A stretch of DNA of 64,000 nucleotides from an uncultured Bacteroidota bacterium (GTDB lineage Bacteria > Bacteroidota > Bacteroidia > Flavobacteriales > Flavobacteriaceae), in contig CAJXVU010000001.1 in assembly GCA_913062555.1 (NCBI GenBank), forward strand, positions 124,001 to 188,000, written 5' to 3'. The translations under genes and the position numbers were made by a program. Numbering within the stretch: position 1 is the first letter of the stretch; each line of letters begins with the position of its first letter. The notes under the pieces are model-generated. The model was not told the DNA's origin and did not search any database. It worked only from the letters and a program-made list of their open reading frames with translations. Positions 1 through 64,000 of this stretch are shown piece by piece.

Positions 1-444
1 GTAACTATAAAAAATACTGACAGCACTTCATTCCCATTCAATATTGGATGGCATCCCTATTTTTGTAGCAGTAATTTGTACGACAGTTATTTAAGCCTTA
101 AAAGCGATAAAAAATTACTTTTTGACAAGGATATGATACCTGTGAAAGCAGAAAACATAGCGCTCCCTTCTGATTTACAAATTAAAGATGAAAAATTTGA
201 CGACTGTTTTATTTTAAGCAATAAATCTATTGGATTTAAAACCCCTGATTACAGATTCATGATGAGCTCATCTTCTAAAGAAAACTATTTTCAAGTATTT
301 ACACTAAATAAAATAAATGCAATTGCACTCGAGTTTTTAACAGGCCCAGCCAACAGCTTTAATAATAAACTCGGCTTACGTGAATTAAATCCAAAAGAAA
401 CATATACCGTTAACTGGGATATAAAATTAACAGAAGATGAATAA
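1..444 (+). CDS. galM: Aldose 1-epimerase (mutarotase), 5' end outside window
   Basis: The reading frame is open from base 1, so the gene begins upstream; a TTG at 76 is only an internal codon. The first visible residues contain GWHPYF, matching the conserved G-x-H-x-Y-F segment that carries an active-site histidine in galactose mutarotases. The C-terminal part has the usual beta-sandwich ending (about 148 residues visible). It would interconvert alpha and beta anomers of galactose or glucose, feeding galactokinase. It overlaps the next gene by 8 bases, so it belongs to the same operon. Family call is fairly firm; the exact sugar is inferred from the neighbouring galK and galT. Confidence 0.8.
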   Translation, partial: VTIKNTDSTSFPFNIGWHPYFCSSNLYDSYLSLKSDKKLLFDKDMIPVKAENIALPSDLQIKDEKFDDCFILSNKSIGFKTPDYRFMMSSSSKENYFQVFTLNKINAIALEFLTGPANSFNNKLGLRELNPKETYTVNWDIKLTEDE

Positions 445-2473
445 AACAATTCTACATATAGCAATTCTAACCTGTTTAATTATAAGTGGTTGTGCTTCAG
501 ATAACAAAGAAAATCAGCGCCAATCTGAAAATTATCCGTCCCTAAAATTTAGTAAAAACAGCTTAGACTACCGAATTACACCAGCTGATAAATTCGACAA
601 AGCGGGGCTAATGTTTTCTGATCAAGGGGCGTGGTTTGGGTATAGCTTTCCTAAAACCGACTGGAATGCCATTGGGTTTTCAGGGCCCTTTTTAATGACT
701 GAACAAAACGGTATTTGGATCAGTCCAATGTTGACCCGATTATTATTACAAACTACTGAGCGTCATCCTGAATCAGTAATTAATTTTAAAAACGATTTAA
801 TAAGTCAGCATAGCTATTCAAGTCATTTAGAACAAATACTAAAAAATAAAAATATACAGCTAAAACTCGAGCTCGTATTTTTATCTGGCCATACAGCCCT
901 TCAGCGCATTACTATCACCAATATTTCAAAACAAAGCATTCAAATGAATGCAAATTTACAAGGTGGGGTTCATGATATCGAAATTAAGCTATCTCAAGAG
1001 CACGGTATTGTAAAATTAAGTTCACAAAACTCTGATGCTGTTGGATACATTCAAACAATAAACAAAAACGAATCTGTTGCCCTTTTAGATGAAGACAGGT
1101 TTGCCGATTTCCAACTTTCGGAGTTTACCTTAGAACCTCAACAATCAAAAGAGCTCATTACTGCTCATACCTTTATATTCCCAGAATATTCCTGGGAAGA
1201 TGAGCAACAATTAATCACCAACAGTGATTTTGACGAAGTGTTAAATTCAAGAAAATCTGAAAAAGAATCACAGCTCTCAGCACTTATAACTAATAGAAAA
1301 TCAAATTTTCAAGACACGACATATGCCGAAGTTTTAGCAAAAGCACATTTAACATTACAAAATAACTGGCGTATTCCAGCAGGAGAAATTAAACATGACG
1401 GACTGTTTCCTAGTTATCATTACAAATGGTTTAATGGATTCTGGTCTTGGGATTCGTGGAAACACGCCGTAGGACTTTCTTACTATAGTCCAGATTTAGC
1501 CAAAAAGCAAATGAAACTGATGTTTGACTTTCAAAATGATGACGGATTTATTGTAGACTGCGTATTCCGTGACACCAGTATAGAAGCGCATAATTATCGT
1601 GACACCAAACCCCCATTATCCGTTTGGGCCGTTGCTAAAATATTTGAAAAAGATAAAGATCTAGAATTTGTAAAATTCATGTATCCCAAATTAAAAAAAT
1701 ACCATTATTGGTGGTACTCCAAGCGTGATCATGACCAAGATGGTCTTTGTGAATATGGCTCTACCGATGGAAGTTTGATTGCGGCAAAATGGGAAAGCGG
1801 GATGGATAACGCCATTAGATTTGACGATTCTAAAATTTTAAAAAATGCCGAAGGGGCTTATTCTTTAGATCAGGAAAGTGTAGATCTAAATGCATATCTC
1901 TATGCCGAAAAATTATATTTAGCAGAATTAGCTAAAGCATTAAAACTGGAAGATGTCACCAGCTTACTTGCTGAAGCCGCCAGTTTAAAATCGCGTATCC
2001 AGCAACAATTTTATGACAGCCATGACGGCTGGTTCTACGATACAAATTTAGAAGGGAATACTTTTATTAAAGGGGAAGGTAGCGAAGGCTGGACTGCACT
2101 TTGGGCAAATGCTGCAACAGCAAAACAAGCTGAAGCCGTTAAAAAGCGAATGATGAATCCAGAAAAGTTTTATACCAGAGTTCCTTTTCAAACCATGAGT
2201 GCCGACCACCCAAAATTTGATCCTCTTAAAGGTTATTGGCGTGGTCCAAATTGGCTCGATCAAGCCTATTTTGGAGTAAAGGGATTACGCAATTATGGAT
2301 TTGATACTGAAGCAGACCAAGCTACAATTCAAATTTTAAAAGGCCCTGAAGGTCTGTTAGATAAAGGAACATCTATACGAGAAAACTATCACCCAATAAC
2401 CGGAGAAGGCTTACATGCCAAAAACTTTAGCTGGAGTGCTGCACATATTATAATGTTATTAATGGAAAATTAA
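437..2473 (+). CDS. GH63-type (YgjK-like) exo-alpha-glucosidase lipoprotein
   Basis: A 678-residue protein with a lipoprotein signal ending in ISGC, so probably periplasmic or surface anchored. An N-terminal beta-sandwich is followed by an (alpha/alpha)6 catalytic region from about residue 300. Landmarks are WFNGFWSWDSWKHA (aromatic and Asp rich), WESGMDNA with the likely general acid D457, and ENYHPITG with the likely base E649; these correspond to YgjK-type GH63 enzymes and to the GH37/GH63 clan. Eukaryotic GH63 removes alpha-1,2-glucose from N-glycans, and I recall that E. coli YgjK accommodates Glc-alpha-1,2-Gal. It sits directly before a GH2 gene with no gap. I infer an exo-alpha-glucosidase, possibly acting on Glc-alpha-1,2-Gal of collagen hydroxylysine; another alpha-glucoside is possible. 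Confidence 0.78.
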   Translation: MNKTILHIAILTCLIISGCASDNKENQRQSENYPSLKFSKNSLDYRITPADKFDKAGLMFSDQGAWFGYSFPKTDWNAIGFSGPFLMTEQNGIWISPMLTRLLLQTTERHPESVINFKNDLISQHSYSSHLEQILKNKNIQLKLELVFLSGHTALQRITITNISKQSIQMNANLQGGVHDIEIKLSQEHGIVKLSSQNSDAVGYIQTINKNESVALLDEDRFADFQLSEFTLEPQQSKELITAHTFIFPEYSWEDEQQLITNSDFDEVLNSRKSEKESQLSALITNRKSNFQDTTYAEVLAKAHLTLQNNWRIPAGEIKHDGLFPSYHYKWFNGFWSWDSWKHAVGLSYYSPDLAKKQMKLMFDFQNDDGFIVDCVFRDTSIEAHNYRDTKPPLSVWAVAKIFEKDKDLEFVKFMYPKLKKYHYWWYSKRDHDQDGLCEYGSTDGSLIAAKWESGMDNAIRFDDSKILKNAEGAYSLDQESVDLNAYLYAEKLYLAELAKALKLEDVTSLLAEAASLKSRIQQQFYDSHDGWFYDTNLEGNTFIKGEGSEGWTALWANAATAKQAEAVKKRMMNPEKFYTRVPFQTMSADHPKFDPLKGYWRGPNWLDQAYFGVKGLRNYGFDTEADQATIQILKGPEGLLDKGTSIRENYHPITGEGLHAKNFSWSAAHIIMLLMEN

Positions 2474-5814
<3,341 letters not shown>

Positions 5815-5815
<1 letters not shown>

Positions 5816-6990
5816 TGAAGAAAATATTCATCTTAATTTTTATTTGTGTCTTTTCTAAAGCCGAGGCACAAAAATTCGAAAATCTAGCACTAACACCTCC
5901 TATGGGTTGGAATAGCTGGAATACATTTAAATGTGATGGCATTAATGAAAATGTCATCAAAGAAATGGCAAACACAATGGTTTCCAAAGGCATGAAAGCT
6001 GCTGGATACGAGTATATTGTAATTGATGATTGTTGGCAAATAGGTCGCGATAACCAAGGATATATAATTATTGATAAGGAAAAATTTCCTTCTGGCATGA
6101 AAGCCTTAGCAGATTACATCCACTCCAAAGGCCTTAAATTTGGAATATATTCTGATGCTGGAACACATACTTGCGGTGGACGTCCTGGGAGCAAAAATTA
6201 TGAATTAAAAGATGCCGAACGATATGCCGAGTGGGGTGTAGATTATTTAAAATATGACTGGTGTAATACTGAAGGCCAAGATGCCATAGCATCCTATACA
6301 TTAATGAGAGATGCCTTATACACCAACAAGAGGCCGATTCTATTTAGTATTTGTGAATGGGGCGAAAATGAACCTTGGAAATGGGCTGGAACTATTGGAC
6401 ATATCTGGAGAACCACCTACGATATAAATTTCGATGGCAGTTTTGATGGCGACCGTTGGGGAAATCAGTTTGGTTGGTCAGAAATAATAGATAAACAAGT
6501 GGGATTAGAGAAATACGCGGGTCCAGGGCATTGGAATGACCCTGATATGTTAGCCGTGGGCATTGGGATGCCAGTAAATGAAAGTAGAGCCCATTTTACC
6601 ATGTGGTGCATGTTAGCAGCTCCCTTAATGTCAGGAAATGATTTGCGTGAAATGACTTATGATACTCAAGCAATTCTTACTAATAAACACCTTATTGCTA
6701 TAGATCAAGATAATCTGGGAAAACAAGGGTATAAAATTATTGACGAAGGTGCTTTTGAAGTATGGCAAAAACCACTATCCAATGGTGAAATAGCCATTTG
6801 TTTGTTTAATAGAGATACTAAGGTTAAAGATTACATATTAAATTGGAAACAGCTTAAGATTAAAGCCTTTGAAGGGACTTATTCAGTAAAAAATGTATGG
6901 ACACAATCACCAATGGGTACCACTGAAGATATTACAAAACTTCAGCTGCCCTCAAGAGACGTCATACTTTTTAGATTGAAACCCATATAA
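5815..6990 (+). CDS. GH27 alpha-galactosidase, exported
   Basis: A 391-residue protein with a short signal peptide ending near AEAQ, followed at once by the GH27 signature PPMGWNSWNTF. Other family landmarks are IDDCWQ, YLKYDWCN with nucleophile D148, the TTYDI segment with probable acid/base D203, and GHWNDPDML. A C-terminal beta-sandwich ends the protein. GH27 enzymes retain configuration and cleave terminal alpha-galactose (some cleave beta-L-arabinopyranose). The start overlaps the GH2 stop by one base. In a collagen-glycan reading of this operon the alpha-galactosidase has no obvious target, so a second substrate with alpha-galactose is likely. Confidence 0.9.
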
Positions 6991-7033
6991 TAATTGTTTA
7001 GATATTAAATAAATCAGAACTTAGGTCATAGTT

Positions 7034-13213
<6,180 letters not shown>

Positions 13214-13214
<1 letters not shown>

Positions 13215-14359
13215 TGAATACAGATTTAATTCAAAATATAAAAGGAAAATTTCAAAACAACTTTAAGGACATTCCATTAATGGTGTTTTCTCCTGGACGA
13301 ATCAATTTGATTGGAGAACACACCGACTATAATAATGGATTTGTATTCCCAGCTGCGATTGACAAAGGTATTGTTGTCGCGATAAACAAGAGTACTGAGA
13401 CTGGCAGTAAAATTATTGCTTCGGATCTGGACGAAGTATTAGATTTATCATTAGAACACCCAAAAGCAATCGAAAATGGCCGATGGAAAAATTATGTCAT
13501 TGGGGTTGTTGCCGAGATTCAGAAAAAAGGAAAAAATATCAATAATTTTAATATGGTATTTGGAGGTGATATTCCGAGAGGCGCGGGCCTATCTTCTTCT
13601 GCCGCATTAGAAAATGGAATCGTTTTTGGTTTAAATGAATTGTTTAATCTTGGGCTTACAAAAAAAGAAATGATCTTTATTTCTCAAAAAGCGGAGCATG
13701 ACTATGTCGGTGTAAAATGTGGCATCATGGATCAATATGCCAGTATGTTTGGGCAAAAAGATGCTGCATTATTATTGGATTGTGAGAATTTGAATGCCAA
13801 GGCAATTACCATCAACTTAAAAGATTATGAAATTCTACTCATAAATAGCAATGTAAAACATAGCCTTGCAGAAAGTGCTTATAATGAACGCCGACTTGTT
13901 TGCGAAAAAGTTGCAGCCATTCTAAATCTTAAAAGCTTAAGAGCTGCAACTGAAAAAGACTTGCTTTCCCTAAAAGGTCAAATAACAGACAGTGAGTATC
14001 AAAAAGCAATTTACGTGCTTCAGGAAAATCAACGTGTACTAGATTCATTTGATGCTTTAAAAGAAAATAATATTGAGCAGTTTGGGAAATTATTATATCG
14101 CTCACACAGCGGGATGCAACAACAGTATAAGATTAGCTGTGACGAGTTAGATTTTTTAGTAGATATTGCTAAAAACAGTGACACCGTTATTGGAGCACGG
14201 ATGATGGGCGGCGGATTTGGAGGCTGTACTATAAATATTATGCATAAAGCGTCAATTTCAAAATTCGTTACTAACATAAAAAAGGCTTATAAAGCAAATT
14301 TTGGCGTCGAATGCTCAATATACAATGTCACTATTTCTGAAGGTACTCATCTCATATAA
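13214..14359 (+). CDS. galK: Galactokinase
   Basis: A 381-residue GHMP kinase of normal galactokinase length. It has the galactokinase signature PGRINLIGEHTDYNNG near the N-terminus, the ATP-binding GAGLSSSAALE loop, and the C-terminal GHMP motif GARMMGGGFGGC. The catalytic Asp is expected in KCGIMDQYAS. It phosphorylates alpha-D-galactose to galactose 1-phosphate in the cytoplasm, linking the secreted galactosidases to the Leloir route with galM upstream and galT downstream. No galE is visible in the window. Start overlaps the preceding stop by one base, indicating translational coupling. Confidence 0.96.
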
Positions 14360-14363
14360 AATC

Positions 14364-14795
14364 ATGAAAAAATCAATTCTATTACTTAGTATATTGCTCT
14401 TGACTATAGCTTGTTCAAGGCCAAACATACAACAAGACAAAAAAGAAATTTTATCCGTATTGAAGGCCCAAGAGGAAGCTTGGTCCAATCATGATTTGGA
14501 AGGCTTCATGAAGGGTTACTGGAAAAATGATTCATTAAAATTTTATGGGAGCAACGGCCTCAATTATGGGTGGGACAAAACCTTAGCTAATTATAAAAAA
14601 GGCTATCCAACCAAGGATCACACAGGCACATTGAACTTTAAAATTAATGACATCTCAAAAATAAATGATCAGGCATATTTTGTTATGGGTGAGTACCATT
14701 TAACCCGAACTATTGGAGCTGCAAATGGTGTGTTTATGATAATTTTTAAAAAGATTGAGGGTGAATGGAAAATTGTAGCCGACACCTCATGTTAA
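14364..14795 (+). CDS. SnoaL/DUF4440-like lipoprotein
   Basis: I start the gene at the ATG at 14364 because it gives a clean lipoprotein signal (MKKSILLLS, then TIAC); a TTG at 14301 would lie inside galK. The 143-residue product is a small cystatin-like alpha+beta fold of the NTF2/SnoaL type (an Ala-Trp-rich helix near residue 36, then strands ending GEWKIVADTSC). Related proteins are annotated as DUF4440 or nuclear-transport-factor-2-like. It lies between galK and galT with only a few bases on each side, so it is cotranscribed. Its function is unknown; a ligand-binding periplasmic protein is possible. Confidence 0.7.
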   Translation: MKKSILLLSILLLTIACSRPNIQQDKKEILSVLKAQEEAWSNHDLEGFMKGYWKNDSLKFYGSNGLNYGWDKTLANYKKGYPTKDHTGTLNFKINDISKINDQAYFVMGEYHLTRTIGAANGVFMIIFKKIEGEWKIVADTSC

Positions 14796-14800
14796 CAACT

Positions 14801-15835
14801 ATGACAACAATTAATTCAGATTTACAGGACTACGCTCATAAGCGATTTAATATTCTTACTGGAGAATGGGTATTGGTCTCTCCTCATCGTTCAAAACGTC
14901 CTTGGCAAGGCCAAGAGGAATCCATAGTAAATACCTCTCGCCCTCAGCATGACCCCAATTGTTACTTATGTGCAGGTAACACAAGAGCCAATGGAACAAC
15001 CAATCCAAACTACTCTAATGTTTTTGTGTTTACGAATGACTTTGCAGCACTCCAACAAGATTCTCCTTCTTTTTCTATTGAAGACGGGATGTTTAAAGCA
15101 AAAAGCGAACAAGGCATTTGCAAGGTCGTTTGCTTTAGCCCTGACCATTCTAAAAGTTTAGCACAGATGGAAATTAAAGCCATTGAAAGTGTCATAGAAG
15201 TCTGGAAGAGTGAATACTTCGAATTAAGCGCAAACAAAACGATTAATTACGTACAAATATTTGAGAATAAGGGTGCGGTGATGGGTTGTAGCAACCCTCA
15301 TCCTCATGGTCAAATATGGAGTCAATCAACTTTACCTAATGAAGTCGTAAAAAAAGACAACCAACAACGCAATTATTACAAAAAGAATAATCGTAGTTTA
15401 TTAGGTGAATATTTGAAGCAGGAAATAAAAGAGCATAAACGCGTTATCTTTGAGAATGACACTTTTGTTGTTTTGGTTCCTTTTTGGGCTGTTTGGCCTT
15501 TTGAGACTATGATTGCACCAAAAAAGAATCTCACTTGCATAACTGAGCTTAGTTCAATAGAAAATACAGATTATGCTGAAGCAATTTCTATTACAACTAG
15601 AGCATATGACAAGCTTTTTAAATGCTCTTTTCCTTATTCTAGTGGAATTCACCAAGCACCAACTAATGGTGCGGACAATTCACATTGGCATTGGCACATG
15701 AGTTTTTACCCCCCTTTATTACGTAGTGCTACCGTAAAAAAGTTTATGGTAGGTTATGAAATGTTTGGTTCACCACAACGCGATATCACTGCCGAATCTG
15801 CTGCTGAACGATTGCGACAATTGATAGAATTATAG
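14801..15835 (+). CDS. galT: Galactose-1-phosphate uridylyltransferase
   Basis: The HIT-superfamily uridylyltransferase of the Leloir pathway: UDP-glucose plus galactose 1-phosphate gives glucose 1-phosphate plus UDP-galactose. The start at 14801 gives an N-terminus typical for GalT, leading into FNILTGEWVLVSPHR; ATGs at 14789 and 14765 are alternatives that overlap the upstream gene. It has the zinc-site CYLC motif and the active-site NPHPHGQIW, with nucleophile H169 (second His of HPH). The C-terminal HWHWHMSFYPP also matches the family. About 344 residues, normal length. Last core metabolic gene of the galactose operon. Confidence 0.95.
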   Translation: MTTINSDLQDYAHKRFNILTGEWVLVSPHRSKRPWQGQEESIVNTSRPQHDPNCYLCAGNTRANGTTNPNYSNVFVFTNDFAALQQDSPSFSIEDGMFKAKSEQGICKVVCFSPDHSKSLAQMEIKAIESVIEVWKSEYFELSANKTINYVQIFENKGAVMGCSNPHPHGQIWSQSTLPNEVVKKDNQQRNYYKKNNRSLLGEYLKQEIKEHKRVIFENDTFVVLVPFWAVWPFETMIAPKKNLTCITELSSIENTDYAEAISITTRAYDKLFKCSFPYSSGIHQAPTNGADNSHWHWHMSFYPPLLRSATVKKFMVGYEMFGSPQRDITAESAAERLRQLIEL

Positions 15836-15850
15836 TATGTTTGTATCACT

Positions 15851-16318
15851 ATGCAAACAGTTAGAATAGCTACTTTAGAAGATTTACCAACACTCTTAAA
15901 ATTTGAACAAGGCATCATTGTGGCCGAACGTCCAATGGACCCAACGATAAAAGATGGATCAATAAGTTATTATGACATTGCTGAACTCATCACTAGTGAC
16001 AACTCAGACGTGTATGTTGTAGAAATAGACCATGAAATAGTTGCTTCTGGTTACGCGAAAATTAAAGAGGATCGCCATTATTTAAAGCATGACAAACAGG
16101 GGTATTTAGGGTTTATGTTTGTTCCAAAAACACAGCGTGGAAAAGGATTAAATAAATTAATTGTTGATGCTTTATTGAAATGGTGTAAAGCCAAAAATAT
16201 TCACGAAATCAGACTTGATGTTTATGACCAAAACCCATCAGCAATAAGAGCTTATGAAAAAGTAGGCTTTAAAAAGCATATGATAAATATGCGATTAGAT
16301 ATTGAACATCTCGATTAA
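15851..16318 (+). CDS. GNAT family N-acetyltransferase
   Basis: A 155-residue acyl-CoA-dependent N-acetyltransferase. It shows motif A (FVPKTQRGKGLNKLIV, acetyl-CoA pyrophosphate loop) and motif B (DVYDQNPSAIRAYEKVGF). It begins 15 bases after galT and so probably ends the operon. Its stop lies 3 bases from the stop of the convergent M24 peptidase gene. The substrate is unknown; given the fusion protein upstream, an amino-acid or aminosugar acceptor could be tested. Confidence 0.85.
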   Translation: MQTVRIATLEDLPTLLKFEQGIIVAERPMDPTIKDGSISYYDIAELITSDNSDVYVVEIDHEIVASGYAKIKEDRHYLKHDKQGYLGFMFVPKTQRGKGLNKLIVDALLKWCKAKNIHEIRLDVYDQNPSAIRAYEKVGFKKHMINMRLDIEHLD

Positions 16319-16321
16319 GAT

Positions 16322-17545
16322 TTACACTTTTGAAATTCCGAATGGATCATTAATAGAATATGCAGGCTCGGTAAACCATTTCGGACCCTCATCAGTCATA
16401 TAAATATGATCTTCATGTCGAATTCCAAATGCATCAGGCACACAAATCATTGGTTCATTACTAAAACACATTCCAGCAGCTAATATCGTTTCATCATTTC
16501 TAACGATATAAGGGTATTCATGAATATCCAATCCAATACCATGTCCTGTTCGATGTGGAAGGCCAGGCAGCTTATAATCTGGCCCTAACCCATGAGATTC
16601 TAATACGACTCTAGATGCCGTATCGACAGCAGCGCATGAATTTCCTATTTGTGCGGCATTAAAAGCAGCGTGTTGCGTTTCTTTTTCAATGTCCCAAATC
16701 CGTTTTTGCGTGTCATTGGCTTCACCGTAGACATAAGTTCTTGTAATGTCCGAAATATAACTATAAAGTACACAGCCTGTATCTATCAAAACTATTTCGT
16801 CTTCTTCCATATCTTTTGGTGTTACTACGCCATGCGGGAAGGACGAATCAACGCCAAAGAGTACAATACAGAAATATGAACCTGAAGTTATTCCGTACCG
16901 CTTATGTGCTTCATTAATAAAGTCAACAACTTCTTTTGCACTTATCCCAGGTCTTAAAATACGTGCAGCAGCTTTTTGTACTTCCAATGTAATATTCATA
17001 GCATGTTGCATGATCGCAATTTCTGCTTTCGATTTAAACATTCTACAACCCGCAATAATCGATTTAGCATTGACAAGAATAAATTTTGAATTTGCTTTTA
17101 AAATGCCATCGGAAATAAAAAAAGGCGTGGTTTCATCTATTAGAATTTCACCTTTAACAACACCATTTTCACTCAGGATATCGGAAAATAATTTATATGG
17201 ACTCTCATGTTCATTCCAGCAACGTACGTCACCCTCAATACACATAAAATCCAACACCGTTCCTTTTTCGAACTCTGGAGCGATATATTGTAAAGTTCCG
17301 TTAGGGAATAATATAGCACCCACCATACGTTCACTGGAGTTCCATCGTGTGCCAGTAAAATAATATAGATTAGTTCCTGAATGCAAATAAACAGCTCGAA
17401 TATTTTGTGATCGCATTAACTTACAAGCTTTGTTAATTCGCGCCTGAAATTCTTCTTTCTTTATTGGGGTAGCTAAATGCGCTATTGGAGCTATTGCTTT
17501 TAATTCTGCTTCAATTGTTGATCCTCCAATTCCAAATGTATTCAT
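16322..17545 (-). CDS. M24 family Xaa-Pro peptidase (prolidase-like)
   Basis: A 407-residue M24 metallopeptidase with a creatinase-like N-terminal domain and a pita-bread catalytic domain. All five metal ligands are visible: Asp in VLIDTGC, Asp in SDITRTY, His in HRTGHGIGLDIHE, Glu in CFSNEPMI and Glu in IRHEDHIY. No signal peptide, so cytoplasmic. Such enzymes cleave Xaa-Pro bonds in di- or short peptides. It is the last gene of the hydroxyproline operon, 24 bases after the other M24 gene, consistent with releasing Pro/Hyp from imported peptides. Confidence 0.88.
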   Translation of the reverse strand: MNTFGIGGSTIEAELKAIAPIAHLATPIKKEEFQARINKACKLMRSQNIRAVYLHSGTNLYYFTGTRWNSSERMVGAILFPNGTLQYIAPEFEKGTVLDFMCIEGDVRCWNEHESPYKLFSDILSENGVVKGEILIDETTPFFISDGILKANSKFILVNAKSIIAGCRMFKSKAEIAIMQHAMNITLEVQKAAARILRPGISAKEVVDFINEAHKRYGITSGSYFCIVLFGVDSSFPHGVVTPKDMEEDEIVLIDTGCVLYSYISDITRTYVYGEANDTQKRIWDIEKETQHAAFNAAQIGNSCAAVDTASRVVLESHGLGPDYKLPGLPHRTGHGIGLDIHEYPYIVRNDETILAAGMCFSNEPMICVPDAFGIRHEDHIYMTDEGPKWFTEPAYSINDPFGISKV

Positions 17546-17569
17546 AAATATGTTTTTTTTTAAATTGAT

Positions 17570-18862
17570 TTAGGCTTGCATTAATTTTTCAATATCATCA
17601 ATCTCAATTGGCATCGCTTCAGTAAGATTGATATTCCCGTTTTCGGTAATCAAATAGTCATTTTCTAAACGACAACCAATGCCTTCCTCTGGTATATAAA
17701 TTCCTGGCTCACAGGTGAGCACCATACCGGCTTCCAAAGGTCTGGAATATAAACCGACATCATGAACATCTAATCCAAGATGATGGGCGGTACCATGCAT
17801 GAAATATTTTTTATACAAAGGCTTATCAGGATCTTGAGCATTTACATCAACGAGCTTTAAGAGCCCTAATTTTACTAATTGTGATTCTACTAATTTCGCC
17901 ATTTCAGCTTCATAATCTGAAGCTATCACCCCAGGTTTCAATAACTTACTACCCTTTTGTAAACAATATAAAACGGCATTATAAACCTCCTTTTGTCGTT
18001 CTGAAAATTTACCGTTCACAGGAATACAGCGTGTAGTATCGCTATTATAATTTGCATAACACACTCCAAAATCAATCAAAATCATATCGCCCTCATCACA
18101 AATATCATCATTAGCATTATAATGCAAGGCACAAGCATTTTTTCCTGAAGCCACTATAGGTTTGAATGCATGTCTCGTCCCTCCAGCTTTTGTTAAACTA
18201 TAAGTTAACTCGGCTTCAATTTCATATTCTTTAATATCTGGCTTAGTCGCTTTTAAAACACGATAAAAACCATCAATACTTATCTCAGCGGCTTTTTTAA
18301 TAAAAATAAGTTCTTGATCCGATTTTATTTGTCGTAATTCTCTAGTAATTTTCGCAGCCCTATGGTAGCTATGCAAAGGATATTTCTCTTTGCACCAGTT
18401 GATCATTCTATCTTGCTGGGTTTGCTGATTATGAGTAACCCGTTTAATATGTTCATTATGTCCTAAATAAAACCCATCAGCTTCAAAAGCAATGAGCTGT
18501 AGCAATTTTTCGAAATCGTGAAACCATTCAACACGATCAATTCCTGAAACTTGAGAAGCCCCAGATTTTGTTAGTTTTTCTCCATCCCAAATTTTAATTT
18601 GTTCGTTAGTTTCTTTAACAAAAAGTATGGCTCTGTTTTCGGGTTTATAAGCATCAGGAAACATTAATAAGATTGTTTCTTCCTGATCAATCCCACATAA
18701 ATAAAACAGATCATTATTCTGGGCAAAACCCATCACATCATCGGCATTGGTATGCTTAACATCATTTGAAGTTAAAATAGCGATGGCATTAGATTTCATT
18801 TTAGAAACAAAATTGTTTCTGTTTTTAATAAATAAAGTATTCGGAATTTGGTCGTAACGCAT
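17570..18862 (-). CDS. Xaa-Pro aminopeptidase, M24B (PepP-like)
   Basis: A 430-residue aminopeptidase P-type protein: N-terminal AMP_N domain (starting MRYDQIPNTLFIKNR), then the catalytic domain. Metal ligands are Asp in LIDFGVCY, Asp in SDTTRC, His in HGTAHHLGLDVHD, Glu in CEPGIYIP and Glu in CRLENDY. It removes N-terminal residues that precede proline, and probably hydroxyproline. It sits 2 bases after the D-amino-acid dehydrogenase gene. It differs from the neighbouring M24 protein in length and N-terminal domain, so the pair likely divides peptides by length. Confidence 0.92.
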   Translation of the reverse strand: MRYDQIPNTLFIKNRNNFVSKMKSNAIAILTSNDVKHTNADDVMGFAQNNDLFYLCGIDQEETILLMFPDAYKPENRAILFVKETNEQIKIWDGEKLTKSGASQVSGIDRVEWFHDFEKLLQLIAFEADGFYLGHNEHIKRVTHNQQTQQDRMINWCKEKYPLHSYHRAAKITRELRQIKSDQELIFIKKAAEISIDGFYRVLKATKPDIKEYEIEAELTYSLTKAGGTRHAFKPIVASGKNACALHYNANDDICDEGDMILIDFGVCYANYNSDTTRCIPVNGKFSERQKEVYNAVLYCLQKGSKLLKPGVIASDYEAEMAKLVESQLVKLGLLKLVDVNAQDPDKPLYKKYFMHGTAHHLGLDVHDVGLYSRPLEAGMVLTCEPGIYIPEEGIGCRLENDYLITENGNINLTEAMPIEIDDIEKLMQA

Positions 18863-18864
18863 AT

Positions 18865-20112
18865 TTAAAATTTTCTGTCAGGATGATAAGGTGCAAGTTC
18901 TAAGGACGGTTTTTGGTCTGTAATTATTTCAGAAACCAATTTACCTGTTGCAGTAGACATACTCCAACCCATCATTGCATGTCCTGCTGCGATGGTCAAG
19001 TTTTTACATTTTACTGACTTGCCTATATATGGCAAACCATCTGGAGAAACCGGGCGTAACCCAGCTGCTGCATTATCTTTTTCTGACGCTGTGAGTTTCA
19101 AATCAGGATAATACCGCGTTGCCGCATTCGCGATAGCCTCAACTCTAACTTTATTTATATCATGATTAATACCAGCAATTTCCATAGTTCCAGCAAATCG
19201 GGTAAACCCATTCATAGGTGTTACAGCTGCTTTCGCCTCTGCTAATATGGCTGGAATAGTAATTCCCGTAGATGTTTGGGTATTAATATTATATCCCTTC
19301 CCTGCTTGCAGTAATAATTTTACTCCTAACTTTTTACTTAATAGACTCGTCCATGATCCTGCTGCCATCACAAATTCATCGGCACGAAGTACTTGCTTAT
19401 TTGTTTTTATTTCAGATATTATTCCGTTCTCAATATTTAAATCATCCACTCTTTCATTGCTAAAAAACTGAACCCCATTTTGTTTTAAATAAGATTTCAT
19501 TTCTTCCATGAATTCTTGCGGTGTTGAATGGTGATCACATTTAAAATAGGCCGCCCCAATGGCATCAATTTTTACATTGGGTTCTAATTGTTTAATTTCA
19601 TCCGTATTGATCTCTTTTGCTTCAAGACCTAGACTTCGTGCTAAATCGGCATTTCCTACTTCTTCTTCCAACATTTTTTCTGTTTGACACAACATTAGAA
19701 GTCCTTTCTTTTCATATTGACTACTAAAACTTTCTGATTTTTTAATGTCCTCAAATAAGTGCTGACTCATTACTGAAATATCCCGAATAACAGGAGCCGA
19801 CTTTTGAACATGAGCAGCGTTACAAGACTTATTAAAGGCCCAAGCCCATTTAATTAAATCTGAATTTAATCTAGGTTTAATATAGAAAGGGCTGGATTTA
19901 TCAAACATCCATTTTAAGCCTTTTTTCATGACGCCCGGTGCAGACAATGGTATGAGGTGACTTGGTGACAAATACCCCGCATTGACATACGATGCGCCTG
20001 CATCCATATTGGATTGATCTACAATGGTTACTTCACAACCATCTTTTTGAAGATAATAGGCTGAACATAACCCAATAATTCCACCCCCAATAACAATTAC
20101 TTTTTTACTCAT
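18865..20112 (-). CDS. FAD-dependent D-amino acid dehydrogenase, probable D-hydroxyproline dehydrogenase
   Basis: A 415-residue DadA/DAO-type flavoprotein. The N-terminal Rossmann motif GGGIIGLCSAYYL binds FAD, and the C-terminal segment GLRPVSPDGLPYIG followed by AAGHAMMGWSMS is typical of the DadA group. Between the hydroxyproline epimerase and the deaminase-like gene in one operon, it most likely oxidises cis-4-hydroxy-D-proline to 1-pyrroline-4-hydroxy-2-carboxylate, passing electrons to the respiratory chain. Other D-amino acids cannot be excluded from sequence alone. It is spaced 3 bases after the S9 peptidase gene. Confidence 0.85.
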   Translation of the reverse strand: MSKKVIVIGGGIIGLCSAYYLQKDGCEVTIVDQSNMDAGASYVNAGYLSPSHLIPLSAPGVMKKGLKWMFDKSSPFYIKPRLNSDLIKWAWAFNKSCNAAHVQKSAPVIRDISVMSQHLFEDIKKSESFSSQYEKKGLLMLCQTEKMLEEEVGNADLARSLGLEAKEINTDEIKQLEPNVKIDAIGAAYFKCDHHSTPQEFMEEMKSYLKQNGVQFFSNERVDDLNIENGIISEIKTNKQVLRADEFVMAAGSWTSLLSKKLGVKLLLQAGKGYNINTQTSTGITIPAILAEAKAAVTPMNGFTRFAGTMEIAGINHDINKVRVEAIANAATRYYPDLKLTASEKDNAAAGLRPVSPDGLPYIGKSVKCKNLTIAAGHAMMGWSMSTATGKLVSEIITDQKPSLELAPYHPDRKF

Positions 20113-20115
20113 TAC

Positions 20116-22377
20116 TTAATTCCACTTAAAATTCCAAATTGGTTTTATTTCCAGAAGATGTTCTACAAAATAGTTCCATCTTTTTTTAATAAAATAACTT
20201 CTGTGTTTGCCTCGATAGCCATGACGTTGACTTGGTAAAATTAATAAATCAAATTCTTTATCTGCATTTACCAATGCTTCTGCTAATTTAAAGGTTGCTG
20301 ATGGATTTACATTATCATCTATCCCACCATGTACCAATAATAATTTTCCTTTAAGGTTTTCCGCCATCGTAATATTTGACACCTCTTGATATGATTCGTC
20401 AACAGGCCATCCCATATACATTTCTGGCCACCACGCTTTTTCCATTCTAAAATCATGATCTGCCGAACTTGAAACACCGACTTTATAAAAATCTGGGAAT
20501 GCTAATAAGGCATGACCAGTATCAAATCCTCCTGCTGAATGCCCAAATACACCCACCTTATCAGTATTTATCCAATTATATTTTTCTCCTAAATGCTTAA
20601 TTGCTAAAACATGATCTTCCAAGTTATTTCCCATGTTTTTATAAGAAAAATCATGAAATGCTTTAGAGCGTCCTGAAGTTCCTAATCCATCAATTTGAAC
20701 TACAATAAAACCTAACTCCGCTAATGACTGATTATCAAATCCTCTATTAAAAGACTTTGGAAACCGTTGCGTATGTGGCCCGGTATAAGTTGCATCAATT
20801 ATTGGATAAGATTTTGATGGATCCAAATTTGTAGGCTTCCAAAAGGCACCATAAATAGTTGTTTTTTTATCTTTAGCCGTGAGCTGAAATATTTCAGGGG
20901 CCGTCCACCCATTTGAAAGGGCCTCCGTTACATTAGCACTTGTAAGTTGTGCCAAAATCTTTCCTGATTTCGTTACCCTTAATACTGATTTAGTAGGCTC
21001 ACTAATTGTAGAGAAATTATCTACAAAGTACGTTCCGTTCTCAGAAAATGACACCATATGATGTTTGTTTTCTGGAGTTAACAATGTCATTTTTCCTTTT
21101 AAGTTTACTTTATATAATTGCTGATGATACGGATTGTTACCAGATTCTTTTCCTGAGGCCAAAAAGTATATTATGCCATTATCCTCATCTATGTATTCAA
21201 TATCATTTATATAAAAATTACCAGTAGTAAGTGCCTTGGTTTCATTAGTTATTAAATCCACAATATACAGCTGTCTCCAACCGCTTCGTTCTGATAAAAA
21301 CACTATTTTGTCTTTATTTTCTATTGACCAAAAATTAAAGTTGTCAATATTAGTTTGACTACTCTCAGTGATTATAGTTTTCTCCGTATTAGAATTTAAA
21401 TCAACTTGCTTTACATATTCTTTTTGATATCCTCGTTCTGGATAGCGGGCAAAAACAATTCCAGATTGTTCTGACCAACGTGTGTTAACAGAATTAATAT
21501 GCGTGGCTTTTGGAAGGCTTGTTTTTATTTCCTTCCTGGAATTTACATTATAAAAAACTGGCTGCACATGAACCATTGTTGTATCTCCCGGAGAACCACG
21601 ATAATATGACAATAATTTTGACTTGTATAAAGAGTCTATACTATGATCTAATAAAAACATCTTTTCGGCATTTCTAAAATCGACTATGCTCGTTGATATC
21701 CATTTGGAATCTTTGGACCAATTGACATAAAAGTGTTTTGGACGTTCACCATTTTCGCCTTCTATGATATCATACCAACCATAATATGTTGCATACTCAT
21801 AATCTTTTTTCCCATCAAAACTCAGTTGATGTTCTTCCTCTGTTTCAGTAGCCTTAATATATAAGTTATAATTTTTGGTATAGGCCACCCATTTACCATC
21901 TGGGGATTTACTTTCAAAAGAATTTTCTGGTTCTTTCTTTTCTTCTTCTATTTCTAATAAGGTATAAGTATTTAGAGCTAAGGCATATTTTTTGTCTTCA
22001 GCTTTAAAAGTATAATTTCCATTTTCAGTAGGCTCAATTGATGAAATTGACAAAGCTGTTGGTTTAATTGTTTTATTTAAAATTTCACTTAATGCTGCAG
22101 CAAGTCTTTCATGATCAAATAATAAATCAACTTGATGTTTTTTAAAGTCAACGGTTTTATAAGCCTTACCAGCCTTGCTATAATCTACAAACCACAGCCC
22201 AGAACCGTCTTTAAACCAATTGACTGAAGTATACAGATTAAATGCTGTTTTATTATTGTAATTATCATACATATAGCTCACAGCACGTCTATAATCATCT
22301 TGTGTGATTTCCTGTGCATTGATTGGAAATATTCCTAAACACAGGATCCCTAATAAATAGTAAAACGGATTCTTCAT
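20116..22377 (-). CDS. Dipeptidyl peptidase IV-like S9 prolyl peptidase, exported
   Basis: A 753-residue S9 peptidase with a signal peptide ending near INAQ, so periplasmic or surface exposed. An N-terminal DPP-IV beta-propeller (to about 480) precedes an alpha/beta-hydrolase domain. The catalytic triad reads S614 in GHSAGGF, D687 in HGGIDDN and H719 in SQRHGY. The nucleophile elbow is GHSAGG rather than the common GWSYGG. DPP-IV enzymes release Xaa-Pro dipeptides, which fits the two cytosolic M24 peptidases and hydroxyproline enzymes encoded beside it. It is 90 bases downstream of the epimerase gene, the widest gap in this operon. Confidence 0.9.
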   Translation of the reverse strand: MKNPFYYLLGILCLGIFPINAQEITQDDYRRAVSYMYDNYNNKTAFNLYTSVNWFKDGSGLWFVDYSKAGKAYKTVDFKKHQVDLLFDHERLAAALSEILNKTIKPTALSISSIEPTENGNYTFKAEDKKYALALNTYTLLEIEEEKKEPENSFESKSPDGKWVAYTKNYNLYIKATETEEEHQLSFDGKKDYEYATYYGWYDIIEGENGERPKHFYVNWSKDSKWISTSIVDFRNAEKMFLLDHSIDSLYKSKLLSYYRGSPGDTTMVHVQPVFYNVNSRKEIKTSLPKATHINSVNTRWSEQSGIVFARYPERGYQKEYVKQVDLNSNTEKTIITESSQTNIDNFNFWSIENKDKIVFLSERSGWRQLYIVDLITNETKALTTGNFYINDIEYIDEDNGIIYFLASGKESGNNPYHQQLYKVNLKGKMTLLTPENKHHMVSFSENGTYFVDNFSTISEPTKSVLRVTKSGKILAQLTSANVTEALSNGWTAPEIFQLTAKDKKTTIYGAFWKPTNLDPSKSYPIIDATYTGPHTQRFPKSFNRGFDNQSLAELGFIVVQIDGLGTSGRSKAFHDFSYKNMGNNLEDHVLAIKHLGEKYNWINTDKVGVFGHSAGGFDTGHALLAFPDFYKVGVSSSADHDFRMEKAWWPEMYMGWPVDESYQEVSNITMAENLKGKLLLVHGGIDDNVNPSATFKLAEALVNADKEFDLLILPSQRHGYRGKHRSYFIKKRWNYFVEHLLEIKPIWNFKWN

Positions 22378-22467
22378 TATTCTTGTTTTATAATTGATCT
22401 AACATTTCAAGTTTCAACGCTGTGGTATGAAACTACTAAACCTTTTAATAAAAATTTATTTGCCACT

Positions 22468-23478
22468 CTAAATCACCTGAAAACCATAAGCGTATGGGTC
22501 ATCTTCACCATCAATAATAATATTATTATAACCATAAACTTTTGCCCACCCTTGAATACTTGGAATGATTGCCTGTTTATTTCCTAAAGTTGTTTCTTCT
22601 TCAACACAGCCAATAAACTTACTCCCTATAAAGCTTTCGTGAATAAACTGTTCTCCTTTTTTCAATTTTCCTTTGGCATGTAATTGTGCTATCCTTGCTG
22701 AAGTACCTGTACCACATGGTGATCTATCTATGGCTTTATCACCATAAAATACGGCATTCCGACCTGAAGAAGTAGGATCAATTGGATCTCCAGTCCATAA
22801 CATATGTGTCACATCTCTTATCGTATCATCTTCGGGATGAATAAATTGATTTGGGTATTTTTCATTAATTCTATCACGAACAATTTGAGAATATTGAATA
22901 ATTTTGCTAGCCGTAAAATCATGTACGCCAGAAAAATTTTGTTGAGGATCCACAATGGCGTAATAATTTCCACCATAGGCCACATCAAAACTTATTTCCC
23001 CTAATTCGGGACAATCTATTGTTAATCCTTCAGCAGCGAGATAACTTTTAACATTGGTTAATTTTACCCAATCTACTTTTTTTCCTGTTTGTTGATACTC
23101 AATATTTACTAAGCCTGCTGGAGCTTCCATTTTAATTTTACCAGGAATTTTAGGTGTTACCAAGCCTTCTTCAATAGCTATCGTAATGGTACCAATAGTA
23201 CCATGCCCACACATTGGCAAGCAACCAGAGGTTTCTATAAATAAGATTGCAAAATCATTTTCTGGGTTGTGTGGTGGAAATAGAATAGAACCACTCATCA
23301 TATCATGACCACGAGGCTCAAACATTAAACCCTTTCGAATCCAATCGTATTCTTTTAAAAAATGTTGGCGCTTTTCACTCATATTAGCACCTATAAGGTT
23401 TGGTCCACCTCCAGCAACTACTCTCACTGGATTACCACAGGTATGTGCATCAACGCAAAAAAATGTCTTTCTACTCAT
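22468..23478 (-). CDS. 4-hydroxyproline 2-epimerase
   Basis: A 336-residue proline-racemase-superfamily enzyme. Both catalytic cysteines are present, C90 in MCGHGTIG and C255 in SPCGTGTS. The family member trans-3-hydroxyproline dehydratase has Thr at the second position, so the Cys pair supports an epimerase. It would convert trans-4-hydroxy-L-proline to cis-4-hydroxy-D-proline, the first step of the pathway (HypRE/LhpA type). Its start overlaps the DUF885 gene end by 8 bases. Proline racemase is the alternative, less likely given the pathway neighbours. Confidence 0.92.
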   Translation of the reverse strand: MSRKTFFCVDAHTCGNPVRVVAGGGPNLIGANMSEKRQHFLKEYDWIRKGLMFEPRGHDMMSGSILFPPHNPENDFAILFIETSGCLPMCGHGTIGTITIAIEEGLVTPKIPGKIKMEAPAGLVNIEYQQTGKKVDWVKLTNVKSYLAAEGLTIDCPELGEISFDVAYGGNYYAIVDPQQNFSGVHDFTASKIIQYSQIVRDRINEKYPNQFIHPEDDTIRDVTHMLWTGDPIDPTSSGRNAVFYGDKAIDRSPCGTGTSARIAQLHAKGKLKKGEQFIHESFIGSKFIGCVEEETTLGNKQAIIPSIQGWAKVYGYNNIIIDGEDDPYAYGFQVI

Positions 23479-25192
23479 TTAATTTTTTCTCTATATAATC
23501 ATCCATCCGTTTTTCCATAATTGAAAGTGTGACTGTACCTTCTTCTAAGATCACTTCATGAAATTGGCGAATATCAAATTTATCTCCCAAAGCTTCTTCT
23601 GCTTTTTTACGAAGTTGTCTAATTTTAATTTCTCCAATCTTGTATGATAATGCTTGTCCTGGCCAAGAAATATATCTATCTGTTTCTGTCGTTACTTCAT
23701 GAATTGACAAAGCCGTGTTTTCAGACATATAATCTATCATTTGTTGTCTTGTCCATCCTTTGGCATGAACTCCAGTGTCAACCACTAGTCTACATGCTCG
23801 CCACATTTCATAAGTTAACTGTCCAAACTTTTCATACGGCGTGGTGTAGATATTCATTTCATCTACCAAATATTCTGAATATAATCCCCATCCTTCACCA
23901 TAAGCTGACAAGTACAATCCTCTTCTAAAAGCAGGAATGGTTTTTGGCAACTCGTTATTCAATGAGATTTGTAAATGATGTCCAGGAACAGCCTCGTGTG
24001 CTGTTAAAGCAGGAATTGTGTATAATGTTCTACTTGGTAAATTGTAAGTATTCACCCAATAAAAACCTGCAGTTGTTTCACTATAAGAACCTGAATATCT
24101 TCCTCCAGTATAATTTGGAGCAATTGCGGCAGGAACTGGTACAACTCCATATGGCTTTCGAGGTAATGTTATAAAATATTTAGGCAATTCTGCATCTATC
24201 CTTTTAGCAATATCACGAGCAAACATCAATAATTCTTCAGCTGTTTTTGGATAAAATTGCGCGTCAGTTCTAAGAAATTTTAAAAACTCAGCAAATGACC
24301 CTTTAAAATTTAAATCGGAAATAATCTTATTCATTTCAGATTTGATTCTAGCTACTTCCTGCAACCCAATTTTATGAATATCGTCCGCTGTATATTTAGA
24401 ACTTGTTGTAAAATAATTGATTCTGTTTTGATAAAACGCTTTCCCATTAGGAACTGTTGATATCCCTAATCCCGGTCTTGTGTTTAGAAAGTATTCATCT
24501 TCAAAAAAGGTTTTAATCTTTTTATATTGATCTATTGCGTTTTTTTGAACACTGACTTTGGCAACTTTAATTATAGAATCTTTTAATTCATTAGAAAATG
24601 ATTCTGGTAATTTATGAAATGGTTTAAAAAACTCACTTTTGGTTGGATCTGAAATAATGTGTTTATTATAAGTATCCTCATAATTATGAAAAATAGCTTT
24701 CGGCTGAGCGAACCCTTCTTTTATTGCTGCCCTTAATAAATTAATATTGTATTCAACCCTTTGTGGTAAGTTGTCAAGACTTTTTAAATATTGAATTACT
24801 TGCTTCTTTTTTTTAAAAGTTCTATTTCCCATTCTACTCAAATTTAAATGGAATGCAGATTCGTTTGTAATTGTATTCAAGTACATTTTATAAATGTGCT
24901 TGTCAATTTTATCTTGTAAAACGAAAAGCAACAACTCTCTTGATATTTGTTCTGTTTTAGACAAACCTTCAACAGCAACCAATTCTAATTCTTCTTTAAG
25001 TTTTATTGAAAAGTCAGCCTCAGCTTGGAAATATTTAATTGTGTTTTCTAAAGATTCATATCTCTTAAATTCATAGATTCTTTCTGCTTCATATTTCGCA
25101 ATAATTGCGTTTAATTTATCTGAATCTGATTCTTGTTTAAACGACAAAAACACCAGAAAGGCTAAGAGATAACAAAGTTTGAATCTTTTCAT
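23471..25192 (-). CDS. DUF885 family metallopeptidase, exported
   Basis: A 573-residue DUF885 protein with an N-terminal hydrophobic signal (LCYLLAFLVFLSF). A largely helical body carries HEAVPGHHLQ at about residue 400, the HExxxGHH-type zinc motif of this family, and the downstream EGWGLYSEYL segment with a likely third metal ligand. Such proteins resemble M3/M32-like gluzincins and probably cleave short peptides; some members act on proline-rich peptides. The gene lies between the aldehyde dehydrogenase (18-base gap) and the epimerase (8-base overlap), so it is part of the hydroxyproline operon. Specificity is not readable from sequence. Confidence 0.85.
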   Translation of the reverse strand: MKRFKLCYLLAFLVFLSFKQESDSDKLNAIIAKYEAERIYEFKRYESLENTIKYFQAEADFSIKLKEELELVAVEGLSKTEQISRELLLFVLQDKIDKHIYKMYLNTITNESAFHLNLSRMGNRTFKKKKQVIQYLKSLDNLPQRVEYNINLLRAAIKEGFAQPKAIFHNYEDTYNKHIISDPTKSEFFKPFHKLPESFSNELKDSIIKVAKVSVQKNAIDQYKKIKTFFEDEYFLNTRPGLGISTVPNGKAFYQNRINYFTTSSKYTADDIHKIGLQEVARIKSEMNKIISDLNFKGSFAEFLKFLRTDAQFYPKTAEELLMFARDIAKRIDAELPKYFITLPRKPYGVVPVPAAIAPNYTGGRYSGSYSETTAGFYWVNTYNLPSRTLYTIPALTAHEAVPGHHLQISLNNELPKTIPAFRRGLYLSAYGEGWGLYSEYLVDEMNIYTTPYEKFGQLTYEMWRACRLVVDTGVHAKGWTRQQMIDYMSENTALSIHEVTTETDRYISWPGQALSYKIGEIKIRQLRKKAEEALGDKFDIRQFHEVILEEGTVTLSIMEKRMDDYIEKKLNE

Positions 25193-25210
25193 AACTACAT
25201 CATTTAACTA

Positions 25211-26794
25211 TTAAATTTTATTATTAGTGAGTTTCCCATTTACAGTTCTGCCAATCTCTAATGGGTTTTCATTTTTTAATTCAATTGGAAGTAAATCATT
25301 TGGCCAATCTTGATAACTAAAAGGTCTTACAAATCGCTTAATCGAATCGACACCAACCGCAGTAAATCTTGAATCTGTAGATGCTGGATAAGGCCCTCCA
25401 TGAAGCATTGATGGACAGACTTCAACTCCTGTAGGCAAGCCATTAAAAATTATTCGGCCAACTCTATTTTGCAAAGTATTTACAACTGATGTATATGCTC
25501 CAATTTCATTATCATCAGAAATAATTGTTCCAGTTAATTGTCCTTCTAAGTTTGAAATTATTTCTTCTAATTGGGTTTCATTTTGACATTGAACCACTAA
25601 AGAATATGGTCCAAAAACTTCTTGATGTAAAGTTGGGTTATTTAAAAACGTCTCTCCTTCTACAGTTGTTACAACTTGTTTTGCATAATTAGGTTTTACA
25701 TCTGCATCATAACCAGCCAAAACTTCAATGCCATTTTGAGCCACGGCATTTGCCTTATTGCTTTCATAGGCCCCAGCAATGTTTGGATGTAACATACATG
25801 AAGGTTCAACTTTTACAATTTCTTCCGCTAAAGTATTTATGAAATTTGTTAGTCCATCTGATTTTAAACCAATTATTAAACCTGGATTTGTGCAAAATTG
25901 CCCCGTTCCTAATGTTATTGAACCCGAGACTGTTTTTGCTAAAGCTTCAGCTCTATTTTGTAAAGCCTGAGGTAAAATAATCAAAGGATTTACACTTCCC
26001 ATTTCAGCAAGTACCGGAATTGGTTCCTTACGTTTTGCTGCCAAATCAAATAAAGCGCGTCCACCTCTAATACTTCCAGTAAAGCCAACAGCTTTAACCT
26101 TTGGATGCTGTACTAAAACTTGCCCAACTTCAATACCACTACTATTAAGGTTTGAAAATACACCATTTGGCATTCCTGTTTTTTCTGCTGCATTTATTAT
26201 AGCACTAGAAACCATTTCGCCAGTCGCTGCATGCATTGGGTGCGATTTAACAATTACAGGACATCCTGCAGCAAGCGCGGCTGCCGTATCTCCTCCAGCG
26301 GTTGAAAACGCGAAAGGAAAATTTGATGCTCCAAAAACTACAACTGGACCTAAAGCTATATTCATTTTTCTTAAATCTACTTTTGGCATAGGTTTGCGCT
26401 CAGGTTGTGCAGTATCAATTGAGGCATCTACCCAATTACCTTCTTCAACATGTTTTGCAAAGGCACGCAATTGACCAAGAGTTCGTCCTCTTTCTCCCAT
26501 TGCTCTGCCATTTGGCAATCCGCTTTCTGAAGAATAAACTTGTAATAAGTCGTCTCCTAAAGCTTCTATTTCTTCTGCTATTGCTCTTAGAAATTTCGCT
26601 TTTTTCGCTCCAGACATTTTTGAATAGGTCTTGTATGCTTGAGCAGCTAATTCTGCCGCTTGATTAACCTCAGTATTAGAAGCCTCGGTTATTATCCATT
26701 GATTTTCAATATTCAATAAAGGGTTAAACGTTTTAAATGTTTTATTTCCTAGTGCTGATAATTGATTTCCTATATAATTTTTTCCTGTAATCAT
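25211..26794 (-). CDS. Alpha-ketoglutaric semialdehyde (2,5-dioxovalerate) dehydrogenase
   Basis: A 527-residue aldehyde dehydrogenase of the long KGSADH subgroup. Catalytic C301 is in GTGQFCTNPG and the general base E264 in VLAEMGSVNP; the cofactor loop GFTGSIRGG is also visible. It oxidises 2,5-dioxopentanoate to 2-oxoglutarate with NAD(P)+, the last step of hydroxyproline degradation. It overlaps the DUF1272 gene by 4 bases (ATGA). Since it is the only aldehyde dehydrogenase in the window, it might also meet aminoadipate semialdehyde made by the fusion protein at 7034; that is speculation. Confidence 0.92.
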   Translation of the reverse strand: MITGKNYIGNQLSALGNKTFKTFNPLLNIENQWIITEASNTEVNQAAELAAQAYKTYSKMSGAKKAKFLRAIAEEIEALGDDLLQVYSSESGLPNGRAMGERGRTLGQLRAFAKHVEEGNWVDASIDTAQPERKPMPKVDLRKMNIALGPVVVFGASNFPFAFSTAGGDTAAALAAGCPVIVKSHPMHAATGEMVSSAIINAAEKTGMPNGVFSNLNSSGIEVGQVLVQHPKVKAVGFTGSIRGGRALFDLAAKRKEPIPVLAEMGSVNPLIILPQALQNRAEALAKTVSGSITLGTGQFCTNPGLIIGLKSDGLTNFINTLAEEIVKVEPSCMLHPNIAGAYESNKANAVAQNGIEVLAGYDADVKPNYAKQVVTTVEGETFLNNPTLHQEVFGPYSLVVQCQNETQLEEIISNLEGQLTGTIISDDNEIGAYTSVVNTLQNRVGRIIFNGLPTGVEVCPSMLHGGPYPASTDSRFTAVGVDSIKRFVRPFSYQDWPNDLLPIELKNENPLEIGRTVNGKLTNNKI

Positions 26795-27054
26795 TGATAC
26801 ATTTTTTTTAAGTGAGCTTCAACATCAACAGGTTTATAAACTATTTTTGTTGAAACGGGATATTTTTCTAATAAAATTTTAGGTCTGACTGCTCGTTTTT
26901 CAAATCCACCACCACAGTTAGGACAAACCTGTTGCAAAATATTTTCTACACAGTCTTTACAAAAGGTACATTCAAACGTACAAATCATTGCCTCTTTAGA
27001 ATCAAAAGGCAATGACTTATTACAATTTTCACATGTTGGTCTTATTTCCAGCAT
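26791..27054 (-). CDS. DUF1272 zinc-ribbon protein
   Basis: A small 87-residue protein with four CxxC pairs or near pairs: CENC, CTFECTFCKDC and CPNCGGGF. This arrangement and the start MLEIRPTCENC match the DUF1272 family, usually annotated as hypothetical. Two structural zinc sites are likely. It is locked into the hydroxyproline operon by 20 bases after the DapA-like gene and a 4-base ATGA overlap with the dehydrogenase gene. Function is unknown; a metallochaperone or regulatory partner for the operon enzymes can only be guessed. Confidence 0.85.
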   Translation of the reverse strand: MLEIRPTCENCNKSLPFDSKEAMICTFECTFCKDCVENILQQVCPNCGGGFEKRAVRPKILLEKYPVSTKIVYKPVDVEAHLKKMYQ

Positions 27055-27074
27055 ATATTATGCTTTTTTAATTC

Positions 27075-28004
27075 TTAGGCAACAACATTCAAGTTTTTAT
27101 AATCGGGTAATGTTGGGCGGGTTTTTAATCCTTTTTCTATAATACTTAACACCTTTTCACGTTCCGCTCCATAAAGTGGTAATCGTGGTTCACGAACGTT
27201 TTCTGTTCCAATTCCTGTAGCCACTTCTGCCAACTTAATATTTTGCACTAATTTAGTATTAATATCCAGTTCCAACAAGGGTAAGAACCATCGATAAATT
27301 TCTAATGCTTCTTGTGTTCTTCCTGCTTTTGCTAGGTTAAATATGGCTACTGTTTCCGCTGGAAAAGCACAAACTAATCCTGCAACCCAACCGTCAGCTC
27401 CCATAAAAACACTTTCTAAAGCTAAAGTATCTACACCACTTAAAATAGCCAATCTATCTCCAAAACGATTTTTTATACGAGTAATATTTGATAAATCTCT
27501 AGTCGATTCTTTTACGGCTTGAATATTTGGACAATCACGAAGCAATTCTTCAAACATATCTAAAGTAACTTCAATCCCATAATCAACAGGGTTATTATAA
27601 ATCATAATAGGCAATGAGGTGCTATTTGCAACCTTTTTAAAATAAGTTACAGTTTCTCTATCATCAGCTTTATAGCGCATTGGAGGTAACATCATTAATC
27701 CAGATGCACCATCTTCTTTTGCTTTTTTTGCAGCATCTATTGCCCCTGAGGTAGTTTGCTCTGCGATATTCATTACCACTGGAACTTTTCCATCAACAAT
27801 TTCTACAGCTTTTCTAACAATAGTTCTTTTTTCATCATCGGTAAGTGTACTCGCTTCCCCTAGTGTTCCTCCAAGAATAATCCCGTTAACACCTGCTTTT
27901 AATTGTGCATGGATATTAACTTCAAAGTTTACTAAATCTAAAGTATCTTGATCTGTAAATTTAGTCGTTACTGCTGGCATTACGCCTTCCCATTGTAAAC
28001 TCAT
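27075..28004 (-). CDS. DapA-family lyase, probable 1-pyrroline-4-hydroxy-2-carboxylate deaminase
   Basis: A 309-residue N-acetylneuraminate lyase/DapA superfamily TIM barrel. The Schiff-base lysine is K165 in AVKESTRD and the conserved tyrosine is Y136 in MIYNNP; the GGTLGEAST loop near residue 45 replaces the GTTGE of DapA. In hydroxyproline operons such proteins deaminate 1-pyrroline-4-hydroxy-2-carboxylate to 2-oxoglutarate semialdehyde (HypD/LhpC). All three other steps are encoded directly downstream, which makes this assignment strong compared with dihydrodipicolinate synthase. It is the first gene of the operon and faces the AraC regulator. Confidence 0.88.
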   Translation of the reverse strand: MSLQWEGVMPAVTTKFTDQDTLDLVNFEVNIHAQLKAGVNGIILGGTLGEASTLTDDEKRTIVRKAVEIVDGKVPVVMNIAEQTTSGAIDAAKKAKEDGASGLMMLPPMRYKADDRETVTYFKKVANSTSLPIMIYNNPVDYGIEVTLDMFEELLRDCPNIQAVKESTRDLSNITRIKNRFGDRLAILSGVDTLALESVFMGADGWVAGLVCAFPAETVAIFNLAKAGRTQEALEIYRWFLPLLELDINTKLVQNIKLAEVATGIGTENVREPRLPLYGAEREKVLSIIEKGLKTRPTLPDYKNLNVVA

Positions 28005-28023
28005 AATGTAAATTTATTTTTGA

Positions 28024-28051
28024 CAAAATTAGTTCAAGAACTCAAATTTTG
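28024..28051. promoter_or_regulatory. Dyad operator-like site with embedded -7 motif
   Basis: In the 137-base divergent gap between the hydroxyproline operon and araC there is a dyad: AGTTC-AA-GAACT at the centre, flanked by CAAAATT on the left and AATTTTG on the right. Read on the minus strand, the left edge contains TAATTTTG, which fits the Bacteroidota -7 consensus TAnnTTTG about 20 bases before the start of the DapA-like gene. A matching -33 element was not evident. The placement suggests an operator that controls the operon promoter. Confidence 0.45.
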
Positions 28052-28141
28052 ATAATGCCTATCTATCCATTTCTAATATAATATTATCCAATAAAAAATA
28101 AAACGTGCTGTTAATGAGTATTATTTGCATATTTTAGCCAT

Positions 28142-28987
28142 ATGAAGGTATTACCATTTAAAATTCCTAAACCAGAACATCACGCGCTTATTTATCAGGA
28201 AGATTCTGAGTTAGTATTCTATGACAAGTTTCATCAGCATGAAGAAATTCAAGTGAGTTATATTAAAGAAGGCGAAGGCACATTAATTGTTGGTGATACT
28301 ATTAATTATTATAAAAAAGGAGATGTTCTTGTGATTGGGAGTAATCTTCCTCATGTTTTTAAAAGTGATATTTCTAACAATACTAAATCGCACATGCTAA
28401 CCTTGTTTTTTACTATAGATGCTTTTGGTGATGGCTTTTTTGATTTGGAAGAACTAAAAGAGTTGAATTCTTTTTTTAAGCGTACTGAAAACGGGTTTAA
28501 AGTATCTGCTAACGACAAACTTATTGACTTTTTTTATGAGCTTAAACCAAACTCTAAGCTACAGCGGTTCATTATACTATTAGAAATTTTAAAATTGCTT
28601 TCAAAAAGCAAAAAGAAACCCCTTTCTTCTTTCATCTATGAAAAGCAATATACTGATATTGAAGGAAAACGCATGAGCTCGGTGATGGAATATACAATGA
28701 ATAATTATTACAATAATATATCACTTGATACTATTGCTACTGTAGCTGCGATGACTAAAAATGCTTTTTGCAAATACTTTAAAAAACGTACCAACAAAAC
28801 ATATTTTCGTTTTTTAAATGAATTAAGGGTTGAGAACGCCAGCAAATTATTATTAATAAACAACGATTTATCTATAGCAGAGATAGCAGATAAATCTGGG
28901 TTTAATAACATCTCTAATTTTAATCGTCAATTTAAATCTGTAAAACTGATTGCACCATCAGAATATAGAAAGCTAAAAGCCATTTAA
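28142..28987 (+). CDS. AraC family transcriptional regulator (cupin + HTH)
   Basis: A 281-residue regulator with an N-terminal cupin-type sensor domain (HQHEEIQVSYIKEGEG around residues 30-45) and a C-terminal AraC double helix-turn-helix (about 180-281; SIAEIADKSGFNNISNFNRQFK is the second helix-turn-helix region, here cited only in part). Divergent from the hydroxyproline operon with 137 bases between, it is the natural candidate for its hydroxyproline-responsive regulator. An intrinsic terminator overlaps its stop codon. Confidence 0.9.
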   Translation: MKVLPFKIPKPEHHALIYQEDSELVFYDKFHQHEEIQVSYIKEGEGTLIVGDTINYYKKGDVLVIGSNLPHVFKSDISNNTKSHMLTLFFTIDAFGDGFFDLEELKELNSFFKRTENGFKVSANDKLIDFFYELKPNSKLQRFIILLEILKLLSKSKKKPLSSFIYEKQYTDIEGKRMSSVMEYTMNNYYNNISLDTIATVAAMTKNAFCKYFKKRTNKTYFRFLNELRVENASKLLLINNDLSIAEIADKSGFNNISNFNRQFKSVKLIAPSEYRKLKAI

Positions 28988-29006
28988 TTGTATTAAATGG
29001 CTTTTT
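28979..29006 (+). terminator. Intrinsic terminator of araC overlapping its stop codon
   Basis: Perfect 9-bp stem GCCATTTAA / TTAAATGGC with a 5-base loop, followed by TTTTT. The TAA stop codon of the AraC gene lies inside the left arm. The hairpin could also serve the convergent gene ending at 29029, although the A-rich tract needed on that side is less clear. Confidence 0.8.
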
Positions 29007-29028
29007 AAATATGTTAATCAATAAACTA

Positions 29029-29877
29029 TTACTCTTCCTCTGATGGGTTCATTGATTTATTTAGTTCTGGAACCGAACTAAAAATTCGATCACTATGGAT
29101 TCCTGTTAAATATTTATCCATTACTTTATTATATGCTGCCATTCGTTCTTCTCCGTTCCAATGTAATCTACGCAACTTGCCTTGCATTGCAATTCCTTTT
29201 TCAATTTCAGCCAATGTTTCTGCTACAAAAACCTCTACGAACTCTGTTCGGTCTGCACCGTAAAAATGAACTTGTGGAAAGTAGCCCATATAATGCTGGT
29301 TTTTATGTGTTACTACTTCATTAAACTCGTTCAATAAATTCATGAATTCATCACTTATAGCGCCGGCACTATCTTCGGGATACGTAAAATAACTGGTTCT
29401 AACATAATACAGAAGAGGTAGGTCAGTCTCTTCTAAAATTTTTGCTCCTGGAATGGTTCTATAAATTTCATCTGAATGTTTATTATTATAAAACTTAGCC
29501 TGTTTTAGTAAAAACGCCTTTCTCGCCTCCTCATCTGGCCATGCTGCTGCTTCTAGTTCAGTATTCCTTTTGGTAGCTTCTTCCATTGCCGACCATGTAG
29601 GATAAACTGTAACAAACAATACTTCAGAACTATTTGCAGTAAAATGATGTTGCAAAACTGTTGTAGATAAAATTTGTTCATTTTTCATTGTCACTTTTTC
29701 GTGGTACTCCAACTCTACAGATTTCCACTCATCCATAGAAAAATCTTCAAGTTCCATATTCCAATACATGGTGGTCACATTTACATATAGTTGAGCCTCT
29801 TCTTGAGAAAAAATTGACGCCGATATTAAAAATAGTAAGAGGGTAATTCGTTTAAAAAAATGATTGGTTGTTTGCAT
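29029..29877 (-). CDS. Exported protein with two tandem related domains, function unknown
   Basis: A 282-residue protein with a signal peptide (LLLFLISASIFS, cut near SQ). The mature part consists of two repeats of about 125 residues: each begins with a YV-rich strand, has a charged helix, and ends in HSDEIYRTIP (first) or HSDRIFSSVP (second). The fold pattern (strand, helix, strands, helix) recalls dimeric alpha+beta-barrel proteins, which would make this a fused pseudo-dimer. I do not recognise a named family. It stands alone, convergent with araC, with a 200-base upstream gap. Confidence 0.7.
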   Translation of the reverse strand: MQTTNHFFKRITLLLFLISASIFSQEEAQLYVNVTTMYWNMELEDFSMDEWKSVELEYHEKVTMKNEQILSTTVLQHHFTANSSEVLFVTVYPTWSAMEEATKRNTELEAAAWPDEEARKAFLLKQAKFYNNKHSDEIYRTIPGAKILEETDLPLLYYVRTSYFTYPEDSAGAISDEFMNLLNEFNEVVTHKNQHYMGYFPQVHFYGADRTEFVEVFVAETLAEIEKGIAMQGKLRRLHWNGEERMAAYNKVMDKYLTGIHSDRIFSSVPELNKSMNPSEEE

Positions 29878-30015
29878 AATTTCAAATTTAAATTAGTTAT
29901 TGATGGTTGGTAAATACAACGGGATACTTAAGAAAATCTAAGTAAAATCTAAACGGCACATTATGATTGACTACTTGATAGCTTCTTAAAGATACAAAAA
30001 TAATTTAACTTCAAA

Positions 30016-30053
30016 ACACAAAAAAGGCTCACAAACTAAATTAGTTGCAAGCC
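30016..30053 (-). terminator. Intrinsic terminator downstream of the PhnA-like gene
   Basis: On the minus strand, GGCTTGCAACTAA pairs imperfectly with TTAGTTTGTGAGCC across a short loop, followed by a T-run (TTTTTTGTGTTTT). It lies about 30 bases beyond the stop of the gene ending at 30082 and upstream of the next minus-strand gene, so it separates the two transcripts. Confidence 0.75.
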
Positions 30054-30081
30054 ATTAATGAATTTTATTATGAGGATTTTT

Positions 30082-30660
30082 TTATAGTTTTTTTACATAT
30101 TTTGTTATAATAACAATTTGAGTAGGACCTACCTTACCTTCTATAAATTCAGCATTTTCATGATCTAAAGAAATTCTACGAACTGCTGTGCCTTGCTTAG
30201 CAACCAAACTAGATCCTTTTACTTTTAAATCTTTTATAAGTACTACAGAGTCACCTGTTTGTAGAATAACACCATTGACATCTCTATGTACTATTTTATC
30301 AGTATCGTCTTCTCCTTCTCCTGTGGCTTTTGCAAATTCTAGTATATCCTCTTCAAAATACATCATATCTAACAAATCTTGTGGCCAACCATCTTTACGT
30401 AATCGACTCAACATACGCCAAGCTATAACTTGCACTGCCTGATGTTCACTCCACATGCTATCATTTAAACATCTCCAGTGATTTGCATCTGTATTGTCTG
30501 GATTCTCAATTTGGTCAACACAAGTACCACAAGCCATCAATGCTTTATCAAGACTTTCAGTTTTTGATGGTGGAACAACATAAACTTGAAGATTTTCATC
30601 ATTTGTACACAATTCACATTTTGAATCGCTTCGTTTTTTTAATTCCCTTTCTAAACTCAT
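30082..30660 (-). CDS. PhnA/YjdM family zinc-ribbon protein
   Basis: A 192-residue protein. The N-terminus carries two Cys pairs, CELC and CGTC, forming a zinc ribbon. The C-terminal part (about 118-190; VNGVILQTGDSVVLIKDLKVKG) is the PhnA domain. Despite the historic name alkylphosphonate utilisation, no phosphonate function is established for this family, and no other phn genes are nearby. A middle segment of about 60 residues is extra relative to the short E. coli form and is common in Bacteroidota homologues. Function remains open. Confidence 0.85.
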   Translation of the reverse strand: MSLERELKKRSDSKCELCTNDENLQVYVVPPSKTESLDKALMACGTCVDQIENPDNTDANHWRCLNDSMWSEHQAVQVIAWRMLSRLRKDGWPQDLLDMMYFEEDILEFAKATGEGEDDTDKIVHRDVNGVILQTGDSVVLIKDLKVKGSSLVAKQGTAVRRISLDHENAEFIEGKVGPTQIVIITKYVKKL

Positions 30661-30709
30661 AACTTAATCTCAATTTTAGTTTTGCAATATTACACTTATA
30701 AAATAGCTT

Positions 30710-31078
30710 CTACAAATTATTAAATTCATCCTGTAATTTCTTTGTCATTCCTTTTACAACCATTTTATAAGAGTGATCAATAAGTTCATAAAGTAATTTT
30801 GGTTGTATTTCATTTTTATAAAGATATAATGAGTTCCAATGTGTTTTACTCATATGAAACCCAGGTTCTATGCTCTCATAAGTTTCACGCAACTCCAAAG
30901 CATATTCTGGGTCGCATTTTAAATTTAAAAAGGCCTCACCGCGCTCAAATTTTTCTAATGGAGCTAATGCAAACATCTTACCCATTACTTTAAACACAAG
31001 CGTATCTGCATCAAATGGGAAGTCTTCTGTTACTCCTTTTTTACTCAGGCAATAGTCTCTTATAATATCAATATTCAT
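30710..31078 (-). CDS. MmcQ/YjbR family protein
   Basis: A 122-residue protein with the CyaY-like fold family features: MNIDIIRDYCLSKKGV at the start, FPFDADTLVFKVMGKMFAL in the centre, and GFHMSKTHWNSLYL near the end. These match the MmcQ/YjbR DNA-binding-like family, which is widespread and without an agreed function. It is 49 bases after the PhnA-like gene's start side, in the same orientation as its neighbours, so it could be part of a loose operon of housekeeping genes. Confidence 0.85.
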   Translation of the reverse strand: MNIDIIRDYCLSKKGVTEDFPFDADTLVFKVMGKMFALAPLEKFERGEAFLNLKCDPEYALELRETYESIEPGFHMSKTHWNSLYLYKNEIQPKLLYELIDHSYKMVVKGMTKKLQDEFNNL

Positions 31079-31090
31079 ATAAAATATATT

Positions 31091-31450
31091 TCAATTATTA
31101 TGTTTACCAATCTTGCCCAAATGTGTATTATCAAAGGCATCAAAATATTTTAATCCGTAACCAAAAATTCGATCCATAGCTGCATGTGAAAATAAAATAA
31201 CGCCTATTAATTGCAACACATTAATTTCAAAATATATCCCAATTAAATAAAAAACTATAGCGATCCCTTTATGATGAAAACCATTATAAATTATGGCTCC
31301 CACTTTTGGAGATATGACATAGCCCAACATACCAATATCTGGAACTAATATTAAGGCAGGGAACCACCACCATTGATAATCCAAAACACTAAATAAATAG
31401 ACGCCCAAAATAAACATTAACAATTCTTCGGTTTTTAATAGCGTTTTCAT
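31091..31450 (-). CDS. DUF4260 family membrane protein
   Basis: I place the start at the ATG at 31450 (MKTLLKTEELLMF); an upstream start would overlap most of the cyclase gene. The 119-residue product has about four hydrophobic helices, with WWWFPALILVPDIGMLGY and GVILFSHAAMDRIFGYGLKY as family hallmarks of DUF4260. Membrane protein of unknown role. It starts 1 base after the upstream cyclase stop, so the two are probably translated together. Confidence 0.8.
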   Translation of the reverse strand: MKTLLKTEELLMFILGVYLFSVLDYQWWWFPALILVPDIGMLGYVISPKVGAIIYNGFHHKGIAIVFYLIGIYFEINVLQLIGVILFSHAAMDRIFGYGLKYFDAFDNTHLGKIGKHNN

Positions 31451-31451
31451 C

Positions 31452-32204
31452 TTATACAATTTTATATAAAATAGGTTTGCTTGGAGCAGCATCATTTTCA
31501 AAGGAAGCAATTTGCAAATTAAGGATAAACGCGCCGTCCTGAGTGGTATTTGGTACAAAAATAAATTCGGTAATTGTCGCATCCAGTCTAAGCTTATTCT
31601 GGGTATCCCAAAAGGCATTATGAGCTAAAAGTAAACCATCATCTTTTTCTTTATCTACACTAGGCAAATCAATCAATAAGTGTTTAACCCCTTTATCTCT
31701 CAAATAAATGGCAGCTTCTTCCAATAAAAATGGTGGATTTGAATGCGAATATTGTTTGGATAATTTTTCTAAAGTATTCGGGATTGTTCTTATAACTACA
31801 GCTTCTCTTTTTTTATTACCCAGGGCAAACTGAAGTTGTTTTTTAGAAATCACAAAATCACCATCTTTATACTCGGGTGCAACTGTAATTAGTTCTGCTA
31901 AAAAGAAAAACTTTTTCAAACATTGGTTAACAGAATGAAACGCTTTGGTAATATGGCCCACACACTCGGTATGTGTTCCATGAGCATGGGGGTTAAAAGA
32001 AATATTATTAAAATTAACTGTGGCGCCTTGAGCTACACTTCCAACCCAGCCATCTACTATAACGGGTTCTATTTTTGGAGCATCGAGATACCAGGCATTC
32101 ACATTTTGTTTTGTAGGACTTAATGGAATAGAAATGTCGATTGGTTTGGATAAGTCTATTTGAAGTTTTCTCGAATTGTACTGAATGGTTGTGATCATAT
32201 TCAA
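31452..32204 (-). CDS. Cyclase/kynurenine formamidase-like metal hydrolase
   Basis: A 250-residue member of the putative cyclase family. The metal-binding HAHGTHTECVGH segment corresponds to the HxGTHxDxPxH motif, with E-C-V-G in place of D-x-P; the PISIPLSP start and the C-terminal DGAFILNLQI are also typical. Family members hydrolyse N-formylkynurenine or related amides in the cytoplasm. The altered motif makes the substrate uncertain. No kynurenine pathway genes are close. It is 6 bases from hemW and 1 base from the DUF4260 gene. Confidence 0.8.
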   Translation of the reverse strand: MNMITTIQYNSRKLQIDLSKPIDISIPLSPTKQNVNAWYLDAPKIEPVIVDGWVGSVAQGATVNFNNISFNPHAHGTHTECVGHITKAFHSVNQCLKKFFFLAELITVAPEYKDGDFVISKKQLQFALGNKKREAVVIRTIPNTLEKLSKQYSHSNPPFLLEEAAIYLRDKGVKHLLIDLPSVDKEKDDGLLLAHNAFWDTQNKLRLDATITEFIFVPNTTQDGAFILNLQIASFENDAAPSKPILYKIV

Positions 32205-32210
32205 ATATAA

Positions 32211-33335
32211 TTAAATCATAAATAAATCGGAAGCAATTCCATCAGCTAAAAATTTTCCTTTCATAGTCGTTATTAAAGTTTGATTAGAAATAACAAGAAA
32301 TTCTTGATTGATGTATTTCTCTGCCGAAGCTAACAGGTGTGCCTTATAATTATTGCCAAATTCCGCATTGACCTTTTCTAATGAAACGCCCCAAATAGTT
32401 CGCAATCCCGTCATAACATATTCATTGAACTGATCATTTTTAGACAAAATTTCTACTTCACAAGGGAGTTCGCCTTCCTGAATACTATTGATATACTTGG
32501 AGTTATTAGCAATATTCCAGCTGCGTTTTAATCCATCAAAAGAATGTGCTGATGGACCAATTCCTAGATAGAGTTTTCCTTTCCAATACGAAGTGTTATG
32601 CTTCGAAAAATAATTAGGTTTTCCAAAGTTTGATATTTCATAATGCACAAATCCTTGTTTTTCTGTTTCAGCAACTAAGTGGTTGAAATGTTGTAACGCC
32701 AATTTTTCATCAATTGGTGGGTAGGTGCCTTTTTTTATAAAAGTATCCAAAGCTGTTTTAGGCTCTACTGTTAGTGCGTAACTTGAGATATGGTTGATGC
32801 CAAAGTTAAAGGCTAATTGTAAATTCTCATGCCATTTTTCTAAACTCATCTCTGGAATACCATAAATAAGGTCGATGGTAATATTATCAAAATACTTTCT
32901 TGCTTCTTTTAAACAATTTTTAGCTTCCTCAGCATTATGAGCACGATTCATTGCTTTTAAATCGTCTTCAAAAAAAGATTGAATGCCAATGCTCAATCTA
33001 TTAATTCTTGAATTTGACAATTCTTGTATATGTGCATTTGATAAATCATCGGGGTTAGCTTCTAAAGTAATTTCAGGATTATCACTTAGCTTATAATTGT
33101 CATTAACAGTGCCAATTAATAATTGTAACTCCTGTGTTGATAATAAGCTCGGGGTTCCTCCTCCAAAATAAATAGTATCAATGGTTTGGTCAATCAGTTC
33201 AGTTTTTCGTAAATGCAACTCTGTTATTAGAGCGTTGATGAGTTGATCTTTCTTCTTTAGAGAAGTAGAAAAATGAAAATCGCAATAGTAACAAGCTTGT
33301 TTACAAAAAGGGATATGAATGTATATTCCAGCGAT
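32211..33335 (-). CDS. hemW: HemW, radical SAM heme chaperone (apparent ATC start)
   Basis: The open frame encodes the full HemW: the radical SAM motif CKQACYYC at residues 11-18, YFGGGTPSLL, the ELTEAN-like ITLEANPDDL, and the HemN C-terminal domain, about 374 residues. The frame has no ATG, GTG or TTG between the in-frame stop at 33339-33341 and the radical SAM cysteines. The expected start, before AGIYIHIPFC, is ATC at 33333-33335. A TTG at 33218 would delete the cysteine motif and is not credible. Either a rare ATC start is used or one base differs from ATG. HemW inserts heme into respiratory enzymes rather than oxidising coproporphyrinogen. Confidence 0.85.
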   Translation of the reverse strand: MAGIYIHIPFCKQACYYCDFHFSTSLKKKDQLINALITELHLRKTELIDQTIDTIYFGGGTPSLLSTQELQLLIGTVNDNYKLSDNPEITLEANPDDLSNAHIQELSNSRINRLSIGIQSFFEDDLKAMNRAHNAEEAKNCLKEARKYFDNITIDLIYGIPEMSLEKWHENLQLAFNFGINHISSYALTVEPKTALDTFIKKGTYPPIDEKLALQHFNHLVAETEKQGFVHYEISNFGKPNYFSKHNTSYWKGKLYLGIGPSAHSFDGLKRSWNIANNSKYINSIQEGELPCEVEILSKNDQFNEYVMTGLRTIWGVSLEKVNAEFGNNYKAHLLASAEKYINQEFLVISNQTLITTMKGKFLADGIASDLFMI

Positions 33336-33369
33336 AACTTAAGATTTTAGTTTAATAATGAATTCAAGA

Positions 33370-33924
33370 TTACTTTTTAACTCGGCTCTCATTCTGCTTC
33401 ACAAAACTCTCCCATCCCGAATAACTTTTACCAATAGTGACCCGTCCAGAATTATAAAAATGGCATACGGCTGCCGCCAAACCATCTGTGGCATCTAGGT
33501 TTTTAGGTAAGGTTTTTAATCCTAAAAGGCTCTGTAACATTTTAGCGACTTGTTCTTTACTGGCATTCCCATTTCCTGTAACCGCCATTTTTATTTTTTT
33601 AGGAAGATATTCGGTGATTGGTACTTCTCGGGACAAACCAGCTGCCATCGCCACACCCTGAGCTCTACCAAGCTTGAGCATACTTTGTACATTCTTTCCA
33701 AAAAAGGGAGCCTCAATAGCAATTTCGTCAGGATGATGGGTATCAATTAGTTCAATTGTACGTTCAAAAATTAATTTTAATTTTAAATAATGATCGTCGT
33801 ATTTTTTTAAGTTTAACTCATTAAGCTGTAAAAAAATCATTTTTTTATTAACGATTTTAATCAGACCAAAACCCATAATTGTAGTTCCAGGATCAATACC
33901 TAATATGATACGCTCTTTACTCAT
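33370..33924 (-). CDS. ruvC: Crossover junction endodeoxyribonuclease RuvC
   Basis: A 184-residue Holliday-junction resolvase of normal length. The catalytic acidic residues are seen in LGIDPGTTIMG (first Asp), AIEAPFFGKN (Glu) and DATDGLAAAVCH (two Asp). It cleaves four-way junctions with RuvAB during recombination repair. It lies 28 bases upstream of hemW in the same orientation. Confidence 0.96.
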   Translation of the reverse strand: MSKERIILGIDPGTTIMGFGLIKIVNKKMIFLQLNELNLKKYDDHYLKLKLIFERTIELIDTHHPDEIAIEAPFFGKNVQSMLKLGRAQGVAMAAGLSREVPITEYLPKKIKMAVTGNGNASKEQVAKMLQSLLGLKTLPKNLDATDGLAAAVCHFYNSGRVTIGKSYSGWESFVKQNESRVKK

Positions 33925-34078
33925 AAATTAAAAATAATATAAACCAATGCTAATACTCGATCATACAAAACTAAACAATTCTTTGATGTACTTAATTAGA
34001 GAATTGGTGTAATTTCAACATCCTCGTGATTCTCCAAAAAATAATCTTAAATAAGATTACAGACTTGTTCATTAGCTT

Positions 34079-34555
34079 TTAGTTAACTTTAATTACTACC
34101 GGCAATTTAAATTCGGTCTTAACTTGTTGGCCACGTTTAAAAGCTGGAAGTATTTTTGGCAAGCCATCTAAGCTCTGTTTTAGTAAAATATCAATTTCTG
34201 GAATTTGTAATTTGACCTGTTCGCTATTTTTAAGATCTACTACCGTAAGTATTCCTAATTCGGAAATTAAAAAGGTAATATTTATGGTGTCATTTAAATC
34301 TTTAGTCACCACAATTTTTTCCTGAGCTAATTGAGTCGTTATATGTGTTGTTAAAGTGGCTTCAAAACAAGATTTGCGCTCTGCTTTTGTCAACGAGGAA
34401 TCACAACTAGAAAATGTAGGATACTCATCAACTTCATTCCAGTTGAACGTTTGTAAATCTTCATTTAAAATTTCTTGAGAAGTTACTTTTTTCGTCTCGA
34501 AATAATTACAAGAGGAAACACAAAATAGTAGAAAAAAAAGGACTAGGTACTTCAT
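34079..34555 (-). CDS. Lipoprotein with TonB C-terminal-like domain
   Basis: The start at 34555 gives a clear lipoprotein signal (MKYLVLFFLLFCVSSC); a longer start at 34609 does not. The 158-residue product has a Cys pair in YPTFSSCDSS and ERKSCFEATL, then a TonB-C-like strand-helix-strand ending PAFKRGQQVKTEFKLPVV. The same Cys spacing and ending occurs at the C-terminus of the M56 sensor at 37191. Likely periplasmic and membrane anchored; the partner is unknown. No ExbB/ExbD genes are near. Confidence 0.75.
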   Translation of the reverse strand: MKYLVLFFLLFCVSSCNYFETKKVTSQEILNEDLQTFNWNEVDEYPTFSSCDSSLTKAERKSCFEATLTTHITTQLAQEKIVVTKDLNDTINITFLISELGILTVVDLKNSEQVKLQIPEIDILLKQSLDGLPKILPAFKRGQQVKTEFKLPVVIKVN

Positions 34556-34644
34556 TGATGCATAACTGAAGTGGAAAAGTACGATTTTTTTTGTTGTTAA
34601 ACACAGCAATTCATAAGCTTCATTAAAGTATGTTTTACAGGACT

Positions 34645-35814
34645 TTAATTTTCACTAGACTTTTGAATAGTATCTTGTTTCTTTTCAAGTTTCAAGAATT
34701 TTTCTTCTTTCAATTCTTTGAGATGATATTCTATTACAGATTTAAATTTACTTTTTGGATATTTAGTTTTAAACGCCTCAAATAAATTTATTCTTGCGTC
34801 AATATCTTCGTAGTATTTGTTTTTTGTTAGGACTAAAAAATAATGAGCAAGTTCATTATCTGGGTTCTCTTTAATGGCTCGTTGATAGGTTTCTATTCCT
34901 TCTCTATACTTCTTTTGTCTATTATATACAAAGGCTAACTTGACATACTCTTTATCCAATGGGGAATCTTGGAGTTCTAAAGACAAACGCATATACTTTT
35001 CTGCATTTTTAAAATCTTCAACACGCTCATAGAGTTCGCCTTGAATAAACAAATTATTTACATCACCAGGATCGAATTCGAGTACTAGATCCCCTTGCTC
35101 AATGGCCTTTTCAAATTCATAAAGATTAGCATAACTCATGCGCAACTTTTCATAAATGAATTGAGACTTTTCATGAAGAGCAACCAACTTTTCAAACCAG
35201 ATTACAGCATTTTTATAATCCTTTTTCACATAGTAGTTTTGAGCCTTTAAACTTATTAACTCTTTATTATTTGGATATGAAGCCAGTCCAATATCTACGT
35301 AGTAATGCACTGCTTTATTTCTGCCTTTTTTGAGATGATGCCTGGCCATTCTATAGATTGCTTTCTGATGGGTTTTATCCAATTGAAAAGCACTATAAAA
35401 TCTATTTTGTGCTGTAGAATCTTTTAAAATCTCTAATACCAAACCCAGTTCATAATGATAATTGGGGTTTCTATAATCAATATCTATAAGCTTAAAAAAC
35501 TCATCAGAAGCTTCTTGATATTTTTTTGTCTTAGCTAATAATTTCGCATATTGATACTTTATTAAAGCATCCTCTGGATTGGCAGTTATACTATTTTCAT
35601 AATTAAGTATAGCCGCATCATAATTACCAATTGCTATATATGCCTTTGCAATTTTATCGAATACTTGGGATTGATCTTCGGTTTTTTGATAGGCTTCAAT
35701 AGCTTTGGAATAATTACCATTGAGATATAAACTATCTGCTATTGCTACATCACTAGATTGGGCAATTGTATTATTTACAGATATCACGATGACAATAAAA
35801 ATGAGTTTTTTCAT
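34645..35814 (-). CDS. Exported TPR repeat protein
   Basis: A 389-residue protein with a signal peptide (ending near IAQS) and about nine tetratricopeptide repeats spanning almost the whole chain, with repeated A-x-x-x-G/A-x-Y/F patterns such as AYIAIGNYDAAILNYE and GELYERVEDFKNAEKYM. Probably a periplasmic scaffold. It begins 18 bases after the esterase gene, which itself ends in TPR units, so the two are likely one transcript and perhaps one complex. Confidence 0.85.
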   Translation of the reverse strand: MKKLIFIVIVISVNNTIAQSSDVAIADSLYLNGNYSKAIEAYQKTEDQSQVFDKIAKAYIAIGNYDAAILNYENSITANPEDALIKYQYAKLLAKTKKYQEASDEFFKLIDIDYRNPNYHYELGLVLEILKDSTAQNRFYSAFQLDKTHQKAIYRMARHHLKKGRNKAVHYYVDIGLASYPNNKELISLKAQNYYVKKDYKNAVIWFEKLVALHEKSQFIYEKLRMSYANLYEFEKAIEQGDLVLEFDPGDVNNLFIQGELYERVEDFKNAEKYMRLSLELQDSPLDKEYVKLAFVYNRQKKYREGIETYQRAIKENPDNELAHYFLVLTKNKYYEDIDARINLFEAFKTKYPKSKFKSVIEYHLKELKEEKFLKLEKKQDTIQKSSEN

Positions 35815-35832
35815 TCTTAAAAGATAAGTTTT

Positions 35833-37068
35833 TTATTCCTTTTTTTTCGCCTTTACTTTCTCAATACGTTCTTTAAAATAGTCACTTCCACTGATTTCAT
35901 AGGCCTTAGTTACATTTTTTAACGCATTTTCATAATCATTTTGTGACTCATAATACTCAGCCAATGAATCATAAGCATTTGCACTTTGAGGATAATACTT
36001 AATATTCATTTCAAAAAATAATTTCGCTTTTTCAGGAGATCCCATTTGCAAATTCATATAGCCATAAGCATTTAGCATTTCATCAATCATAGGAGGAAAA
36101 GCATATCCAAAGTGACTTAAATATATTTTTTCCTGCACCTTTAAAAGGTTCATTATAGTCTCAACTTTGGTTTCAGGGTTATTATACAATTGAGGGCTTT
36201 TAAATTGATACCAATCAAAAAGAAATACCAGGCCATCTTGCATAGAAGGCAAAGGTACAGTCCCATGTAAATCTTCTGGGTACACTTTCCATGAAAAATT
36301 CAAACCGCTCTGTTTTTGAGTTTCAGCATATTTTGAAAACTCAATAATTGAACGTGCAAACAAACTAAATTCTGATGAGTCCTCCATGATATTATCCATA
36401 GTCACTTTTTCATCCCACATATTAAGTTGTTCTGCGGCTAGCGAGACAAATAAGGATTTTCCCTTAAAACTATCTGATTTAAGTTTTATTTTGGCTTCAC
36501 CTAATAATTTTTGATTATCCCATTCAATACTAGGATCAATGGCAATATAATTCTCAAAAAGATGTGCATGGTTAATTAACATATTAACTGTAAATAACCC
36601 CGCATATGAATGTCCAATTAATGTTCTATATGGTGTTGTTGGAAACTTACCGTCAATATGTGGTATTAATTCTTCTTCTATAAATTTTGTAAAATTCTCA
36701 GCACCACCAGTATTCTGGTCCATACTAGCACCTCGTCTCATTTTAACTTGTGATATCGTCAAATCTCTGGTTCTATTTTCTCTATTTGAAATTCCAACCA
36801 ATATCATATGTGGTAAATAATGCCCCCAATAATTGTTATATACTGTTTCTAAATTGTTTTTTAATGAAAACCCGTCCAACAGATAAACTACCGGATATTT
36901 TTCTTTATTATTAGGGTTGTAATTCTCTGGAAGTTGCACCCAAAATTCGCGTTGCTCATTTAGTGTTTTTGAAAATATACTATCATTTACTGTACTTTGG
37001 GCAATGATAGAATTTTGACTAATTATCAATAAGATAAGACTTGCGACAAAACGTATTTGTTTGTTCAA
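35833..37068 (-). CDS. Exported alpha/beta-hydrolase (esterase D/Fes-like) with C-terminal TPR
   Basis: A 411-residue protein with a signal peptide ending near IIAQ. The body is a putative esterase of the Fes/IroE/esterase-D type: YPVVYLLDGFS, then the nucleophile elbow GHSYAGLF, and a likely His in PEDLHGTVP. Residues about 330-411 hold two TPR-like units. Substrate could be a siderophore ester, acyl glutathione-like ester or feruloyl ester; the sequence does not decide. It lies 122 bases after the M56 sensor gene on the same strand and may be under BlaI control. Confidence 0.82.
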   Translation of the reverse strand: MNKQIRFVASLILLIISQNSIIAQSTVNDSIFSKTLNEQREFWVQLPENYNPNNKEKYPVVYLLDGFSLKNNLETVYNNYWGHYLPHMILVGISNRENRTRDLTISQVKMRRGASMDQNTGGAENFTKFIEEELIPHIDGKFPTTPYRTLIGHSYAGLFTVNMLINHAHLFENYIAIDPSIEWDNQKLLGEAKIKLKSDSFKGKSLFVSLAAEQLNMWDEKVTMDNIMEDSSEFSLFARSIIEFSKYAETQKQSGLNFSWKVYPEDLHGTVPLPSMQDGLVFLFDWYQFKSPQLYNNPETKVETIMNLLKVQEKIYLSHFGYAFPPMIDEMLNAYGYMNLQMGSPEKAKLFFEMNIKYYPQSANAYDSLAEYYESQNDYENALKNVTKAYEISGSDYFKERIEKVKAKKKE

Positions 37069-37190
37069 TTTTATGTTTTTTAGATTGTTTGTTCATTTTA
37101 AAACCGAATCCTAAACTCCGGTTTTTCAACTTGATACAATAATTGCACCAAAAGTTATTCTTTATATAATATTAGTTTTTTTACTGTCTT

Positions 37191-38888
37191 TTAAGGTTGA
37201 ATCTGAAATATTATTGGCAATGAGTATCCCACGCTTACATCTTTGCCATCATGACTACCAGGGACCATTTTAGGCAATGATCTCACCACTCGTTTTGCTT
37301 CTTCTTCTAATTTTTTATGAGGTGCTCTAGAACGAATGTTAACAATATCACCACTAGCATCTATTTTAAATATTACAGAAATGCGTTGTCGTCCTGTTAA
37401 TCCTAAATTTGCCGCTAAATCAGTATTAAAATTCAACATCACATGTTTTGTGATTTTATCTGACATACATGTTCTACGTTCTGCGTTGGTAGATAAATTT
37501 CCACAACCCGGGAACAATGGCACATTTTCAATTACACCAAACGGAATTTCAGCCATTCCAACAACATCTTTAAAGAAGGGTTCATTGAGGCCATCTTTAG
37601 TCACTAACATCATTAATGTTTTTAGTGCCTTTTCTTCTTCTGGAGTCATCTCTCCCTTAGCAGCAATAGATTCTTTCAATAGATTTATATTTGTTAAGAT
37701 ATCGCTATTAGAATTTTGAACTTGCCCATTATTTGGCCAATTAATATACATTTTATAAGAAGATCCATCAGAAAAATTCACCGAAGACTCTTCTAGATCT
37801 TCAGGTACTTTTTCATCTTTATGATGGACACTATATTTGGCGTCTTTATCTGTATGTTGTGCCCAACTTACATAATTAGGGTTTGCAATTAAAAACGCTT
37901 CAAAATTATTATGGATCGCTTCGGTTACCTTAGACATTGAACCATCCCCTTCTTTATTAATAGAATAAGAATATTGACTTAGGTTCAAATCATTGTCTTG
38001 CTGTCCTGAACTCTTTTCTTGTATACAAGAGGTATATATGAGCATTCCAAATACCATTGGCACTAATAATATATATTTCAATTTCAAAATTTGTTTTGAT
38101 TTTGTTTTACCTATCATGATGATTCGCTTTTTGATTAATGATTGTTTGAAAAATGAATTTATAAATGACACTTTTTGTGTGTCAAATACTTGCGCTAATA
38201 AATTTTCGTAATAGCTGTGTTTATCTTGTGTTTTTAGAGCTTTGGCATCTGCTATATATTCATGAAGTGTTGTGATTCTATTTTGATACATATATACCAA
38301 AGGATTAAACCAAAAAAGAACTTTCAGAATTTCAAAAACCAATAAATCTATTGAATGTTTTTGCTGTACATGAATCATTTCATGCTTTAAAATTGTATCT
38401 CTGTCTGTAGATTTTATGTGATCCCCTAAAAAGACATAGTAAAAAAATGAAAATGCGGCATTACTATTAATAAGCCTTACGATTACCAAATCACCCTGCC
38501 AATGTCTAGGGTTCCTATAAATTAAAGCGACTATTTTGAAGAGCTTATATATGAATATTCCTAAAGCAATAAAAGCGCCCAGATAAAAAAGCAATTCCCA
38601 TGAAAAAATAAATCCAGAATCATCCTGTAATTTCGCTCCTAAAAGTAAATCAGAATTCAGTGGTGTTAGATTACCAATAACAATTTCTGGCAATGCAATG
38701 AAGAATTCTTGTGGTACCACATCCTTAAATTCTTCTATTTTTATAAATGGCAAGACTACCGATAATATTGCTGTTACTAGCAAGTAGGCTCTATTCCAAT
38801 TAAAGAAGGTTTCTTTCTTTAAAAAAACATCATAAATAATTAAAAAGAACAATTGAAACGCAACGGTTTGTAATATATAGTGTAGCAT
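37191..38888 (-). CDS. BlaR1/MecR1-like M56 sensor with TonB-like C-terminus
   Basis: A 565-residue membrane protein. Three or four transmembrane helices (about 5-25, 35-50, 95-120 and 270-288) surround a cytosolic zinc protease domain with HEMIH at 169-173. After the last helix the periplasmic part is not a penicillin-binding sensor; it ends in a TonB-C-like domain (about 460-565; FPGCGNLSTNAERRTC, then VRSLPKMVPG). In this large Bacteroidota subgroup the signal is usually unknown. It would cleave the BlaI repressor encoded 1 base upstream. Resistance to beta-lactams should not be assumed. Confidence 0.88.
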   Translation of the reverse strand: MLHYILQTVAFQLFFLIIYDVFLKKETFFNWNRAYLLVTAILSVVLPFIKIEEFKDVVPQEFFIALPEIVIGNLTPLNSDLLLGAKLQDDSGFIFSWELLFYLGAFIALGIFIYKLFKIVALIYRNPRHWQGDLVIVRLINSNAAFSFFYYVFLGDHIKSTDRDTILKHEMIHVQQKHSIDLLVFEILKVLFWFNPLVYMYQNRITTLHEYIADAKALKTQDKHSYYENLLAQVFDTQKVSFINSFFKQSLIKKRIIMIGKTKSKQILKLKYILLVPMVFGMLIYTSCIQEKSSGQQDNDLNLSQYSYSINKEGDGSMSKVTEAIHNNFEAFLIANPNYVSWAQHTDKDAKYSVHHKDEKVPEDLEESSVNFSDGSSYKMYINWPNNGQVQNSNSDILTNINLLKESIAAKGEMTPEEEKALKTLMMLVTKDGLNEPFFKDVVGMAEIPFGVIENVPLFPGCGNLSTNAERRTCMSDKITKHVMLNFNTDLAANLGLTGRQRISVIFKIDASGDIVNIRSRAPHKKLEEEAKRVVRSLPKMVPGSHDGKDVSVGYSLPIIFQIQP

Positions 38889-38889
38889 G

Positions 38890-39252
38890 TTATTCTTTTT
38901 TATTAATTTCTTTTAGTACAGATTCCATCTCATTCAAACTAATGTCATTCTTCTTCATAAAAAATGAAACCATACTTTTAAAAGAACCTTGAAAATAATT
39001 ATCTACCAATTTATTTATAGATTGGTTACTGTATTCCTGTTGCAATACCACAGGGAAATAAATATGCCCCTTACCTTGCTTTTCATAGTCTACAAATCCT
39101 TTACTTTCAAGAATTCTAACAATTGTTGACACCGTATTATATGCAGGCTTTGGATCGGGAAACACCGCTATAATAGCTTTAACATTTGCTTTTTTTAATT
39201 GCCATAATATTTGCATTATATCCTCTTCGGCCTTGGTGAGCTGCTTTATCAT
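38890..39252 (-). CDS. BlaI/MecI/CopY family transcriptional repressor
   Basis: A 120-residue winged-helix repressor: LTKAEEDIMQILWQLKKA at the start, PAYNTVSTIVRILESKGFV as recognition helix and wing, and a C-terminal dimerisation helix ending ESVLKEINKKE. It heads an operon with the M56 protease gene (1-base gap). Three palindromes immediately upstream are strong candidate binding sites, implying autoregulation and derepression by M56 cleavage. Confidence 0.92.
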   Translation of the reverse strand: MIKQLTKAEEDIMQILWQLKKANVKAIIAVFPDPKPAYNTVSTIVRILESKGFVDYEKQGKGHIYFPVVLQQEYSNQSINKLVDNYFQGSFKSMVSFFMKKNDISLNEMESVLKEINKKE

Positions 39253-39254
39253 TT

Positions 39255-39321
39255 AACTAAGTTTTTAGTTTAAAACTTTACAAATATAACTAAATAATTA
39301 GTTTGAACTAATTATTTAGTT
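39255..39321. promoter_or_regulatory. Three BlaI-type operators, AACTAA-N4-TTAGTT
   Basis: Three 16-bp palindromes with identical arms: 39255-39270 (spacer GTTT), 39288-39303 (ATAA) and 39306-39321 (TTAT). The last two are separated by 2 bases and together form a perfect 16-bp inverted repeat. The first begins 2 bases from the blaI start codon. They lie in the divergent gap between blaI and the DUF456 gene, so both genes may be regulated. The arms resemble BlaI/MecI half-sites (ACTA/TAGT). Confidence 0.75.
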
Positions 39322-39378
39322 CAAAATGTAACAAATTATAAAAATGCTCGTCATACTAAGGACAATTAAAATTGATTT

Positions 39379-39876
39379 ATGGATATTTTTTTAGTATTGG
39401 TTGCAGCTCTATTTATGTTTCTAGGCATTATAGGGAGTTTACTTCCTATTTTACCAGGTCCTCTTACTAGTTGGGTTGGTTTGTTAATATTTCATCTTAC
39501 TGATGCCGTACCAATGAACTGGACTTTTTTAATTATCACCTTTGTATTCGCAATACTCATTTGGATTTTAGATTATATTATACCTGCCTTAGGGACAAAA
39601 AAATTTGGTGGTAGTAAATACGGAATGATTGGGACTTCAATTGGTCTAATAGTTGGGCTCTTTGCTCCTATTCCTGGCGGAATTATTATCGGCCCTTTTG
39701 CTGGTGCTTTTCTGGGTGAACTTATAAATAAAAGTGATTCTAAAACAGCCTTAAAAGCTGCATTTGGTTCTTTTTTAGGATTTATAACTTCAGTTTTTTT
39801 AAAGTTTGTAGTTGCGCTAATTTTTTTAGGCCTTTTTATTGGCAAACTTTGGGATTATAGTAGTGTATTGTTTTAA
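39379..39876 (+). CDS. DUF456 family membrane protein
   Basis: A 165-residue, strongly hydrophobic protein with about four or five membrane segments and glycine-rich loops (GIIGSLLPILPGPLTSWVG; GLFAPIPGGIIIGPFAGAFLGEL), typical of DUF456. Function unknown; inner membrane. It is transcribed away from blaI across the triple operator and may be a member of that regulon. Confidence 0.85.
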   Translation: MDIFLVLVAALFMFLGIIGSLLPILPGPLTSWVGLLIFHLTDAVPMNWTFLIITFVFAILIWILDYIIPALGTKKFGGSKYGMIGTSIGLIVGLFAPIPGGIIIGPFAGAFLGELINKSDSKTALKAAFGSFLGFITSVFLKFVVALIFLGLFIGKLWDYSSVLF

Positions 39877-40011
39877 TGAAAAAACCTTACGGTCGGCATA
39901 AAATGCAAATCATAAGGCTTGTGTCAATTGCTATTTTCAACAAATAAGTCAGAGGGATTATCAATACTTCTTTGTATAAAACAATATTATAAATAATCTT
40001 CGACATTTAAT

Positions 40012-40048
40012 TACGGGAAAACCGTAGAGTTGTTGCGGAAAAACCGTA
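40012..40048. promoter_or_regulatory. Tandem palindromic motif TRCGG-N5-CCGTA at 22-bp period
   Basis: Two 15-bp elements, 40012-40026 (TACGG GAAAA CCGTA) and 40034-40048 (TGCGG AAAAA CCGTA), with the same orientation and a 22-base period, i.e. two helical turns. A sequence close to a Bacteroidota -7 element (TACTTTG, 40066-40072) follows. They sit in the 261-base gap between two convergent genes, DUF456 and the LuxR regulator, where no annotated gene would need an operator. Confidence 0.5.
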
Positions 40049-40137
40049 ACATCTATTATTCGTAGTACTTTGCGATGTTTTCAGAAGTTCAATATAACCC
40101 CAATTTTAACATTTCAAAATTGCATTAAACAATTTTA

Positions 40138-40809
40138 TTATAGAAAGCCTTTCTTTCTTGCCGCACTTAGTAAAGTCTCATCTTTACTATCTTCGACTGA
40201 AAACAACAACTTTAACTGCTTTTTTCTTTTTTCGATAGCACTCATAGATAAGTCGATATGTTCTTTTAAGGTTTTAGTTTTCACCCCTTGTGAGAGCAAA
40301 TGCAAAATCTTTCTATTAGTGTCATCTAAATAAATATCACTTGATATTGTAGTCTTTAAAAACCCATTTACAGTACTACTATAATAGGGTGGGTTGATTA
40401 AAACATGCTGAAAAGCTTCAGCCAATTCACTCGAAGTTAGATCACTTTTAATAAGCAATCCTTCTGGATTTATTTCTTTAATAATATTTAATATTCTAAA
40501 TGATTCATTAAACATCGTTAAAATAATAATTTTAGACTCTGGCAAGTACACTTGGGCAATTTTGGCGAGATCTTCCCCTGACGTTATCAATCCATCTTTG
40601 GATGCTGGCAAACTAATGTCAAAAAAAATAATATCGTAGGGTTCAAATTTAGCCGCTTTTTTAATTAACTCATTGGCCATATCACAATCATGAGCAATAT
40701 CAATAGCTAAATGTTGGAAATCTTTTTTTGTTGCTAATAAGGTGTTTTGGTAGCCTTCAATGATCATTGGATGATCGTCAACCATTAATATTTTTAAATG
40801 TTGTTCCAT
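40138..40809 (-). CDS. NarL/LuxR-type response regulator
   Basis: A 223-residue response regulator. The receiver domain has the acidic pair DD at 11-12, phosphoacceptor D64 in IIFFDISLPA and a Lys in LIKSDLTS. The C-terminal part (about 155-223) is a LuxR-type HTH, with ILHLLSQGVKTKTLKEHIDLSMSAIEKR only partly matching the classical consensus. It pairs with the TPR kinase encoded 5 bases upstream. Confidence 0.92.
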   Translation of the reverse strand: MEQHLKILMVDDHPMIIEGYQNTLLATKKDFQHLAIDIAHDCDMANELIKKAAKFEPYDIIFFDISLPASKDGLITSGEDLAKIAQVYLPESKIIILTMFNESFRILNIIKEINPEGLLIKSDLTSSELAEAFQHVLINPPYYSSTVNGFLKTTISSDIYLDDTNRKILHLLSQGVKTKTLKEHIDLSMSAIEKRKKQLKLLFSVEDSKDETLLSAARKKGFL

Positions 40810-40814
40810 AATAA

Positions 40815-42839
40815 TTAATCTACTGGAATCGATATTTTAATAATTGTGCCAATATCAATTTTAGAAAACACCTCTGCTTTCCCTCCAACTTCACGAATTC
40901 GTGAATCGATATTTTTTAAACCAATTCCTTTTCTTGCTTTATTAACATTAAATCCAGAGCCATCATCTTCTATATCAAATAAAATTACATTATTTTTTAA
41001 TTTAAAACTAATTTTAATGAGGCTAGCCTCAGCATGCTTATATATATTTTGCATACACTCTTGCAACATTCTATAAATGTGGATTTTAGTTTTATTAGGG
41101 ACTTCTTCCCAGTCTATCTCATCATCATCATTGAAACTATATGCCAATTGATAAGCGCTAGTTTGGGTTTCAATTAAGGATTTAACAATAGCCATAAAAC
41201 TCGATCCTGAAACAAAATCGGCGCTTAAATCATGTGAAATTTTCCGAATTTCGGTTTCAATGGTTTTTAATTCATTTATATATTGCCCTCTTGAGCTAAT
41301 GGCTTCGTCTGTTTTTACCATATTTAAGCTATCAAGGCTTAATCTGGTACCAAATAATCGCCCCAAAATACCATCGTGTAGTTCTTTAGAGATCCTTTTT
41401 TTCTCATGATCTCTTCCTTCATCAACTTTATCCTGTTGTGCCAACATGAGATTGTAAATCTCTTCGTTTGATTCTTGTTGTTTTTGTATAAATTTTAGTT
41501 TTCTGTTTTTGGACCGCTGAGTAATGACGATATATAATAAGGTCAAACTAATTAACAAACCAATGGAAATAAAAATAAACAATAATCGCTCTTTAGAAAT
41601 TTGTTCTTTCTCAGCAATTATTTGATCTGTTTCAAAGTTTATTCTTGCAATTTTGTTTCGTATGGCTCTTTCATGACTCAACAAACTGTCGTTAAGATTA
41701 ATATACTCATATAGGTATTGTTTACCTATCTCTCCCTCCTCAATTTTTGAAAGCAATTTTAGTGATCGTAAAATTTCGTTGGTTGTATTTAATTCTCGGG
41801 CAACTTTTAATGTTTTACTTGAATAGAATTTGACCAGCTCCATTTTATCCTGAAACAAATAAAACTCAGAGATGTCATTGCCAATTCGCAAAAGACCTCT
41901 ATGGTCATCCATACTAGCACTTATTTGGTATGCCTCTTTAAATATTTCTTCAACCTCATCCGTATTATTACTATCAATTTTAAACTTAGCTAAAGCTATA
42001 TTCCCTTTTACAGTTACATATAAAGTAGGGTCTAGTTCAAGTAGTATTTCATTTTCTAATATTTCATTATAAATATTTAAAGCTTTATTATACTCCCCTT
42101 TTTGCAATAATGAAAAGGCGATATTATTCTTACTACTCAATAAATGATACAAATTATTTTCTACCCCCTTTATTGTTTCTATAGCCTTATTTTGATAATT
42201 AATTGCCTCATCAAAATTACCCAACCTATGAGAGGTCACCGCTAATAAATTTAGTAAATCATAAGTATAACTTAAACTTCTATCACTCTCAGGTAACGAT
42301 CTAATTAATTTTAACGCATCAATTGCATTCTTTTCACTACCGATATAATCCCGCTCTGTTTCTTGAATATTTGCCATATTAAACAAAGTCTCTCCTTTAT
42401 TACGTATATCTCCAACTTCATCATACATTTCGACTGCTTTATAATAATAGTAGTATGCACTATCACTCTGAACTTGTGTAGTATAGTAATAACCCAAATT
42501 TTGATACGTATAGGCTTTATACAACGTATCATTTAATTTTTTCGCTAATTCAAGGTTGGTAAGGTTTATTTTTCCGAAGGATTTATCTCTATCGAAGTTA
42601 AGATAGAGCTGTGATAAATTCCAGTTACTAGATAGTTTTGTGGTATCAATATCCAGTTCATTAGATATCTCACAGGCTAATTCAGCAATTTGTATTCTAG
42701 TATTAGCGTCTAATTCAGAATCCTTAGACAGTTTTCTTAATTGTATAATACTATCAAGTTGGACAGCTTGCCTTTCAGATTGAGCATGCACGCAAAAAAC
42801 AAACAATAAAAATGGAATAACTAAAAAATATCTTTTCAA
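40815..42839 (-). CDS. TPR-containing sensor histidine kinase (HisKA_3)
   Basis: A 674-residue kinase with a signal peptide (CVHAQ), an extracytoplasmic region of several TPRs (about 70-380), one transmembrane helix (about 408-430, LLFIFISIGLLISLTLLYIV), and a NarX/DegS-type cytosolic kinase. Phospho-acceptor H488 lies in SKELHDGILG; the ATPase domain shows MLQECMQNIYKHA (N box) and DDGSGF, KGIGLKNI (G boxes). The TPR sensor suggests sensing of a protein or peptide in the periplasm. Signal unknown. Confidence 0.92.
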   Translation of the reverse strand: MKRYFLVIPFLLFVFCVHAQSERQAVQLDSIIQLRKLSKDSELDANTRIQIAELACEISNELDIDTTKLSSNWNLSQLYLNFDRDKSFGKINLTNLELAKKLNDTLYKAYTYQNLGYYYTTQVQSDSAYYYYYKAVEMYDEVGDIRNKGETLFNMANIQETERDYIGSEKNAIDALKLIRSLPESDRSLSYTYDLLNLLAVTSHRLGNFDEAINYQNKAIETIKGVENNLYHLLSSKNNIAFSLLQKGEYNKALNIYNEILENEILLELDPTLYVTVKGNIALAKFKIDSNNTDEVEEIFKEAYQISASMDDHRGLLRIGNDISEFYLFQDKMELVKFYSSKTLKVARELNTTNEILRSLKLLSKIEEGEIGKQYLYEYINLNDSLLSHERAIRNKIARINFETDQIIAEKEQISKERLLFIFISIGLLISLTLLYIVITQRSKNRKLKFIQKQQESNEEIYNLMLAQQDKVDEGRDHEKKRISKELHDGILGRLFGTRLSLDSLNMVKTDEAISSRGQYINELKTIETEIRKISHDLSADFVSGSSFMAIVKSLIETQTSAYQLAYSFNDDDEIDWEEVPNKTKIHIYRMLQECMQNIYKHAEASLIKISFKLKNNVILFDIEDDGSGFNVNKARKGIGLKNIDSRIREVGGKAEVFSKIDIGTIIKISIPVD

Positions 42840-42934
42840 AATTCTTATTTACTTTACTCTATGAACTCAAATTTAAGTTAAATTATAATAATACAGTAAA
42901 GTAAATGAAAATCTTGACTTATTAAAATAGCAAA

Positions 42935-42968
42935 GCTCCTTTACTAGAATAAATAATAGTAAAGGAGC
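42935..42968 (-). terminator. Hairpin terminator after the small peptide gene
   Basis: Perfect 12-bp inverted repeat GCTCCTTTACTA / TAGTAAAGGAGC with a 10-base loop. It lies 24 bases beyond the stop of the small gene at 42993 on the minus strand, and is followed there by a moderately T-rich stretch (TTTGCTATTTTAATAAG). It separates that gene from the histidine kinase gene downstream. Confidence 0.7.
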
Positions 42969-42992
42969 ATTACAAACTAATTATAAAACAAA

Positions 42993-43187
42993 TTATAAGT
43001 TTTGTTGACCAGGTTTAGTTCCTTTTGATTTATTAAGATCCACAATAAATATAGATTCTTTTTTAATCTCATTATAGGCTTCTACTTGTTCTGCGTTAAT
43101 TGTTACTTTTGCTTCTGAGTTGTTATTTGTCCCAGAGAAAGTAAGGCAAAATACGGCTAACATTAAGGTGATTTTTAGAGGCTTCAT
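42993..43187 (-). CDS. Small exported protein (64 aa), function unknown
   Basis: A 64-residue protein: N-terminal signal-like helix (ITLMLAVFCLTFSGT), then a hydrophilic tail rich in Lys, Asn and Glu. It has its own strong terminator and a 700-base upstream gap, which supports a genuine, independently expressed gene rather than a chance frame. It might be a signal or partner of the TPR kinase encoded downstream; that is a guess from position. No family recognised. Confidence 0.55.
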   Translation of the reverse strand: MKPLKITLMLAVFCLTFSGTNNNSEAKVTINAEQVEAYNEIKKESIFIVDLNKSKGTKPGQQNL

Positions 43188-43898
43188 AGTTATCTGTTTA
43201 GGGTTATTAAATAGTCTATTTTATTAATATTATTAAAAAATTAAATACATAATCGAGCTATAATCAAATTATAGCGAGGGACTAATAAATGGACTAATAA
43301 TTGCTAAACACACTATGGCGTTTAATGATATAAATTTTGAGGGGTGTAATTCCATATCAAGAATTACAATAAATGGATAATTAATTTATCTTAAAAAGCA
43401 GAGGGAATAATTTTTGGGGCCTATTAAGAACGGCTAAGATAGAATTATGTTCCATAAATCAAAAAAAATAAACGTTAAAGTGTATTATTTTTACGTTTAA
43501 ATACATTATTAGGGTAAATTTCCTACATGAAAATTGCATTTACCCCTGTTTTTAACGGCTAGACAGCAAAGCTTAATTCCTTCAATTAAACCAATATTCC
43601 TTAAAAAATCAAGATTCTTGAACAGAATAAGCATCATAATCAATTATAACCCATCGAACCCCTTTCTTTTCCATCGATATATAAGACTTTATTTAAATCT
43701 CTTCTCAACTATGCTCCTTTTAAAATTGATAAAATTTACTTCAAGATCAGGTTTCTTATTTATTATAACGAATTATGTAAATAAATTAAGCGAATTATAT
43801 CATTTTGATTATACTAGTCATTCTAGAGATTCCATTCCATGGTAAGAAATTGACGAAAGAATAAAGTGATTGGGTTTAAAAACATGAAATAATCAAGT
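43188..43898. other. 711-base intergenic region without a convincing gene
   Basis: Between the small peptide gene and the LytTR regulator gene (both minus strand) I find no credible coding frame; a 103-codon plus-strand frame at 43534 lacks codon character. It contains several dyads, including TGTAATTC-N8-GAATTACA at 43345-43368, AAACGT/ACGTTT around 43470-43498 and GGTAAAT/ATTTACC at 43513-43544. It is likely the long leader and promoter region of the small gene, possibly with a small RNA. Confidence 0.4.
43345..43368. promoter_or_regulatory. Inverted repeat TGTAATTC-N8-GAATTACA
   Basis: Two perfect 8-base arms separated by 8 bases, about 160 bases upstream of the small peptide gene start. 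Size and spacing fit a dimeric regulator site. No assigned regulator. Confidence 0.35.
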
Positions 43899-44762
43899 TT
43901 ATTTCATGGCAGAAAGTTTTTCAGCCACAACTTTTTTATAAGATCTAGATACTGGAATCGCCTTAAGAGTTTGATTCAATATCAACTTTAGGCCTTGAGA
44001 ATTACCCGTTACACTTGTAACTGCTTTTAGATTTACTACAAATGATCTGTGACAACGAATTATATTGTCGTCCTCAATTTGTTCAAGAGCTTTAATTATA
44101 GACAAGCGCAGCAAACTGTTTTTAATCTTATTCTCTACAAGTTCTGTTATGGTAATATAATTTTTATCAGCTTCAATGAACTGTAAGTTATTATTTGTTG
44201 TTTTTACTACATCATTAACAATATTAGACTTTAATTCGAGCGCAGCCTCTTTCTTTTCCTGATTTCTCCCTTTTAAAATACCAGTTAGTTGTTGTGCTTC
44301 TTCCAGTTTGTTTTTTAATAACCAATTATTTATTCGAACCACTCTTATGCTTATTGGAATTATCGCAAGTAATATAGTAATCCCAATAAATCTCAAAACA
44401 GTTACTGTATTGAGTTCAATATCAAAATTATAATCTGCAAAAAGAATAATTGCCAGAGTATTTATACATAAATAAATTATGGCTCTACTAATTTCCTTCC
44501 ACACACACCACTTTTCTTGGTTAATGAAATATTTAAATAGGTATAATGAAATCACAATATTAAATAAGGCCGATAAAAAAACAGCAAATCCAAAACCAAA
44601 AATCACTGATAGAGAGGCTCCCTCTAGTCCAAATGGCTTTAATAAGAAGATTAATAACGTTGCTAAAAGACAAACTTTTAAAGTCGAAATAATTTCTGAG
44701 ATGAAACCACGTGTATATGGAAAAGGGGCAGAAATTTTTTTTGTTAGCTGGTGTAATATCAT
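43899..44762 (-). CDS. Membrane-bound LytTR family regulator
   Basis: A 287-residue protein with four predicted membrane helices in residues about 25-150 (for example LLATLLIFLLKPFG and VLRFIGITILLAIIPI), a short coiled linker, and a C-terminal LytTR DNA-binding domain (about 185-287; FIEADKNYITI, IIRCHRSFVVN, AIPVSRSYKK). No receiver domain, so it probably senses a membrane signal directly. Divergent to a hydrolase operon, with a threefold 20-bp repeat in the 216-base gap that is a likely binding site. Confidence 0.88.
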   Translation of the reverse strand: MILHQLTKKISAPFPYTRGFISEIISTLKVCLLATLLIFLLKPFGLEGASLSVIFGFGFAVFLSALFNIVISLYLFKYFINQEKWCVWKEISRAIIYLCINTLAIILFADYNFDIELNTVTVLRFIGITILLAIIPISIRVVRINNWLLKNKLEEAQQLTGILKGRNQEKKEAALELKSNIVNDVVKTTNNNLQFIEADKNYITITELVENKIKNSLLRLSIIKALEQIEDDNIIRCHRSFVVNLKAVTSVTGNSQGLKLILNQTLKAIPVSRSYKKVVAEKLSAMK

Positions 44763-44820
44763 TTTTTAAAACATATTAATATCAAAATTAGATACATCTC
44801 GTCAAAAAAACCTAGTCATT

Positions 44821-44880
44821 GGTAACAAATGGATGTCAATAGTACCAAAAAGATGTAGCTGGTAACAAACCTAGTGAATT
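44821..44880. repeat. Three direct repeats with 20-bp period, likely LytTR operators
   Basis: Units begin at 44821 (GGTAACAAATGG), 44841 (AGTACCAAAAAG) and 44861 (GGTAACAAACCT); the core is RGTAMCAAA. The first two also share GATGT at the same phase (44832, 44852). LytTR proteins usually bind direct repeats about two turns apart. The array lies 59 bases from the LytTR gene start and about 100 bases before the hydrolase gene. Confidence 0.6.
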
Positions 44881-44978
44881 ATATTAATAAGCCTATAAAT
44901 TGCACCAAAAACAAACAGCAAATCAATGTATTTAAAACAAATAAGCTGTATCACAAATCATTAAAAAATTAAGAAATC

Positions 44979-45818
44979 ATGAAAAAAAGAATCTTTATTA
45001 TTTTCGCTGGCTGCATTTTAACTGTCCCAAATTTATTTGCACAACAAACCATGGATCTAAATAAAATGAAGTCACGCTTCGAACAAAGAAGACCAGCATT
45101 AGACCATATGAGCGCTAATCCTAGCGACCACAATCTTGCTTATGAAGCATTTAATGTAACTACACAAGACAGTATTGATATTGCTTCTTGGTTTATTCCA
45201 AATAAATTAAAAAAAGGAACGGTCCTTATGGTTCATGGTTTTGACATGAATAAAAGTCATATGCTAAATCGTGCCTCTGTTTTTTATAAAAAAGGCTACT
45301 CCATACTATTACTGGACTTGAGAGCCAGAGGGGAAAGCGGTGGAGACACAGCCAGTACAGGAGAAAAAAACGGATTAGAAGTTTCAGCTGTTTATAATTA
45401 TTACCAAAATAATTTCAATAGCTATGGTGCTATTACTCTTTATGGATTTTCCCATGGAGGAAGAGCTATTATTTTTGGAGCTCATATGATTGGTAAAACA
45501 GAAAAAGTAATATTGGAATCTCCACCCTATCAATTGGGTCAAAGTTTTAAAAGACAGTACAAAATGCCAAATGCGCCCAAAATAAGTGAAGCCCCAATTA
45601 ACGCGGCACTAGCAAATATTTCAAATTCGCCCATTCTATTACTTATTGGAGATTCAGATGCTGCAATCATCGAATCAGAAGCTTTTGAACTGATTAATCA
45701 TTCAAACAACAAGAACAGTAAGGTGGTTCTTTTTGATAATACTGCACACAATGTATTCTCCAACAATAATTTAATTAAATATGAAGAAGTTGTCTTCAAT
45801 TTTATTTCTAACAATTAA
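44979..45818 (+). CDS. Exported alpha/beta-hydrolase
   Basis: A 279-residue protein with a signal peptide (GCILTVPNLFAQ). Alpha/beta-hydrolase core: oxyanion region VLMVHGFDMNKS, nucleophile elbow YGFSHGGRA, acid in LLIGDSDAAI and a likely His in FDNTAHNVF. Resembles BAAT/DUF1749-like or serine aminopeptidase S33-type hydrolases. First gene of a three-gene set downstream of the LytTR repeats; substrate unknown. Confidence 0.85.
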   Translation: MKKRIFIIFAGCILTVPNLFAQQTMDLNKMKSRFEQRRPALDHMSANPSDHNLAYEAFNVTTQDSIDIASWFIPNKLKKGTVLMVHGFDMNKSHMLNRASVFYKKGYSILLLDLRARGESGGDTASTGEKNGLEVSAVYNYYQNNFNSYGAITLYGFSHGGRAIIFGAHMIGKTEKVILESPPYQLGQSFKRQYKMPNAPKISEAPINAALANISNSPILLLIGDSDAAIIESEAFELINHSNNKNSKVVLFDNTAHNVFSNNNLIKYEEVVFNFISNN

Positions 45819-45824
45819 TCAATT

Positions 45825-46235
45825 ATGAAAACATCACACATTAGGTTACTAAAACTCGGTGCTATTCAAACACTATTTATGGCAGTTTACCATTTTTTTA
45901 TTCCATTTCAATTTAATTGGGGTGAATTTTTATTAGAAGGTACTGCTACAATCAACTGGTCTTTATATGCGCTCAATAACTATTTTAGTTTCAACTTACT
46001 TATTGTTGCGCTCTTTTTATTGTACTGTTTAATAATCAAAAAAGAACAGCTACATACCTTAAAAATTTTAACTAGTATTATAATACTTTTTTGGTGCTTT
46101 AGCGCCATATATCAATTAATAGAACCGATGCCATTACCTGTTTACTTAGAATGGTTAGGCTATTTATTACCTGGGCTAGCTATTATCAATATTGGAATAT
46201 TTATAATCCCTCTAAAAGCATTAGTTAAGTCTTAA
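45825..46235 (+). CDS. Small four-helix membrane protein, unknown
   Basis: A 136-residue protein with four hydrophobic segments (about 10-28, 48-68, 77-95 and 105-128). No named family recognised. It is 6 bases after the hydrolase gene and so cotranscribed. Probably inner membrane. Confidence 0.75.
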   Translation: MKTSHIRLLKLGAIQTLFMAVYHFFIPFQFNWGEFLLEGTATINWSLYALNNYFSFNLLIVALFLLYCLIIKKEQLHTLKILTSIIILFWCFSAIYQLIEPMPLPVYLEWLGYLLPGLAIINIGIFIIPLKALVKS

Positions 46236-46319
46236 TTCACAAAAATCTATCAAAAGAAATTATTGCAACATCTCAATACAAACTCAGTCTTTAAGAAGAA
46301 TTATAAACTAATGACCTAT

Positions 46320-47144
46320 ATGAAAAATTTAAAAACGCTTTTAGTTCTTGTTTTATTGATAAATGTAAGTACAATTTCCTCTCAAAATTTGCTCCCTGAA
46401 TTTCATAGGAAATATAAAGTTCAAGAAGATTGGTCTCTCAATAAAGTCCAAGGTAAATATGCCAATGATTCTCTAAACATTAGCATCACACTTAAACCTA
46501 ATGACGGTCAATTAGTTGGGGAAATAATCAGTCCCAACTCTGAAGGATTTCTACAATTTGACAATGATAGAAGTAATTTTGATAAATCAGAATACAGAAA
46601 AACTGCTGAACGAATAATGCACGGATGGGTGAATGACAACAAATGGGAAATGTATGATGGCATAGGTGGTAGATGGTTTAAAGACTCTATTTCAAGTGAT
46701 GGTTATCTCAAATATTTCACAAAAACCTACGGACATTTACGGAATGGGGAAAACGATATTAAAGCCTATCGAATTCTTGGTACTAGACTCAGAGATGAAT
46801 GGTCTTATCACGGTTATTCTAATAAAGGATCTGCTTTGGAAACAATTATTGAAATTACGACTCATGATAATAAAATAAAGTTTATGGGTTTTGCTTGGGA
46901 TGCTCAAACAAGAAAAGCTGCCAGTTTCAGTTTATCAGGTATTAACATAAGATTCTCCCGGAACAAAATGATTTTCCAACCAAGATCGGCATCAAATTAT
47001 ATAGGGTTTGATGTATTAAGCGATGCAAAAATAACCATTGGTTTTTTAGATGAAGTTGCTGGAATCGATAGAAAAAACTTTAAAGAATCAATTATTAATT
47101 ATTTATTTATTGGAGGCATTAAGTTTTTAAAAGTGAATGAATAA
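46320..47144 (+). CDS. Exported protein of unknown function
   Basis: The start at 46320 gives a signal peptide directly (MKNLKTLLVLVLLINVSTISSQ); starts at 46311 and 46263 only add a hydrophilic extension. The 274-residue mature protein is rich in beta strands, with several GRWF, KYFTKTYG and GFAWDAQTRKAASF-like segments, but I do not recognise the family. It is 84 bases after the small membrane protein gene and converges on the DsbD-N gene with a 4-base gap. Confidence 0.75.
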   Translation: MKNLKTLLVLVLLINVSTISSQNLLPEFHRKYKVQEDWSLNKVQGKYANDSLNISITLKPNDGQLVGEIISPNSEGFLQFDNDRSNFDKSEYRKTAERIMHGWVNDNKWEMYDGIGGRWFKDSISSDGYLKYFTKTYGHLRNGENDIKAYRILGTRLRDEWSYHGYSNKGSALETIIEITTHDNKIKFMGFAWDAQTRKAASFSLSGINIRFSRNKMIFQPRSASNYIGFDVLSDAKITIGFLDEVAGIDRKNFKESIINYLFIGGIKFLKVNE

Positions 47145-47148
47145 AAGT

Positions 47149-47613
47149 TCATTTATCAAATCTCAGTTTGGCTACAAAATTAAGCGTCCTCGGGAAATAA
47201 CACTGTTTGTCGTCACAAGCCTGATACATCAATTGTCCTTTCAATTTTAATTCTGAATCAATGACATCAACATTAAGTTTTAAAGTTACTGTCATTTCAA
47301 GTCTATTGCTTAGCACTCTATGTGTAAATTGATTTAAAATGACAGTATCATAATTTGTGCTTGTAAATTCCTCACTTAAAATGGTATAAGCTTCATTGTA
47401 CACCAAACTAAATTCAGTAGCAATAAGGTTGTCTTTTGCTTCGGATACGGCTTGAATATGATATCCTTCAATGATTTCAAAAGGAATGACAATGGCTACT
47501 ATTTCATCTTGTCTTGATATGCTTACTGATTCATCATCAAAACTAACAAACTGTTTTTGAGTCACAGGAGCAACAATTAATAAAAGGCCAAAAAATAAAC
47601 TATAATAATTCAT
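47149..47613 (-). CDS. Stand-alone DsbD N-terminal-like domain protein
   Basis: A 154-residue exported protein; signal-like N-terminus (YYSLFFGLLLIVAP). The C-terminal QACDDKQCYFPRT matches the redox Cys pair of the DsbD alpha domain (C-x4-C with Q-A-C-D). It overlaps the thioredoxin-like gene by 14 bases. It may accept or deliver electrons in periplasmic thiol reduction, with the TlpA-like protein as partner. The membrane part of DsbD is not encoded here. Confidence 0.78.
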   Translation of the reverse strand: MNYYSLFFGLLLIVAPVTQKQFVSFDDESVSISRQDEIVAIVIPFEIIEGYHIQAVSEAKDNLIATEFSLVYNEAYTILSEEFTSTNYDTVILNQFTHRVLSNRLEMTVTLKLNVDVIDSELKLKGQLMYQACDDKQCYFPRTLNFVAKLRFDK

Positions 47614-48193
47614 TTAACTCTTTCTGAAGTTGGATCAATTCAGCATCAAAATTTTTGCTATCTAGGAGTGACATATATTTAATGTTTCCTTCTGAATCAA
47701 TTATTAAGTTAGATGCCAACATGACCTCATCTCTATCCAACTCTGGCAAGACATCTTTAGGAGCATAACTTGCAGCAACTTTCCCATCCAAATCTAACAG
47801 GATAGGAAATGACAATTTATACTTGTTCTTAAGCTTTTGTAATACCAATGCCTTAGGCTCTTTAACATCAATTAATAAAACTACTACATTTTTATCTTTA
47901 TAATTATTATAGAGCGCTTCCAGATATGGGGCTTCAGCATTACAAAACGGACACCAAGTAGTTGCGATATGTACTACGACAATTTTCCCTAGTAGATCAT
48001 TGAGATTAATAATGGAATCATTTAATGTTTTTAATGAAAACTCAGGAGCCTTTACAGCAGTTTCAAGGACATTCGAATCATTAGTATTGAGCTTTCCCGA
48101 TTCTGTTTTTGAAGATTGTTTACAGGCAACAAAACAAATTAAACAGAGAGTAAATAGCAATTTTTGAACAATATCTTTTTTTATGGCAGCCAT
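47600..48193 (-). CDS. TlpA/ResA-like thioredoxin lipoprotein
   Basis: A 197-residue protein with a lipoprotein signal (LCLICFVAC) and a thioredoxin-like domain from about residue 45, active site TTWCPFCNAEAP (WCPFC). Typical of ResA/TlpA oxidoreductases of the AhpC/TSA group, acting in the periplasm on cytochrome or other thiols. First gene of a two-gene unit with the DsbD-N-like protein. An alternative Met lies a few residues inside. Confidence 0.85.
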   Translation of the reverse strand: MAAIKKDIVQKLLFTLCLICFVACKQSSKTESGKLNTNDSNVLETAVKAPEFSLKTLNDSIINLNDLLGKIVVVHIATTWCPFCNAEAPYLEALYNNYKDKNVVVLLIDVKEPKALVLQKLKNKYKLSFPILLDLDGKVAASYAPKDVLPELDRDEVMLASNLIIDSEGNIKYMSLLDSKNFDAELIQLQKELNELL

Positions 48194-48701
48194 AATATTT
48201 TAGTATTAAAGCAGGCATTATCGTATCAACTCAAGGCAATCTGTATCTAAATCCAACTATATTTTTGGTCTTCTACAATTTACGAAATATTTAAGAAACA
48301 ATCTTTGCAATAAAAACATCAATTTCCAAAAGCCATTAGAAATCTCGCTCTTTCATGCCTCTATTTTTATCCAAATGACTGTTTTTATGCATGGCACAAT
48401 TTCTCGTTTCTAAATTTTAGCTAGGTTGCGTTTTTGGCTAATTATCTCATATAAAATATGATGCAAATTCAGGCCATTAATAAAATTTAAATATGTCTTA
48501 TAAACACAAAAAATAGCGACAAATATTCACGGGATTATTCAAATAACCTCATCAGTCGTTAATAGGAATTAACAAAATGCGGCTATCATATAATGTCCTA
48601 AGCAGCATAAATTAGTTTCCATAAATAATATTCTCGTATTTAAGTATCTGCTTAAACACGCAAAATATCGTATATTACTATTCAATTTCTAATTGGACAC
48701 T
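48194..48701. other. 508-base divergent intergenic region
   Basis: Lies between the TlpA-like gene (minus) and the ArsR gene (plus). I see no coding frame. The only notable element is the operator-like dyad at 48636-48659, described separately. The rest is AT-rich with no repeat or terminator that stood out. Confidence 0.4.
48636..48659. promoter_or_regulatory. ArsR-type operator candidate
   Basis: Dyad GTATTTAAG-N6-CTTAAACAC (arms match at 8 of 9 positions), ending 42 bases before the ArsR start codon. Position and symmetry fit an autoregulatory site of the ArsR/SmtB family regulator. Confidence 0.5.
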
Positions 48702-49082
48702 ATGAATGACAATCAATCATGTATAAGGCGTTTTGCAGATCAAGTTCAAATAAAAGAATGTAAAACTAAACTTCAATCAAATGCTAATGCTATTGCGAGC
48801 CTTAGTGGTTTATTAACCATTGCAGGGAATGAAGTTAGATTGAAAATTCTTTTCCTTTTAAAAGAGGAAGGCGAACTATGTCCTTGTGATTTAGCGGATA
48901 TTTTAGAAATGAGTGTCCCAGCAATTTCACAACATTTGCGCAAAATAAAGGACAGGAACATTATTGAAACAAGGCGCTCAGGTCAAACCATATTTTATTC
49001 GATTAATCCAGAGCAGCTAGGCCTACTTCAACCCTTCTTAAATCAAATTATTGATCAAAAACCTAAAGGAGAGATGGTATGA
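48702..49082 (+). CDS. ArsR/SmtB-type metal-responsive repressor
   Basis: A 126-residue winged helix regulator; the ATG at 48702 is preferred over an upstream TTG. The metal-site helix reads ELCPCDLADILEMS (CxC in the position of the ArsR CVC motif), followed by the recognition segment PAISQHLRKI. Additional Cys near the N-terminus (SCIRR, ECKTKL) may join a mercury or other thiophilic metal site. Its stop overlaps the merTP start by 4 bases (ATGA). Confidence 0.88.
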   Translation: MNDNQSCIRRFADQVQIKECKTKLQSNANAIASLSGLLTIAGNEVRLKILFLLKEEGELCPCDLADILEMSVPAISQHLRKIKDRNIIETRRSGQTIFYSINPEQLGLLQPFLNQIIDQKPKGEMV

Positions 49083-49669
49083 AAGCAAAATCAAATAGTC
49101 TAGTTGGCGCAGGAATCATATCTGCGATAGCTGCATCATTATGTTGTATCACACCTGTCCTAGCTTTAATATCTGGTACATCGGGTGTCGCTTCCACCTT
49201 TTCATGGATGGAGCCCTTTAAACCCTATTTAATAGGATTTACTGTTCTCGTTTTGATATTTGCCTGGTATAATAAATTAAAAACTAAAAAAGAGGTAGAA
49301 TGTGATTGTGATGAAAATGAAAAACCAAAATTTATACAGTCTAAAACCTTTTTATCCATTATTACCATCTTTGCAGGAATTATGCTGGCATTCCCCTACT
49401 ATTCTCATTTGTTTTATCCAAATACGAATAAACAAGTCGTCTATGTTTCTCAGACTAATGTCGGTGAAATTCAATACAAAATAGAAGGAATGACTTGTTT
49501 AGGATGTGAAGCCCATATTGAAAATGAAGTCAATGCCTTGGAAGGCATCATTGAAGTCAGTGCAGATTATAAAAATGCCTCCACAAGCATTAAGTATGAT
49601 AAAACTAAGGTCTCCGAAAAAGCACTAGAAAAAGCCATTTTAAAAACAGGTTATAAAATAATTGAATAA
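49079..49669 (+). CDS. merTP: MerTP: fused mercuric ion transporter and Hg-binding domain
   Basis: A 196-residue fusion. The N-terminal MerT part has three membrane helices, the first with the vicinal Cys pair in ASLCCITPVLAL; a cytosolic loop carries ECDCDENE. Residues about 130-196 form a MerP/HMA domain with GMTCLGCEAHIE. MerT moves Hg(II) across the inner membrane after MerP capture. Start overlaps arsR, and its stop codon overlaps the following start. Mercury is the family substrate; no MerA reductase is encoded in the window. Confidence 0.9.
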   Translation: MKAKSNSLVGAGIISAIAASLCCITPVLALISGTSGVASTFSWMEPFKPYLIGFTVLVLIFAWYNKLKTKKEVECDCDENEKPKFIQSKTFLSIITIFAGIMLAFPYYSHLFYPNTNKQVVYVSQTNVGEIQYKIEGMTCLGCEAHIENEVNALEGIIEVSADYKNASTSIKYDKTKVSEKALEKAILKTGYKIIE

Positions 49670-49890
49670 TGGAAATACAACTACAATCTATAATTACTTG
49701 TCCTAAATGCGGGCATAGTAAGGAAGAAGAAATGCCTACAGATGCATGTCAATTTTTCTATGAATGTACGCGTTGTAAAGAGGTTTTAAAACCAAAGGAT
49801 GGTGACTGCTGCGTGTATTGCTCCTATGGTACTGTTCCATGCCCACCTATACAAGAAAATAAAACTTGTGGGGATTCAAGTTGTTGCTAA
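49669..49890 (+). CDS. GDCCVxC-domain small cysteine-rich protein
   Basis: A 73-residue protein with 12 cysteines: N-terminal CPKCGH and CTRCKE form a zinc-ribbon-like pair, then GDCCVYCSYGTVPCPP, the hallmark of the GDCCVxC family (some members contain selenocysteine), and a C-terminal SSCC. All positions here are Cys codons (TGT/TGC), no in-frame TGA. It is commonly next to MerTP in Flavobacteria. A thiophilic-metal-binding role is likely. Confidence 0.85.
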   Translation: MEIQLQSIITCPKCGHSKEEEMPTDACQFFYECTRCKEVLKPKDGDCCVYCSYGTVPCPPIQENKTCGDSSCC

Positions 49891-50091
49891 TTAACCTATT
49901 TAGCAGTATCCATAATTAAGGCGTCAACTAAAATCAGTCTTGAAAAAATTATCACAGATGCACGATTTAACGTCGGAAAAATTGAATTTAGCGACAATCC
50001 TTTTAAAAGATATAGAAAAAGCTAAGCCATACCTCTTCACTTAGGCTTTGATGTATTCAAAAAAAAAAAAAATGAAAGTTTGCTATAACTA

Positions 50092-50415
50092 TTAAATCAT
50101 TACTTCACTTATTTGAATCACAGGTTCTATACTGGTATAATTGGGAAGATCTCCCATTATTTGAGCGGCATTTGGCCCAAAGGAATTCTGAAAGGACTCT
50201 ATATTAGCGAAGTATAAATTACCCATAGCGACATATGTAGCTGGTTGGTCAGGATCACCTCCTCCAAGCCCCTGTTCAACACTCGCTCCTATAACAGCAT
50301 CTCCTAATAAACCGGCCACCATAGGCACATGTTTATTACAATAATAATCCATATCAAATGACTTTCCATTTTCGTTTGGATATAACACACTTACTTTAAT
50401 ACTTCCTTTTTCCAT
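50092..50415 (-). CDS. EthD family protein
   Basis: A 107-residue ferredoxin-like-fold protein of the EthD group: KVSVLYPNENGKSFDMDYY at the start, then NKHVPM and the C-terminal PNYTSIEPVIQISEV. Such small dimeric proteins are often accessory to redox or degradation enzymes, but function is mostly unknown. Isolated gene with about 200 bases free on each side; a run of 13 A is found downstream at about 50057-50070. Confidence 0.85.
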   Translation of the reverse strand: MEKGSIKVSVLYPNENGKSFDMDYYCNKHVPMVAGLLGDAVIGASVEQGLGGGDPDQPATYVAMGNLYFANIESFQNSFGPNAAQIMGDLPNYTSIEPVIQISEVMI

Positions 50416-50615
50416 GATTGTTGGTTTTAGTTATTTTTTTAGATTTAAAGGTAGTTAATTATTTAAGAAATGAAAGCATTCCAATTTCTACTCACCTATG
50501 CTAAAGCTACGGTGAATTTTGAAAATTAAAAGCTTTACATTGACTTAACTATAAATCTTTTGATAAACTCATAGGCTTATCAAACAACATATCAAATCAA
50601 AAACCTGTGTCCATG

Positions 50616-53600
50616 CTAGTTCTTCCAATTCAGATTTTGCTTGCCAGACTGGATAATTATTCCCGAACCTTTCAGTGAGCTTTCGAGGGCGTTAATCTCG
50701 GTATTTAAATCATTAAATTTACTAACCCACAGACCAAACTCTGTCGAGGCTATGGCAAAACTCTGTTTTTGTGTGATCGTACTTGCTGAGGTTGAACTTC
50801 TGAAACTATATCGAATTCGTGAAACTCTCGAAGCAATAGAAGGAGCGATTAGCTCCATGTTTTTAGTAATCAACCTATTGCCGTTAAGTTGTATTTTATA
50901 GTCCAATAATAGCTGTCTGATCGCTTCAACTTTCTCAATTAATACAGGTTCGCTTATCGCATTCCGAATCTGTTTCTTCAAAGCGTCCATCTCATCTATA
51001 TAAGCCCCCAATACGTCCTGACCATTATTGATGGCATGACTCAGTGCCATTACCTTTGTCCGGAATTCATCTTTCGCCACAATATCTTTAGTGGGGAAGC
51101 TGGTATTTTCTAATCGTTTGACATTGAAACGCTGTGATTGACCAAGGTCTTGCCAATCACCATTTACCAATTTAGCCATGCTTACAGTATAGCTCCCCGG
51201 TGATACCAGAGCGCCATTATTTCCATTAGTAGTAGCATATCGTAAATTCCATGCGGCACGGGAAACACCACGCCTCGCGGACCCTCCAACTCGGGCAACC
51301 ATTTCACCATGCTCATTTCTAATGGTAAATAGAATTTCCGGTTTACCCTCTCTTTTCTCTTTGGTAAATGCATCCCAATCTGGATAAGCAACAGGTTGCT
51401 TATTCGCCACTTTACTGGCCTCAACTTTTTGTCGTTCTCCTAGTAAAGTCATAGTGCCTTCCTTTAAATAATAGGTAAATACAGCACCAAAAGTAGGGTT
51501 TTTGGAAGCGAAGAAGCTAGCACCTAACGCTCCCCCTCCAGGGTTGTCAACCGTATAGCTCAGTGCGTCTTTAACTGGAAATAACAGACTTGCTTTAGTC
51601 AGGTTCTCTTTGGAAATTTCTCTTAACGCACTATAGTCATCAAGAATATAAAATCCCCGACCAAAAGAGGCCGCAACCAGATCATTCTCCCGTTGTTGAA
51701 TTTCTAAATCTCTAATGGCAATTGTTGGTAATCCTGCCTTAAATTTTATCCATTGACCACCTCCATCTACACTAAAATACATACCATATTCAGTCCCAAC
51801 AAAAAGTAAATGCTCTGAAACATGGTCCTGAACAATGGTCCAACCAAATTCATTATCAGGTAAATTAGACGCAATGCTTTTCCATGTTTTCCCCTTATCA
51901 TCACTTCTATAGAAATAGGGCTTATAATCTCCATATTTATGATTGTTAAATACGGCAAAAACGGTATTCTCATTATGTGGTGAAGCATAGAGATCTGATA
52001 AATAGGCGAGACGAGGTACACCAGATATACCCTCTACTTTTCGCCAGGTACTTCCATCATTTTCCGATACCTGAATGAGGCCGTCATCTGTCCCTACATA
52101 GAGCAATCCTTTTTTTACCGGAGATTCAGACAAGGATACAATAGTACCGTAAGGAGAGGTCCATACATTTTTAAAAATGGCATCGATACTCCAAACTCTA
52201 CCCATGACTTCCATTTTGTTTCTGTCCAATTGGCGCGTTAGATCACCACTAATTTCCTGCCATGAACTTCCCATATCCGTGCTTTTCATCAATTTATTGG
52301 CGGCTAAATATAGGGTCTTATTATGATGTGGACTTATAATTAGAGGTGCATCCCAATTCCATTGGTAGGGAGGTTCACCTGCTTTAGGTTGGGGTTGAAT
52401 GTCTACTTTTTCACCACTCATTTTATCATAGCGTACAATCCCTGCATATTGAGACATGGAGTAGACTATATTTGGGTTTTCAGGATCTATCCGTGATTGA
52501 AACCCATCACCGCCTTGAGTCATATACCAATCGGCATTCGTAATACCTCCACGGTGTATAGTTCTGCTGGGGCCACCTAAAGTGCTATTATCCTGAGTCC
52601 CTCCATAAACATTATAAAACGGCAGGTTATTATCCAAACCTACACGGTAAAACTGGGTGAGCGGCAAGTTATCGGTAAAACGCCAATTGCTGCCTTGATC
52701 CCAAGATTCATAAATCCCACCATCACCTGCAATAAGAAGGTAATTAGCATTATTTGGATCAAATTCTATTTCATGATTATCGACATGAATATTTCTGTGA
52801 TTGATCGACTTTAAGGTCTTGCCTCCATCTTCAGAAACCTTTGTAAACACTTCTACAATATAAATTTTATCAAATTGATGTGGATCAGGGAATATCTCCA
52901 TATAATATTGAGCATCAATAACCATATAGTCATTCATCTTCTTCCAACTGGAACCATTATTTTCAGATCTATAAATCCCCTTTGTTCTTTCGGTTCCAGC
53001 AACCAATGCATAGAGCACATCTGGCTGTTGAGGAGATCTAGCCAAACCAATTCTTCCGAGGTCACCTTGAGGGAACCCTCCCTTTAATTTCTGCCAATTA
53101 GTACCGCCATCAGTCGACTTAAAAGCACCACCTTCCGGACCGCCAGCTACCAAAATTCCAAAATGTCTCCGTCTTTGATAAGACGATACAATTAGCACAT
53201 CTGGGTTTCGGGGATCTACGGTTACATCAGAAATACCGGTGTCCTCACTAATGTGAAGCACTCTTACCCAAGTTTCTCCTCCATCGATTGTTTTATACAG
53301 ACCTCTCTCGCCTCCGGCCTTCCAAACACTGCCCTGTGAAGCCACATAAATAATATCTGAGTTGCTTGGATGAATAGCTATTTTACCAATATGTTCTGAG
53401 GTTTTCAACCCCATATTCCTCCATGTATTACCTCCATCGGTACTTTTATAAATCCCGTCACCTTTACTTACGGAACGCTGACTATTATTTTCACCGGTGC
53501 CTACCCAGACCACCATCGGATTATTATTATCAATTTCTACAGTACCAATGGAATACGATCCTTCATTATCAAAAACGGGGGTCCAAGTTGTACCTGAATT

Positions 53601-53846
53601 GGTCGTTTTCCATACCCCTCCGGAAGCTACAGCTACAAATCGGATGCTTTGATTCGTGGGGTGAATAGCGACATCTACCACTCTACCACTAGTCTTTGCA
53701 GGAGTGAGGTTACGAAACTTCAATCCACTGAATATTGAAGCATCAATCGTTTGGGTAGTGGTCACTGATTTCGATTTGCGTTTTTGTCCGAGGCTAGGAT
53801 AACAAAAACACATGGATAATAAAATAATGGATAAGACTCTGGTCAT
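50616..53846 (-). CDS. Secreted BNR/sortilin-type beta-propeller protein
   Basis: A 1076-residue protein with a signal peptide (IILLSMCFCYPSLGQ). Residues about 35-760 contain repeated BNR/Asp-box units (for example STDGGNTW, TIDGGETW, SENDGSTW, SVDGGGQW) forming a large VPS10/sortilin-like propeller. The C-terminal 300 residues include an Ig-like strand-rich part (GSARRGVSRAAWNLRYAT) and a helical end. Family members are often labelled glycosyl hydrolase but lack proven catalytic residues. Probably a secreted binding protein; monocistronic. Confidence 0.88.
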   Translation of the reverse strand: MTRVLSIILLSMCFCYPSLGQKRKSKSVTTTQTIDASIFSGLKFRNLTPAKTSGRVVDVAIHPTNQSIRFVAVASGGVWKTTNSGTTWTPVFDNEGSYSIGTVEIDNNNPMVVWVGTGENNSQRSVSKGDGIYKSTDGGNTWRNMGLKTSEHIGKIAIHPSNSDIIYVASQGSVWKAGGERGLYKTIDGGETWVRVLHISEDTGISDVTVDPRNPDVLIVSSYQRRRHFGILVAGGPEGGAFKSTDGGTNWQKLKGGFPQGDLGRIGLARSPQQPDVLYALVAGTERTKGIYRSENNGSSWKKMNDYMVIDAQYYMEIFPDPHQFDKIYIVEVFTKVSEDGGKTLKSINHRNIHVDNHEIEFDPNNANYLLIAGDGGIYESWDQGSNWRFTDNLPLTQFYRVGLDNNLPFYNVYGGTQDNSTLGGPSRTIHRGGITNADWYMTQGGDGFQSRIDPENPNIVYSMSQYAGIVRYDKMSGEKVDIQPQPKAGEPPYQWNWDAPLIISPHHNKTLYLAANKLMKSTDMGSSWQEISGDLTRQLDRNKMEVMGRVWSIDAIFKNVWTSPYGTIVSLSESPVKKGLLYVGTDDGLIQVSENDGSTWRKVEGISGVPRLAYLSDLYASPHNENTVFAVFNNHKYGDYKPYFYRSDDKGKTWKSIASNLPDNEFGWTIVQDHVSEHLLFVGTEYGMYFSVDGGGQWIKFKAGLPTIAIRDLEIQQRENDLVAASFGRGFYILDDYSALREISKENLTKASLLFPVKDALSYTVDNPGGGALGASFFASKNPTFGAVFTYYLKEGTMTLLGERQKVEASKVANKQPVAYPDWDAFTKEKREGKPEILFTIRNEHGEMVARVGGSARRGVSRAAWNLRYATTNGNNGALVSPGSYTVSMAKLVNGDWQDLGQSQRFNVKRLENTSFPTKDIVAKDEFRTKVMALSHAINNGQDVLGAYIDEMDALKKQIRNAISEPVLIEKVEAIRQLLLDYKIQLNGNRLITKNMELIAPSIASRVSRIRYSFRSSTSASTITQKQSFAIASTEFGLWVSKFNDLNTEINALESSLKGSGIIIQSGKQNLNWKN

Positions 53847-54006
53847 GGTTAGTTAGTATTAGAATATTAATTATCAGTTGGTTTACTTTTTAAAGGTAGT
53901 TATTAAATAAGAAACCTACTAAAACAAAAAAGCATCCCATTGTACTATAAAAAATGAATGTTTTCTATCGACTCAACTATTAAACCAAAAACAAACCATG
54001 TGATTA

Positions 54007-54128
54007 TCAATCAATACTTCTAAACTTTATTGCCTCATTATATATGCTATCAAATCCTTTTACCAATGTTGGAGGTGGAAATACTTGTCATCTCTGTTTT
54101 ATTTGGTCGCCTCCATGGGTTCTCCATT
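54007..54128 (-). pseudogene. Decayed duplicate fragment of the S41 peptidase gene
   Basis: Downstream of the intact S41 gene, the minus strand still encodes pieces of its C-terminal half. One frame reads LVKGFDSIYNEAIKF, matching MKGIDSAYNKAINL of the intact protein; another, about 20-80 bases upstream, retains RPNKTE after a GAGAACC core, matching GEPSGGRPNQTE at intact bases 54700-54730. The segment between them (about 40 codons) is missing and the frame shifts. It ends in TGA at 54007-54009. It most likely derives from a tandem paralogue deleted down to about 120 bases. Confidence 0.65.
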
Positions 54129-54154
54129 AAATCTATTCGTCCTACTTCATTTCA

Positions 54155-55798
54155 CTAATTCTTTAAAAGCTTATTAATCATTGCTTTGGCGTTTTCACTT
54201 TTTGGATCGAGCTTTAAAGATTTTTCATAATTGATCAAAGCATTTTTATTATCCCCACTTACCATATAAAATTCTCCTAAACTATCAAATGCATTTGCAC
54301 TTTCAGGGTAGAGAATAGTATAAATTTTGAAGACGGATAATGCTATCTTGGCATTCTTCTTTCCAAGCTCTTGATAACCAATGCTGTTAAGAGTAGATTC
54401 TTTTACTAATGCGCTATTTATATTATTCTCTTTTTCCTTTTTATACGCTTCTAATGCTTTTTCATAACTACCCTCTTTTAAATATTCGAAAGGCAACTTC
54501 AAATTGATTGCTTTATTGTAAGCGCTATCTATCCCTTTCATCCAATCGGAAATTGATTCTGGAATCATTATATCAGGCACTATAAATTCTCGAGGATCAA
54601 AGGGGTAAGTATGAGACCATTTTCCTCTTGACAAAACGACATCTACATCAATTTTTTCCAATTTTGTAACCCCTCGAGCTCCTGAAATACCTTCTGTTTG
54701 ATTTGGCCGCCCTCCAGATGGTTCTCCTATAAAAGTTGCATTTGTATGAGTCTCAAGCATACTCATAAATGCAGTAGCTGCGCTGAAGGTTTTTCGACCA
54801 GTTAGAACGATCAATTTTTTCTTGTCATTTAGCTCTGATAATTCATTTATTTTAAAAATGAAAGGCCATCCATTACCTAAGTTTCCGCCACCATTATTTC
54901 TCAAATCAAGAATTAATTTGTCAACTTTCTTTTTTTCTACAATATCCCATAACTCAGTATAGGTATCCATTATTGAAAAATTAGGAGGGTCGCGAAGCAC
55001 ATTCAATTTTACATATAAAGTGGCTTTATCTTCCATATAATTAACTACATATGGCGGATCTAGATCCCACTTAGTTGATTGCCAATTGATGTTGAGTTTT
55101 TCATCAAGGCGGATAGAATTTAATGAAGGCGACTGAAAATTATCAAAAAAAGCACCGATCCCTTTATTATATATCTCTGAAGCCACTCGAATTTCCTTAA
55201 GGGATCCATCTGACAATCTAACTTTCAACACAAGTTTCTCTTCATCTTCAATAATACCTAATGCATTAAGAATTGGAGGATAAATCATGAACATAGGAGC
55301 TTTGAACATATCTCCATATTTATTTTCTCCATTGGAAATTTCAAAAAGTTTTTCGGAAGCTTCTCTTTCTGAAAAATTACCAATTTTCTCCACTTTTCCA
55401 CCGATGTAATCTGAATACTTAGCATCTGCTGCTACGATATATAGACCTTCTTCAAAATAATACATCCTAATTGGGAACCATTTTGTGTCTCTGTCTGGGA
55501 AAACCATATCTTGAATCCATATCCCAGAATGACCATCCTTTAATTTGGCAATCAGCTCCATTAAAGCAACTCTGACTTCATTTTTAGACATTTTCTTGGA
55601 ATCTTCCAAAAGCATTGAATAGTCCTCAACCCATTTTCTTTGATCATAGTTTTGAAAAATATGACCCGATTTGCTCATCACTAGCTCGTAAGTTTTTTTA
55701 AGATCTTCTTGCCAGTCCATGTTTTGAGCATTGACTCGAGAAATGAATAACACAATAATTAATAATACTAATCCTAGTTTCTTATTTTTAAACTTCAT
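54155..55798 (-). CDS. S41 C-terminal-processing-type peptidase with TPR tail, exported
   Basis: A 547-residue protein with a signal peptide (LVLLIIVLFISRVNAQ). The central S41 domain contains LILDLRNNGGGNLGNGWP and the probable nucleophile Ser in TGRKTFSAATAFMSMLE, followed by GEPSGGRPNQTEG. No PDZ domain is obvious. Residues about 440-547 form three TPR units. Likely periplasmic tail-specific-like protease or peptide hydrolase. A decayed copy lies just downstream. Confidence 0.88.
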   Translation of the reverse strand: MKFKNKKLGLVLLIIVLFISRVNAQNMDWQEDLKKTYELVMSKSGHIFQNYDQRKWVEDYSMLLEDSKKMSKNEVRVALMELIAKLKDGHSGIWIQDMVFPDRDTKWFPIRMYYFEEGLYIVAADAKYSDYIGGKVEKIGNFSEREASEKLFEISNGENKYGDMFKAPMFMIYPPILNALGIIEDEEKLVLKVRLSDGSLKEIRVASEIYNKGIGAFFDNFQSPSLNSIRLDEKLNINWQSTKWDLDPPYVVNYMEDKATLYVKLNVLRDPPNFSIMDTYTELWDIVEKKKVDKLILDLRNNGGGNLGNGWPFIFKINELSELNDKKKLIVLTGRKTFSAATAFMSMLETHTNATFIGEPSGGRPNQTEGISGARGVTKLEKIDVDVVLSRGKWSHTYPFDPREFIVPDIMIPESISDWMKGIDSAYNKAINLKLPFEYLKEGSYEKALEAYKKEKENNINSALVKESTLNSIGYQELGKKNAKIALSVFKIYTILYPESANAFDSLGEFYMVSGDNKNALINYEKSLKLDPKSENAKAMINKLLKN

Positions 55799-55919
55799 TT
55801 ATTTATTTTTAATTCACAATTGAAATAATTAATACAGTTATTACAAATGCAAAAATTACATCTACTCCTTTTTGTTTGTGTAATAATAAGGTGATTTAAA
55901 AGTCTAAAGGTCCCAAAAG

Positions 55920-57017
55920 CTATTTTGGACCCTTATTTAATAGCGATTTTTTGTATTCCTTTGGTGTCATTCCAGTAGAAGCTTTAAAAACGCGCTGAAA
56001 TGAAGTCTTACTATTAAATCCAGATTCATAACCAATACCAAGAAGTGTTTTATTATTTTCGTTTGGGTCAAGTACTTTGGATTTAAACTCAAGTAAGCGA
56101 TAACCGTTGATAAATTCGGAGAAATTTATCCCCAATTTGCTATTAATAATCTCTGAAAGAAGTTGTCTTGGTATATCCAATTGCATGGCTATATCACCAA
56201 TTTTTAAATCACAATCGGTGTATAATTTACTTTTTTCCATTAATTCTTTGAGATTCATTATCACCTGTTCACCAATCTCAGATTTCACCCCCACAACCTT
56301 AGTGAATACTTTCTTCCATTCCTTATCATATCTTATAAAAACGAAACTTATCCAGAAAGCAAGTAAAGTGGTAATAAAAGCAATAATAAAATCGGCGTCA
56401 TATGTCAAGTTAAATCCAAAGGATAATAAAATGGCATTTGTAAAACTTAGAAATACAATAATTGAATACGAAATCAGTAACCACAAAAACATTTTTTTGT
56501 ATGGTTTTAGAAAATTAAAGTATTTAAGATCGTGGGTCTTTCTCCTGTTAAGAATAAATATCCAAATTAAATAGGCACTAAGGTGGATGATTTTAACGTG
56601 CTCTATCATTTCATAACTCGCCCACATATATTCATCGGGAGTTGTTGCGCTTAGCTTTACTGATGCTCCTTGAATGAAATATGGAATCATCAATACAAGG
56701 TAAATTAGGAAAGGGACAAAATGTAATAGTATTTTATGATTATAAAATCTATCCTTATAAAAAAGGCTCTTGTAAAGTATATATAGTGATGGTCCAATTA
56801 ATAATGGGACCGGAACCCTTACAAATAAAAAATGGGGAAATATGATTTGCCAATTCATCTCATGATAAATGACTGTAAGCAGCAATAAAACATGACTCAA
56901 CATAAGAACAGAAAGCGAAAGTTTTGTCTTTGATGTAAAAGCAAGATTCCAGGATATGAAAATTAAATAAACAACTTGAACTAATCCAATAAACCCAATA
57001 ACAACGAGTAAATTCAT
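55920..57017 (-). CDS. AraC regulator with N-terminal membrane domain
   Basis: A 365-residue regulator. Residues about 1-225 contain seven or so membrane helices (for example VIGFIGLVQVVYLIFISW and DFIIAFITTLLAFWISFVFI). The cytosolic C-terminus (about 255-365) is an AraC HTH domain, with IPRQLLSEIINSKLG and GIGYESGFNSKTSFQRVFK parts. Common in Bacteroidota, sensing a membrane or extracytoplasmic ligand. It overlaps a possible 71-codon gene by 4 bases. Confidence 0.9.
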   Translation of the reverse strand: MNLLVVIGFIGLVQVVYLIFISWNLAFTSKTKLSLSVLMLSHVLLLLTVIYHEMNWQIIFPHFLFVRVPVPLLIGPSLYILYKSLFYKDRFYNHKILLHFVPFLIYLVLMIPYFIQGASVKLSATTPDEYMWASYEMIEHVKIIHLSAYLIWIFILNRRKTHDLKYFNFLKPYKKMFLWLLISYSIIVFLSFTNAILLSFGFNLTYDADFIIAFITTLLAFWISFVFIRYDKEWKKVFTKVVGVKSEIGEQVIMNLKELMEKSKLYTDCDLKIGDIAMQLDIPRQLLSEIINSKLGINFSEFINGYRLLEFKSKVLDPNENNKTLLGIGYESGFNSKTSFQRVFKASTGMTPKEYKKSLLNKGPK

Positions 57018-57229
57018 AATCTTAATAGCTTTTTATTAAATAAAAAAGGAATATTATTTTCAGAAGATTGCTGCTTTGGATAAACCACTAAAAAAAATTG
57101 AAATGGAATTATTTGAAAAGATTCCATCGGTCCACTCTCTTCGTTTTCTTGCTCATATTTATGGCTATGACAGGAAAACATAACAATAATACTACCTATT
57201 GCCATTGCAATTCTCATATTTCTTATCAT
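57014..57229 (-). CDS. Possible small lipoprotein upstream of the AraC gene
   Basis: A 71-codon frame that overlaps the AraC start by 4 bases (ATGA). The N-terminus MRIAMAIGSIIVMFSC looks like a lipoprotein signal. The remainder is hydrophilic, then aromatic rich, and matches no family known to me. The overlap and lipobox favour a real small gene, but the length is near what chance permits. Confidence 0.35.
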   Translation of the reverse strand: MIRNMRIAMAIGSIIVMFSCHSHKYEQENEESGPMESFQIIPFQFFLVVYPKQQSSENNIPFLFNKKLLRL

Positions 57230-57546
57230 GAGTTGATAAAGCTTTTGTAAAAAGACTGTTTAAATATTAAAATGTTGCAGGCAAGTAAACAAACTTTATG
57301 GTGTTGAAATTAAGTCTTTGAATTTTGTTTCAATCATATAAAAATCGATATGTATATATGTCCTAGAAAATACAAACCAAAAAAAGCCCCAATTTCTTGG
57401 AGCTTTTAGCTATCTTTCGGTCGGGACAGATCAACTTAGAATGAATCTAATAGGCTAAATTCTAAAAAGTATGTGAATTCTAAATTAAATCATGACATCT
57501 TTTTAAGTTCGCCCGAGAGATGCTTCTCCGGCCTTGATTCAAAAAA
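57230..57546. other. 317-base intergenic region
   Basis: Between the small lipoprotein frame and the downstream end of the beta-lactamase-fold gene (both minus strand). It contains the terminator at 57379-57407 and presumably the promoter of the AraC unit. Nothing else was recognised. Confidence 0.4.
57379..57407 (-). terminator. Intrinsic terminator of the beta-lactamase-fold gene
   Basis: On the minus strand AAAAGCTCCAA pairs with TTGGGGCTTTT (11 bp with one G-T wobble) around a GAAA tetraloop, and is followed by a run of seven T. It lies about 140 bases beyond the stop at 57547 and before the AraC transcription unit. Confidence 0.8.
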
Positions 57547-59097
57547 CTATTTCGTCTTATTATAATGGAGTCCATCAAAGCCAATAGATGTTACTTCTCC
57601 GTTTTCTACGTTAAATTGTATAACGCTTCCACTACCTGGAATTAGCTCAACTCTCATACTGTTTTTGTTTTTGAATGGTGTTGCTGGTTCACTTATTAAA
57701 TAGCCCATACTCGCAATGAGTTCATCTTGTGTATTATTGCTAATAACAATAGTGCCTGTTGACGGACTGTAATAACTCCCGGCATAGGCCTCAAATGGCA
57801 GCTCTAATTGCCAAGTGCGTTCAGCACGTTTTGCCAGACTCTCTTTTTGCCCTTTATATCCTTTTAAAATTCTAGACATACAAATGGCTAATTGCTCGTC
57901 ATAATAAGCATCAAGGTTCTCACGACCCGCATAATAATCGAAAGCATAAGAAGCAATTAAAAAGGTAGACAACAAGCCTTTCCTTCCATCATTGGCATAA
58001 ATTGACAACCCAATATTATGTTCTGGCATAAAAGAAACCTGTGCCGCAGTTCCTGGAAAACCACCATAATGATGTACCAAGGTATCACCTAAAGGAGTTG
58101 TAGCAATATTCCACCCATATCCATATCCAAACCGTTTTAGGCCCAAAAATTTACGCTCTTGTTTTGCATGAGCTTCTTGACTAAATGGAATCATCCCTTT
58201 TGGAAATACCTGTTCTCCTTGGTGTTTGCCATCATTCAATTCGGTTATTAAAAATTTAGCCATATCACGTGGGGTCGAAATTAATCCTCCAGCGGCGTGC
58301 ATAATGCTATCCTTTTTCTTGAGGGTAATTCGTTGTAAATCGCCATTTATATTAATATCTGAATACGGCTCAACTCCTGGCCAGTTCAACCTTGTAATAT
58401 CTGAAATATTGCTTGAGGTTTTAGTCATTCCCAACGGATCGAGAACTTCTTCTTGAACCACCTGCTTCCAGGTTTTACCAAGCTCTCTTTCCAGAATTAT
58501 TTCTATAATATTATAACCAAGATTAGAATACTTAAATTCTCCATAAGCTGCTCGGGTATTTGGGATGGAATAATTAATTAAATTTTGAGTTAACGATTCC
58601 AAAGTATAAATGCCGGTATATGCTTTACTAAAGGTGATGTTATTATTTTCCAAGCCAGAAGTATGATATAGTAAATCTCGTAAGTTCACCTTATCGGCAT
58701 TAAGCTCTGGTTTAAATTTACCTTCGGGAAAATATGAAGCCAAGGAGGCATCCAAATCTATTATCCCTTTTGATTCAAGCATGAGCATCGCCAGTGCTGT
58801 AAAAGATTTGGTTGAAGAGGCAATGTAAAAGTTTGTTTGAGGAGTTACTGGGATATTTTTTTCATAATTAGCCATTCCATAATAGCCTTCATAAACCATG
58901 TTTTCTCCTTTTACAACAGCCATTCCAACCCCAAATTTAATATTTAAGCTATCCATCACCTTACCAATAAACACATCCATTTTTTCTTTAAACATCGTGT
59001 CGGTTACCTCTTTTTTCATTGGAGCTTGTCCTTGACAAGCGCAAAACACCAGACTTATAACCAGAATAGTAATTGCATATTTAAGTTTTAGTTTCAT
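57547..59097 (-). CDS. Serine beta-lactamase/penicillin-binding-protein-like lipoprotein (class C fold)
   Basis: With the start at 59097, the product of 516 residues has a lipoprotein signal (LVISLVFCAC, Cys 21). Class C/DD-peptidase motifs are S94-x-x-K97 in ASSTKSF, Y190-S-N192 in FKYSNLGYN, and HHYGGF in place of KTG. A C-terminal lipocalin-like extension (about 420-516) follows. Such proteins are often esterases or D-aminopeptidases rather than resistance enzymes. Two Met codons at 59097-59100 make the exact start uncertain by one residue. Confidence 0.85.
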   Translation of the reverse strand: MKLKLKYAITILVISLVFCACQGQAPMKKEVTDTMFKEKMDVFIGKVMDSLNIKFGVGMAVVKGENMVYEGYYGMANYEKNIPVTPQTNFYIASSTKSFTALAMLMLESKGIIDLDASLASYFPEGKFKPELNADKVNLRDLLYHTSGLENNNITFSKAYTGIYTLESLTQNLINYSIPNTRAAYGEFKYSNLGYNIIEIILERELGKTWKQVVQEEVLDPLGMTKTSSNISDITRLNWPGVEPYSDININGDLQRITLKKKDSIMHAAGGLISTPRDMAKFLITELNDGKHQGEQVFPKGMIPFSQEAHAKQERKFLGLKRFGYGYGWNIATTPLGDTLVHHYGGFPGTAAQVSFMPEHNIGLSIYANDGRKGLLSTFLIASYAFDYYAGRENLDAYYDEQLAICMSRILKGYKGQKESLAKRAERTWQLELPFEAYAGSYYSPSTGTIVISNNTQDELIASMGYLISEPATPFKNKNSMRVELIPGSGSVIQFNVENGEVTSIGFDGLHYNKTK

Positions 59098-59303
59098 CAT
59101 TACAGATTTTAATTTCCAGCTAAATAACATCCCTTTTATGGGCTTATAAAAGGAAAGTCACCAACGGGCCAATTTTATACAACAAAGGAGTCAAATCCCT
59201 AATTTATAACCAATTTCTATAAATTTGAGCCATTCGTGACAAATACGATGCCTTCCTGCCAAAATCATTGATATAACTCGACAAACCTATATATTTGTGA
59301 GCT

Positions 59304-60401
59304 ATGGGTATAACAAAACAAATAAAAGTTGGATTTATTGAAGCCTTGATAATGGCGGTATTATTTAGCTTTTCTATTTATCCAAAGCTACAAGGCGTCG
59401 GAGATTATGTATTTATATATCCTTTTAATCTTAAGGATGGTAGTCTGTATTGGGTGCTATTTTTTTCATTATTCTTTAGTGGGCTACTATTTTTTTTAAA
59501 TATATATTATGCCATTCCTAAATTCCTTAAAAACAAACAGGTTCATATATACATCCTAAGTATTATAGTTTTGTTTTTTGGCGTACTAGGACTTGAATAT
59601 CTCGCAAAGTTTCCACTACAGGCGATTTATAATTTACCGGTAAATTTTGAAACATTATACGGTGCAGATTATGATAATGTTCCAATGAGGCGAAGTCTTA
59701 AAATTCCTCCTGCCATAAAAAACCTTGTGTTTTTAGCATTATCCTTTGGTTATAGATATCTTAAAGATTGGAAACAACTCATGGAAGAGCGCACACATAA
59801 GCAAACTATTTTAGCAGAAAAATGGAGAGTAGAGCTCAACTATTTAAAATCTCAGGTAAATCCACATTTTTTATTCAATAATTTAAATAACATCTATGCC
59901 ATTACGAAGCGGAATAATGATACTGAAGCCTCTGAAGCCATATCCAGACTCTCTAGCCTAACTCGGTTTATGCTCTATGACAGTAGTTCTAAATACATCC
60001 CAATTGCTAAGGAAGTTAAGTATATTCAGGATTATATTGAAATGCAACAATTACGTTTTGCAGATGAAGAAGTCATTATTAACTTAAAGTTGGAAGGTGA
60101 TTTAGAGCATACAAATATTAGTCCTTTCATGTTAATCCCTTTTGTCGAGAATGCCTTTAAATATGGGGTTAAAATACATCAAAATAGCATTATTAAAATT
60201 GAAATTAAAATAGAAAATGGTAGTTTATTTTTTAACGTGCGAAACAAAATTCAGCAGAGTAAAAATAATCATGTATATTCAGGGATAGGGATTGCCAATG
60301 TTAAGAAAAGATTGGAACTTGTATACTCAAATAACTACGAACTTAACATAAGTAATGATAAGACCTACTTTGAAGTACAGCTACGAATAGATAATTTATG
60401 A
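59304..60401 (+). CDS. LytS-type sensor histidine kinase
   Basis: A 365-residue membrane kinase. Four transmembrane helices (about 10-135) precede a short linker and the His_kinase domain. H188 in SQVNPHFLFNNLNNI is the expected phosphoacceptor; PFVENAFKYG and GIGIANVKKRL are the ATP-lid motifs. It overlaps the LytTR regulator gene by 4 bases (ATGA). Ligand unknown. Divergent to the beta-lactamase-fold gene with 206 bases between starts. Confidence 0.93.
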   Translation: MGITKQIKVGFIEALIMAVLFSFSIYPKLQGVGDYVFIYPFNLKDGSLYWVLFFSLFFSGLLFFLNIYYAIPKFLKNKQVHIYILSIIVLFFGVLGLEYLAKFPLQAIYNLPVNFETLYGADYDNVPMRRSLKIPPAIKNLVFLALSFGYRYLKDWKQLMEERTHKQTILAEKWRVELNYLKSQVNPHFLFNNLNNIYAITKRNNDTEASEAISRLSSLTRFMLYDSSSKYIPIAKEVKYIQDYIEMQQLRFADEEVIINLKLEGDLEHTNISPFMLIPFVENAFKYGVKIHQNSIIKIEIKIENGSLFFNVRNKIQQSKNNHVYSGIGIANVKKRLELVYSNNYELNISNDKTYFEVQLRIDNL

Positions 60402-61123
60402 TTTTAAATTGTGTTATAATTGATGATGAGCCAGCAGCCATAGAGGTGTTAGCTGCATTTACTGATAGGACTCCAAATTTATCACTTTTGAATACTTTTC
60501 GGGATCCATTACAGGCCTTGAGCTTTTTAAGAGAGACTAAAGTTGATCTCATTTTTCTGGATATTAATATGCCAGAACTTAATGGCATGGAATTATTAAA
60601 AGTATTAATTCACCCACCACTCGTTATTTTTACCACAGCTTACACCGAATATGCGATAGAAAGTTATGAAAAAAATGCGGTGGACTACTTACTAAAACCT
60701 ATTACTTTAGAGCGTTTTCTTATCGCAGTTAATAAGGCCCAAAGTCGTTTATCGAATACGAATCCTGAAGTCATTGACAGCTCTCAAACTTCGAGTGCAA
60801 ATGAAGAAATCATCTACCTCAAAAGTGGGCCAAAAACACATCGCATAGTGCTAAATGATGTTCGTTATTTGGAAAAAGACGGCCATTATATTAGCTTTTA
60901 TCTTAGCGACAAAAAAGTAGTTGCACGATTAAGCATGAAAGATGTTTTTGAAGTCATACCAAAAACAAAATTCATGCAGATACACAAGTCGTATATCGTT
61001 TCCATCAACCATGTGAAAATTATTGAAAGGCATCAAATAAAAATAGGAGACTCTTATATCCCAATTGGCAAAACCCACCGAAAAGCAGTTCATGAGTTTT
61101 TTAAATCCGATTTTTATAATTAA
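60398..61123 (+). CDS. LytTR response regulator
   Basis: A 241-residue protein: receiver domain with D55 in LIFLDINMPE, and a LytTR DNA-binding domain (about 138-241; VRYLEKDGHYISFY, QIHKSYIVSINHVKIIE, IPIGKTHRK). Partner of the kinase encoded immediately upstream. Likely targets include the neighbouring hydrolase and beta-lactamase-fold genes; this is inference from location. Confidence 0.94.
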   Translation: MILNCVIIDDEPAAIEVLAAFTDRTPNLSLLNTFRDPLQALSFLRETKVDLIFLDINMPELNGMELLKVLIHPPLVIFTTAYTEYAIESYEKNAVDYLLKPITLERFLIAVNKAQSRLSNTNPEVIDSSQTSSANEEIIYLKSGPKTHRIVLNDVRYLEKDGHYISFYLSDKKVVARLSMKDVFEVIPKTKFMQIHKSYIVSINHVKIIERHQIKIGDSYIPIGKTHRKAVHEFFKSDFYN

Positions 61124-61137
61124 TCTGTCCTATTCCT

Positions 61138-61488
61138 TTAATTATTAGAATTCTTAATTTGGGATTGGTTAGCTAATCTATCCTCTGACGGCACCCAATC
61201 AATGGCTTGTTCCAAATTAAAAAAAACCTCACCATTTAATCTTAAAAGTCGTTTTTCAATCTCAAAATTATGCAGAGCCATCTCGGAATAGACGACTACA
61301 GCATTGGCCATAAACCCACCAAATTTGTTGGCGATTGGAATCAATTCGGATAAATTAATTGAATAGGAATGCAACCTATGACTCACAATACCATATGGTT
61401 TATCATCACCAAAATGTTCATTAACTAAATGAAAAATATCAGTAAGGGGCTCTTTTCCAACGGTCTCTCCTTCCCCTATTTCAGTCAT
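61138..61488 (-). CDS. STAS/SpoIIAA-like protein, N-terminus unclear
   Basis: The visible 116-residue frame from ATG 61488 has the features of Flavobacterial STAS/SEC14-like proteins: PYGIVSHRLHSYSIN, then EKRLLRLNGEVFFNLEQAIDWV. The frame stays open upstream to a TAA at about 61620, and the 12 codons preceding the ATG (KYSFYDDFL) look like the normal first strand of the family. No ATG, GTG or TTG exists in that stretch, so the gene either uses a rare start or has a lost start. Confidence 0.6.
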   Translation of the reverse strand: MTEIGEGETVGKEPLTDIFHLVNEHFGDDKPYGIVSHRLHSYSINLSELIPIANKFGGFMANAVVVYSEMALHNFEIEKRLLRLNGEVFFNLEQAIDWVPSEDRLANQSQIKNSNN

Positions 61489-61642
61489 CAAGAAATCATC
61501 ATAAAATGAATATTTTCCAGATTTTAAATTATAAACAATTGGATCATTATAGTTGAGCCATTTAGATATAAAAGTTAATATATTTTGAGCCCCTATACAA
61601 TACGTAACGTTACGTATATTTTAATGGTTTTTGTGATTCTAT

Positions 61643-62818
61643 TTATGGATTATTTTTAAAGGCATTAATGACCCTTAACTTAGTAAAAGGTTCATCCTTC
61701 TTATTCTCCAATAATTGTGAGGGGGTTCCATCGAATACCACGGTTAAAAATTCACTGGTCCAATTCAATACTATTTTATGATTTCTCAACGACAGCACAC
61801 GTTCTTCTTCCGTTTCAGCAAATATATACCCATCATATATGCTACTATGCGTCGTATCAGAAATAACAAGATCATAAAAATCTGCTCTATGAACACGGAA
61901 AAAATCAACATTATAAATAGTGCCTTTAGGGTGTACATTTATTCCTCGGAAAAACAGGTCTGTGTAACTATCCTTTTCAGCACGAAACAACAATAATGGC
62001 ACCTCTAAACCATTTCTTCGCACAACCTTGGGTACACCGGAGTCAAATGAAATCAGTCCTTTTATTCTATGATCAATAACCGCTGCTCCACTTACCGCAG
62101 GAAACCCAGAAGAGTGTCCTCCTGCAATTATATTATTTAATTTTACCGCATTTGTAAATAGTCCGTTGGGATCATTCCTATTTAATTGTTTCAAATGATT
62201 AATCACAAAAATGACATCATCGGCATAATATTTATTCGCTTCTTCCTGATTTTTAAATTGGGAGTCATCAGGTTCCGTAAATTGCATATTAGACAACACC
62301 ACTTTTCCCATATAAGCATGATTAATTCCAACTACAATATATCCCTTACTAGCCAAATTAGACAGAAAAGTGGTATGAGAAGAGCTTCGAGCACCCCAGC
62401 CATGGGAAAATAAAAACACACCAAAAGCTTTATCCGAACTTATTTTGGCATGCTCAATAACTGATGTTTGAACTTGCTTAATGTAGTCCACTGATTGATC
62501 ACCCCAATCTGCTCGGAAAGCTTCAACACGAGGACGATAATTACTTTTTTTACCCTGAGTACCCTTAGCGATTGGATACCATACTTGAATTGGAATTTCT
62601 CTTAAATCATTTGGGTTTTTGGTCGCCATTTCCTTCCTATCAATGTCAATTAAATCGAGAAACACATGACCAACTCCAAAAGAACCATAGGATTCCATTA
62701 TTTTTATGTTATCAGTATTTTTTTCTTGTGCTTCAATATTTGAAGTGGCAAAAACAATAATTAATAAAGCACTGAATTTAATGAATCCTTGTTTAAATAA
62801 AATAAATGCATTTTTCAT
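61643..62818 (-). CDS. Exported alpha/beta-hydrolase, PAF-acetylhydrolase-like
   Basis: A 391-residue protein with an N-terminal signal (FSALLIIVFATSNIEAQ). The fold resembles platelet-activating factor acetylhydrolase/dienelactone hydrolases: IPIQVWYPIAKG, FLFSHGWGARSS, and the nucleophile elbow GGHSSGFPA; a likely His lies in DTTHSSIYDG. Probably a secreted lipase or esterase. It is preceded by a 153-base gap from the next minus-strand gene. Confidence 0.85.
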   Translation of the reverse strand: MKNAFILFKQGFIKFSALLIIVFATSNIEAQEKNTDNIKIMESYGSFGVGHVFLDLIDIDRKEMATKNPNDLREIPIQVWYPIAKGTQGKKSNYRPRVEAFRADWGDQSVDYIKQVQTSVIEHAKISSDKAFGVFLFSHGWGARSSSHTTFLSNLASKGYIVVGINHAYMGKVVLSNMQFTEPDDSQFKNQEEANKYYADDVIFVINHLKQLNRNDPNGLFTNAVKLNNIIAGGHSSGFPAVSGAAVIDHRIKGLISFDSGVPKVVRRNGLEVPLLLFRAEKDSYTDLFFRGINVHPKGTIYNVDFFRVHRADFYDLVISDTTHSSIYDGYIFAETEEERVLSLRNHKIVLNWTSEFLTVVFDGTPSQLLENKKDEPFTKLRVINAFKNNP

Positions 62819-62971
62819 CTCCTTATGTATTTTAACTATTAAAGAGATTACATTTTATACTTTTTGTTACATTGGTACTATTTAATCAGAAATTTACATT
62901 CCTCTCTACACTCCCCTATATTACCATGTTTTTGCTAAAAACTAAAAAGCAAGTAAATGTCTGAGCTAATT

Positions 62972-64000
62972 TTACATTAAACTGTCGATTTTAGTTTTAA
63001 TTTCCACGATCCAATCTTTCACCCATTTCTTGTCACGTTTCTCTATATCTGCATTAAGCATTTCAATCACTTTGGTATAGTGATCTACGGCTATTTTATT
63101 TTGGCCTGTTTCTGCATAACACTCTGCCAGCACCTCAAGAACCCCTGCGTTATCAGGCATTGACACGACTGCTAACTTCATTATACTTGTGCCATTCTCA
63201 AAATCTTTTTTTAACCAATATTTCCAAGCCAAACTATTAAACTCGGTAAGATTAAAATAATAATTTTTCAAATTTCTTAAACTATCAACTTTATGCTCTA
63301 GGTCTTGATATGCTGTGTTTTTATAAATCAGTGAGAGATATTCCACTCCAGAATGTTTAATTGGCTCAACTTTCTGATTGGTTATTATTTTTTGAATAGC
63401 ATTATTAACAGGTGTAAAATATGGGTTTTGACTGTTTGTTAATAGTGCATATGTATAGCCCTTATCATGAGCAATCATAAAATAACTTCTATATCCCGAA
63501 GTCCCTCCACGATGATAAGTGTATAACGAATTATTCTTGCCAAATGCTAACTGCCAACCTAACCCATATGATGTCTTAGTTCCATCATTTAAAACGCCAG
63601 GCGTAAACATCTGCTCTGTTGTTTTCTCCTTTAATATCTTGTTAAATTTTATGGCTTGAGAAAATTTCCACAAATCATTAGTAGTTGAACTGATACCTCC
63701 AGGTCCTTTTCTATCCATAAAATAAGTCATTAATAAATCCTCAGGGTATTCATGGTTATTTAATGTCACATATTTTGAATTTGCTATTGATAACTCATGG
63801 CCTTTCGCAAAGCCTGATTCTCCCTCAGCAAAAACGGATCTCTTAGAGTGTTCCATCCCTGCAGGTTCAAAAATATATTTCTTAAGTAATTCGTCATAAG
63901 TTTCTTGAGATGCCTTTTCTGAAATTCCAGCTAAAAAGTAATACCCAGTATTACTATACTCAAATTTTTCTCCTGGAGCAAAATCTGTTTTTGGGGTGTA
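62972..64000 (-). CDS. Serine beta-lactamase-fold protein with C-terminal TPR, 5' end outside window
   Basis: The frame is open through the right edge, so the start lies beyond 64000; an ATG at 63856 is internal. Visible are the class C Y-S-N motif in FEYSNTGYYFLAG, then the GPGGISSTTNDLWKFS and TYHRGGTSGY (HRGG for KTG) motifs. Residues after about 235 of the visible part form TPR-like helices ending EIKTKIDSL. The S-x-x-K motif must lie outside. Likely an exported esterase or peptidase related to the one at 57547. Confidence 0.85.
   Translation of the reverse strand, partial: YTPKTDFAPGEKFEYSNTGYYFLAGISEKASQETYDELLKKYIFEPAGMEHSKRSVFAEGESGFAKGHELSIANSKYVTLNNHEYPEDLLMTYFMDRKGPGGISSTTNDLWKFSQAIKFNKILKEKTTEQMFTPGVLNDGTKTSYGLGWQLAFGKNNSLYTYHRGGTSGYRSYFMIAHDKGYTYALLTNSQNPYFTPVNNAIQKIITNQKVEPIKHSGVEYLSLIYKNTAYQDLEHKVDSLRNLKNYYFNLTEFNSLAWKYWLKKDFENGTSIMKLAVVSMPDNAGVLEVLAECYAETGQNKIAVDHYTKVIEMLNADIEKRDKKWVKDWIVEIKTKIDSLM

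What the first reader, a model, noticed from the sequence alone, without database searches (positions are those of the whole stretch)
1..28987. Candidate collagen-glycopeptide utilisation locus combining hydroxylysine, hydroxyproline and Glc-Gal removal
Two convergent operons meet end to end. The plus-strand operon has GH63, two GH2, a hydroxylysine-kinase/phospho-lyase fusion and galM/galK/galT. The minus-strand operon has a complete hydroxyproline pathway and four peptidases suited to proline-rich peptides. Hydroxylysine and 4-hydroxyproline are the two hallmark modified residues of collagen, and collagen hydroxylysine carries Glc-alpha-1,2-Gal-beta-O. Each enzyme family is known; I know of no description of the whole set as one system. 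Marine animal or sponge collagen would be a natural substrate.
Basis: partly seen in the sequence, partly recalled or inferred. Interest (0 to 1): 0.92.

Follow-up and report, generated by a model that had tools for sequence, protein, structure and literature searches.

The report
Bacterial locus for eating glycosylated collagen
A marine-type Flavobacteriaceae genome carries, side by side, the predicted enzymes to strip the glucose-galactose sugar from collagen hydroxylysine and to break down hydroxylysine, 4-hydroxyproline and 3-hydroxyproline; parts of the set are kept together in many related genera, so it looks like a dedicated collagen-eating system, although no enzyme has yet been assayed.

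Summary
The plus operon starts 3.6 kb before the window with 3-hydroxyproline genes, and includes GH63, two GH2, GH27, a kinase-M23-phospholyase fusion and galM/K/T; the minus operon carries 4-hydroxyproline genes and peptidases. In 149 family genomes (one per genus) GH63 occurs in 15; 14 have the full-length fusion (33 of 149; p 7e-10, not phylogeny-corrected), 13 within three genes of it. Of 32 fusion loci, 15 have the 4-hydroxyproline set, 7 the 3-hydroxyproline pair, 22 at least one module including GH63. Another genus has its own version: 2-oxoadipate dioxygenase, aminoadipate-semialdehyde dehydrogenase, SusCD, GH63, GH42, short fusion, hydroxyglutarate-dehydrogenase-like protein; this points to hydroxylysine, not ethanolamine. 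GH63's closest solved relative, YgjK, was crystallised with Glc-alpha-1,2-Gal, collagen's disaccharide. Against: 10 of 32 fusion loci lack the modules; 4-hydroxyproline genes are widespread anyway; no M9 collagenase or 2-oxoadipate dioxygenase was found in this genome and no SusCD near the locus; GH27 is unexplained; nothing is assayed. The published Colwellia collagen cluster has hydroxyproline genes but no hydroxylysine or glycan module described. New variant of a known kind.

The parts
1..444 (+). galM, aldose 1-epimerase, 3' part; the gene starts 461 bp before the window. Further upstream on the same strand, outside the window: GntR regulator (L003:18469-19524), trans-3-hydroxyproline dehydratase type (L003:17338-18438), pyrroline-2-carboxylate reductase (L003:16419-17378)
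   Evidence: Pfam PF01263; upstream genes; operon spacing
437..2473 (+). GH63 alpha-glucosidase, lipoprotein-type N-terminus (by eye); predicted to remove the outer alpha-1,2-glucose of Glc-Gal-Hyl
   Evidence: PF22422 and YgjK_N; YgjK best in PDB; fold match to 3w7w with Glc-alpha-1,2-Gal; Cys19, Asp339, Asp457, Glu649 invariant in 17 of 17
2474..5815 (+). GH2 LacZ-type beta-galactosidase A, N-terminal signal-like sequence (by eye)
   Evidence: Pfam GH2 domains; 41% identical to the second GH2
5815..6990 (+).
   Evidence: PF16499, PF17801
7034..10066 (+). Kinase (APH) - M23 metallopeptidase - PLP phospho-lyase fusion; predicted hydroxylysine kinase plus 5-phosphohydroxylysine phospho-lyase
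   Evidence: Pfam; lyase domain 48% identical to human ethanolamine-phosphate phospho-lyase 6tor; NCBIfam PRK06148 1116.6 against cut-off 1128; 29-sequence alignment; model pLDDT 86.2
10080..13214 (+). GH2 LacZ-type beta-galactosidase B, lipoprotein-type N-terminus (by eye); the GH2 conserved beside the fusion; predicted to remove Gal from Gal-Hyl
   Evidence: Pfam; within 3 genes of the fusion in 11 of 31 other loci
13214..14359 (+). galK galactokinase
   Evidence: PF10509, PF00288, PF08544
14364..14795 (+). Small predicted lipoprotein (about 143 aa; NTF2-like by eye), found beside many fusion loci
   Evidence: ORF (start counted by hand, one search used 14367); neighbours
14765..15835 (+). 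galT galactose-1-phosphate uridylyltransferase
   Evidence: PF01087, PF02744
15851..16318 (+). GNAT acetyltransferase at the junction of the two operons, also in several relatives
   Evidence: PF00583
16322..17545 (-). M24 peptidase of creatinase/prolidase type
   Evidence: PF00557, PF01321
17570..18862 (-). M24 peptidase, aminopeptidase P type
   Evidence: PF00557, PF05195
18865..20112 (-). FAD-dependent D-amino-acid oxidase/dehydrogenase, predicted D-hydroxyproline dehydrogenase
   Evidence: PF01266; below NCBIfam cut-offs; operon context
20116..22377 (-). S9 dipeptidyl-peptidase IV family, N-terminal signal-like sequence (by eye)
   Evidence: PF00326, PF00930
22468..23478 (-). 4-hydroxyproline epimerase
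   Evidence: PRK13971 589.8 against cut-off 376; both catalytic Cys motifs present
23471..25192 (-). DUF885 protein, possible peptidase
   Evidence: PF05960
25211..26794 (-). Aldehyde dehydrogenase, predicted alpha-ketoglutarate semialdehyde dehydrogenase
   Evidence: PF00171; best NCBIfam 2,5-dioxovalerate dehydrogenase, far below cut-off (122.5 against 750)
27075..28004 (-). [quoted passage not shown]
   Evidence: PF00701; dapA below cut-off
28142..28987 (+). AraC-family regulator, divergent from the 4-hydroxyproline operon
   Evidence: PF12833, cupin; same position in several relatives

Best explanation
The locus is a co-selected catabolic island for glycosylated, hydroxylated collagen peptides. 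Outside the cytoplasm, signal-bearing peptidases and glycosidases act: GH63 removes the alpha-1,2-glucose and GH2 the beta-galactose from Glc-Gal-Hyl. Peptides and sugars enter by transporters encoded elsewhere in this genome; some relatives have SusCD or a sodium symporter in the locus. In the cytoplasm, M24 peptidases release Pro/Hyp. The fusion phosphorylates free hydroxylysine and eliminates phosphate and ammonia to give aminoadipate semialdehyde; a dehydrogenase encoded elsewhere makes aminoadipate. 4-Hydroxyproline goes through the epimerase, D-Hyp oxidase, deaminase and semialdehyde dehydrogenase to 2-oxoglutarate; 3-hydroxyproline goes through dehydratase and reductase to proline; galactose goes through galM/K/T. 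Shown here: gene content, operon layout, conserved motifs, co-conservation. Inferred: every reaction, localisation and induction.
For: Gene families. GH63 (E <= 1e-60) in 15 of 149 family genomes, 14 with the full-length fusion, hypergeometric p 6.6e-10. Trans-3-Hyp dehydratase (E <= 1e-100) in 19 of 149, all 19 among the 57 with a kinase/lyase-type hit, p 1.3e-9. Of 32 full-length fusion loci (31 counted, plus the window): GH63 within 3 genes 13, 4-Hyp set 15, 3-Hyp pair 7, any of these 22. Most of the arrangement repeats in G005 and G105. GH63-fusion neighbours also in Chitinophagales, Cyclobacteriaceae and Bacteroidia records (L168, L151, L190). Genus g146: dioxygenase - P6C dehydrogenase - SusCD - GH63 - GH42 - short fusion - YdiJ-like in G487 and G408, the same without SusCD in the fetched stretch in G194. 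A second P6C-dehydrogenase copy near the fusion in G006 and G021; dioxygenase family near it in G021, G079 and, at 34%, L116; YdiJ-like gene next to it in L166. G118 keeps OCD-T3-GH63-GH2 and the 4-Hyp operon at a place without the fusion, with a short fusion on another contig. YgjK with Glc-alpha-1,2-Gal, 3w7w.
Against: No activity shown. 10 of 32 full-length fusion loci have none of the three modules within about 20 kb, and many distant fusions sit in other contexts, so the fusion may have further roles. The 4-Hyp marker (DHDPS, E <= 1e-90) is common (71 of 149, 47 of them without the full-length fusion), and its co-occurrence with GH63 is not significant (10 of 15, p 0.10). GH63 relatives at 35-42% identity (49% over a part in one) lack the fusion nearby: 5 of the 10 non-window hits; in G006 GH63 (40%) is 10 genes away. 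No M9 collagenase in this genome, no 2-oxoadipate dioxygenase, no homologue of the G013 SusC/SusD pair within -40 to +64 kb. The closest solved relative of the lyase domain is human ethanolamine-phosphate phospho-lyase. Short fusions in G018, G026, G124 and on G118 C9 show none of the modules nearby. GH27 has no role in collagen glycans that I know of. The GH63 model is weak around parts of the active site (pLDDT under 50 at 432-477 and 651-665). P-values ignore phylogeny.
Confidence: 0.8

Rival explanations
1. Two unrelated neighbours: a galactoside (or galactolipid/floridoside-type) utilisation operon with GH63, GH2, GH27 and galMKT, and an ordinary hydroxyproline/proline-peptide operon; the fusion handles ethanolamine.
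For: GH27, two GH2 and galMKT fit general galactosides. Lyase domain 48% identical to human ethanolamine-phosphate phospho-lyase. 4-Hyp genes often occur without the fusion.
Against: GH63 and trans-3-Hyp dehydratase track the fusion. The fusion sits directly beside Hyp genes even at 43-52% identity (G078, G158, L157, L159, L160, L183). Aminoadipate-pathway enzymes lie near the fusion in other genomes. GH27 is the best hit of no gene in the 31 other fusion loci.
Confidence: 0.1
2. The system degrades hydroxyproline-rich glycoproteins of plants, algae or diatoms rather than animal collagen.
For: Hyp and galactose are also found in such glycoproteins (recalled), and PMC9309405 (passages) states that hydroxyproline occurs in plant cell wall components. 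Many carriers belong to genera that I recall as marine.
Against: Hydroxylysine bearing Glc-alpha-1,2-Gal is the collagen signature (PMC11012932, passages), and GH63 is tied to the fusion.
Confidence: 0.07
3. The system takes up already degraded peptides and free sugars or amino acids as a scavenger, with no attack on native collagen (a narrower form of the best explanation, so the two odds overlap).
For: No M9 collagenase in this genome, and only 1 of 149 family genomes is over the cut-off; the peptidase families in the locus are those of exopeptidases and oligopeptidases as recalled.
Against: Other extracellular endopeptidases elsewhere in the genome were not searched.
Confidence: 0.4

Closest known systems
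Colwellia BB5 collagen utilisation gene cluster (PMC7883544; section 12 read in full, passages elsewhere)
   Same: Cluster presumed devoted to collagen: hydroxyproline epimerase, D-Hyp dehydrogenase, deaminase, KGSA dehydrogenase, pyrroline reductase/OCD, prolyl peptidases
   Different: Has a secreted M9 collagenase and PPIase; section 12 describes no hydroxylysine kinase/lyase, no GH63/GH2 and no galactose genes; the word hydroxylysine is not in the main text
Vertebrate hydroxylysine kinase and 5-phosphohydroxylysine phospho-lyase (HYKK/PHYKPL; recalled, the 2012 paper was not held)
   Same: Kinase plus PLP phospho-lyase logic
   Different: Separate proteins in vertebrates (recalled); here one chain with an M23 domain between them
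PRK06148 family (NCBIfam NF004799, 'hypothetical protein')
   Same: Match over residues 10-1004 of 1010
   Different: 1116.6 bits, just under the 1128 cut-off; the model names no function
E. coli YgjK (GH63)
   Same: Fold and catalytic-region sequence; Glc-alpha-1,2-Gal complex known (3w7w)
   Different: 24-26% identity over the structural alignment; no collagen link seen in the listing (20 of 68 papers listed)
Human PGGHG and FjGH65A (GH65; PMC8626586 and PMC11012932, passages)
   Same: PGGHG removes Glc from Glc-Gal-Hyl
   Different: GH65, not GH63; FjGH65A is reported active on kojibiose
HglS route from 2-oxoadipate to D-2-hydroxyglutarate (PMC7286885, abstract and outline)
   Same: Dioxygenase family found in the fusion locus in three genomes of genus g146, G021 and G079
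   Different: Published for lysine catabolism, not hydroxylysine; not found in the window's genome

Membership tests
Published collagen utilisation cluster (Colwellia type) | Secreted M9 collagenase in the cluster | tested here: not met
   No PF01752 match in the window's genome; 1 of 149 family genomes over the cut-off
Published collagen utilisation cluster (Colwellia type) | 4-hydroxyproline catabolic genes with prolyl peptidases | tested here: met
   three of the four pathway enzymes by context only
Polysaccharide utilisation locus | SusC/SusD pair in the locus | tested here: not met
   No blastp hit to the G013 SusC/SusD (E <= 1e-8) within -40 to +64 kb; but such pairs are in the locus in G013, G021, G105, G080, G164 and 3 of 4 genus g146 loci
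GH63 | Catalytic acid and base of YgjK (roles of Asp501 and Glu727 recalled; E727 is in PDB titles) | tested here: met
   Aligned D457 and E649, invariant in 17 of 17
[quoted passage not shown]
   Only the YgjK complex 3w7w as a pointer
Hydroxylysine kinase / phosphohydroxylysine phospho-lyase | APH kinase plus class-III PLP lyase domains | tested here: met
   lyase fold matches phospho-lyases 6tor and 5g4i
Hydroxylysine kinase / phosphohydroxylysine phospho-lyase | Specificity for hydroxylysine over ethanolamine | tested here: inconclusive
   Sequence nearest to an ethanolamine-phosphate lyase in PDB; context favours hydroxylysine
NCBIfam PRK06148 | Score over curated cut-off 1128 | tested here: not met
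   1116.6
4-hydroxyproline epimerase | NCBIfam PRK13971 cut-off | tested here: met
   589.8 against 376
trans-3-hydroxyproline dehydratase | Cys and Thr in place of the two Cys of epimerases | tested here: met
   MCGH and DRCPTG; human enzyme Cys104/Thr273 (PMC9309405, passages)
trans-3-hydroxyproline dehydratase | NCBIfam NF045511 cut-off 540 | tested here: not met
   363.7, though the best model
Pyrroline-2-carboxylate reductase | NCBIfam PRK06141 cut-off 322 | tested here: met
   380.6

The most novel reading that the evidence does not exclude
Probability: 0.3. Interest if true: 0.88.

Novelty: new variant of a known kind. Interest (0 to 1): 0.76.

Why it matters
Collagen is among the most abundant animal proteins, and I found no description of how bacteria use its glycosylated hydroxylysine (searches in an open-access library; lists of 57, 90 and 91 were seen only in part). 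The locus gives testable candidates for a bacterial hydroxylysine pathway and for a collagen-disaccharide glucosidase outside GH65. It also gives a genomic marker, GH63 next to the kinase-lyase fusion, for finding collagen-glycan consumers.

Tried and rejected
Rejected: chance neighbours (co-conservation); an ethanolamine-only role for the fusion (aminoadipate enzymes nearby). Led nowhere: a PDB search for the kinase domain found no credible relative (two hits at E 0.5 and 0.6); a KamA-type aminoadipate route is limited to 2 of 149 genomes; the window's genome has no 2-oxoadipate dioxygenase match. G437 and G260 have GH63 beside an APH-family kinase and a PLP decarboxylase (families run on G437 only: homoserine-kinase-like and diaminopimelate decarboxylase); I do not count them as support. 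Not done: subsite comparison of GH63 with YgjK coordinates, a tree of phospho-lyases, a search for other secreted endopeptidases, and Rfam, promoter or regulator-site searches.

Rows dropped or set apart: G060 (fusion cut by its 3.4 kb contig) counts in the 33 but not in the 32 neighbourhoods. G085 and G102 gave only contig-cut or partial lyase hits (61% and 50%) and G033 only kinase plus M23; they count in the 57, not in the 33, though G085 may be a cut full-length fusion. Three of the 80 named records are the same loci as three of the 149-genome sample (L132 = G080, L135 = G086, L181 = G078), so the two samples are not fully independent.
Full report
What is there. The window is G000:C1:124001-188000 of a 3.8 Mb, 105-contig genome. 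I call its family Flavobacteriaceae by inference: the nearest named records by fusion (77% identity) are a Flaviramulus and Gelidibacter japonicus, both of that family. Reading upstream shows that the plus operon begins 3.6 kb before the window with a pyrroline-2-carboxylate reductase (PRK06141, 380.6 against cut-off 322) and a proline-racemase-family protein whose two catalytic motifs read MCGH and DRCPTG. The epimerase at 22468-23478 reads MCGH and DRSPCG. A Cys/Thr pair is that of human trans-3-hydroxyproline dehydratase (Cys104/Thr273, PMC9309405, passages). NCBIfam puts trans-3-hydroxyproline dehydratase first, but under its cut-off (363.7 against 540). The 13 plus-strand genes, from the reductase to GNAT, have gaps of at most 43 bp or overlap.

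The fusion. It is APH kinase, M23 peptidase and class-III PLP enzyme in 1010 residues. In 29 aligned homologues the kinase residues H202, D204, N209, D226 and the M23 residues H440, D444, H530 and H532 never vary. The model is confident (mean pLDDT 86.2, pTM 0.87), and the lyase domain folds like human ethanolamine-phosphate phospho-lyase (6tor, 48% identity) and the Arthrobacter phospho-lyase 5g4i (38%). It has no evident signal peptide (by eye), so an M23 domain in the cytoplasm is odd. The architecture is not new: NCBIfam PRK06148 covers it as a 'hypothetical protein' (1116.6 against 1128).

GH63. The closest solved protein is E. coli YgjK. The fold search puts YgjK entries at ranks 1-8, among them 3w7w, titled as complexed with 2-O-alpha-D-glucopyranosyl-alpha-D-galactopyranose. 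The model searched is middling (mean pLDDT 76.8, below 50 at 432-477 and 651-665). That sugar is the Glc-alpha-1,2-Gal pair that collagen carries on hydroxylysine (PMC11012932, passages; its abstract prints beta for the glucose, its sections 6.2.2 and 6.5 print alpha). GH63 has an invariant Cys19 in a lipoprotein-like N-terminus (17 of 17), and the second GH2 has a similar start, so sugar removal is probably outside the cytoplasm; this is inference.

Co-conservation in the family. In 149 genomes, one per genus, a kinase/lyase-type hit at E <= 1e-100 occurs in 57, and the full-length three-domain fusion in 33, one of them (G060) cut by a contig end. GH63 occurs in 15 (E <= 1e-60): 14 of these have the full-length fusion (p 6.6e-10), and the last, G118, has a 750-residue fusion without M23 on another contig. 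The 3-hydroxyproline dehydratase occurs in 19 (E <= 1e-100), all among the 57 (p 1.3e-9) and 14 among the 33 (p 2.9e-7). The DHDPS marker of the 4-Hyp pathway is common (71 of 149 at E <= 1e-90): 24 are among the 33 (p 9.7e-4), and its overlap with GH63 is not significant (10 of 15, p 0.10), nor is that with the 3-Hyp dehydratase (12 of 19, p 0.11). These p-values treat genera as independent.

Neighbourhoods. I read about 20 kb on each side (less at contig ends) of the 31 other full-length fusions that are not cut. Of these 31: GH63 within three genes 12, GH2b within three genes 11, at least two of four 4-Hyp genes 14, the 3-Hyp pair 6, any of GH63, 4-Hyp or 3-Hyp 21, GH63 with Hyp genes 6. 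With the window itself the counts are 13, 12, 15, 7, 22 and 7 of 32. G005 and G105 repeat most of the island: GntR, galM, GH63, fusion, GH2, galK, galT, GNAT and the convergent Hyp operon, plus a sodium symporter. Ten loci show none of the modules; of these G032 has GH2b beside the fusion, G006 the P6C dehydrogenase and G079 the dioxygenase family. GH27 is the best hit of no gene in the 31 loci or the 80 named records. In the 80 named records (best 80 of more), many short, GH63 is in 15, the 4-Hyp set in 14, the 3-Hyp pair in 11 and any in 31; in the 55 whose mapped genes reach at least 16 kb the counts are 14, 11, 10 and 26. Three of the 80 are the same loci as G080, G086 and G078. GH63 beside the fusion reaches Chitinophagales, Cyclobacteriaceae and Bacteroidia records (L168, L151, L190). 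Carriers of the fusion include Tenacibaculum finnmarkense, Winogradskyella bathintestinalis and Flagellimonas onchidii; that these are linked to animals is recalled.

Which substrate. A phylum-wide search (395 genomes) finds GH63 in 11. Of the ten besides the window, one has the full-length fusion beside it (G361) and four of genus g146 have a 765-768-residue kinase-lyase fusion without M23 as the second gene after it. Five, 35-42% identical (G393 49% over part of the protein), have no fusion nearby. In G487 and G408 the order is 2-oxoadipate dioxygenase family (HGLS), L-piperidine-6-carboxylate dehydrogenase, SusC, SusD, GH63, GH42 beta-galactosidase, kinase-lyase fusion, and a large FAD/4Fe-4S protein whose best model is D-2-hydroxyglutarate dehydrogenase YdiJ (570 bits, below its cut-off 1350). 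G194 has the same without SusC/D in the stretch read; G448 lacks the dioxygenase, dehydrogenase and YdiJ-like genes in its stretch. Families were run on G487 (GH42 also on G408 and G448), the rest follow by 82-92% identity. The dehydrogenase passes its equivalog cut-off in G487, G021 and G006 (824.9, 825.6, 816.9 against 730). In G006 and G021 it is a second, diverged copy near the fusion, besides the usual copy that 137 of 149 genomes have. The dioxygenase family lies in the fusion locus of G021 and G079, a 34% relative in L116, and a YdiJ-like gene is next to the fusion in L166. Aminoadipate semialdehyde is what a 5-phosphohydroxylysine lyase makes (established pathway, recalled); acetaldehyde from ethanolamine would not need these enzymes. 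This is the strongest argument for hydroxylysine. It is context, not assay, and comes from relatives, not from the window's own locus.

Limits in this genome. The piperidine-6-carboxylate dehydrogenase is present on contig C41 as a 405-residue open frame matching query residues 6-390 of 517. No 2-oxoadipate dioxygenase, no M9 collagenase and no SusC/SusD like those of G013 within -40 to +64 kb were found; the genome is 89% complete. The locus therefore looks like the inner, catabolic part of collagen use, with uptake and first attack encoded elsewhere or left to others.

Compared with what is known. The nearest published cluster that I saw is that of Colwellia BB5 (PMC7883544, section 12 read, passages elsewhere): M9 collagenase and hydroxyproline genes, with no hydroxylysine or glycan part described there. 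Searches in the open-access library for hydroxylysine catabolism, Glc-Gal-Hyl glycosidases and such loci listed no paper that by its title or abstract start describes this set: 10 of 10 hits seen, 17 of 17, 15 of 26, 15 of 69, 0 hits, 10 of 54, 12 of 2,013. Most subscription papers are not held. I recall that the hydroxylysine kinase and lyase of vertebrates were identified in 2012; that paper was not held. I judge the island a new variant of a known kind (catabolic gene cluster), with an unusual three-domain enzyme.

Noticed in passing
A related KamA/PcaI/PcaJ/GSAM set without the fusion is in G110; the KamA-like gene is in 2 of 149 genomes. A search for aminoadipate, aminomutase, oxoadipate and lysine together found 0 papers.
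   Followed up: partly
   Followed up: partly
window 7034-10066, residues 439-535 of the fusion: An M23 metallopeptidase domain with invariant motif residues sits in a protein without evident signal peptide; the short fusion of genus g146 lacks it, and G033 matches kinase plus M23 without the lyase.
   Followed up: partly
L003:5037-6137 and L004:17573-18988 (14-22 kb before the window): A DUF4407 gene and an M20 peptidase gene recur near many fusion loci in other genera; perhaps a shared chromosomal backbone.
   Followed up: no
L004:5414-16983 (23-35 kb before the window): Four GH92 genes in one minus-strand stretch, GH92 being mostly alpha-mannosidases as recalled.
   Followed up: no
window 30082-63856: Rest of the window, larger ORFs only: PhnA-domain protein, M56/TonB_C protein, TPR and histidine-kinase proteins, LytTR regulators, S41 peptidase, beta-lactamase-family proteins, Vps10-like repeat protein.
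   Followed up: no
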